35,926 nt of DNA from Treponema sp. (GTDB lineage Bacteria > Spirochaetota > Spirochaetia > Treponematales > Breznakiellaceae), in the NCBI GenBank assembly GCA_031254315.1, contig JAIRUQ010000002.1:1-35926 (forward strand), given 5' to 3'. The notes beneath the pieces were generated by a model. The model made no database searches and was not told the origin of the DNA. It saw only the letters and a program-made list of their open reading frames with translations. This document shows, piece by piece, positions 1-35,926 of this stretch (the first letter of the stretch is position 1; each line of letters begins with the position of its first letter). The position numbers and the translations under genes are program-made.

Positions 1-642
1 AATGATGTTATGGCTGGAGAAACATTTGATTGGTATGACAGCTCTCAAGGGGATATTCAGAACGGAAGGGCAATGTTTTATAATGCCGTTATAAAATTAG
101 GCAGAGAAACTCATTTTGCGGTAAAAAATATTATAAAGACGGAGTATGGTTACAGAGTAGATTGTATTGAATCAACTTTTGATAGTAGATATTCTTACAG
201 CAGTTTCACAGAAAGCCAATTCTGGAACAGGTATAAACGAGGAGACGCGATGACGTTATTTCTGTACCTTGACGGCGATTACTTGGATATTTATGTTGAC
301 GGCAGAGATATACTCTTGGGAAGATTTGTAAAAGTAAGGCGTGAGTTTATCAGGCAATATCAAAGCCTTATAAGAACAAACACTTGCGATTTATCAAGAG
401 TACAATTGCCTCGTCGTGCGGACGGCAGTACGGACTATTCTCTTCCCGCCCCTAGTACCATTGAGGAAGCGCCTCCTCTGAATACCGATAATGCCGCCGC
501 TGGATTAAGCCAAGCAGACGATTTTATTCAAAGCGGCAAATCTTCACAATCACTTCCATTGTGGGCGTTAATTGCTATTATCGGCGGTGCGGTTGTAGCG
601 GCAGGCGGCACAGTGTTGTTTGTCGTGAAGCGGAGAAAGTAA
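1..642 (+). CDS. Hypothetical protein with C-terminal membrane anchor (5' end open)
   Basis: The reading frame is open to the first base of the window, so the gene probably begins upstream; an ATG at base 10 is the first visible possible start but no ribosome binding site can be judged. I do not recognise the family. The first 125 codons are mixed and aromatic-rich, with several D/Y-rich strands suggestive of a beta fold. A low-complexity Pro/Ala/Ser/Asp linker follows (about codons 135-180), and the protein ends in one hydrophobic segment (PLWALIAIIGGAVVAAGG onwards) followed by KRRK. This is the layout of a tail-anchored or stop-transfer protein whose bulk lies on one side of the membrane. 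A strong hairpin terminator lies about 95 nt after the stop. Function unknown. Confidence 0.6.
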   Translation, partial: NDVMAGETFDWYDSSQGDIQNGRAMFYNAVIKLGRETHFAVKNIIKTEYGYRVDCIESTFDSRYSYSSFTESQFWNRYKRGDAMTLFLYLDGDYLDIYVDGRDILLGRFVKVRREFIRQYQSLIRTNTCDLSRVQLPRRADGSTDYSLPAPSTIEEAPPLNTDNAAAGLSQADDFIQSGKSSQSLPLWALIAIIGGAVVAAGGTVLFVVKRRK

Positions 643-962
643 TGGGGAGCAAAGAACCATGAGAGTAGGAAATATAATGCTAACCAATTCAGAAATGTAT
701 GCTCATAAAAATACTTGAGGGGTGGCAGGGCAAAAATGCCGTGCTCCGTCACGGCACTTTTTGTCCTGACACGCCAATATAAGGCAGTCCGCAGGACTGT
801 CTCTTTGATAAATTCAAAACGGCGTAGCGCCAAAAATGCCTTTACAACAGATATGGTAGGCTGACTTTAGTCAGCCGTGCGCGCGCCCAGAAAAACCTTT
901 TAAGCATACATTTCTGCAGAGCGAAGATATTTACAAAACAGCCATTTATCAAATATCAGTCT
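643..962. other. 320-bp gap between converging genes with a series of hairpins
   Basis: No credible gene is seen between the end of the tail-anchored protein (+) and the end of lepA (-). The gap holds four short perfect inverted repeats: the terminator at 737-756; CAGTCC-GCA-GGACTG at 785-799; GGCG-TAG-CGCC at 821-831; and GGCTGAC-TTTA-GTCAGCC at 859-876, followed by a GTGCGCGCGCC tract. They resemble the hairpins found around 20.1-20.4 kb and in the leader at 35.58-35.67 kb. Confidence 0.7.
732..762. terminator. Bidirectional intrinsic terminator
   Basis: The stem TGCCGTG (737-743) and CACGGCA (750-756) encloses a 6-nt loop. AAAAA precedes it and CTTTTT follows it, so a U-tract is present whichever strand is transcribed. 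It lies between two converging genes (the + gene ending at 642 and lepA ending at 963 on -), where a shared terminator is expected. Confidence 0.8.
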
Positions 963-2768
963 TCACTCATCCCGCGACTTTAGCACCGCTAAAAACGCGC
1001 TCTGCGGCAGTTCCACATCGCCGACCATTTTCATGCGTTTTTTGCCCTCTTTTTGCTTTTCGAGAAGCTTGCGTTTGCGCGTAATGTCGCCGCCGTAGCA
1101 TTTGGCGAGTACGTCCTTACGAAGAGCGTTTACGGTTTCGCGCGCTATTACGTGACTGCCAATTGAGCCTTGAATCGGAATCTTAAACTGCTGGCGTGGG
1201 ATTTCATCACGCAGACGCTCGCAGACCTTTCTCGCGCGGTCGTAGGCATTGTCTTTGAATACAAGCTGAGAAAGAGCGTCTACAGGTTTGGCGTTAAGGA
1301 GAATATCGAGTTTTACAAGTTCCGTAGGCTTGTAGCCTGAAATATCGTAATCAAATGACGCATAACCACGGCTTATGCTTTTTAAGCGGTCATAAAAATC
1401 AAATAACACTTCGGAAAGCGGCATATCGTAGATCATCTCAACACGTTTTTCGTCAAGGTAGGTCATGTTTGTTTGTACGCCTCGTTTTTCAAGACAGAGA
1501 GTCATTATGTTTCCAAGATAATCTGTGGGAGTAATTACAGAGGCGCGTATGTAAGGCTCTTCCGCGCCGGCAATCCGTCCCTCATCGGGGTAGTCCATCG
1601 GGTTGTCAATCATTAGCTCTTCACCGTCCCTAATGAACACCTTGTACTTTACGGACGGGGCGGTAAAAATTACCGATTGATCAAATTCACGCTCCAAGCG
1701 TTCCTGAATGACTTCAAGGTGTAAGAGACCTAGAAAGCCGCATCGGAAACCAAACCCCAAGGCGGCGGAAGAATCTTTTTCGTAGATGAGCGAAGCGTCG
1801 TTTAGTTTGAGTTTTTCCATGCTTGTCCTGAGTTCTTCATAATCGTTAGAGTCAACAGGGTAGATAGAAGAAAACACAACGGGTTTTACTTCGCGGAATC
1901 CGGACAGGGCGGAAGAGCAGGGATTGTCCGTACCTGTTACAGTGTCGCCCACCCGTACGTCGCTTACGGTTTTTATTCCCGCAATTATATAGCCGACATC
2001 TCCTGCGGAAAGCTCTCCTGTCTCAACAAGCGCGAGCTTAAAAACCCCTGCGGTTTCAATTTCATAAACGGAGTTATTCGACATAAAAGAAATTTTCATT
2101 CCTTTTTTTAATTTTCCGTCAAAGATACGCAGATGCACCACAACTCCGCGGTAGGGGTCGTAGTGGCAGTCAAAAATAAGTGCGCGTAACGGAGAAGAAG
2201 GATCGCCTGTAGGAGAAGGAATACGGCTTACAATAGTCTCGAATAACTCGTCAATTCCAACGCCCTGACGCGCGGAAACTAAAACAGCGGTTTCAGCGTC
2301 CAGTCCGAGGTCTTTGTCAATCTGCTTTTTTACTCGTGGAATGTCTGCGGCTTGCATGTCTATTTTGTTGATTACGGGGACTATTTCAAGATTGTGTTCA
2401 AGAGCAAGATACATATTGGAAAGAGTTTGCGCCTGTACCCCCTGAGTCGCGTCAACCAGAAGGAGCGCGCCTTCACAGGAGTTAATTGCGCGGCTCACCT
2501 CGTAACTAAAATCGACATGACCGGGGGTATCAACAAAATTAAGCTCGTATTCAATACCGTCAAGCGCGGTGTAAGGAATGGTAACAGCCTGGCTTTTTAT
2601 TGTGATACCGCGCTCACGCTCAATGTCCATGTTGTCCAGTATCTGATCCTTAAAATTGCGATCATCAACGAGCTTGGCTTTTTGTATGAGCCTGTCGGCG
2701 AGCGTAGACTTGCCGTGATCGATGTGGGCGATAATGCAAAAGTTACGAATATTTTTAGTCAGTGCCAT
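963..2768 (-). CDS. lepA: Elongation factor 4 (LepA), ribosome back-translocating GTPase
   Basis: LepA is a ribosome-bound translational GTPase that promotes back-translocation or remodelling of stalled ribosomes. From the chosen ATG the protein has about 601 residues, the normal family length. G1 AHIDHGKST is at 14-22, the switch I region RERGITIKS at 51-59, G3 DTPGH at 80-84 and G4 NKID at 134-137. The EF-G-like domains and the Lys/Arg-rich LepA C-terminal domain (ending near [16 protein letters not shown] and the terminal LKSRDE) follow. A longer frame could begin at a TTG at 2804, but that TTG is the -35 element of a promoter (TTGAGG-17-TATAGT) and the extra 12 residues are not family-like, so ATG 2768 is preferred. 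No Shine-Dalgarno site precedes it; the -10 box ends 7 nt before the ATG. It lies downstream of the LRR gene on the same strand. Confidence 0.97.
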
Positions 2769-2804
2769 TGAACAAACTATATAGGGTTTGCGGGAAAACC
2801 TCAA
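2769..2804 (-). promoter_or_regulatory. Leaderless promoter of lepA
   Basis: Read on the minus strand, TTGAGG (2804-2799), a 17-nt spacer and TATAGT (2781-2776) are followed by only 7 nt before the ATG of lepA. A start 7-9 nt after the -10 box would fall on or next to the initiator A, giving a leaderless mRNA. No purine-rich Shine-Dalgarno motif is present. The -35 overlaps the stop codon of the LRR gene. Confidence 0.55.
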
Positions 2805-4555
2805 GTAGAAGGAGCGGCTTTGCTCTTCTCAACAAGGCGGCGTACCGCTTCTGTCGGATTAATCATTTTTGAGACTGTAGGCGGGTAATGCAAAACAGCC
2901 GCCCAGCAAATATGGTCGTAGACATCGCGGCTAAAGCGCTTTTTGAATTCTTCTGTATTAAAATTGTTAAGAAAATCAGGATAGTGGTTGTGAAGAGCCG
3001 CTTCTATACATATTTGTATGTATTCACTGTCGGTTAAAAGGTCGGTTTTTATTAACTTAAATACACGCCCGATTTCTGAACTTCTCGCGGCTTCCATGCA
3101 AATACGGTAATAAACGCCCTTTCCAAATGATTTGGGATCGATAGTCTCCAAAGCAAAACAAGTTTTCCTGACCGCCGCGATGCAAAGTTCGGGGTAGTAG
3201 GGAGTGTTGGATAATTTCAAAGTATCGACATATTTTAACGCATGCGGATTTTCATTTACCGCGTTAAGACAATGTTTGGCGTAAGCAGAAGGGTCTGTTA
3301 CAGCTGTGTCCTTAAGAGAGCGAAGCCTTTTTACCATCTGCCTGTGCCCCTGTCCTTCGCATAAAAATTCAATCTTCTGTCCGTTAGCGGCTAATGCCTT
3401 GAGATTTTCACTAACCGCAGTAAGTTCATTCGGTCTAAAAACATTTTCTTCTATATTTAGAACAGAAAGATTTTTTAACGTGAAAATCGCCTTCGGAAGT
3501 TTTTCCAGCAAATTATCGTAAACATGAAGTTTATCAAGGCTTTGCAAGCCCCCTATTTTTTCGTCTATTGAAGAAATGCCTGTACTGCCCAGTTCAAGAA
3601 TTTTCAATTTTGAAAGATTATAAATTGACGGAGGAATATCAACTACCATGTTACCTGCAAATGAAAATTCCTGCAAATCAACCATGTTCATAAAAATATT
3701 GGGTATTTCGTTTATTTTGAACTGACTTCCCAATAAACAAAGTCTTTCAAGTTTAGAAAGACCTGATATCGAATCAAATATATTTCCTGTTATGGGCAAA
3801 TGCCGCAGTTCAAGCTCTTTTAGCCCTTTTAGCGTTGAAATATTTTTATGCCCGTCTCCGACCGCGACTCCTGACAGCCTTAAAGATTCCATATTGGGGC
3901 AGGTAGAGAGTATCTTCGCGGCTTTTTCAAGGTTAAAAGTTTTTTCTGTTTTATGGAAAGGGTCTGTAACGCTCATTTTTTTTAGAGCAGGATGTTTGCT
4001 GAAAGAATCCGGCAGTTCAGGGGCAGTCCCGTCTTCAAATTTTAACGCAAATGTTAGTTCTTCAAGACTTTTCATAGAGCCAAGATTCGCAGGCAAAGCG
4101 ACAGTTGAGTAAATATCAAAAGCAAGCGTTTTTAAGTTTGGCATGGAAGGCACGCTGTCCGGGACTGTCCATTCTTTGTTTATCCGTAAATGTAAGTTCT
4201 CAAGTTTTTCCGCGTTAAAGATTTCAAGGGGAAAACTTGAAAGTTCATTGCAACAGCAGGAAAGGGTGCGTAAAGCCGGAAGGGATGATAAAAAGCCGGG
4301 TATTTCTTTGACTTTGGTGTGGGAAATATTTAAAACTTCAAGCTGTTTGCACTCGGCTAAAATTGACGGGATTTCCTTAAATGAGCTTTGATTGTCAAGG
4401 TTTATTTCCTTAACCGTATCTTTTACCTGAGATATACGGTTGATGATGTCGTCCATATCTTTGCAGAATATGCCCTCAGAGGCGATGCCGAGATCGGGGG
4501 CTTCGTTCTTCCAGTGAAGGTCAAGCTTTTCAGAGCTGTTTTTCGCGTCGGGCAT
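2801..4555 (-). CDS. Leucine-rich repeat protein with C-terminal DUF4116-like helical repeats
   Basis: The 584-residue product has no signal peptide or membrane segment, so it is probably cytoplasmic. Residues about 45-380 carry repeated LxxLxxLxLxxNxL units with IP or LP at the turn (for example [15 protein letters not shown]), typical of bacterial/ROCO-like LRRs that form a curved protein-binding solenoid. From about residue 410 the repeats change to helices of the form YxxICxxAxxxxxxAL, resembling DUF4116-type repeats; this second assignment is by eye. No catalytic domain is visible, so a scaffold or effector-like binding role is an inference. The stop codon overlaps the -35 of lepA. The first ATG is used; no Shine-Dalgarno site precedes it and a -10 box lies 8 nt upstream. 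The next in-frame ATG is at 4456. Confidence 0.85.
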
Positions 4556-4592
4556 ATTTAGTTATAATATCTTAATATTGTCAAATAGTCAA
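4556..4592 (-). promoter_or_regulatory. Promoter of the LRR-lepA unit, apparently leaderless
   Basis: On the minus strand TTGACT (4592-4587), a 17-nt spacer and TATTAT (4569-4564) are followed by 8 nt and then the ATG at 4555. An overlapping TATAAC lies 6 nt from the ATG. No Shine-Dalgarno motif exists in the short gap, so the mRNA would begin at or within a base or two of the start codon. Confidence 0.55.
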
Positions 4593-4606
4593 TAATGTAA
4601 TAGAGT
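4578..4606 (+). promoter_or_regulatory. Probable promoter of the aconitase-family gene
   Basis: TTGTCA (4578-4583), a 17-nt spacer and TAGAGT (4601-4606) face the downstream gene. They leave a short leader carrying the ribosome binding site GGAGG (4627-4631) 4 nt before the ATG at 4636. The site overlaps the divergent LRR promoter. Confidence 0.4.
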
Positions 4607-4635
4607 AGACTTTTATAGAAGATTTTGGAGGACAA

Positions 4636-6900
4636 ATGGTCGAATTATTTAAGGGCGGAGCCTATCTTGTCAATGGGAAGGAAATTATCGCCGATGACGA
4701 AGGCTCTGACGCGAAGCTGAAACAGCTTGGCGTGTCTGTTTCAAAGGAGCAGGCAAGAAGGGGGACGATTTCACACGCTATTCTTTCTGCCCATAACGCG
4801 GGCGGCGATGAGCGTAATCTTACGCTTAAATTTGATTCTCTTGCTTCCCACGACATTACCTATGTGGGCATAATTCAAACGGCGCGGGCGAGCGGAATGG
4901 ACAAGTTCCCTCTGCCCTATGTGCTGACCAACTGCCACAACACTCTTTGCGCGGTAGGCGGAACAATCAATCAGGACGATCATGTCTTCGCTCTTTCCGC
5001 CGCGCGTAAGTACGGCGGTATTTATGTGCCGCCGCATCTCGCTGTTATTCACAGCTATAACCGCGAAATGATGGCTGGCGGCGCAAAGATGATCCTCGGC
5101 TCTGACAGCCACACACGTTACGGCGCGCTTGGCACTATGGCTGTCGGTGAAGGCGGCGGCGAACTCGCAAAACAGCTTGTCGGCAGAACCTACGATATGC
5201 CATATCCTCAGGTGGTCGGTATTTTTCTTGAGGGTGAACTTTCAAAGGGAGTAGGACCGCAGGATGTTGCGCTTGCGATTATCGGGGAAGTTTTTAAGAA
5301 CGGTTATGTGAAAAACAAAGTTATGGAATTTGTGGGGGACGGTATTGCGAAGCTGAGCGTTGATTTCCGCAATGGGATTGATGTAATGACGACTGAGACT
5401 GCGTGCTGGTCTTCAATTTGGAAAACCGATGACAAGATAAAAACATATCTTAAGGAGCGAGGAAGGGCAGGGGATTACAAAGAACTCAAGCCTGCTTCTG
5501 CCGCCTACTATGACGGATTTATCAAGATCGATCTGTCTAAAATTGAGCCGTGTATTGCGCTTCCGTTTCATCCAAGTAATGTGTTTACAATTAAAGAACT
5601 GCAAAAAAACGCGAAAGATATTTTCGCTAAAATAGAGGAAGAAAATAAAAGTTCCGGTATCAATCTTAACTTAGGTTTGAAATGCCGCGATGGAGGAGTC
5701 TGGGCGGATCAGGCTATAATTGCCGGATGTTCGGGGGGAATTTTTTCAAACATCATGGCGGCGGCGGATATATTAAAAGGAGCGCAAACAGGTAACAGCA
5801 ATTTTTCCCTTAGCGTCTATCCTGAAAGCCAGCCTACTTATCTTGAGTTAGTGAAAAACGGAGCGGTAGAAACATTTATGAAAGCCGGAGTCCTTGTAAG
5901 GGAAGCATTCTGCGGTCCCTGCTTCGGAGCCGGAGATACGCCAGCCAATAACGAGCTATCAATCCGTCATGTTACTCGCAATTTCCCAAGCCGCGAAGGC
6001 TCCAAGCCAAACGACGGGCAAATTGCTTCTGTCGCTTTAATGGACGCGCGCTCTATTGCCGCTACAGCTGTAAATAAAGGAAAAATTACCTCTGCGGCAG
6101 ATATTAACATAAAATATACTAATTATAAGTTTTCCTTTTACAATAGTATTTATGAAAAGCGCGTATACAACGGAGTGGGAAAACCACAAACGGAAGCTGA
6201 ACTTGTCTTTGGTCCTAATATTAAAGACTGGCCCGCAATGCCAGCTCTTGCAAATAATCTTCTTGTAAAAGTAGCGAGTTTCATTACCGACCCCGTAACC
6301 ACGACCGATGAACTTATTCCGTCCGGGGAGACTTCTTCGTACCGCTCCAATCCGCTAAAACTGGCTGAATTTACATTAAGCAGAAAAGACCCTCTCTATG
6401 TACAGAAAGCAAAAGCAACGCAGGCTCTTGAGGAAAAGAGGCGAAGCGGCGCTATTGACGGAGAAATAGCGTCAGTGTTTGAAAAAATTAAAAACATTTC
6501 TAGTTGTTCGGGGATAGGGGCTTCAGATATCGGGATAGGAAGCGCGATCTTTGCCCGTAAGCCCGGCGACGGCTCGGCGAGGGAGCAAGCCGCTTCCTGT
6601 CAGCGTGTTCTTGGCGCGAGCGTAAACTTCGCTCTTGAGTACGCTACAAAACGTTATCGTTCCAACCTTATAAACTGGGGAATTTTGCCGTTTATCATTG
6701 ACGATGAAAAAGCCCTTTCTGTTGACAGCTATGTTTTCTTTCCCGATATTAAAACCGCTATTCAGGAGAAAAGGGAAAAAATCACCGGCTATGTGTTAGG
6801 TGAAACCGTAAAGGAAATAAACGCGACGTTAGGCGAACTTACAGACGCGGAGAGGCAGATACTGATTGACGGCTGTTTGATCAATTATTATGCGAAGTAG
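4636..6900 (+). CDS. Aconitase-superfamily hydratase (YbhJ-like), [4Fe-4S] enzyme
   Basis: The 754-residue product is a single-chain member of the aconitase superfamily, close in length to the E. coli YbhJ type, whose substrate is unknown. SDSHTRYG (156-163) matches the aconitase active-site signature. The three cluster-binding cysteines are preserved: C365 in AGCSGG, and C426 and C429 in CGPCFGAG. The C-terminal swivel domain has GDGSAREQAA (644-653), corresponding to the catalytic Ser-Ser-Arg segment of aconitase with one Ser replaced by Ala. Together these indicate an active dehydratase/isomerase acting on a carboxylic acid, but the family does not fix the substrate. A canonical GGAGG ribosome binding site supports the ATG. 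The gene appears monocistronic, with a divergent promoter upstream and repeats downstream. Classical aconitate hydratase is the main alternative. Confidence 0.85.
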   Translation: MVELFKGGAYLVNGKEIIADDEGSDAKLKQLGVSVSKEQARRGTISHAILSAHNAGGDERNLTLKFDSLASHDITYVGIIQTARASGMDKFPLPYVLTNCHNTLCAVGGTINQDDHVFALSAARKYGGIYVPPHLAVIHSYNREMMAGGAKMILGSDSHTRYGALGTMAVGEGGGELAKQLVGRTYDMPYPQVVGIFLEGELSKGVGPQDVALAIIGEVFKNGYVKNKVMEFVGDGIAKLSVDFRNGIDVMTTETACWSSIWKTDDKIKTYLKERGRAGDYKELKPASAAYYDGFIKIDLSKIEPCIALPFHPSNVFTIKELQKNAKDIFAKIEEENKSSGINLNLGLKCRDGGVWADQAIIAGCSGGIFSNIMAAADILKGAQTGNSNFSLSVYPESQPTYLELVKNGAVETFMKAGVLVREAFCGPCFGAGDTPANNELSIRHVTRNFPSREGSKPNDGQIASVALMDARSIAATAVNKGKITSAADINIKYTNYKFSFYNSIYEKRVYNGVGKPQTEAELVFGPNIKDWPAMPALANNLLVKVASFITDPVTTTDELIPSGETSSYRSNPLKLAEFTLSRKDPLYVQKAKATQALEEKRRSGAIDGEIASVFEKIKNISSCSGIGASDIGIGSAIFARKPGDGSAREQAASCQRVLGASVNFALEYATKRYRSNLINWGILPFIIDDEKALSVDSYVFFPDIKTAIQEKREKITGYVLGETVKEINATLGELTDAERQILIDGCLINYYAK

Positions 6901-7046
6901 GTGAACAATGAGCAATGAGATGGCGGCGCATGAACAATATGCGGCGTGTTTTCCCAATGAGCAATGAGCAAGGGAATACTATTATTTCTTTGCTCATTGA
7001 TTCTTCTCTTCTTCTTTGTGCCTTAGTGCCTTTGTGTGAATATTTT
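6901..7046. repeat. Repeat-rich spacer: AATGAGC repeats plus a solo FTTTGTGCC-type arm
   Basis: Between two converging genes lie two near-identical copies of CAATGAGCAATGAG (from about 6906 and 6955), an inverted pair CAATGAGCAA (6962-6971) / TTGCTCATTG (6990-6999), and a T/C-rich arm at 7014-7046 reading CTTTGTGCCTTAGTGCC onward. That last arm is nearly the same as the right arm of the inverted element at 12210-12242. No gene is supported here; short frames in this stretch come from the repeats. Confidence 0.65.
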
Positions 7047-7079
7047 GCGGAAAATGTTTGTGTGCAATCTGCTAGGCTT

Positions 7080-8567
7080 CTACCGCTGTCTGTCAACAAT
7101 CCGCCTGTCCGCTAAAAGCTGGCGGTCGTTTGGGAATTCAGTCAGTCCTTCATTCAAAATACGCGCCGCTTCGGCATTGTTTCCCCTGTTCCATTCCGCG
7201 GCAAAACGGTTGTGGTAATCAGTCGCGAGGTTATTTCTGTAAGTACGCAGGGCTTGTTCAAGTTCAACGTTTCCGCCAAAACGGGAAATAGAAGTTTCTA
7301 AATAGTGGATCGCGTCTCGCCAATTTCTAGGCGTTGTTGTGCAAAGAGCCGCCGCTGTTTTTTGTATGGCGTATGTTTGTAATTCACCGGCGCGTCTTTC
7401 AGAAAGCCTTCCTGCGGCGCGGGTCTGTTCAATCGAAAGAATAACAGCGTCTCCTTCTTCGGCGGAGCTTATGCGGTTCGCTCGTTGTAAAAGTTCGGTG
7501 TCAATAAGAACAGCGTCAAGCTGTAAATAATCCGCGTCTGTTAAAAGTGTTCTGTTGCTGTCTAAAAAGCCCCTTGCGTCTTGCAGTTTGTTTTCTCTTA
7601 GCAATCTCGCCGTGCGGTTGTTTACCGCCGCCATGATCAATTCCTGCCAGCGGTTGTTTGCAGGGTATATAGAAGATGCTAAAACAGCCCAGCGAAGACT
7701 GTCATCCTCTCTGTTTGATCTTAAAAAAACTGCGCCGTAATTTATCAGTCTGTCTAAAAGGTCTGCGCGCGAATCGGCAAATAATGATCCTGAGGAAACA
7801 ACTCCCGAAGTTACAGCTAACGAAGGACCAAAAAGCAATGCCGCGCGGTCAACCGCAAGAGGAACGGCGTCCCTGTAATTTCCCGCTCTTTCAAAATCCG
7901 CAACTCTGTTATTCAAAATTAAAGAAATCACTTCTATTTTAGTGATTACTTGACGGTCGCGGTAATTTTGCGCGGGCACATAGGTAAAACCCGTAACCCC
8001 TGTAAATTGATCGTGAAATTCCCTTTTGTTGCCTGGATCAAAACCAAAACGGTTTGTCGTCTCAACATCAATATTCTGACCGTCAATATGAACCATTACA
8101 AAAACGTGTTCCCTTGTTATCACTCCGCTTGTATTTACACCTAACGCCTCGCACAGAATCATATAAAGAACTGCGGAAGATACACAGTTATAATTGCCGT
8201 TTGTAAAAAGCACGTCAACTTTTGTTTGATAAAGTGAATATGATCTTAAAATGTTGTTATGCATATAGGTTAAAATAAACTCCGCCCTGTCCCTGCCGCC
8301 TGAGGGAAAATTAGCGGAATTATTAATAGCCGTAACCGCCGCTCTTATCCTTTCAATGTTTGACGGCGCGGAGTTGCCGGACGCCCAAAGGCTGATTTCG
8401 GCAAGTTCTGTCCATGAATAGCCGCTACGCTGTCCAAGACGGTAATAATCCAGCGCTTTTGAGTCAGGTTCAAGGCGCGGAAACGCGGTTTGGCAGTGGA
8501 TTTCCGCCGTCAAGCCGAGAAAAATAACAAAAATTAAAGCCCGTGTAATTGACGGTTTTAAGTTCAC
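7080..8567 (-). CDS. Secreted transglutaminase-like/TPR-type protein
   Basis: The 495-residue product begins with a cleavable-looking signal peptide (hydrophobic to about residue 22, probable cleavage near Cys25-Gln26), so it is exported to the periplasm. Residues about 90-180 form a transglutaminase-like cysteine-protease fold: the nucleophile is C128 in YNCVSSAVLY, with H154 in TREHVFVMV and an acidic residue at D167/E169 in IDVETTNRFGFDPG. The remaining residues (about 215-495) are helical and Ala/Arg-rich with a TPR-like pattern, ending in AEWNRGNNAEAARILNEGL. Members of this fold act as peptidases, amidases or crosslinkers, and the substrate cannot be told. Its promoter region overlaps that of trxB on the other strand. 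The ATG at 8567 is the only start that gives the signal peptide. No clear Shine-Dalgarno site is seen. Confidence 0.8.
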   Translation of the reverse strand: MNLKPSITRALIFVIFLGLTAEIHCQTAFPRLEPDSKALDYYRLGQRSGYSWTELAEISLWASGNSAPSNIERIRAAVTAINNSANFPSGGRDRAEFILTYMHNNILRSYSLYQTKVDVLFTNGNYNCVSSAVLYMILCEALGVNTSGVITREHVFVMVHIDGQNIDVETTNRFGFDPGNKREFHDQFTGVTGFTYVPAQNYRDRQVITKIEVISLILNNRVADFERAGNYRDAVPLAVDRAALLFGPSLAVTSGVVSSGSLFADSRADLLDRLINYGAVFLRSNREDDSLRWAVLASSIYPANNRWQELIMAAVNNRTARLLRENKLQDARGFLDSNRTLLTDADYLQLDAVLIDTELLQRANRISSAEEGDAVILSIEQTRAAGRLSERRAGELQTYAIQKTAAALCTTTPRNWRDAIHYLETSISRFGGNVELEQALRTYRNNLATDYHNRFAAEWNRGNNAEAARILNEGLTEFPNDRQLLADRRIVDRQR

Positions 8568-8577
8568 AATTTATTAT
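8549..8577 (+). promoter_or_regulatory. trxB promoter, overlapping a divergent promoter
   Basis: TTGACG (8549-8554), a 17-nt spacer and TATTAT (8572-8577) form a near-consensus sigma-70-type promoter pointing at trxB. On the other strand TTTACT-17-TATAAT (-10 at 8578-8573) points at the transglutaminase-like gene, so the two -10 boxes share the same bases and would compete for RNA polymerase. Confidence 0.65.
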
Positions 8578-8614
8578 AAATTATAAAACAAAAAAAGTAA
8601 ATTCTGGAGTGATG

Positions 8615-9577
8615 ATGTCTGAATTAGATGCTGATTTAATTATTATTGGAGCCGGTCCTGCGGGACTTACCGCCGCCCAGTACGGGGCGAGGGCGAATCT
8701 AAAGGTTCTGGTTATTGAAAAACTTGCCACAGGAGGGCAGGTGTTGAATATTGATGTCCTTGAAAATTATCCGGGTAACTCAGGACAATTCGATGCCGAG
8801 GGGAAAATGACAGACGCTCCAAAATCAGGTTATGAGTTTGTCATGGATTTGCACCGTCAGGCTGAAATGTTTGGCGCGTCTTTTTTTTACGGCGAAGTAA
8901 ATTCTTTGCAAAAAGAGGGAAACGTTTTTTCACTTACCCTTTCTGATGGCACAATCCGTAAAGCGCCCGCCGTTATTGTCGCAACAGGCGCGAAACCGCG
9001 ACTGCTTGATGTGCCGGGCGAGAAAGAGTTTTCAGGCAAGGGCGTTTCTTACTGCGCTGTCTGCGACGGAAACTTTTTTAAGGGTAAAAAGATTTTTGTT
9101 GTAGGAGGAGGGGACGCCGCCTGTGATGAAGCGCGATACCTTTCCCGTCTTACGGATAAGATCGTGTTAATTCACCGCCGTGACGGTTTTCGCGCTCAAA
9201 AAGCCCTTGTTCAAAGAACGCTTGACAACCCAAATATTGAAGTGAGACTTAACACAGTTATAAATAACATAAAAGGTGATAAAAAAGTAATGTCTGTTAT
9301 ACTAAAAGATACTAAAACTGAAAAAGTTTATGAAGAAGAAACAGATGCTGTTTTTATCTTCGCAGGGACTGTTCCTCAGTCTTCGGTTGTTTCAAGCCTG
9401 AATGTCGCGCTGGATGAAAGCGGCTATATTATCACCGATCAAAATATGGCAACTAACATAGCAGGGCTATTTGCCGCGGGCGACATTAGAAGCGGAGCTT
9501 TTCGTCAGGTAGTAACAGCCGCCGCGGACGGGGCGCTTGCGGCTCACAGCGCGGCAGGGTACATCGATGCGTTATAA
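8615..9577 (+). CDS. trxB: Thioredoxin reductase (NADPH, FAD-dependent)
   Basis: This reduces thioredoxin with NADPH for cytoplasmic thiol homeostasis. From the ATG at 8615 the protein has 320 residues, the usual TrxB length. The FAD-binding GAGPAG is at 12-17, the redox-active CAVC (C147, C150) lies in the SYCAVCDG context typical of low-molecular-weight TrxB, the NADPH-binding GGGDAA is at 164-169, and the C-terminal FAD motif GLFAAGDIR is present. A slightly longer loop than usual (about residues 55-70) follows ENYPG. The start was chosen because GGAG (8606-8609) is 5 nt before ATG 8615; an in-frame ATG at 8612 is possible, and a TTG further upstream at 8549 is the promoter -35 box. The next gene starts inside its 3' end (11-nt overlap), so trxB, the GH3 hydrolase and the GNAT gene form one unit. 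Confidence 0.95.
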   Translation: MSELDADLIIIGAGPAGLTAAQYGARANLKVLVIEKLATGGQVLNIDVLENYPGNSGQFDAEGKMTDAPKSGYEFVMDLHRQAEMFGASFFYGEVNSLQKEGNVFSLTLSDGTIRKAPAVIVATGAKPRLLDVPGEKEFSGKGVSYCAVCDGNFFKGKKIFVVGGGDAACDEARYLSRLTDKIVLIHRRDGFRAQKALVQRTLDNPNIEVRLNTVINNIKGDKKVMSVILKDTKTEKVYEEETDAVFIFAGTVPQSSVVSSLNVALDESGYIITDQNMATNIAGLFAAGDIRSGAFRQVVTAAADGALAAHSAAGYIDAL

Positions 9578-11222
9578 ATTACCGTTATTTGCTATTTTTA
9601 TAATCATCGCTTTTCCTGTCTTCCCTTTAGATTTTAACGATTCAGGCTCTCCGCAGGAACTTGCGATAGCGATTGAAAGGGCTATGACGGACGAACAGGC
9701 TCTCGCGCAAGTTTTTATGCTTGGCTGGGTAGGTGAAACGCCTTCGCCGTTGATTATGGATTGGATTCGTCAAAGAAATATAGGCGGCGTAAAAATTTTT
9801 GGCTGGAATACCTCCGATACCCAAATGCTGGCGAGAACTATCGGGGAACTGCAGACGGCAAGTTTAGCAGGAGCCTTCGGCGTTCCGCTTCTTGTCGCCA
9901 CAGATCAGGAAGGCGGCTGGATTCGCCATGTAAAAGGAAACACAAGCGAGACTCCGGGGAATATGGCTATCGGCGCTTCAGGCTATCCGCGTGACGCGTA
10001 TTTATCAGGTTTTTATATAGGAAAAGAACTTGCGCTTTTAGGAGTGAACATGAACTTTGCTCCTAATGTCGATCTTTTTACAAACCGCGATTCTTCGCTG
10101 GTAGGACCGCGCGCGTTTGGAAACGATCCTGTAAGAACCGGAATTCTAGGCTCGGCGTTTGTAAGAGGACAACTTGCCGCAGGCGTTATTCCAACAGCGA
10201 AACATTTTCCCGGTCATGGGGACACAGACCTTGACTCTCACGGAACTTTACCCAGAATAAATATAACTTTTGATACTATCTGGAACAGGGAACTTGTCCC
10301 CTACCGTATGCTCGCCGCCGAAGGGCTTCCTGCGGTAATGAGCGGACATCTCGCCTTCCCGTTAATGCAATCCGCTTCCACGCCTGCTTCGCTTTCTTCA
10401 TGGTTTCTCCGTGATGTGTTACGCGACAGAATAGGCTTTAACGGAGTTGTAATAACCGACGACTTAATGATGATAGGCGCAATATCTTTGATGGGCGGCT
10501 CACTTGCGCTCACGGCAAAACAGGCAATTATTGCAGGTAACGATATTATAATGTTTTCTGACACCCCGGAACTTTTCGCTCCGGTATGGACTGTTCTTAT
10601 TAATGCCATGAGGAATGAAGCAGATTTTCGCGCGTATGTACGAAGCGCGGCTCGCAGGGTGCTTGAATTAAAATTGACATATTTGCGCGGTCCGTCCAGC
10701 GTTCCCTATGTTCCTAACCTCGCAAGACTTCAAAGAGAGTTGCCCGATCCTCAAGGCTCCGCTTTCTTTTTGAACCTTGCCGCGCGAAGTGTTACAATCA
10801 TAAAGCCCAATCCGCCTAATTCTGTTTTTCCGCTAACACCTGAAACATCAGGCAGAGTCCTTCTTGCCGGAAGCGGAATATACCCCGGTTTTTTCAGATA
10901 CGGCAGAGCGGCTTTCCCCAACGCTGTAACTTATCGTTTATACACAGGGGGAAATATGGCGGATTTTATTTCTAGTGCGCGTAACGCAGACACAATAATT
11001 TTTTGCCTTTCCGATTATTCCGATTTACAGGTATTACGCAATTTACAGCAATTAAATAAAAGGGTAATAGTTTTTTCGATACTTAGTCCCGTCCATATAG
11101 AAAGCGTCCCTTGGGTAACAGGCGCATTAGCCGTATACAGTTATGCTCCCGAATCTTTCGCCTCAGGTTTTTCCGCTATAATCGGAAGAATACCTGCGCA
11201 GGGTCTCCTTCCCTATGACTGA
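9567..11222 (+). CDS. Exported GH3 beta-N-acetylhexosaminidase (NagZ-like)
   Basis: This family removes terminal beta-1,4-linked N-acetylglucosamine from muropeptides or other glycans. From the ATG at 9567 (551 residues) there is a short N-terminal hydrophobic segment (residues 5-20), indicating export or membrane tethering, whereas enterobacterial NagZ is cytoplasmic. The GH3 barrel carries VATDQEGGWIRH (110-121) and the NagZ-specific His-Asp acid/base loop KHFPGHGDTDLDSH (212-225). The likely nucleophile is D298 in VITDDLMM. About 200 further residues form the second domain, as in the two-domain Gram-positive NagZ enzymes. A role in peptidoglycan recycling or chitin-type glycan use fits, but the sequence does not decide between them. 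It overlaps trxB by 11 nt and the next gene by 8 nt, so translation is likely coupled. Confidence 0.88.
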   Translation: MRYKLPLFAIFIIIAFPVFPLDFNDSGSPQELAIAIERAMTDEQALAQVFMLGWVGETPSPLIMDWIRQRNIGGVKIFGWNTSDTQMLARTIGELQTASLAGAFGVPLLVATDQEGGWIRHVKGNTSETPGNMAIGASGYPRDAYLSGFYIGKELALLGVNMNFAPNVDLFTNRDSSLVGPRAFGNDPVRTGILGSAFVRGQLAAGVIPTAKHFPGHGDTDLDSHGTLPRINITFDTIWNRELVPYRMLAAEGLPAVMSGHLAFPLMQSASTPASLSSWFLRDVLRDRIGFNGVVITDDLMMIGAISLMGGSLALTAKQAIIAGNDIIMFSDTPELFAPVWTVLINAMRNEADFRAYVRSAARRVLELKLTYLRGPSSVPYVPNLARLQRELPDPQGSAFFLNLAARSVTIIKPNPPNSVFPLTPETSGRVLLAGSGIYPGFFRYGRAAFPNAVTYRLYTGGNMADFISSARNADTIIFCLSDYSDLQVLRNLQQLNKRVIVFSILSPVHIESVPWVTGALAVYSYAPESFASGFSAIIGRIPAQGLLPYD

Positions 11223-12063
11223 GAATTTCCGCTGGCGGAAAATAAAAAAAAGCGATATCCCTCTCATTGAAAAAATGTTAATCGGTGTAGAAAATGATTA
11301 TGTCGGCGCATGTGGGAGATTTCTTTCTCGTGAAGAATCATCAAAAGAACCTGTCTGGCTGTTATGCGAAAAAAATGACAAAGTATGCGGCATGATTTTA
11401 AATTCAAAAAGCACTGTATTGCCTGTTTTGCGCGGCAAAAAAGAAATACCGCCCCCTGATTTTATAAAAGGATTTTTACGGACTAAAAAAATTCATTCGG
11501 TGCAGGGGTTAAAAAACGAAGTGTTAATGCTTGAGGATGCGATAAGCTCCGCAGGCTGGAAAGCATCAGACATAATTGATTATGATCTTATGAGCCTTGA
11601 CAAAAAACCAGAAGGCGGCGGTTCATCCGCTCCCTCTAACCTTGTATTGCGCGTACCGCAAATGATCGATATAGACGAAATGGCTCCGTTACAGGCGGCT
11701 TATGAAAAGGAAGAAGTTCTGCCCAAAGGCTCGGTATTCAGTCCCGCCTCAAGCAGAATAAATACCGCAAACATAATCGCGAAGGGACAAGTTCTTTCCG
11801 CTCAGATAAACGGCAAACTTGTCGGAAAAATAAATGTAAGCGCGGTTTCGTTTACAAGGTTTCAGGTGGGCGGCGTCTACGTTCATCCAAGCTTTCGCGG
11901 GCAGGGGATAGGGCGCAAAATGGCGTTTGAATTTATTTCTTCGCTAATCTCTCAGGGCAGGGGAGTAACCCTCTTTGTAAAAAAATCCAACACCGCCGCC
12001 CGCCGTCTTTACGCATCTCTTGGTTTCACTATAAGAAACGATTACCGTATAACGTACTATTAG
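11215..12063 (+). CDS. GNAT-family N-acetyltransferase
   Basis: The C-terminal third is a clear GNAT fold: the acetyl-CoA pyrophosphate-binding loop is VYVHPSFRGQGIGRKM (221-236, with R228-x-x-G-x-G), preceded by the strand INVSAVSF and followed by TLFVKKSNTAARRLYASLGF, a typical motif B. The first 140 residues are a second, weaker alpha/beta region that may be a degenerate GNAT repeat, making this a tandem-GNAT type. Substrate unknown. It overlaps the GH3 glycosidase by 8 nt, so it is the last gene of the trxB unit. The neighbouring amino-sugar hydrolase makes acetylation of a sugar or peptide amine conceivable, but this is only contextual. Confidence 0.85.
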   Translation: MTENFRWRKIKKSDIPLIEKMLIGVENDYVGACGRFLSREESSKEPVWLLCEKNDKVCGMILNSKSTVLPVLRGKKEIPPPDFIKGFLRTKKIHSVQGLKNEVLMLEDAISSAGWKASDIIDYDLMSLDKKPEGGGSSAPSNLVLRVPQMIDIDEMAPLQAAYEKEEVLPKGSVFSPASSRINTANIIAKGQVLSAQINGKLVGKINVSAVSFTRFQVGGVYVHPSFRGQGIGRKMAFEFISSLISQGRGVTLFVKKSNTAARRLYASLGFTIRNDYRITYY

Positions 12064-12083
12064 TCTGTAAAACATTCTTTCCT

Positions 12084-12242
12084 AAATACTCACACAAAGG
12101 CACAAAGGACGGCGTTTAATTTGTCAAAGGCGCGTTTCCTTCCATATCTTTTCTTTGATTTCTAATGAAGAAAAAGCCTGAAGAATACGCTCAGCCTTCC
12201 TTTCTTCCCCTTTGTGCCTTCGTGCCTCCGTGTGAAATATTA
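12084..12242. repeat. Inverted intergenic element with CACAAAGG sub-repeats
   Basis: The left arm (12084-12109, containing CACACAAAGGCACAAAGG) is matched by an inverted right arm (12210-12242, containing CTTTGTGCCTTCGTGCC) about 100 nt away. The right arm has one extra 8-9-nt sub-repeat. The interior has no gene. The right arm recurs almost unchanged at 7014-7046. The architecture matches the elements at 32089-32158 and 34487-34592. Confidence 0.7.
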
Positions 12243-12270
12243 TAGAGTAATATTTTCTTGTTACGGACTA

Positions 12271-12308
12271 TTGAACAACTGCGTTTGTTTTCGGTATACT
12301 TAATTATT
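12271..12308 (+). promoter_or_regulatory. Leaderless promoter of the PHP-cupin-ligase operon
   Basis: TTGAAC (12271-12276), an 18-nt spacer and TATACT (12295-12300) are followed by 8 nt and the GTG start codon at 12309. No Shine-Dalgarno site lies in the gap. Initiation 9 nt after the -10 box would place the 5' end of the mRNA at the GTG. Confidence 0.6.
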
Positions 12309-13100
12309 GTGGCTTATCTATACGAAACGCACCTTCACACAGTACCGGCAAGTAAATGCGCGGTCTCGACAGGCGCGGATTATATTGCGCCTTACATCGA
12401 CAAGGGCTATTCAGGAATAATCGTAACGGATCATTTTTTTAACGGGAATACGGCGTTATCCAGAAAACTTCCGTGGAACGAATGGGTAAATCGTTTTTAT
12501 AGCGGCTATGAAAACGCAAAGGCAGAAGGCGAGCGCAGGGGCTTGAATGTTTTTTTTGGATGGGAAGAAACATTTGACGCCTGTGATGATTATCTTGTTT
12601 ACGGACTTGATAAAGACTGGCTTCTCGCCCATCCCGAATCTCGCAATTGGACAAGGGGAGAGCAGTACCGGGCGGTAAGGTCAGCAGGCGGTTGTGTTGT
12701 TCAGGCTCACCCGTTCAGGCAGAGGTACTACATTCCACGTGTTATTCTTTCTACAGGATGCGTGGACGGAGTAGAAGCTGTCAATGGCGGACATGAAGAT
12801 GCCTCCCATGACGCGCTTGCTTACCGTTATGCGAAGAAACTAGGCAAGACAATTACCGCCGGATCAGATATTCATGACGCTTCCCTTGTTTATAACGGTG
12901 AAATTTTTGGAGTGTATCTGAACAAAAAAATTAACAGTATTTTAGATTATGTTAACATAATTTTGAATAATGAAATTGCAGGGCTAAAAACTGATGAAGA
13001 GCGTATTAATTTTAACGGTACAGAAAGAGTACAAATTCCTGTAGAAATACGGGATAAGGATGATAGAATTACCTCAAAGGATTTGAAGGAGTTTTTATGA
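12309..13100 (+). CDS. PHP-domain metal-dependent phosphoesterase
   Basis: Starting at the GTG at 12309 the protein has 263 residues, and all PHP metal-site motifs are in order: ETHLH (H8, H10), VTDHF (D41, H42), FGWEETF (E86/E87), QAHPF (H134) and GSDIHD (D187, H189). PHP proteins of this size hydrolyse phosphoesters such as histidinol phosphate, 3',5'-nucleotides or small nucleic acid fragments with a trinuclear metal centre; the substrate is not set by the sequence. An upstream TTG (12258) would add 17 residues, but that reading passes through the promoter elements and pushes the conserved strand YLYETHLHT away from the N terminus, so the GTG is preferred. The stop overlaps the next start by 4 nt (ATGA), so it is the first gene of a three-gene operon. 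Confidence 0.85.
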   Translation: MAYLYETHLHTVPASKCAVSTGADYIAPYIDKGYSGIIVTDHFFNGNTALSRKLPWNEWVNRFYSGYENAKAEGERRGLNVFFGWEETFDACDDYLVYGLDKDWLLAHPESRNWTRGEQYRAVRSAGGCVVQAHPFRQRYYIPRVILSTGCVDGVEAVNGGHEDASHDALAYRYAKKLGKTITAGSDIHDASLVYNGEIFGVYLNKKINSILDYVNIILNNEIAGLKTDEERINFNGTERVQIPVEIRDKDDRITSKDLKEFL

Positions 13101-13651
13101 ATGAAAAAGCGGCGCATGTTCCAGATCGGATAAAGGAACTAAGGGAGATATTGGAAATCAGCGCGATTGATCTGGCGAACGATGCAAATATCCCCATTGA
13201 GACTTACAATAAATATGAAAACGGAGAACTCGACATACCGATAAGCGTTTTGTACACAATCGCCGCTCTTCTTGGAACAGACGTTACCGTTCTTCTTACG
13301 GGCGAAGAAGCGAGAATGGACAGCGCGGCAGTTTGTCGCAAAGGCAAGGGCGTACAAATTGAACGTTACCCAGGCTATGAGTTTTCAAGTCTTGCGTATA
13401 ACTTTAAGCACAGAACTATGGAACCTTTGCTCGTAACGCTTGACTCTTCAAAGCCGCAAGCGGAGCATGTTTCCCACTACGGTCAGGAGTTTAACTTTGT
13501 TATTGAAGGTCAGGTAAAAGTTACGGTCGCCAAAACCGATCACATCTTAAACCCTGGAGACACAATTTACTTTGACGCGCGTTTGCCGCATGCCCAGAGC
13601 GCGGTGAATGGATTAGCCCAATTTATCACAATTATTCAGGAAAAACCATGA
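13097..13651 (+). CDS. XRE-family HTH-cupin transcriptional regulator
   Basis: The 184-residue product has an N-terminal lambda-repressor-type helix-turn-helix (about 10-65; IKELREILEISAIDLANDAN and YENGELDIPISVLYTIAALL) and a C-terminal cupin_2 barrel (about 105-180). The cupin motif has H126 in SHYGQEFNFVIEGQ, and NPGDTIYFDARLPHA carries the second conserved His. Such HTH-cupin proteins are DNA-binding regulators whose cupin senses a small molecule. It is joined by 4-nt overlaps to a PHP phosphoesterase and to an acyl-CoA synthetase. The pairing of an XRE-cupin with an AMP-forming ligase suggests regulation by a carboxylic acid or its CoA ester, which is inference from context. Confidence 0.9.
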   Translation: MNEKAAHVPDRIKELREILEISAIDLANDANIPIETYNKYENGELDIPISVLYTIAALLGTDVTVLLTGEEARMDSAAVCRKGKGVQIERYPGYEFSSLAYNFKHRTMEPLLVTLDSSKPQAEHVSHYGQEFNFVIEGQVKVTVAKTDHILNPGDTIYFDARLPHAQSAVNGLAQFITIIQEKP

Positions 13652-15363
13652 ACGAAATACTTTCACGCTACCTTCCCCGTATTGACTTTGAAAGCTACGA
13701 GGATTTTTATGAAAATTACCGCTGTAATGTACCGGATGATTTTAACTTTGCCTACGATGTAGTAGATGAATGGGCAAAACTCCAACCTGAAAAACTTGCC
13801 CTGCTCTGGACAGACGACACAGAAGAAATGAAATCTTTTACCTTTACGGAAATTAAACGTCTCTCCGATAAAGCCGCAAATGCGCTCCTTTCATTAGGCA
13901 TAAAAAAAGGCGATGTAGTTAAATTGATACTAAAACAGCGTCCCGGAGTGTGGGTATTAATGTGCGCCCTTTCTAAAATCGGCGCAATCTGTATTCCCGG
14001 CACATATCAGCTAACATCGAAGGACTTGGAATACCGCTGTAATATCGCCGATGTAAAGCTTTTAATCACAGTTGACGACAAAGACCTGCTTGAAAGCATA
14101 GCTATTGCCCGTCCAAGTTGTAAAAAACTGGAAAAAATCGCCGTTATCGGCAAAACAATCCCGCAAGGTTACATTGACATGCGCGACGAGATACAAAAAG
14201 CTCCTGAAAACTTTACCCGTATTCCAACGGCGACAAAAGACCCAATGCTGATGTATTTTTCTTCCGGCACAACAGGAATGCCCAAGATGGTGCTTCACAA
14301 TCACTCTCTGCCGTTAGGACACATTGTTACGGCGAAATATTGGCACTGTGTTGAAGACAACTGCGTTCACATGACACAGACAGATTCAGGCTGGGCAAAG
14401 TTCGCATGGGGAAAAATTTACGGTCAGTGGCTTTGCGGCGCGGCAATCGGCGCTTATGACACGGAAAAGTTTACTCCAAAAGGAATGTTAGACGCAATTC
14501 AGCGCATAAAACCCGTAACATTCTGCGCCCCAGCGACTGTTTTCCGCTATCTTATTAAAGAAGACCTTAAAGGTCATGATTTTGGTTTTATCCGTCACAC
14601 CTCTGTCGCGGGAGAGCCGTTAAGCCCTGAAGTTTACCATAAATTGCTGGAATTGACTGGTCTTGAATTGCGTGAAGGCTTCGGGCAGAGCGAAACTTCC
14701 GTAATGGCGGCAGTTTTCAAGTGGCTTCAGGTAAAACCCGGTTCAATGGGAAAACCCGCTCCGCTTTTCGACCTTAAACTGTTAGACGAAAACGGCGTAG
14801 AATGTGATGAGGGCATTGTCGGAAACATGAGCATAAAACGCGCCGGAAAAAATATGTACGAAGATAAAACCTGCGCTCCTGAAAGCATACCACCTGTAAT
14901 CGGCGACTCGTATTTTCCCGGACTTTTCCGAGGTTACTGGAGAGACAATGAGGTAACAATGACCTGCTGGAACAACGGAACATATCAAACAGGCGACATG
15001 GCATGGAAAGACGACGACGGCTATTTGTGGTTTGTAGGAAGAAACGACGATGTAATCAAATGCTCAGGCTACCGCATCGGTCCCTTTGAAGTAGAAAGCG
15101 CGTTAATGGAACACCCATCAGTCCTTGAGTGCGCCGTAACCGCCGCAAGCGATCCCTTTCGCGGTCATGTCGTGAAGGCGACCATTGTTCTTGCGCGGGA
15201 TTTTTCCCCCTCAGACGAATTAATCCGCGAACTGCAAAACCATGTAAAGCGCGTAACAGCGCCGTATAAATATCCGCGCATCATCGAGTTTGTGCCGGAG
15301 TTGCCCAAAACAATCAGCGGCAAAATCAAACGTGCGGATATACGCAAGAAGGATGGTAGTTAG
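13648..15363 (+). CDS. AMP-forming acyl-CoA synthetase (acetyl/medium-chain type)
   Basis: This activates a carboxylic acid to an acyl-AMP and then an acyl-CoA in the cytoplasm. The 571-residue protein has every adenylate-former core motif: the P-loop YFSSGTTGMPK (203-213), the acid-binding region with HMTQTDSGWAKFAWG, the A5 motif GFGQSET, the A7/A8 region YQTGDMAWKDDDGYLWFVGR plus CSGYRIGPFEVE, and the catalytic Lys K559 in PKTISGKIKR. The DSGWAK motif and the SGYRIGP hinge resemble the ACSM (medium-chain) and acetyl-CoA synthetase branch more than long-chain enzymes. It starts with ATGA overlapping the cupin regulator stop, so it is the third operon gene. The exact acid is unknown. Confidence 0.9.
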   Translation: MNEILSRYLPRIDFESYEDFYENYRCNVPDDFNFAYDVVDEWAKLQPEKLALLWTDDTEEMKSFTFTEIKRLSDKAANALLSLGIKKGDVVKLILKQRPGVWVLMCALSKIGAICIPGTYQLTSKDLEYRCNIADVKLLITVDDKDLLESIAIARPSCKKLEKIAVIGKTIPQGYIDMRDEIQKAPENFTRIPTATKDPMLMYFSSGTTGMPKMVLHNHSLPLGHIVTAKYWHCVEDNCVHMTQTDSGWAKFAWGKIYGQWLCGAAIGAYDTEKFTPKGMLDAIQRIKPVTFCAPATVFRYLIKEDLKGHDFGFIRHTSVAGEPLSPEVYHKLLELTGLELREGFGQSETSVMAAVFKWLQVKPGSMGKPAPLFDLKLLDENGVECDEGIVGNMSIKRAGKNMYEDKTCAPESIPPVIGDSYFPGLFRGYWRDNEVTMTCWNNGTYQTGDMAWKDDDGYLWFVGRNDDVIKCSGYRIGPFEVESALMEHPSVLECAVTAASDPFRGHVVKATIVLARDFSPSDELIRELQNHVKRVTAPYKYPRIIEFVPELPKTISGKIKRADIRKKDGS

Positions 15364-15397
15364 CATTTATAGTGTTTATGCGCTGATTCTGCGAATT

Positions 15398-15739
15398 TTA
15401 TATTTCACTTTCTCGTAATACTATTTTCTTTAATATTAAATCTTCAAGATTTCTTCTGCCGTCTATTACCAGCATTATATATACAAAATTATTTTCAATT
15501 TTGTATATTATCCGCCAATAGTCTACTATTATTTCCCGGTATAATAAATAGCCATATTTTTCCAATTCCGGGACGATTCGATACCTCTCAGGCAGTAAAT
15601 TTAATTTTTTAATATGGTTTTCTATCTTGTCCAGAATTTTTATCGCATAATTTGGGTTTGTCAATGAAATATACTCTATGATCTCATTAATATCTTCCCT
15701 TGCCGGCGCAGTCCATTTTACAAAATGTTTTTTAGCCAT
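15398..15739 (-). CDS. RelE/ParE-family toxin
   Basis: About 113 residues with the ParE/RelE pattern: an N-terminal WTAPAREDINEIIEYI helix pair, central LLPERYRIVPELEKYGYLLYREIIVDYWRIIYKIE, and a C-terminal strand VYIMLVIDGRRN. Members are ribosome-dependent mRNA endonucleases (RelE) or gyrase poisons (ParE). The RIIYKIE-IDGRRNLE arrangement is common to both, so the target is undecided. The ATG at 15739 is chosen; a TTG 12 nt upstream is also open. Either start overlaps the end of the antitoxin gene, the normal coupling for such pairs. Base composition is much more AT-rich than the upstream ligase gene, consistent with acquisition by transfer. Confidence 0.88.
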   Translation of the reverse strand: MAKKHFVKWTAPAREDINEIIEYISLTNPNYAIKILDKIENHIKKLNLLPERYRIVPELEKYGYLLYREIIVDYWRIIYKIENNFVYIMLVIDGRRNLEDLILKKIVLRESEI

Positions 15740-16019
15740 TTTTTTGACCAATTTTTTTTCTTAATTCAGAAAATACTTGATCATTATCATAAACCTTTCC
15801 TTTACGGATTGATTTTTCAGAAAATTGCAACAATTTCATTAATGATAAGGCGTTAATCATATCTTGATATGATTCGATGTCCAGAAACACCCCTTTTGCT
15901 TCGCCATGCTGGGTAATAATTATCGGATTTTTACGATCATTGATATAATCAATCATCTGTGCCGCATTGGTCTTTATAAAAGAAATTGGTTTTATATCCT
16001 CTTTCAAATTAACATTCAT
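15732..16019 (-). CDS. Phd/YefM-family antitoxin
   Basis: The 95-residue product neutralises the toxin encoded immediately downstream and represses the operon. The N-terminal half (KPISFIKTNAAQMIDYINDR, then PIIITQHGEAKGVFLDIESY) is the classic Phd/YefM DNA-binding fold; the charged C-terminal tail (SIRKGKVYDNDQVFSEL) would wrap the toxin. The start at 16019 was chosen over a longer frame because AGGAGGG lies just upstream and MNVNLKED begins the conserved domain. Expression is probably autoregulated through the palindrome at 16040-16056. Confidence 0.9.
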   Translation of the reverse strand: MNVNLKEDIKPISFIKTNAAQMIDYINDRKNPIIITQHGEAKGVFLDIESYQDMINALSLMKLLQFSEKSIRKGKVYDNDQVFSELRKKIGQKNG

Positions 16020-16039
16020 AAATAGCCCTCCTATGAATT

Positions 16040-16077
16040 GGTACTTTAAAAGTACCAAAGAAAGACTATTTTGTCAA
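16040..16077 (-). promoter_or_regulatory. Toxin-antitoxin promoter with palindromic operator
   Basis: On the minus strand TTGACA (16077-16072), a 17-nt spacer and TACTTT (16054-16049) form the promoter. The perfect palindrome GGTACTTTTAAAGTACC (16040-16056) covers the -10 box, where binding of the Phd-type antitoxin or its complex would block transcription. A strong Shine-Dalgarno site AGGAGGG follows. Confidence 0.75.
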
Positions 16078-16117
16078 GCCCCTTCGGGACTTGGCTCTTT
16101 TAAGGTATGGAGTTACT

Positions 16118-16133
16118 GTCCGCTATCGCGGAC
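16118..16133. other. Short hairpin GTCCGC-TATC-GCGGAC
   Basis: A perfect 6-bp stem with a 4-nt loop lies about 100 nt upstream of the antitoxin start. A run of seven T occurs about 25 nt further on, too distant for a standard terminator. The GC-rich stem stands out in an AT-rich region and resembles the other short hairpins in the window. Confidence 0.4.
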
Positions 16134-16405
16134 GGCGGGTCAAGATGTTTTAGAGATTTTTTTACCATAAAGGCTATGTTGCAAACAAATCCGTTCTGTT
16201 GTTATTTTTTCTCAGCTACGGCTTTGTTTTTCAAGCTGATTTTTTCTTAGCATTTTATTGAGTATACGGTAGAGATCATTGCGATCATCAAGGGGAAGAG
16301 GCATGTCATGAAATTTGTGTAATTACGGATAGGTAGAAACAGAGCGATTTTCATTTACACAATTTTCAGGATAGACTCCAAATGCGCTAGTATACGCAGA
16401 AAATC
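16134..16405. other. Gene-poor AT-rich stretch with a possible 30-codon gene remnant
   Basis: No convincing complete gene is seen. On the minus strand 16212-16304 is an open frame of 30 codons with a coding-like charged helical product (PLPLDDRNDLYRILNKML and a basic end). It has no ribosome binding site and an in-frame stop shortly upstream. It may be the 3' end of a lost gene. Confidence 0.3.
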
Positions 16406-16567
16406 CTACGCAATTTTTCCGTTTAATTTATGCAAGGATGATTTTTGAGCAACTTTATTTGCATATTCTACATATTCTCGCAAATTTTTTGCGCCACTAT
16501 CTTTTAACAATTTTTCCTGCAATTTATTTTTGAATTTTACACAATCAAATTGCTTTTCTTTATTCAT
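16406..16567 (-). CDS. Small PIN-associated protein, probable antitoxin (53 aa)
   Basis: A 53-codon frame with an excellent ribosome binding site (GGGAGGT, 8 nt upstream) encodes MNKEKQFDCVKFKNKLQEK..., a charged helical protein ending at KLNGKIA. The pattern FDxVKFxxxLxxKLxKD resembles the small partner proteins often found beside PIN-domain toxins (an assignment by eye). Its start codon overlaps the stop of the broken PIN gene just upstream in a different frame (ATGAATAA), which is translational coupling. It therefore looks like a still-intact antitoxin or accessory gene whose toxin has decayed. Confidence 0.7.
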   Translation of the reverse strand: MNKEKQFDCVKFKNKLQEKLLKDSGAKNLREYVEYANKVAQKSSLHKLNGKIA

Positions 16568-16983
16568 TTTCAATTACCTCCCTTGGACTCCTTATTTCTA
16601 AGATGCTATATCCTTCTCTTAAATTAACAGAATTAAATAATTAATCCTATTCAAATTCACGATATGCTTAAAATTCCAACTTACTAATACATCAACCCCC
16701 AATACGGTCGCTGCTACAATATGCAATGCATCACCGTAATAATTTTCTGAGACAATTTTTTGCTCCATGTATTTTTCAGCAAGTTTCAACATTTCATCAG
16801 TAATAGCGTATTCTTCATAATTTATGGTACTTAGATTTTCTTTTTTATACTCAGGGGCTCCATTTTCTAATTCCGCTATTACATGAGAAGAAATTATAGG
16901 TCTATAGATTCCTTAAATTCATCATCGAAATAACCCCCAATAACGGAATTTTCAATGTAAATATTCAAAATTTTAATTCCCAT
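16560..16983 (-). pseudogene. Decayed PIN-domain toxin (VapC-like)
   Basis: The minus-strand reading starts MGIKILNIYIENSVIGGYFD, a PIN N terminus, but breaks near 16905, where some codons seem lost. It resumes in another frame with IISSHVIAELENGAPEY, then LAEKYMEQKIVSENYYGDAL and HIVAATVLGVDVLVSWNFKH, which hold the conserved E and D...W-N features of this PIN subgroup. A second frame change near 16640 leads to NSVNLREGYSILEIRSPREV, the typical C-terminal strand, ending at a TAA overlapping the next start. Two frame breaks and a missing internal block mean no functional ribonuclease can be made unless the sequence contains errors. Confidence 0.8.
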
Positions 16984-17107
16984 AATATTTTATGTCCCTA
17001 TCTAATGAGTATAATCTATAATTATAGGGCGAGCAAGGCGTGTTAGGTACGAAATTATGTAAGTCACACGGCAGTTCTCATGGGGTCAAAAATAACTTCC
17101 ACCATAC

Positions 17108-17142
17108 TTGACACACCCCCAACATCCGTTCTAAACTAAGCC
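17108..17142 (+). promoter_or_regulatory. Leaderless promoter of the nfeD-SPFH unit
   Basis: TTGACA (17108-17113), an 18-nt spacer and TAAACT (17132-17137) are followed by only 5 nt before the ATG at 17143. No Shine-Dalgarno motif is present. Confidence 0.5.
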
Positions 17143-17610
17143 ATGTTGTTCGATTTTGGTTATGTTGGTCCTCACTGGATTTGGGTGGGCGTTACCATAC
17201 TCATGGCGATTATAGAAGGGCTTACTTTGGGTCTTACGACCATTTGGTTCGCGCTGGGGGCGCTTGTCATGGTCTTCCTCTCCTTCCTGCCCATTCCCTT
17301 TGTTTTTCAAGTGTTGATTTTCCTTGTTATCTCAGGTGTTCTGCTTATATTTACTCGCCCCATTGCTCTTAAAAAATTCAAGACCGGCAGGGTAAAAACC
17401 AATGTTGACAGTCTGGTCGGAAAACATGCCCTTGTAACAAGACAGATCACGGAGTTCGATAAGGGAGAAGTAAAGTTGAGCGGTCAGATTTGGTCAGCCA
17501 GATCGGAAGACGGTCAGACCATAACCGAAGGAACCAAGTGTGAAGTGGTTCGTATTGAAGGTGTTCAGGCAATCGTTCGCGTTTTTAACGAGAACGAAAA
17601 AATAATTTAA
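17143..17610 (+). CDS. NfeD-like membrane protein (short form)
   Basis: The 155-residue product has hydrophobic segments between about residues 13 and 70 (probably two to three helices, WIWVGVTILMAIIEG and VFQVLIFLVISGVLLIF). A soluble C-terminal OB-fold domain follows (about 90-150: SLVGKHALVTRQI, GEVKLSGQIWSA, GTKCEVVRIEGVQAIV). NfeD proteins pair with SPFH/stomatin-type proteins in membrane microdomains. Here the SPFH gene follows 10 nt downstream, the conserved gene pair. A role in membrane protein quality control or lipid-domain organisation is known for the family; the specific client is unknown. Confidence 0.9.
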   Translation: MLFDFGYVGPHWIWVGVTILMAIIEGLTLGLTTIWFALGALVMVFLSFLPIPFVFQVLIFLVISGVLLIFTRPIALKKFKTGRVKTNVDSLVGKHALVTRQITEFDKGEVKLSGQIWSARSEDGQTITEGTKCEVVRIEGVQAIVRVFNENEKII

Positions 17611-17620
17611 GGGGTATAAA

Positions 17621-18535
17621 ATGTATACTATTATCGCGATAATAGCGTTTCTTTTAATTTTGATCATTGCTAACGTAAGGATTGTTTCCCAGTCAAATGC
17701 CTATGTAATTGAAAGAATTGGAACTTACAATTCAACATGGGGTACGGGAATCCATGTAAAACTTCCGTTCCTCGATCAAATTGCCGCGCGCGTAACGCTT
17801 AAGGAGCAGGTCGCGGACTTCGCCCCTCAGCCTGTTATTACCAAAGACAATGTAACCATGATGATCGATACAGTTATCTTTATGCAGATAACAGACCCAA
17901 AACTTTACGCTTACGGAGTTATCAATCCGTTAAACGCCATAGAAAATCTTGCGACAACTACGCTCAGGAATATTATAGGCGAACTGGAACTGGACGAAAC
18001 TCTTACAAGCCGTGACATGATCAACAACCGTATGAGAATTGTTCTTGATGAAGCGACAGACCCGTGGGGCATTAAAGTTAACCGTGTTGAGGTAAAAAAT
18101 ATTACGCCTCCAAAAAGCATTCAGGAAGCGATGGAAAAGCAGATGAGAGCCGAGCGCGAAAGACGCGAATCAATTCTCAAAGCTGAAGGTGAAAAACAAT
18201 CCGCCATTCTTGTCGCGGAAGGGCAAAAAGCGTCTGCAATTCTAAGAGCCGAAGCTGAAAAAGCCGCTATAATTCTGCAGGCGGAAGCCGCCAAAGAAGC
18301 CGCTATCCGTCAAGCTGAAGGCGAAGCGCAGGCAATTCTCAACGTCCAAAAAGCAACCGCGGACGGTCTTAACATGCTAAAAAGCGTAAACGCCGACGAT
18401 CCGCTCATTAAACTTAAAAGCCTTGAAGCCCTTCAAAAAGTCGCCGACGGTCAAGCCACAAAAATAATTATTCCATCAGAGATACAAAATCTCGCAGGCT
18501 TAGTTACGGGAATTACCGAATTAGTTAGAAAGTAG
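17621..18535 (+). CDS. SPFH/Band 7 (stomatin/QmcA-type) membrane protein
   Basis: The 304-residue protein has one N-terminal membrane helix (residues 2-20), an SPFH domain (about 25-185, including NAYVIERIGTYNSTWGTGIH, VTMMIDTVIF and WGIKVNRVEVKNITPP) and a long Ala/Glu/Lys coiled coil (about 170-250, repeated AEGEKQSAIL-type units). This is the plan of QmcA/HflC/stomatin scaffolds that oligomerise into rings on the membrane. The ribosome binding site AAGGGG is 6 nt from the ATG. It is paired with the nfeD-like gene upstream, the standard partner. The toxin-antitoxin genes after it begin 12 nt downstream and may ride on the same transcript. Confidence 0.93.
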   Translation: MYTIIAIIAFLLILIIANVRIVSQSNAYVIERIGTYNSTWGTGIHVKLPFLDQIAARVTLKEQVADFAPQPVITKDNVTMMIDTVIFMQITDPKLYAYGVINPLNAIENLATTTLRNIIGELELDETLTSRDMINNRMRIVLDEATDPWGIKVNRVEVKNITPPKSIQEAMEKQMRAERERRESILKAEGEKQSAILVAEGQKASAILRAEAEKAAIILQAEAAKEAAIRQAEGEAQAILNVQKATADGLNMLKSVNADDPLIKLKSLEALQKVADGQATKIIIPSEIQNLAGLVTGITELVRK

Positions 18536-18547
18536 TTAGGTGTCATT

Positions 18548-18955
18548 ATGGAAATTTTGTTGGATGCCTGTGCAATAATGGCAGTTATAGTTAAAGAGCC
18601 CGAAAGGGATTTGGTCATAAAATTGACGCAAAATGCTGTAATTGTTTCTCCCAATATGGTATCGTATGAAATTGCAAATGCTTTAACAAAAATGGTGAAA
18701 AAGAAAGTTATTGAGAAAGAGCGTATGATAAATGCATTTAATTATTTCAAAAAGATTTTTGTAAAAACTATTGAGATAGATATTGAAAAAGCGCTTGAAA
18801 TTGCATGGGATTATAAAATTTATGCGTATGATGCCTGTTATTTGGAAGCGGCAAAAAGGTTAAATTTACCTCTGTTGACTTTTGATAGTAATATGATAAA
18901 AGTTGGAAAAGAACTTAGTTTAACCATATTAGGAGGAGAAGATGCTGGTTATTGA
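18548..18955 (+). CDS. PIN-domain toxin (VapC-like ribonuclease)
   Basis: The 135-residue protein has the four acidic residues of an active PIN nuclease: D6 in ILLDACAI, E41 in VSYEIANAL, D95 in IYAYDACYLEAA and D113 in LLTFDSNMI. PIN toxins cleave tRNA or rRNA in the cytoplasm. It lies 12 nt after the SPFH gene with a weak TTAGGTG ribosome binding site. Its 3' end overlaps the antitoxin start by 14 nt. The toxin comes first here, the reverse of the usual vapBC order. Base composition is distinctly AT-rich compared with the SPFH gene, suggesting recent insertion. Confidence 0.88.
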   Translation: MEILLDACAIMAVIVKEPERDLVIKLTQNAVIVSPNMVSYEIANALTKMVKKKVIEKERMINAFNYFKKIFVKTIEIDIEKALEIAWDYKIYAYDACYLEAAKRLNLPLLTFDSNMIKVGKELSLTILGGEDAGY

Positions 18956-19175
18956 TATTTCTGATTTCTCACAAAATATAACAAAGGCTTTTGACGCCGC
19001 ATTAACTGATGAAGTAATCATTAATAATAAAGACGGAATGAAATATAAGATTCTTCCCATAAAAGAGGAGAATAAAAAGGGAAAATCACCATTTGAGGAT
19101 ATTCCATATATAACAGCCGATATTACAACACAGGAAATTGTAGAATTAATAAGAGAAAGCAGAGCCGGAATATAA
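18942..19175 (+). CDS. Probable antitoxin of the PIN toxin
   Basis: The 77-residue product starts with VIDISDFSQNITKAFDAAL, then EVIINNKDGMKYKILPI, matching the Phd/YefM-like pattern of a short DNA-binding strand-helix followed by a beta hairpin. The tail (FEDIPYITADITTQEIVELI) would contact the toxin. A strong ribosome binding site AGGAGGAG lies inside the toxin 3' end, much better than the toxin's own site, which would favour antitoxin synthesis from the shared mRNA. Identification rests on position, size and pattern. Confidence 0.8.
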   Translation: MLVIDISDFSQNITKAFDAALTDEVIINNKDGMKYKILPIKEENKKGKSPFEDIPYITADITTQEIVELIRESRAGI

Positions 19176-19206
19176 TAGTGAAATAATATTAGTATTGGAG
19201 GGAGTT

Positions 19207-19620
19207 ATGAAAAAAGGGTATATATTCAAAATTATTTTACCGGTGATTTTTCTATTAATAATATTTTCCGCTTGTGAACAAAAGGGATTTGTACGAACTG
19301 ATGATAGTGTAATTTGTGTCTTTAATACAAGTTTTATTGGACAAGAAGGAATAAATCCCCTGCCTTTACTGGAGACAACAGGAAAAATTGAATATGATAT
19401 AATTATAAATTATTTGTTTAACACTTATGAAAATCCGGTAATTGAAAATTATTATTATAGCATTGAACTTTATCCTGAATCTATAAATCCTAAGATATAT
19501 AATATATATTATGAAATAACTCCTGATAAAAATATTATATATTGTCGAGGGGAACCCCTTGGACAATGCTTTTACATATGTTTTAATGAAAATCATGAGT
19601 TCTTGAGAGCTATACATTAG
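19207..19620 (+). CDS. Small lipoprotein, paralogue 1
   Basis: A 137-residue protein with a lipoprotein signal (MKKGYIFKIILPVIFLLIIF then SAC, Cys23). GGAGGGA sits 3-4 nt before the ATG at 19207; an upstream in-frame TTG (19195) overlaps that ribosome binding site and is not favoured. The mature part contains PLPLLETTGKIEYDIIINYL, ENPVIENYYYSI and the end GQCFYICFNENHEFLR. I do not recognise the family. The gene directly downstream encodes a clear paralogue, so this is a tandem duplication of an AT-rich surface or periplasmic lipoprotein. It may belong to the same transcript as the PIN/antitoxin pair (31-nt gap). Confidence 0.8.
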   Translation: MKKGYIFKIILPVIFLLIIFSACEQKGFVRTDDSVICVFNTSFIGQEGINPLPLLETTGKIEYDIIINYLFNTYENPVIENYYYSIELYPESINPKIYNIYYEITPDKNIIYCRGEPLGQCFYICFNENHEFLRAIH

Positions 19621-19632
19621 AGGTAATGTTAT

Positions 19633-20064
19633 ATGAGAATAGTTTATATTATAATGATAATTGTTTTAATATTTTCCGCTTGTAAATCAACAGAAGTTGT
19701 GCAACCGGAACCGGAAATTGTACAAGAAGAGCAGGATGAGTTTTCAGATTATTTTAGAAATTTAATTGAAAGAGGAGAAATGAAGCTCCTGCCTTTACTG
19801 GAAGCAGAAGACAGAATGAAATATGGTTTAATTATAGCTTATTTAAAGAGCAATTTTGAAAATCCAGTAATCGAAGATTATTATTATTTTATCGGTACTA
19901 ATTATGATTTTCGAAACCACAGGACAGAACATGTATACGCGATATATTATTATGAAAGACTTTACAAAAGATATAGTAGTTATAGAGGAGACCCTACAGG
20001 AAAATGCTTCTTTGTAATTTTTAATGAAAATCATGAATTCTTGAGAGTTGATCGTGTACGGTAA
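19633..20064 (+). CDS. Small lipoprotein, paralogue 2
   Basis: A 143-residue lipoprotein (MRIVYIIMIIVLIFSAC, Cys17) followed by an acidic linker VVQPEPEIVQEEQDE. The rest aligns with the preceding lipoprotein: LLPLLEAEDRMKYGLIIAYL, FENPVIEDYYYFI, YRGDPTGKCF and the shared end IFNENHEFLR. The identical ending NENHEFLR and conserved C and Y positions show duplication followed by divergence. A weak ribosome binding site AGAGGT lies 12 nt after the previous stop. Function unknown. Confidence 0.8.
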   Translation: MRIVYIIMIIVLIFSACKSTEVVQPEPEIVQEEQDEFSDYFRNLIERGEMKLLPLLEAEDRMKYGLIIAYLKSNFENPVIEDYYYFIGTNYDFRNHRTEHVYAIYYYERLYKRYSSYRGDPTGKCFFVIFNENHEFLRVDRVR

Positions 20065-20408
20065 AGATACATTCCGCTCTGCTGTGCTAACCTAATTATC
20101 AACACAGTTACGCTGTGCTTTACTGTGTATACCGTGCAGTCATGGGGGCGCGCTGTTCGGACTAAAGTCCTCACGCTTTTTTCATCTTTATTACTTTTCT
20201 TGTGCGGCGTGCTGTTCGGACTAAAGTCCTCACGCTTTTTTCATCGCGTTGACTTTCATCAACGCCACGCCGTGTTGATTTATTCATCTGCACAGCTTAA
20301 CGCTGTGCATACTTGGGCGGACGCCGTGTTGATTTATTCATCTGCACAGCTTGACGCTGTGCATACTTGGGCGTATACAACAACAACAATCTATGATATA
20401 ATCTCTTC
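20065..20408. repeat. 344-bp hairpin and direct-repeat array upstream of murG
   Basis: No gene is supported. The stretch contains a hairpin CACAG-TTACG-CTGTG (20103-20117); two identical 35-nt direct repeats (20152-20186 and 20211-20245), each with the hairpin GGAC-TAAA-GTCC followed by CACGC and six T; a hairpin GCGTTGA-CTTTCA-TCAACGC (20246-20265); and two 53-nt tandem repeats differing at one base (20267-20319 and 20321-20373), each with the hairpin GCACAGC-TTRAC-GCTGTGC. A short open frame running through it is repeat-derived. Confidence 0.85.
20374..20402 (+). promoter_or_regulatory. murG promoter, -10 box 6 nt from the start codon
   Basis: A perfect TATAAT (20397-20402) ends 6 nt before the ATG of murG at 20409. 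The best -35 at the right spacing is the weak TATACA (20374-20379, 17-nt spacer). There is no Shine-Dalgarno sequence, so a leaderless transcript is expected. Confidence 0.5.
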
Positions 20409-21527
20409 ATGGTAAGTATCGCTTTTACTGGAGGAGGGACGGGAGGGCATATTTACCCGGGTCTTGCGGTAGCGGCGCAGTTAAAAAAACTGCTTCTGGG
20501 CATTGAATTCCGCCTGTTCTGGATTGGCTCCTCCTCCGGTATGGACATGACGCTGGTAAAAGAAGCAGGGATTGAATTCTTCGGCGTGCCTTCGGGAAAA
20601 CTAAGACGCTATTTTTCTCTGCGAACAATTGTTGATTTCTTTAAAGTTGTTGGCGGATTCTTCGCGGCGCGTAAAATCCTTAAAAAACAGAAGGCAGTTC
20701 TGCTTTTTTCCAAGGGCGGTTTTGTAAGCGTACCGCCATGCGCGGCGGCATCTTCACTGCGTATCCCTGTTTTTACGCATGAGTCCGATTTCAGTCCGGG
20801 ACTTGCGACAAGACTCAATACACGTTTTGTTATGCGCACAAAAGGGACGATTTTTACCGCTTATGAAGATACTGCGCGTTTTTTCCCGCCGGCTGTTCGT
20901 AAGCGCGTAACGGTAAGCGGTAACCCTGTGCGTGATATTTTTAGAAAGGCTGACAGCGCGAAGGGCAGGGCGTTTCTTGGACTTGGAGAGGAGGCGCGTA
21001 TCCTTCTTATTCTTGGCGGCAGTCAGGGCGCGTTGCAAATAAACGAACTTGTCAGGGCCGCTCTTGTACAACTGACAGAAGTTTACACTGTGGTACATCA
21101 GAGCGGTCCCAATCTCGCTTGGGACATTCCGGCAAACGATCGATACAAACCCTATCCGTACATAAAAGAAGAACTACCCCATGTAATGGCGGCGTCTGAA
21201 TTGGTGATGGGCAGAAGCGGAGCCGGCGTTTGGGAATGGGCTGTTTTAGGCAAGCCCATGCTGTTAATTCCGCTAAGGGGAGCGGGGACAAGAGGAGATC
21301 AGGTTGAAAATGCCCGTTTTTTTCAATCTGCAGGAGCCGCGCTTGTGTTAGGTGAAGATGTAACGGCGCAATCTCTGGTTCAAGCTGTTAATTCACTGGC
21401 TCGGGACGATGAAAAGAGGCGTAGTATGGCAGAAGCGTCGGCGAAAATAGGAGAGAAGGACGCATCGGAGGCGATAGCGCGGATTTTAGCGGATAAATTG
21501 AAAGATTTTATGGGAGAAAAAGGTTGA
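20409..21527 (+). CDS. murG: UDP-N-acetylglucosamine transferase MurG
   Basis: MurG transfers GlcNAc from UDP-GlcNAc to lipid I, giving lipid II, on the inner face of the cytoplasmic membrane. The 372-residue protein has the first G-loop FTGGGTGGHIYPGLAVA at the N terminus, the SKGGFVSVPPC segment, THESDFSPGLATR, the second G-loop GGSQGALQIN, and the UDP-GlcNAc-binding segment MGRSGAGVWEWAVLGKP with the following PLRGAGTRGDQVENA. The ATG is placed as in other MurG proteins, with only a few residues before the G-loop. It is the first gene of an overlapping operon: its TGA overlaps the next start by 4 nt. It is placed outside a dcw-type cell-division cluster in this window. Confidence 0.96.
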   Translation: MVSIAFTGGGTGGHIYPGLAVAAQLKKLLLGIEFRLFWIGSSSGMDMTLVKEAGIEFFGVPSGKLRRYFSLRTIVDFFKVVGGFFAARKILKKQKAVLLFSKGGFVSVPPCAAASSLRIPVFTHESDFSPGLATRLNTRFVMRTKGTIFTAYEDTARFFPPAVRKRVTVSGNPVRDIFRKADSAKGRAFLGLGEEARILLILGGSQGALQINELVRAALVQLTEVYTVVHQSGPNLAWDIPANDRYKPYPYIKEELPHVMAASELVMGRSGAGVWEWAVLGKPMLLIPLRGAGTRGDQVENARFFQSAGAALVLGEDVTAQSLVQAVNSLARDDEKRRSMAEASAKIGEKDASEAIARILADKLKDFMGEKG

Positions 21528-21997
21528 ATTTTGCTGTAATTGATATTATATTTGTTGGATTGATAGGACTATTTATGATCCGTTGTTATCTGAAAGGCTT
21601 TGTCAGCGAATTGATGTCAGTGGCAGGCATTGTTCTTGGAATTATCGCGGCGTTGTTTTTCTATAAAAACTTAGGCGAGTTTTTAAGGGAGCGATTTTTT
21701 AACGGAATGAAAATTGTACCGGAAATAGCGGCGTTTGCCATTTTATTCATATTAGTTTTAATTATTGTAAAAATTATTGAAGTAATGCTTAAAGGAGTTA
21801 TAGAAGGAATTAGTCTTGGCGGTTTGGACAGAATTTTGGGACTTGTTTTTGGTTTGGCGGAAGGGCTGGCGGTAATAAGTCTGGTATTGTTCCTTTTGAA
21901 GATAATGCCTATTGATACGGGCTTTATACTGGACGATAGTATTTTCGCGCGTCTTCTTCTTCCATTGATCACGGGAAAGGAGAGTGTTGATGTTTGA
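21524..21997 (+). CDS. cvpA: CvpA-family membrane protein
   Basis: The 157-residue protein has about four hydrophobic helices and the CvpA pattern: VIDIIFVGLIGLFMIRCYLK-GFVSE near the N terminus, then helices around 28-45, 68-90 and 105-135 (GGLDRILGLVFGLAEGLAVI). CvpA proteins are inner-membrane proteins linked to colicin V production and envelope stress resistance; the biochemical role is unsettled. The start is a TTG that overlaps the murG stop (TTGA), so translation is coupled. An 8-nt overlap with the next gene follows. Confidence 0.88.
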   Translation: MNFAVIDIIFVGLIGLFMIRCYLKGFVSELMSVAGIVLGIIAALFFYKNLGEFLRERFFNGMKIVPEIAAFAILFILVLIIVKIIEVMLKGVIEGISLGGLDRILGLVFGLAEGLAVISLVLFLLKIMPIDTGFILDDSIFARLLLPLITGKESVDV

Positions 21998-23318
21998 AAA
22001 TATCATTGAACAAGGCGCTGTTCTTCAGTTACGCGACGATATTCTCAATAACCGTAACGCGCCTTCCATGCTGTTTTTCGGTCCGCCTGATTCGGGGAAG
22101 GGTAGCGCCGCTTTGGAATTGGCGCGTGTTCTTTCCTGCGAAGAAAAAGCGTCGTGGAACTGTTCATGTCCCTCCTGTAAACGGCATAAATATCTTGCGC
22201 ATGACGATCTTCTGGTTCTTGGAAAGCGAGTTTTCGCGGCTGAAATCTCCGCTTGCAATTCCGCTTTTTTAAGAGACCCTTCAAACCAGAAAACTAAAAC
22301 TGTTTTTTGCCGCTCTCTTCGCAAACTGCAAATTCGCTTTTCTCCTACAATAATGGAAGACGATCAAAAAACGGCAAAAGCTGTCGTTGGTATTTTGCAG
22401 TCTCTGGATGAAGATCTAAATGAATTTGAGTCTCTTGATACGCAGACCTGCGATAAAACTTCTCTTGAAAAACTCTGCCTCTCCTTAGTAAAAAATGCGT
22501 TAAAATTAGAAGAAGAAGGAATAAGCGATCTTATTCCCGTTAATCACATAAGGAGCGCGTCATACTGGTGCAGGCTCTCACCTGCCGGAAAACATAAAAC
22601 CCTTATAATTGAAAATGCCGAAAACATGAGAGATGAGGCGCGTAATTCTCTTCTTAAACTGCTTGAAGAGCCGCCTACTTCTGTAACAATCGTTTTGACA
22701 GCGCAAAGACGTGAGGCGATATTGGCGACATTATTATCGAGGCTCAGACCGTACCGTTTTTTAAGAAGGAGTATAGAAAGCGAAAAAGAAGTTATTCGCA
22801 GAGTGTTTCAGGATAATGAATTTGAAAAAACATTTAAAGAAAATAGCTTCTCTCTTAGTGCGTACCTCGACTCATTCCTTGTGCATAACACAAATAAATT
22901 GTATCCCCTTGCGGCGTGGTTTATCGTTTCCCTTGCGCGTATAATTTCACGTTCTGCCGGTTCTGACAATATTCCCGTTATTATTAAAACGCTTGGAGAA
23001 CGTTATGCGCCAATAGCGGAATCCGCCGGTTTTGAACGCTCCTTAAAAAGTACCGCTGTTATTAAAACCATTATTTCTCAGAGTAAAAACTTTGAAGACG
23101 CTTCTTTTTCACGTTTTATGAAAATCACCCTCGATTTAATTTGTGAAATTACAAGGGCGGAAAATTCACCTCAGTATATTTTATACTATGATATATTCAA
23201 AAAATATATAAATGACGCTGTAACTTCGGTTGAAATATTAAATATCAATACAACGATTGCGCTTGAGTCGCTTTTTTATAACTTAAAAAAAGCAGTAATA
23301 AGAGGGCAGTATGGCTGA
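21990..23318 (+). CDS. holB: DNA polymerase III delta' subunit (HolB-like), enlarged
   Basis: This is a clamp-loader subunit of the replicative polymerase. From the ATG at 21990 (442 residues; AAGGAG 7 nt upstream) it has a Walker-A-like GPPDSGKGS, the Cys4-type zinc site C-x6-C-x-C-x2-C in CEEKASWNCSCPSC, then ENAENMRDEARNSLLKLLEEPP, the core of delta'/gamma subunits. The family's SRC motif reads LLSRLRPYR, with the Arg finger present but the Cys replaced by Leu. It is about 100 residues longer than E. coli delta', mostly because of an insertion between LAHDDLL and NHIRSASYW. GTG and TTG codons just before the ATG are alternatives. It overlaps cvpA and the following kinase gene by 8 nt each. 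Confidence 0.85.
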   Translation: MFENIIEQGAVLQLRDDILNNRNAPSMLFFGPPDSGKGSAALELARVLSCEEKASWNCSCPSCKRHKYLAHDDLLVLGKRVFAAEISACNSAFLRDPSNQKTKTVFCRSLRKLQIRFSPTIMEDDQKTAKAVVGILQSLDEDLNEFESLDTQTCDKTSLEKLCLSLVKNALKLEEEGISDLIPVNHIRSASYWCRLSPAGKHKTLIIENAENMRDEARNSLLKLLEEPPTSVTIVLTAQRREAILATLLSRLRPYRFLRRSIESEKEVIRRVFQDNEFEKTFKENSFSLSAYLDSFLVHNTNKLYPLAAWFIVSLARIISRSAGSDNIPVIIKTLGERYAPIAESAGFERSLKSTAVIKTIISQSKNFEDASFSRFMKITLDLICEITRAENSPQYILYYDIFKKYINDAVTSVEILNINTTIALESLFYNLKKAVIRGQYG

Positions 23319-24474
23319 ATTTTTCCGTCGCGCCTTAAAAAAACTGGATAAACTCAACAATGAACAGAGTAGCGAGCTTTTAGTCTCCGCTGTTGAAGGA
23401 ATAAGTCTTTTTGAAAATGTGCTTAATTCCATAGATGTGGGAATACTTGTCTGCGATCAGGAAGATAATCTTGTTATGGTGAATAAATCCGCTCAACGTC
23501 TGATACCGATGAATTATGTCGAAGGTGTTCAGATTAGTTATGCGATTAAGGATGAGCGCATAACGGAAATATTCAGGGACATTCTTCTGAACAGGGAAAA
23601 GGTAGCGGACAGGGAAATTGATATTGAACAACAGGGGCGTAAAAGGCTTCTTTCTGTCAATGTTGTCCCGATGGTTAGGGATCACAAAATAACAGGTTCT
23701 ATTATATATATAGAAGATATTACTGAAAAGCGGCAGGGGGAGGCGAGACTGCGAAGAGCCGAAAATCTAGCGAGCCTTACAACTTTAGCGGCAGGTCTCG
23801 CTCATGAAATAAAAAATCCGCTTGGCTCCCTTTCAATTCATCTTCAACTTTTACAAAAGGCGCTTAGTAAAAATCATTCTTCTGACAGTAAAACAGATAA
23901 ATATTTTGATGTTATAAAAGAAGAAGTTGAAAGACTTAACAGAATTGTTGTTGATTTTCTTTTTGCCGTGCGTCCTATGAATCTGGAATTGAGGGAGGGC
24001 GATATAAACGCGCTTATCCTTCAGATAATGGAGTTTGTTCGCTACGAAATGGAGCAGTCAAATATTCTGTGTATGCTTGAATTGGACGAAAATCTGCCTA
24101 AAATACTTATAGATGAGCGGTATATGAAGCAGGCGCTGTTAAATCTGATAAAAAACGCGAAGAACGCGATGCCAAAGGGCGGAGTTTTTACCGTCGCAAC
24201 CAATTTTGCCGATAATGAAATTAGAATATCAATTTGTGATACTGGTATTGGAATAAGCAAGGAAAATCTCGCGAAAATATTTGAACCGTATTTTACGACA
24301 AGGGAGACAGGAACTGGGCTTGGGCTTACTCAAGTTTATAAAATAATCAGGGAACATCAGGGTGAAATAATAGTGGATTCAACGCCGGGAACAGGCGCGG
24401 AATTCAAAATAATTCTGCCGATGCCGCAAAAAGAAACGCGGCTACTTGCATATAACGGAGGAGTTGAAAAATGA
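23311..24474 (+). CDS. PAS-domain sensor histidine kinase (NtrB-like)
   Basis: The 387-residue soluble kinase has a PAS domain (about 33-140: SIDVGILVCDQEDNLVMVNK, IIYIEDITEKRQ), a dimerisation and phosphoacceptor helix with H165 in AAGLAHEIKNPLGSL, and an HATPase domain with NLIKNAKNAM (N box), DTGIGIS (G1) and TGTGLGLTQVYKI (G2). There is no membrane segment, so it senses a cytoplasmic signal through the PAS domain. The HEIKNPLG type and the NtrC-type partner encoded immediately downstream (4-nt ATGA overlap) identify an NtrB/NtrC-like pair. The signal is not predictable. It is the fourth gene of the murG operon. Confidence 0.93.
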   Translation: MAEFFRRALKKLDKLNNEQSSELLVSAVEGISLFENVLNSIDVGILVCDQEDNLVMVNKSAQRLIPMNYVEGVQISYAIKDERITEIFRDILLNREKVADREIDIEQQGRKRLLSVNVVPMVRDHKITGSIIYIEDITEKRQGEARLRRAENLASLTTLAAGLAHEIKNPLGSLSIHLQLLQKALSKNHSSDSKTDKYFDVIKEEVERLNRIVVDFLFAVRPMNLELREGDINALILQIMEFVRYEMEQSNILCMLELDENLPKILIDERYMKQALLNLIKNAKNAMPKGGVFTVATNFADNEIRISICDTGIGISKENLAKIFEPYFTTRETGTGLGLTQVYKIIREHQGEIIVDSTPGTGAEFKIILPMPQKETRLLAYNGGVEK

Positions 24475-25841
24475 ATTTCCGCTTGCTTGTAATTGATGAT
24501 GAAAAAAATATCCGTAACGGGCTTGCTGAATTTTTGCAAGGCGACGGATATGAGGTAGTCTGCGCTGAAAACGGCGATGAAGGATGGAACCGCTTTACAA
24601 GCGGAGACATCGACCTTGTAATTACCGACCTTAAAATGCCTGGTCTCAGCGGTGATGAATTGTTAAAAAAAATTCTTACGCAGTCTCCGGGATTTCCGGT
24701 AATAATTTTAACTGGGCATGGTACGGTAGAAAACGCCGTAACCGCGATGCGTGACGGCGCATGGGACTTTCTTACAAAGCCTGTAGACTTGGATCATCTT
24801 TCCTTAAAAATAAAACGCGCATTGGAAACACGCGAATTATTTTTCCAGCACCGCCGTCTTGAAGAAGAGCAACAGCGCAAAAGACAATTCAAGTCTATCG
24901 TTGGTAATTCACGTAACATACGTGAAGTTTTTGATACCATGAGCAAAGTCGCTCCGGCAAAGGCTTCAATTTTAATTACAGGCGAGTCCGGTGTTGGAAA
25001 AGAGCTTGTCGCGGACGCTATTCACGAGCTTTCTCCGCGCAAAGAACAGCCGTTAATTAAGGTGCATTGCGCCGCCCTTTCCCCTACGCTTTTAGAAAGC
25101 GAACTTTTCGGTCATGAAAAAGGGGCGTTCACGGGAGCGGTTTCTCGCAGAAGGGGACGTTTTGAACTTGCCTCAGGCGGAACACTATTTTTGGATGAAA
25201 TAGGAGAGGTCGATCAAAATATTCAGATAAAACTTTTGCGTGTTCTGCAGGAAAAGAAATTTGAAAGAGTCGGCGGAGAACAAACAATAGAAACCGATGT
25301 CAGAATTATTGCCGCTACCAACAAGGACTTAAAAGCTGAAATAGAAAAGGGAAATTTCCGCGATGATCTTTATTTCCGCCTGAATGTTGTAAACATCAAT
25401 GTTCCTCCATTACGCGAAAGAAAAGACGACATTCCCCTGTTAGCCTACGCTTTTTTGAAGGAATTTGTACAGGAAAACGGTAAAAAAATCGAAGGCATAA
25501 ATGAAAAGGCGCGCGCCCGTCTTTACGGCTACGACTGGCCCGGAAACATTCGTGAACTGCGAAACTGCATAGAAAGCGCCGTTGTTATGTGTCAATCAAA
25601 CATAATTAGAGTTGACGATCTTCCCCCGGCTTTCCGCAATGCGGATGACGACGGCTGGATAAACATCAGACTTGGCTCAAACATGGCGGAATGTGAAAAG
25701 GTAGTTATCCGCGACACACTTTCGTATTGCAAAGGCAACAAAAGCAAAACCGCAGAAACCCTTGATATTGGACGCAAAACATTGATTCGCAAACTTGCGG
25801 ATTATGAACTTGACGTAAACGAGGAAGAAGAAAGTGAATAA
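24471..25841 (+). CDS. NtrC-family sigma-54-dependent response regulator
   Basis: The 456-residue activator has a receiver domain with acidic pocket D9-D10, phosphoacceptor D53 in [10 protein letters not shown] and K103 in FLTKP. Its AAA+ domain has Walker A GESGVGKE (171-178), the sigma-54-contacting GAFTGA loop (218-223) and Walker [10 protein letters not shown] (238-246). A C-terminal Fis-type HTH follows ([20 protein letters not shown]). An intact GAFTGA loop means it can remodel RNA polymerase-sigma54 holoenzyme. It is cotranscribed with its kinase. Target genes are not evident in the window; I saw no convincing -24/-12 promoter. Confidence 0.95.
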
Positions 25842-25921
25842 AATAATGCTTGCGGCGCTTTTTAAGATATTATTATCTTCCTGGCTGAATACTTAAATTC
25901 ATTTATGAATAGGTAATAAAT

Positions 25922-26698
25922 ATGATTGACGGAAAACTAAAGAAAATTATAGTCATTATTGTTATTATATGCAGTTTTTCCGCGGTATTTCTCTACTTTG
26001 GCGGTGATGTTAAAAAATTAATATATCTGAAAAATAACGGCGAGAAAATTACTGCCCAAATAATAGGTATTGAAAAAGCTAACCCCTCACGTGGTAAGGG
26101 GAGATTGGAATTATCTTTATCATTTGAATATGAGAATCAGCAATATACAAAGAAAATTACTGTAAAAAAAGGAATGTTTATAAACAGTTCTTTGTCTGAT
26201 TATCAATTAGGAAAAAAAATCAGATTACTTGTTGATAAAGAAAAATGGTTAATTCGCCCTGAGAATACAATAAAAAAGGAAATAATAAATAAAATAATTT
26301 TATTAATAAGTCTTCCATTAATAATATCATATTTTATGATAATGTTTATATTTTATTTAAAAAATAAATTTGAAAATTTATTTTTTCGTAAAGATAAAAT
26401 ATTGTATGAATATTATTTTCAGGATAATAAACATAAAATACATGTAAAAAATAGAGAAAGTGATATTAGAAAAAAATGTATAAGTGAATTAATAGATTTT
26501 AATAAAATAAAATCGGGAGAAATAATATGTTACGGAATAGGCAGAGGTAAATACTTTGTTGAATTGTCTTATGAAAATAATGAATATTATGTACGAATAT
26601 TTTTCGGGGAAGAAAAGGAAGAAGTATTGGATAACAGTGAAGATATTATTAATGAATATTACAACTTGGCAAAAAATTATTTAGGAAGCGGTGTATAA
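25922..26698 (+). CDS. Membrane protein with DUF3592-like domain
   Basis: The 258-residue product has two membrane helices: about 9-27 (IIVIIVIICSFSAVFLYF) and about 120-147 (IINKIILLISLPLIISYFMI). Between them lies a small extracytoplasmic beta domain (about 35-112) with the DUF3592-type pattern NGEKITAQIIGIEKA, LSFEYENQQYTKKI and LGKKIRLLVDKEKW. A C-terminal cytoplasmic domain of about 110 charged residues follows and is not recognised. The gene is very AT-rich, and only a weak TAGGT precedes the ATG. It is followed after 9 nt by a lipase gene, which suggests a two-gene unit in an acquired island. Confidence 0.7.
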   Translation: MIDGKLKKIIVIIVIICSFSAVFLYFGGDVKKLIYLKNNGEKITAQIIGIEKANPSRGKGRLELSLSFEYENQQYTKKITVKKGMFINSSLSDYQLGKKIRLLVDKEKWLIRPENTIKKEIINKIILLISLPLIISYFMIMFIFYLKNKFENLFFRKDKILYEYYFQDNKHKIHVKNRESDIRKKCISELIDFNKIKSGEIICYGIGRGKYFVELSYENNEYYVRIFFGEEKEEVLDNSEDIINEYYNLAKNYLGSGV

Positions 26699-26707
26699 AT
26701 TATTTGT

Positions 26708-27520
26708 ATGGAGGAAAAAACAAATTTTATGTTAAAATATCCTGTTTTAATGATACATGGCGCAGGTTTTAGGGATAAAACTTTTGGTTTTATCAATTAT
26801 TGGGGACGCATTCCCGAATTATTCGAAGAACAGGGGATTGCGGTTCATTATGGCGGCACTGACGCATGGGGATCAATCGAAGAAAACGCGAGAACATTAA
26901 AAAAAAGGATAAACGACATTCTCAGTGAGACAAAGGCGCAAAAGATTAATATTATTGCACATTCAAGGGGAGGACTTGAAGCGCGTTATCTCATTAGCAC
27001 AATGAATATGGAGCATACTGTCGCTTCATTGACAACAATTTCAACTCCGCATCGTGGAGTGAAAATAATGAATATCGCTGTGGATTTGCCTGTAGGGTTG
27101 TATGAATTCTGCTCATTTTTTGTAAATGTATGGTTTAAAATGTTAGGCGATAAAAAACCTAATTTTCTTTCCAGTAGCAGACAATTATCCGAGAGATACA
27201 GCGTTATGTTTAACGAATGTAATCCCGACAAAGAAGGAGTTTATTATCAAAGTTATGCGTCAATGATGAGATTTTTTTTCAGTGATATACTTTTTTTACT
27301 TAGCTACCCTCTTATCAAATTAACCAACGGCGACAATGACGGTTTATGTCCTGTTGAATCGGCAAAATGGGGGGATTTTAAGGGTGTAATAACAACTAAG
27401 GGTATTTTGGGCATATCCCATTGCGGCATTATTGATTTATATAAAATAAATTACAAAGGAATAAACATTCCTGATTTTTATATGGGCATTGTGAAGGAAT
27501 TATCGGAAAGAGGGTTGTAA
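26708..27520 (+). CDS. LipA/acetyltransferase-like alpha/beta-hydrolase (triacylglycerol lipase type)
   Basis: A 270-residue alpha/beta hydrolase without a signal peptide. YPVLMIHGAGF (11-21) supplies the oxyanion region, S86 in the nucleophile elbow AHSRGG, an Asp in NGDNDGLCPVESAKWG (D209 or D211) and H238 in GISHCG complete the triad. The D-G-L-x-P-V-x-S pattern near the Asp is typical of the bacterial triacylglycerol lipase family I, whose members bind a metal there. Lack of a secretion signal means the substrate is probably intracellular or the signal is non-classical. It follows the DUF3592-like membrane protein by 9 nt. An in-frame ATG at codon 8 is a possible alternative start. Confidence 0.8.
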   Translation: MEEKTNFMLKYPVLMIHGAGFRDKTFGFINYWGRIPELFEEQGIAVHYGGTDAWGSIEENARTLKKRINDILSETKAQKINIIAHSRGGLEARYLISTMNMEHTVASLTTISTPHRGVKIMNIAVDLPVGLYEFCSFFVNVWFKMLGDKKPNFLSSSRQLSERYSVMFNECNPDKEGVYYQSYASMMRFFFSDILFLLSYPLIKLTNGDNDGLCPVESAKWGDFKGVITTKGILGISHCGIIDLYKINYKGINIPDFYMGIVKELSERGL

Positions 27521-27648
27521 GATATGGAATTACCTGTTTTGTGATATTAAACGACCCCTCTTTTATTTTTATGTCAGAATTGGGGTAATATTAAATCAGT
27601 TTTATGTGGAGTTGTGTGCAATGGGCTAAAATATATTGAAAATATGAA

Positions 27649-27678
27649 TTGACAAGACAGTTATTTTTGTATTATGAT
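27649..27678 (+). promoter_or_regulatory. Near-consensus promoter directly before the DMP19-like gene
   Basis: TTGACA (27649-27654), an 18-nt spacer and TATGAT (27673-27678) are followed by 6 nt before an ATG at 27685. That ATG has no Shine-Dalgarno site and would be leaderless. A second in-frame ATG at 27754 has a strong AGGAGAG site, so the same mRNA could give two products. Confidence 0.6.
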
Positions 27679-27684
27679 TTGATA

Positions 27685-28221
27685 ATGAGGTATATTTTCA
27701 TACTATTTTCGTGCTTGGTATTAATGTGTTGTTTTTCAAAAGGAGAGAATAATATGTTCTTTGGCAAAAAAATAGAGAAAATAATTAAAAACAAGAATGG
27801 ACAAGAGGCAATTATTGAAATTGATAACTTATTATCCCCAATTTTCTATAAAAATCCTGAAAAATTATCATTACCGGAAAAAAATTTTGTTTATATAGAA
27901 GAACTAGAACGTGAGGTTAATAATGGTGGCTTTGATCAGTATTTTTTTAATTCTTCAGGAAATTATGCAATGGAAACAATAAATGCCTTAAGAATTATTG
28001 AATCAAAAATATTTCTTGATTTATTAGAAAAGTCAATAAATGCATTTGCTGATGGTATTGTACCGAAAGATAGAAATGAACGACAAAGAATATTACTGGA
28101 AATTAGAAAAATTAATGAAGAATTTTGGTATAGTTTGGATGAGGAATTTTATAAATATGAAGAAGACATTCATAAATTATTAATTGATTATATAAAGAAT
28201 AATATTAAGGATTTTAGATAA
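27685..28221 (+). CDS. DMP19 (DUF4375)-like protein with two plausible starts
   Basis: The C-terminal two thirds match the DMP19/DUF4375 family: IEELEREVNNGGFDQYFFNS followed by SGNYAMETINALRIIES, then an acidic helical end. Neisserial DMP19 is a DNA-mimic protein that binds a transcription regulator; other family members are uncharacterised. From ATG 27685 (178 residues) the first 16 residues form a lipoprotein-like signal (MRYIFILFSCLVLMCC), giving an exported protein. From ATG 27754, which has AGGAGAG 6 nt upstream, the product is a 155-residue cytoplasmic protein starting MFFGKKIEKI. The first start sits 6 nt after a -10 box. Which one is used decides the location, and both may be used. 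The gene is AT-rich like its upstream neighbours. Confidence 0.75.
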   Translation: MRYIFILFSCLVLMCCFSKGENNMFFGKKIEKIIKNKNGQEAIIEIDNLLSPIFYKNPEKLSLPEKNFVYIEELEREVNNGGFDQYFFNSSGNYAMETINALRIIESKIFLDLLEKSINAFADGIVPKDRNERQRILLEIRKINEEFWYSLDEEFYKYEEDIHKLLIDYIKNNIKDFR

Positions 28222-28304
28222 AATGGTTTTCCCTCACCGCACATAAAAAGGCTGTAAATCTCTCAACGTCGGAGCGCATCGGAATCAGCGACTGGCAATG
28301 TTAT

Positions 28305-29123
28305 TCACAACCCAAACGCCGTGCGAAAATTCTTCTCTATTCGCGCTTCCAAGTTTTTCGCGTCAATCTTATTTCCTGCTTCACAGCGAAGTTCTGCCGC
28401 TGTTTCAATGATGAGGGGCAAATCCGCCCACTGAGAAAAATCCATTCCTCTGTGCGGCTGAAACGGAGCGTCTGTCTCTGTTAACAGTCTTTCAATGGGA
28501 AGCAGGGTGCAGGTTCTCATTGCCTGCTTGTGGTTCAGCGCGATAACATTGCCAAAGGAGAAATACGCGTTCACGCCTCTGCGCATGAGCGACTGCGCTT
28601 CCTCAAACGTACCTGACCATGAATGAAAAATGACCGATTTGCACTTTAATAATAAATCTGTTAAGTTAAAAGTTTTATGTATAGCGCGGCGTACATGAAT
28701 TACAAGCGGAAGATCGTAACGTAAGGATATTTCCGCCTGCGCAGAAAAGAGCCTGTCTTGAATAGCCTCTGTCTCTTTGAAGGCGGCATTGTATAAATCA
28801 AAGCCGCATTCGCCAATTGCCGAGAGCCTGCCTGCCTGTGCCAGAGAGTGCATAAATTCCAAACTTTCGTTTATTTCTGTCTCCGGAAACGGGTTTCCCT
28901 CAGCGGCTCTTACGGCAGGCAGTTGGGGGTGAAGACCAAAGCAGGGTAACAGCGGCGCTACTGAATCGGCGGCGGCGTTATGCGCTAATGTTTCATTATG
29001 TAAAAACTCTTTTTGTGTACACGCGCTTGCCGCCGCCAAAATCCTGAGTTTTCTTCGCTCTTGTTCGGCTTGAGGGAAAGCGTGGACAAGGTCGAAGGGG
29101 TGGCAATGAGCGTCGGTAAGCAT
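28305..29123 (-). CDS. tatD: TatD-family metal-dependent deoxyribonuclease
   Basis: A 272-residue TIM-barrel hydrolase with the TatD metal ligands in order: DAHCHPFDL (HxH near the N terminus), IGECGFDLYN (Glu), LVIHVRRA (His), IFHSWSG (His) and TETDAPFQPHRG (Asp). TatD enzymes are 3'-5' exonucleases acting on single-stranded DNA/RNA and in DNA repair or turnover. The first metal motif is HCH, where many homologues have HTH or HCH. It starts 3 nt after the mgtE stop, so the two genes are cotranscribed with mgtE first. Confidence 0.9.
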   Translation of the reverse strand: MLTDAHCHPFDLVHAFPQAEQERRKLRILAAASACTQKEFLHNETLAHNAAADSVAPLLPCFGLHPQLPAVRAAEGNPFPETEINESLEFMHSLAQAGRLSAIGECGFDLYNAAFKETEAIQDRLFSAQAEISLRYDLPLVIHVRRAIHKTFNLTDLLLKCKSVIFHSWSGTFEEAQSLMRRGVNAYFSFGNVIALNHKQAMRTCTLLPIERLLTETDAPFQPHRGMDFSQWADLPLIIETAAELRCEAGNKIDAKNLEARIEKNFRTAFGL

Positions 29124-29126
29124 GGT

Positions 29127-30470
29127 TTATAACCCAAGTACAACCTTTGCGATCGAAAAATAAATAATAAGAGAGACAGCGTCAACGATTGTGGTAAGAA
29201 GGGGCGCGGACATAATCGCAGGGTCAATTTTTAAGCGTTTGGCGAAAATCGGAAGAATACTGCCCACTGTTTTTGCCATAAGAATCGTACAGAAAAGGGA
29301 CATCGTAATTGTGAGGCACAGTTTTACATCCCTATTGTTCATAAAATAAACACGAATAAAATTAACAAATCCAAGGGCAAGTCCGCAGAGCATACCTACA
29401 CGGATTTCTTTCCATACCACCAGTAGAATATCTTTTAAGTTTATTTCACCTACCGCCATGCCGCGCACGATCAATGTTGAAGATTGAGAGCCGGCGATAC
29501 CGCCCGTATTCATAAGCATCGGGATAAATGACATAAGGATAGGCAGAACAGTCAATCCGTTTTCAAAAGTTGAAATAATAGTTCCGGTTATAGTCGCGGA
29601 AAGCATGAGGATCAGCATCCATACAAAACGGTTTTTAGCGTGTTGGAAAATGCTCGTTTTTAGATAAGTGTCTTCAGACGGAACAAGAGCCGCCATCTTT
29701 TCAATATCTTCGGTGCTTTCCTCAACGATAACGTCTACTATGTCGTCAACGGTAATAATGCCGACCAGCCGCTGTTCTTTGTCAACAACGGGCATTGCAA
29801 GTAACGCATACTTTTGAAACTGCTCCGCAATCGCTTCCCTGTCGTCGGTGGTGTAGGCAAAGACAACATTTGTGTCCATTATGTCGCCAATCCTGTCCTG
29901 AGGGCGGGAAAGCATCAAAGTTTTCGCGGAAATCGCGCCTACAAGAAGGCGGTCTCTTCGCATCACATAACAGTTGTAAATTGTTTCCTTGTTAAGCCCG
30001 ATATTGCGAATCGTGTCAAATGCTTCCCGGACTTTGTCATCTTCACGCAGATCAATATATTCGGTTGTCATTATACTGCCTGCCGAATCATCGGGGTATT
30101 GCAATATCTGATTTATCTGTTTTCGTTTTTCAGCTTTAACATTTTGCAGTATTCGCTTGACCACATTAGCAGGCATTTCTTCAATAAAATCTACCGCGTC
30201 ATCAACGAACAGTTTGTTCATGATTTCGCCGATTTCATTATCGCTTAGAGCTTCAATAATAGTCTGCTGGTGATCGATGTCTATATATGAAAAAACATCG
30301 GAGGCTATCACTTTGGGAAGTATTCTGAACAACTGGATAATTTTTTCCCTGTCCAGCTCTTCGAAAATTTCAGCTATGTCAACGGTGTTCATGTCGGAAA
30401 GCAGAATTTTTAATTTCGATATGTCCATCGAACTTTCAATGATAAGCGCCAAAATTTCTTCTTTATTCAT
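29127..30470 (-). CDS. mgtE: Magnesium transporter MgtE
   Basis: The 447-residue protein has the full MgtE plan: a cytoplasmic superhelical N domain (about 1-130), two CBS domains (about 130-255; DSAGSIMTTEYI, VGIITVDDIVDVI) that sense Mg, a plug helix, and five membrane helices. The family signature PMLMNTGGIAGSQSS is present, as is the pore Asp in APLLTTIVDAVSLIIYF. It is a Mg2+-gated channel that opens at low cytoplasmic Mg2+. A ribosome binding site AGAGGG precedes the ATG by 8 nt. The gap to the divergent asnS is only about 140 nt, and I see no M-box riboswitch in it. Confidence 0.95.
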   Translation of the reverse strand: MNKEEILALIIESSMDISKLKILLSDMNTVDIAEIFEELDREKIIQLFRILPKVIASDVFSYIDIDHQQTIIEALSDNEIGEIMNKLFVDDAVDFIEEMPANVVKRILQNVKAEKRKQINQILQYPDDSAGSIMTTEYIDLREDDKVREAFDTIRNIGLNKETIYNCYVMRRDRLLVGAISAKTLMLSRPQDRIGDIMDTNVVFAYTTDDREAIAEQFQKYALLAMPVVDKEQRLVGIITVDDIVDVIVEESTEDIEKMAALVPSEDTYLKTSIFQHAKNRFVWMLILMLSATITGTIISTFENGLTVLPILMSFIPMLMNTGGIAGSQSSTLIVRGMAVGEINLKDILLVVWKEIRVGMLCGLALGFVNFIRVYFMNNRDVKLCLTITMSLFCTILMAKTVGSILPIFAKRLKIDPAIMSAPLLTTIVDAVSLIIYFSIAKVVLGL

Positions 30471-30601
30471 AATTATACCCTCTGGCGCTTGGCGTTAAAC
30501 GGAAAATTTACCGATGCTGTAATTTTACCTCAAAAAAATATTTTGTCAATGGTTTCTGTAAAATCCGTCAAATCCCTATTCCCCATTCCGTACTCTCAAT
30601 G

Positions 30602-30613
30602 TATAATATCTCC
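30602..30613 (+). promoter_or_regulatory. asnS -10 element, 6 nt from a GTG start
   Basis: A perfect TATAAT (30602-30607) ends 6 nt before GTG 30614, which is in frame with asnS. There is no good -35 (TTCCCC at 17 nt) and no Shine-Dalgarno site. An upstream ATG at 30599 would lie within the promoter itself. Confidence 0.5.
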
Positions 30614-32053
30614 GTGTTGCCAAAATTGATAAAACATATTCTTTGCGAAACCCCAAACTCCCAAAAAACGGAAATTTTTGGCTGGGTAAGAACAAAGAGG
30701 GAAATGAAAAACCTCGTCTTTGTTGAGGTGAACGACGGTTCCTGCTTTGCCGGTATTCAATGTACCTTTGATCGGGGTGCTGGCATTGACACGCAGACTG
30801 AGGCGGCTCTCGCTGTTCTTTCGACAGGGGCTTCCGTAAAAATAACGGGGAATCTCGTTCCTTCTCCGGCTGAGGGGCAGGTGGTGGAAATTGCCGCGAC
30901 TGCCCTGATGACGCTGGGGGATGCCGCCGCTGAAAACGTAAGCGGACAAACTGCCGACCTCGATATTCAGGCGTATCCGCTTCAAAAGAAAAGGCACTCT
31001 TTGGAATTTTTGCGCGAGATTGCGCACTTGCGCCCACGAACCAACACCTTCGGCGCGGCGGCGCGGCTTAGAAGCAGAATGGCGTTCGCGATCCACCGTT
31101 ATTTTCAGGAGAGGGATTTTCATTACCTTCACACGCCGATTATTACTGCAGGAGATTGCGAAGGCGCGGGAGCGATGTTTCAAGTTACAACCCTTGATCC
31201 AAAAGAGCTTGCGAAACAGCCTGCGGATTACAGCAAAGATTTTTTTGGAAAGAAAACATTTTTGACGGTCTCAGGTCAGCTTGAAGCGGAAACCTACGCT
31301 TCGGCGATTTCGCGCGTTTATACTTTTGGTCCGACTTTCCGCGCGGAAAATTCTAACACTGCCAGACATCTTGCCGAGTTTTGGATGGTAGAGCCGGAAG
31401 TTGCTTTTGCCGAACTTGAGGATGACATGGCTCTTGCAGAAGATTTTTTGAAGTATGTTTTTAATTCTGCTCTTAACGAGTGTTCTGATGAGCTTGCGTT
31501 CTTCGACGCCCATGTCGAAAAGGGAATAATTGAAAATTTGCGACAGGTCGCAGGCGCGAAGTTTACTCACATCACATATACGGACGCGATTAAAGAACTG
31601 GAAAAAGCCGTCGCGGGAAACAGCGAGTTGTTTGAGTTTGAACCACGCTGGGGATGCGATCTTCAAAGCGAGCATGAAAAGTTTTTAACGGAAAATACCG
31701 CAGGCGGTCCTGTAATTGTTACCGATTATCCAAAAGAGATAAAAGCTTTTTATATGAAACAAAATGATGATGGCAAGACTGTCCGCGCTATGGATGTGCT
31801 TGTTCCACGGTTAGGTGAAATAATAGGCGGCTCTCAGCGTGAGGATAATTTGGAAAGACTGATTAAGCGGATGAGCGAAATGTCTTTGAAGACGGAAGAT
31901 TATTCATGGTATCTTGATCTTCGCCGTTACGGATCAGTTCCCCATTCGGGATTTGGTCTTGGATTTGAGCGGCTTTTACAGTACGTTTCAGGTTTGGCGA
32001 ATATACGGGATGTTATTCCCTTTCCGCGAGCGGTGGGACAGGCGGAGTTTTAA
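30614..32053 (+). CDS. asnS: Asparaginyl-tRNA synthetase
   Basis: A class II synthetase that charges tRNA-Asn. From the GTG at 30614 the protein is 479 residues. It has an N-terminal OB-fold anticodon-binding domain ([20 protein letters not shown]), the asparaginyl-specific catalytic core with [20 protein letters not shown] (motif 2) and EPEVAF, and motif 3 [20 protein letters not shown] plus DVIPFPR. The Asn-specific segment [20 protein letters not shown] distinguishes it from AspRS. An ATG five codons upstream is possible, but it overlaps the -10 box and has no Shine-Dalgarno site. The domain starts naturally at LPKLIKHIL. Its presence suggests Asn-tRNA is made directly here. Confidence 0.95.
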
Positions 32054-32088
32054 AAATGAGTTTGAGATGTCCAAGAAGTAAGAATTTT

Positions 32089-32158
32089 ACCACGGAGTAC
32101 ACGGAGTTTCACGGAGAAAGTAGAAGAAAACTATTGAAACTCCGTGTTCCTCCGTGGT
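32089..32158. repeat. Inverted intergenic element with CACGGAG sub-repeats
   Basis: The left arm (32089-32110) carries ACCACGGAG and ACACGGAG units about 9-11 nt apart, and is matched by an inverted right arm (32136-32158) ending CCTCCGTGGT. The pair would form a 22-bp stem with one mismatch or bulge. It lies between asnS and the carboxypeptidase gene. A short frame running through it has the repetitive product typical of such elements and is not a gene. Confidence 0.75.
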
Positions 32159-32225
32159 TGATCTTCTTTTCAGACAGCCCCAATTTCTTTGGAAATAGTA
32201 GCGACAGCGAGAAGTTAGTCATAAT

Positions 32226-33455
32226 ATGTATAAAATAATCAGTCTTTTTTGTTTTATTTTTTGCTCTCCGTTTTTTGCCTTTGCGCAGTTTTTTTCTACT
32301 CCGCCCGCGCTTGTTCCGTATCTGCAAACCGCCCCCGAAGTTATTTCAAGGTCAGCAGTCCTTATAGACGCGCGGACAGGTGCGCTTCTTTATTCAAAAA
32401 ATCCCGACGCTGAAATATGCCCTGCCTCCCTTACAAAACTGATGACAATGCATCTGGCTATGCGGGCTATTAAAGAAGGAAAAGCGTCCTTCGATGAACT
32501 TATTCCGATAACCGTAGAAAGCTGGGCGCAAAGCCAGCCGCCTCACTCAAGTTTGATGTTTCTCGCTCCCGGACAAATTGTATCATTACGCGAAATATTA
32601 CTAGGTCTTGCTGTCGCTTCCGGCAATGATGCCGCCGTTGCCGCCGCTTTGCGCCTTGCTCCAAGCATGGAAGAGTTTGCGAAATTGATGACTGCGGAAG
32701 CAAGGAGCATGGGACTGTCCGTTACGCGATTTGCTGAATCATCGGGTATTTCGCAGGAAAACATAACAACAGCGCGGGAATTTGCCGCTTTCTGCCGCCG
32801 TTACTTAATTCTGTACCCTACAAGCCTTGAAGATTTTCATTCGGTTCCCGTTCTTTCATATCCTATGGCGGCTAACGTACAGGAAGGAGGAAGAAATGCT
32901 CCCGGCACAATTACACAGGACAATCGCAATGTACTTCTAAAAAGTTTCCCCGGAGTCGACGGGCTAAAAACAGGATTTATTGAAGAATCAGGTTACAACA
33001 TCGCGCTGACAGCGCAGAGGGAACAAACGCGTTTTCTTTTGGTAATTCTAGGCGCTCCTTCGCAGAGGGGAGGAGCGTATATTCGTGATACGGACGGCGC
33101 AAACCTTCTTTCATGGGCGTTTGATAATTTTAAGACTGTCTATCCTCAAATAGGCAAGATTGAAAACGCGCGTTTATGGAAGGGCAGGGAAGACACCGCG
33201 GAATTTGTAATCTTTGGCTCACCGGAGTTTACCGCTCCTGTTAGCCGCGCTTCTTCCCTTTACTTTGAGACATCAATTCCTAAAAGACTAATCGCCCCTA
33301 TTCCGGCAGGCGCGCCTGTAGGAGAGCTTGTAATCTCTGATGAATACGGAGAATTGCGCCGTTTACCGCTTTATGCCGCGAAAAATTACGAGAAGGGGAA
33401 CATTTTTAAGCGGATATGGCATTCAATTTGTCTCATATTCAGCCGTAAAACTTGA
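32226..33455 (+). CDS. D-alanyl-D-alanine carboxypeptidase (low-molecular-mass PBP)
   Basis: An exported peptidase S11-type enzyme that trims the terminal D-Ala from peptidoglycan pentapeptides. The 409-residue protein has a signal peptide (cleavage near AFAQF, about residue 20), catalytic S68-x-x-K71 in PASLTKLMT, SGN at 132-134 and KTG at 248-250 within DGLKTGFIEESGYN. A C-terminal PBP5-like beta domain follows (about 305-400) and the end KRIWHSICLIFSRKT is an amphipathic, membrane-associating helix, as in DacA/DacC proteins. Start ATG 32226 has only a weak GAGAAG upstream. The promoter of the next gene follows closely. Confidence 0.9.
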   Translation: MYKIISLFCFIFCSPFFAFAQFFSTPPALVPYLQTAPEVISRSAVLIDARTGALLYSKNPDAEICPASLTKLMTMHLAMRAIKEGKASFDELIPITVESWAQSQPPHSSLMFLAPGQIVSLREILLGLAVASGNDAAVAAALRLAPSMEEFAKLMTAEARSMGLSVTRFAESSGISQENITTAREFAAFCRRYLILYPTSLEDFHSVPVLSYPMAANVQEGGRNAPGTITQDNRNVLLKSFPGVDGLKTGFIEESGYNIALTAQREQTRFLLVILGAPSQRGGAYIRDTDGANLLSWAFDNFKTVYPQIGKIENARLWKGREDTAEFVIFGSPEFTAPVSRASSLYFETSIPKRLIAPIPAGAPVGELVISDEYGELRRLPLYAAKNYEKGNIFKRIWHSICLIFSRKT

Positions 33456-33480
33456 CAAAGAACCGGAATATTCTCATAAT
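33452..33480 (+). promoter_or_regulatory. Near-consensus leaderless promoter of the LuxR-type regulator
   Basis: TTGACA (33452-33457), a 17-nt spacer and CATAAT (33475-33480) are followed by 5 nt and the ATG at 33486. No Shine-Dalgarno motif is present. This is the best -35/spacing match among the leaderless candidates in the window. Confidence 0.65.
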
Positions 33481-33485
33481 CAGCT

Positions 33486-34364
33486 ATGGATGTTTTTAAG
33501 GTAAATATAATAATATGGATTTTCCTCTACAGTTTTTCCCTCGTCCATATTACATTGTTTGCGTACCTATATATAAAAAATAAAAGTAAAGTAGAATTAC
33601 TTTATTTAATAGTTTTAATAAATATATTTTTGTTAGCTGTCATAATTACAATATCTCTTGTACTCGAAATACATACTTTCATTCCGTTATTGGTCAATGC
33701 TATATTGTCAGTGTATATTACTATTCCTATGTGGGGCTATTATTTATTTGCTCTTGATAAAAAATATTTTAAGAACATATTTATATTGGTTGGTACAGAA
33801 GTGATAATCGATAATATTTTGATGGCGCAGAATGAACCTCGCTTTTTCGTTATTTTATATATCTTAAGAGTTGTTTTTTATATTTTATTGGCTATTCCTG
33901 TATTTGTAATAAAGAAGAATAAATACGAAAAAGACTCAATAGAAGGGAAAATGCAGAAGGTTACAAAAATAACCGCTATTGTGTTTATTATATTTATGGC
34001 TTCACTTGTTCCTATATCAGTATTTATTTTTGAACTAACGAATACGGCTTCACTGTTTTGGGGTGTCTTTACCGTAGCGTATCAAATACCGGGGCTGGTC
34101 TACTGCAAGAATATGCTGATAAAAAAAGGCGCAATATCCGGCAAAAAGGGAATATCATCGTTGACCAAGCGGGAGAATGAGGTTGCCACGGCTATTTGTA
34201 ACGGTTATAAATACGAAGAAATAGCGGAAAAACTGCAGATTTCCGTTTCGACCGTTAAAACACATTCGTATATAATTTACAAGAAATTAGGCATAAACAA
34301 CAACCGTGAATTAATGCAAATCTTCATTGAAAACCCAGATGGTGATGCCGATAAGCCATCATAA
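33486..34364 (+). CDS. Membrane-anchored LuxR-type transcriptional regulator
   Basis: The 292-residue protein has about seven hydrophobic segments (residues 8-30, 38-60, 64-90, 98-115, 120-143, 160-182, 188-210) and then a cytoplasmic LuxR/GerE helix-turn-helix (224-280: SSLTKRENEVATAICNGY and EEIAEKLQISVSTVKTHSY). There is no receiver domain, so the membrane part is presumably the sensor and the protein is a one-component regulator acting from the membrane. Downstream lie two promoters with identical tandem upstream boxes (34379-34470 and 35502-35571), which are natural candidates for its binding sites. The gene is AT-rich, especially the membrane portion. Confidence 0.88.
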   Translation: MDVFKVNIIIWIFLYSFSLVHITLFAYLYIKNKSKVELLYLIVLINIFLLAVIITISLVLEIHTFIPLLVNAILSVYITIPMWGYYLFALDKKYFKNIFILVGTEVIIDNILMAQNEPRFFVILYILRVVFYILLAIPVFVIKKNKYEKDSIEGKMQKVTKITAIVFIIFMASLVPISVFIFELTNTASLFWGVFTVAYQIPGLVYCKNMLIKKGAISGKKGISSLTKRENEVATAICNGYKYEEIAEKLQISVSTVKTHSYIIYKKLGINNNRELMQIFIENPDGDADKPS

Positions 34365-34378
34365 GTTAAATTTATAAA

Positions 34379-34470
34379 AAATCATACTTTTTCCTTACCT
34401 AAAATCATACTATTTCCTTATGAAGATCATACTTTTTCATGATTGTTTTTTGAAAAGTCTCGTGTATATT
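34379..34470 (+). promoter_or_regulatory. Promoter with three tandem ATCATAC boxes
   Basis: Three copies of AAATCATACTTTTTCCT-like boxes have ATCATAC at 34381, 34404 and 34426, spacing 23 and 22 nt (about two helical turns). Exactly 17 nt after the last ATCATAC starts a promoter TTGTTT (34443-34448), 16-nt spacer, TATATT (34465-34470). The same layout recurs at 35502-35571. The arrangement looks like in-phase activator sites abutting the -35 box. The transcript would read through the inverted element at 34487-34592 into the hydrolase gene. Confidence 0.7.
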
Positions 34471-34486
34471 TGAATTAAGAAGAGGA

Positions 34487-34592
34487 TCAACGAATTACAC
34501 GAATAGAACGAATTGCACGAATTAAGACTAATGAATATCAAATCTTAATTCCCTATTCGTGTCAATTCGTAACATTCGCGTTCATTCGTTGA
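34487..34592. repeat. Inverted intergenic element with CGAATT/CACGAAT sub-repeats
   Basis: The left arm (34487-34528; TCAACGAATTACACGAAT...) and right arm (34541-34592; ...TTCATTCGTTGA) are imperfect inverted repeats built of 8-11-nt ACGAAT units with about 12 nt between them. It sits in the leader between the tandem-box promoter and the hydrolase, so a long hairpin would form in the 5' UTR. Same architecture as 12084-12242 and 32089-32158 with a different sub-repeat. Confidence 0.7.
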
Positions 34593-34623
34593 CTATTTCT
34601 TCAAAAATAAGAGGTGAATTTCA

Positions 34624-35487
34624 TTGTCAGAACCAAAGTATGAAATGATAGAAGCTCACGATGGTACGCTCATTCACACAGCGCGGTTTGAGCCAAGCGC
34701 TACTCCTGCCGGAGTTATACACTTCCTGCACGGTTTTGGCGAGGGCGTTGAGCATTTTGAAGAAACGGCGGAATTTTTTACCGCTAACGGCTATGCCTGT
34801 ACAGCGCACGACCTGCGCGGTTTTGGAAAAATGCCTGATAAAACACGCAGACAAAGATGGGCGGCAAGAGGCGTAACGCCCGGTTATGAATACTTTCTTG
34901 AGGACTTAAAAACCATAAGGCGAAAAATAGAGCAGTGGTATCCGGGCTTGCCATCCGTTTTATTCGGGTTCAGTATGGGTGGTAATATCATCATTAATTA
35001 TTTACTTAAATACTCGCAGGAGCAGTATGAGAAAGTAATATTGGTGTCGCCGTGGTTGCGTATATACAAGCCGCTACCCCACTTTGTCGAAACTATGGGG
35101 CGTCTTATCGGGAGAGCCTCCCCAAAACTGACTGTTAATGCCCACCTCAATCTACATAGTTTATCGCGTGATTTGGAAAAAATGTACAGATTAAAAGCCT
35201 GTAACATTTACCATAACCGCATATCGTTCCGTATGTATACAGAAGTCGCTTCTGCCGGAGAATACGCCATACAAAACGCAGACCAAATTACGGTTCCCGT
35301 GCTTTTGATGTGCGCCGGTAAAGATAAAATTGTCAGCCCAAATGCAATCCGTGAATTTTCCGGTAATGCGAAAGAAAATGTTACTTTTGTAGAATATCCT
35401 GACGCTTATCATTATCTGCATTTGGACAGCATCAGCGATAAGGTTCTGTACGTGATCCTGTCTTTTTGCAAACGGCAGACTTTTTAG
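34624..35487 (+). CDS. Monoacylglycerol-lipase-like alpha/beta-hydrolase
   Basis: A 287-residue cytoplasmic alpha/beta hydrolase of the monoglyceride lipase/lysophospholipase (Hydrolase_4) type. HFLHGFGEGVEHF (33-45) gives the oxyanion loop, AHDLRGFGKM (61-70) is the characteristic second motif, S117 is in GFSMGG, D234 in AGKDKIVSP and H263 in the unusual context DAYHYLHLD (homologues often have YHE). The start is TTG, supported by AGAGGTGA 7 nt upstream; no ATG is suitably placed. It is preceded by the tandem-box promoter and followed by a second copy of the same promoter, so it lies inside the putative LuxR-controlled unit. Confidence 0.88.
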   Translation: MSEPKYEMIEAHDGTLIHTARFEPSATPAGVIHFLHGFGEGVEHFEETAEFFTANGYACTAHDLRGFGKMPDKTRRQRWAARGVTPGYEYFLEDLKTIRRKIEQWYPGLPSVLFGFSMGGNIIINYLLKYSQEQYEKVILVSPWLRIYKPLPHFVETMGRLIGRASPKLTVNAHLNLHSLSRDLEKMYRLKACNIYHNRISFRMYTEVASAGEYAIQNADQITVPVLLMCAGKDKIVSPNAIREFSGNAKENVTFVEYPDAYHYLHLDSISDKVLYVILSFCKRQTF

Positions 35488-35501
35488 GCTCAATTTTAGG
35501 A

Positions 35502-35571
35502 AAAATCATACTTTTTCCTTAGGCAAATCATACTTTTTCCTGATTGTTTTCTGAAAAGTTCCGTCTATGAT
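35502..35571 (+). promoter_or_regulatory. Promoter with two tandem ATCATAC boxes
   Basis: Two AAATCATACTTTTTCCT boxes (ATCATAC at 35505 and 35527, 22 nt apart) precede TTGTTT (35544-35549), a 16-nt spacer and TATGAT (35566-35571). The distance from the last box to the -35 is 17 nt, as in the copy before the hydrolase. The bases between -35 and -10 (TGAAAAGT) are also shared. It drives the terminal lipoprotein gene. Confidence 0.7.
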
Positions 35572-35580
35572 TTAGTATGC

Positions 35581-35666
35581 ACATTCGTTGAATGTGGAGA
35601 ATTGAAACGCATCCAAAGGATGCAATGTTATCCGTACTTGGCAGGGTAACAGCGGACAAAAGTCCG
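35581..35666 (+). other. 5' leader made of four consecutive hairpins
   Basis: Four stem-loops follow in order: ACATTC-GTT-GAATGT (35581-35595), GCATCC-AAA-GGATGC (35609-35623), GTTATCC/GGGTAAC (35627-35650) and CGGAC-AAAA-GTCCG (35653-35666). The last ends right before AAGGAG, the ribosome binding site. Apart from the third, the loops are 3-4 nt. Such a structured leader could control stability or translation of the lipoprotein mRNA. Confidence 0.6.
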
Positions 35667-35678
35667 AAGGAGATTTTT

Positions 35679-35926
35679 ATGATTAAAAAGACAATCAAAT
35701 GGTTTGGAATTATCGCCCTTGCAGCGATAATCGGGTTCGGGATGGCGGCTTGCGATGATAATTCCGATGGTGGTACCGATCCCTTTAACGGAACATGGAT
35801 AAGCGCCGATATAAAATTGGTTGCCGCAAACGGATCATGGAAACAGTATACGATTCCCGAAAACACCGAAGTTATACGGGGTACCTATACTTATTCCGGA
35901 AACACAGTAACGGGAAAAGTAGTGAG
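35679..35926 (+). CDS. Treponeme-type lipoprotein (3' end cut by window)
   Basis: The frame is open from the ATG at 35679 to the window end (82 codons). MIKKTIKWFGIIALAAIIGF then GMAAC (Cys25) is a spirochaetal lipoprotein signal; the mature part begins DDNSDGGTDPFNGTWIS and continues with strands (IKLVAANGSWKQYTI, VIRGTYTYSGNTVTGK) of the lipocalin-like or repeat-beta type often seen in these proteins. AAGGAG is 6-7 nt upstream of the ATG. It follows the second tandem-box promoter and the four-hairpin leader, so it is probably coregulated with the hydrolase. Confidence 0.85.
   Translation, partial: MIKKTIKWFGIIALAAIIGFGMAACDDNSDGGTDPFNGTWISADIKLVAANGSWKQYTIPENTEVIRGTYTYSGNTVTGKVV

Follow-up and report, generated by a model that had tools for sequence, protein, structure and literature searches.

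Among the Spirochaetes, TA-led leaderless genes were predicted in 6 of 18 genomes, where they make up 1.8–6.9% of the genes according to the main text of Zheng et al. (2011; PMC3160421). In Leptospira interrogans, approximately 440 mRNAs with leaders shorter than 10 nt are described from dRNA-seq in the account of Zhukova et al. (2017; PMC5243855), who doubted most of their own in silico sigma-70 sites in this organism. In Deinococcus-Thermus, the main text of a further study reports that a -10 element adjacent to the open reading frame has been shown to be the promoter of leaderless mRNAs, and that the effect is lost when the -35 element is placed at a wrong distance of 22 bp (PMC12340547). 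The same layout is found in the DNA analysed here, a window of 35,926 nt from an uncultured gut treponeme, Treponema sp. (contig JAIRUQ010000002.1, assembly GCA_031254315.1).

The original prediction assigned to eight genes of the window a sigma-70-like -10 box ending 5–8 nt before the start codon, together with the absence of a Shine-Dalgarno (SD) site. On re-reading, the -10 hexamer, start codon and spacing of each of the eight genes match exactly, as do the seven -35 hexamers given with them, and none of the motifs GGAG, GAGG and AGGA is found 3–12 nt before any of the eight starts. The features, with the evidence used for each, are as follows.

2766..2804, minus strand: promoter and start of lepA (elongation factor 4); -35 TTGAGG 2804-2799, 17 bp, -10 TATAGT 2781-2776, 7 nt, ATG 2768-2766 (sequence re-read, orthologues, NCBIfam).
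4553..4592, minus strand: promoter and start of the LRR-protein gene; -35 TTGACT 4592-4587, 17 bp, -10 TATTAT 4569-4564, 8 nt, ATG 4555-4553 (sequence re-read, orthologues, Pfam).
12271..12311, plus strand: promoter and start of the PHP-like gene, a name kept from the original prediction; -35 TTGAAC 12271-12276, 18 bp, -10 TATACT 12295-12300, 8 nt, GTG 12309 (sequence re-read, orthologues).
17108..17145, plus strand: promoter and start of nfeD; -35 TTGACA 17108-17113, 18 bp, -10 TAAACT 17132-17137, 5 nt, ATG 17143 (sequence re-read, orthologues, Pfam NfeD).
20374..20411, plus strand: promoter and start of murG; weak -35 TATACA 20374-20379, 17 bp, -10 TATAAT 20397-20402, 6 nt, ATG 20409 (sequence re-read, orthologues, TIGR01133).
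27649..27687, plus strand: promoter and start of the DMP19-like gene; -35 TTGACA 27649-27654, 18 bp, -10 TATGAT 27673-27678, 6 nt, ATG 27685 (sequence re-read, Pfam DMP19).
30602..30616, plus strand: -10 and start of asnS; -10 TATAAT 30602-30607, 6 nt, GTG 30614, no -35 consensus (TTCCCC at 17 bp) (sequence re-read, orthologues, NCBIfam asparagine--tRNA ligase).
33452..33488, plus strand: promoter and start of a LuxR-type regulator; -35 TTGACA 33452-33457, 17 bp, -10 CATAAT 33475-33480, 5 nt, ATG 33486 (sequence re-read, orthologues, Pfam GerE).

The product of the LRR gene matches Pfam LRR families. The PHP-like product gives no Pfam match at 1e-4 and a weak NCBIfam match to CehA/McbA that lies below the cut-off. 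Start codons were assigned by coding potential alone, which places the start of asnS at TTG 30626, and the gene calling used missed asnS and the DMP19-like gene; on E. coli the same procedure gave 29 of 38 starts exactly and missed 3 of 41 genes. This manner of choosing starts lends some weight to the view that the start codons are misplaced and that SD-led starts lie further downstream. The protein families speak against it: the match to the NCBIfam lepA equivalog begins at residue 5 of LepA, that of TIGR01133 at residue 1 of MurG, and among ten hand-picked candidates the family models start at residues 1–11 in eight, with no match for the other two. Models that start at or near the N-terminus leave hardly any space for an SD-led start further downstream. 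In addition, most orthologues of lepA, asnS and murG have their start codon at the same residue. Misplacement is extremely unlikely. For asnS, which also has an in-frame ATG (30599) immediately 5′ of the -10 box, the orthologues place the start at 30614. The in-frame TTG within the -35 hexamer, which had been pointed out as a likely source of wrong start calls, is present for both lepA (2804) and the DMP19-like gene (27649). As a general annotation trap it was ruled out, since an open in-frame start of this kind occurs only in lepA, one of 43 candidates in the genome sample described below.

The original prediction held that the distances from -10 box to start codon, taken genome-wide, would differ from those in shuffled sequence, and this is borne out in a sample of 613 kb, about a fifth of the genome, with 451 called genes. 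No 16S gene was found in a search of the assembly. Lone hexamer matches are common at the cut used, with 10.8 genes expected per 4-nt window, which is the main argument for chance in AT-rich intergenic DNA combined with selective reading. Against this expectation, a sigma-70-like -10 box at 5–8 nt is observed in 43 of the 266 non-SD genes. Shuffling within columns, which keeps the base composition of each position, yields 10.6 on average and never more than 20 in 100 shuffles. With a stricter cut (strong -10 box at 5–7 nt) the count is 20 of 234 non-SD genes, where 100 shuffles average 2.7 and never exceed 7, and 0 of 172 SD genes versus 1.8. The excess persists when the window is left out (37/246 versus 10.0), although the window is richer than the remaining sample (6 of 28 called genes, asnS and the DMP19-like gene being uncalled, versus 37 of 423). 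The box is present in none of 185 SD genes and, with a broader SD definition, in 2 of 247 versus 12.3 expected; this absence is partly forced, because a box and an SD site would occupy the same bases, and without the SD split the excess is smaller (43/451 versus 20.2). The leaderless share is estimated at roughly 5–11% of the genes.

The spacing of the -35 element is consistent with genuine promoters: 28 of the 43 candidates carry one at 16–18 bp, whereas the wrong spacing of 22–24 bp yields 6 of 43, and the count for other -10-like sites is 42 of 207. The E. coli negative control shows no excess (7/78 versus 7.2; 3 versus 3.2 at the stricter cut), and the positive control, a Deinococcus megaplasmid, gives a weak signal (7/72 versus 2.8, background maximum 7). 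A mixture model was fitted by EM to four sampled genomes, starting from E. coli matrices and a uniform distribution of spacings; in each of them it arrived at a spacer of 17 bp and a distance of 6 nt. Its leaderless weight is no higher in real than in shifted upstream regions and is lower than in 11 of 12 shuffles (in the genome of the window, 0.19 for real and 0.35 for shifted regions and 0.25–0.31 for three shuffles). As it does not tell these regions apart, the weight was discarded as an estimate of the leaderless share, and only the motif, spacer and distance of the model count.

The same genes keep the layout in related species, which makes it look real. A -10 box at 5–8 nt is present in 26 of 28 murG and 27 of 29 asnS orthologues, and lepA has it across families of the treponeme order. 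By comparison, the SD-led control trxB has it in 1 of 29 orthologues, and other 4-nt windows yield only 0–8 matches in the orthologue sets (n=5–49). The proportions are lower for nfeD (16/26), the PHP-like gene (12/29, the GTG start being kept in 21 of 29) and the LRR gene (6/13), and rise to 22/26, 22/29 and 9/13, respectively, at 5–11 nt. The LuxR gene has the box in 2 of 5 orthologues, and a search of 58 other genomes at 1e-10 gave no orthologue of the DMP19-like gene. Chance is thereby refuted for lepA, asnS and murG, and may hold for the LuxR or DMP19-like genes; for the set as a whole both kinds of shuffle, the shifted windows, the mis-spaced -35 elements, the E. coli control and the orthologues contradict it, and it is extremely improbable. 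The predicted leaderless state is firm for lepA, asnS and murG and good for nfeD; the PHP-like and LRR genes fit more loosely, with spacings up to 11 nt that would correspond to leaders of roughly 0–4 nt, and the case for LuxR is weak.

The layout, its excess over chance, the -35 spacing and its conservation are properties of the DNA itself. Judged from the usual distance between a -10 element and the transcription start, a sigma-70-type promoter that abuts the gene would start transcription at, or within about 0–4 nt of, the start codon, giving an mRNA that is leaderless or nearly so and lacks an SD site; translation would then begin at a 5′-terminal AUG or GUG. The genome-sample distances, the E. 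coli control and the orthologues support this reading, to which we assign a probability of about 0.87. Against it stand the nfeD, PHP and LRR orthologues, where distances of 8–11 nt are frequent and would leave leaders of about 1–4 nt, and the poor or missing -35 hexamers of murG and asnS in the window. The distances of 8–11 nt also favour an alternative with genuine, closely placed promoters whose transcripts begin slightly ahead of the codon, so that leaders of 2–8 nt are translated by another non-SD route; so do two starts reported for Treponema denticola, mapped at distances of 14 and 124 nt from the respective codons (PMC9481697). This alternative is unlikely, as 6 nt is the commonest distance in the sample and most lepA, murG and asnS orthologues have 5–7 nt, so that the base at which transcription usually begins would fall on the codon or next to it.

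According to another explanation the proximal boxes are secondary, and the main transcripts begin upstream with leaders that are translated via ribosomal protein S1 or an unstructured start region. The genome does encode a protein with six S1 stretches, and its non-SD genes far outnumber what the leaderless excess explains. Yet the upstream regions of murG and asnS orthologues, compared by eye, have largely diverged while the -10 box and its distance stay, and the other 4-nt windows have only the 0–8 matches given above, which renders this explanation very unlikely. The layout is used mainly by genes at the head of a unit. The statement that the eight are mostly first genes of units stands for six of them: the LRR, PHP-like, nfeD, murG and asnS genes by the rule used, and the DMP19-like gene by eye, since it starts 164 nt past a gene ending at 27520. 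It fails for lepA and LuxR, which lie 32 and 30 nt, respectively, downstream of a gene on the same strand. In the sample, 38 of 42 leaderless candidates are first in their unit, versus 93 of 177 SD genes.

For the treponeme order this yields a defined group of conserved genes that are candidates for leaderless expression. They would explain some of the numerous genes there that lack an SD site, and they signal that a leaderless model is needed when gene starts and promoters are annotated in this order. A leaderless lepA beyond the order is unsupported, the count there (7 of 41 loci, from 68 matching outside-order genomes) being equal to background (4–12 in other windows). With lepA showing the layout in 43 of 49 sampled members of the order and at background outside, the set provides a natural experiment on what keeps a gene leaderless. 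Tentatively, and with more doubt than belief, we suggest that a core of housekeeping genes, lepA most clearly, may already have been leaderless in the ancestor shared by the order and have remained so, the trait then being selected and gene-specific. If so, a translation factor and cell-wall genes, for example, would have been kept on an SD-independent mode of initiation that may respond to the state of the pool of 70S ribosomes.

The novelty that had been claimed for treponemes holds at most in part: a literature search for leaderless genes in treponemes found no report, but spirochaete cases are known, both mapped and predicted. The TA-led genes of Zheng et al. resemble the present ones in having a TANNNT -10 element about 12 bp before the start, counted from the first T; Treponema is absent from the main text (0 occurrences), and the treponeme estimate, which comes from another method, coincides with the upper end of their range or lies above it (PMC3160421). 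Leptospira interrogans, as described by Zhukova et al., is a spirochaete too, but of another lineage and with transcript data, whereas the treponeme case is sequence-based (PMC5243855). The Deinococcus-Thermus study includes a domain-wide scan of bacterial species, with neither 'Treponema' nor 'Spirochaet-' in its main text, and finds the layout at about 30% of open reading frames in that lineage (PMC12340547). The window thus presents a known bacterial layout in a further lineage, and only its occurrence in treponemes, if anything, is unreported.

The window forms contig 87 of an assembly of 3.10 Mb in 127 contigs; seven relatives from a named collection are Treponema MAGs, which from their isolate codes we take to derive from gut samples, probably of termites. 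The original prediction described, in eight genes of the window, a sigma-70-like -10 box ending 5-8 nt before the start codon and no Shine-Dalgarno (SD) site, and re-reading of the sequence agrees with this description for all eight promoters. The names of LepA, LRR, NfeD, MurG, DMP19, AsnS and LuxR are backed by Pfam and NCBIfam; the PHP-like gene is without a Pfam match, and NCBIfam gives just a weak, sub-cut-off match to a CehA/McbA-type hydrolase. The following features accompany these genes and the end of the window:

Window 2799-2804, - strand: lepA, with the TGA stop of the preceding gene inside the -35 TTGA.
Window 33452-33457, + strand: LuxR gene, with the same overlap of stop and -35 box.
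Window 30599-30616: asnS, with an in-frame ATG directly 5' of the TATAAT box; orthologues put the start 15 nt downstream, at GTG.
Window 12309: PHP-like gene, with a GTG start kept in 21/29 orthologues (loci L334-L362), versus 30/451 genes of the genome sample starting with GTG.
Window 20150-20390: direct repeats just upstream of murG, two kinds in two copies each (by eye), with the weak murG -35 at their edge.
Window 34377-34460 and 35500-35560: similar 'aaatcatactttttcct' repeats flanking an alpha/beta-hydrolase-like gene (by eye; the gene name is our reading).

By eye, a locus of the same genus (L111) and one of another family (L145) seem to have a similar stop-in--35 overlap, though their spacing or -10 boxes are poorer.

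The distance from the -10 box to the start codon was compared with shuffled sequence in a sample that covers about a fifth of the genome (the window and 40 other stretches). A self-trained coding model served to call genes, and coding potential alone decided each start, so that upstream motifs could not bias the choice; on an E. coli stretch compared with its annotation, the caller recovered 38/41 genes, with exact starts in 29/38. Non-SD genes show an excess: a -10 score ≥5 at 5-7 nt is found in 20/234 of them, against a shuffle mean of 2.7 and a maximum of 7 (100 shuffles). In a looser test (score ≥4, 5-8 nt; 451 usable genes from 464 called), 43/266 non-SD genes carry the box, against a mean of 10.8 and a maximum of 13 for windows at 20-59 nt. 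The corresponding values in SD genes are 0/172 (shuffle mean 1.8) and 0/185 (comparison mean 9.4), zeros that are partly forced, since SD site and box would occupy the same bases. The test was therefore rerun with column shuffles in non-SD genes, which keep the composition of each position; these give a mean of 10.6 and a maximum of 20 (100 shuffles) against the observed 43, and thus uphold the excess. It also stays when the window is left out (37/246 non-SD genes versus 10.0), under a broader SD definition (41/204 versus 7.9) and in genes of ≥200 aa alone (38/206 versus 8.6).

Relative to all genes, the excess counted within non-SD genes amounts to 7.1% (bootstrap 4.5-9.9) to 10.6% (7.3-14.0) at two score cut-offs; relative to first genes, i.e. 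those heading a unit, it is 10.7% to 14.1%. When genes are not split by SD, 43/451 have the box at 5-8 nt versus 20.2 expected; this difference, or 76 - 50.6, amounts to about 5-6% of the 451 genes, and the share in the genome is accordingly put at no less than about 5%. Three further genomes give, within non-SD genes, 5.3-8.2% (G021, same genus), 4.4-6.5% (G037, same order) and 8.9-9.2% (G056, same order, GC 67%); the unsplit excess is small in G021 (23/283 versus 15.4) and G037 (22/320 versus 14.7) at the score-4 cut. The same pipeline shows no excess in 200 kb of E. coli K-12, with 7/78 non-SD genes versus 7.2 at the loose cut and 3 versus 3.2 expected at the stricter one, and the intended positive control, a Deinococcus radiodurans megaplasmid, is only weakly positive (7/72 versus 2.8, maximum 7). 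An EM mixture was excluded from gene counting because its leaderless weights did not exceed those of shifted controls and lay below 11/12 shuffles; from uniform spacing priors it converged, in 4/4 genomes, on a spacer of 17 bp and a distance of 6 nt.

Further features were counted in the 43 candidate genes. A -35 box lies at 16-18 bp in 28/43, versus 6/43 at 22-24 bp and 42/207 at 16-18 bp among other -10-like sites. Among candidates with a known neighbour 38/42 are first in their unit, versus 93/177 SD genes, and 40/43 start with ATG. Ten candidates were picked by eye, of which NCBIfam names the eight listed below, with model matches starting at residues 1-11; the other two are without an NCBIfam match.

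Candidates of the by-eye pick named by NCBIfam
murC
isocitrate dehydrogenase
glycerol-3-phosphate dehydrogenase
pyruvate kinase
hisS
DNA polymerase I
ispE
segregation/condensation protein A

The best matches in a set of 59 genomes served as orthologous loci (no more than the best 30 per search, own loci excluded; twenty further loci added for lepA), so that the sets lean toward close relatives, and their starts were projected from the window protein. In these best-match loci the -10 box lies at 5-8 nt in 43/49 for lepA (same genus 25/27, other families of the order 18/22; SD site in 2/49), 27/29 for asnS and 26/28 for murG. The values are 16/26 for nfeD, 12/29 for the PHP-like gene and 6/13 for LRR, rising at 5-11 nt to 22/26, 22/29 and 9/13, respectively, and 2/5 for LuxR; across these seven sets, the counts in other 4-nt windows are 0-8. 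DMP19 has no match among 58 other genomes. Outside the order, lepA has the box in 7/41 loci, taken of 68 genomes with a match, with 4-12 in other windows. For the SD-led control trxB (SD in 25/29 best-match loci) the counts are 1/29 at 5-8 nt and 4/29 at 5-11 nt, with 1-14 in other windows. In 12/29 trxB orthologues (L256-L285) the start is preceded, at 13-16 nt, by a -10-like box, often with an SD between, implying a leader little longer than the SD itself.

Sigma-70 transcription usually starts about seven bases past the -10 box. Since most orthologues of lepA, asnS and murG have 5-7 nt between the end of the box and the codon, transcription would start on or adjoining the first base of the start codon, and the mode of translation would presumably be that of leaderless transcripts. 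At the level of sequence, the case for a leaderless layout is well supported.

Several reports bear on this layout. In Leptospira interrogans, dRNA-seq gave about 440 mRNAs with leaders of <10 nt (PMC5243855). Zheng et al. predicted leaderless genes in 6/18 Spirochaetes genomes, at 1.8-6.9% (PMC3160421), and Nakagawa et al. give a negative mean for six Spirochaetes for the component tied to leaderless or S1-led genes (PMC5397173). Of two starts mapped in T. denticola, one lies 14 nt and the other 124 nt from its codon (PMC9481697), and T. pallidum tprL has a leader and a predicted RBS (PMC7864442). No paper describing leaderless initiation in any treponeme was found among the open-licence matches listed; in one paper that joins leaderless transcripts and treponemes, the term occurs only in a cited reference. 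The architecture is of a known kind, in a lineage without an earlier report among those matches. The same layout occurs in Deinococcus-Thermus, at about 30% of ORFs there (PMC12340547).
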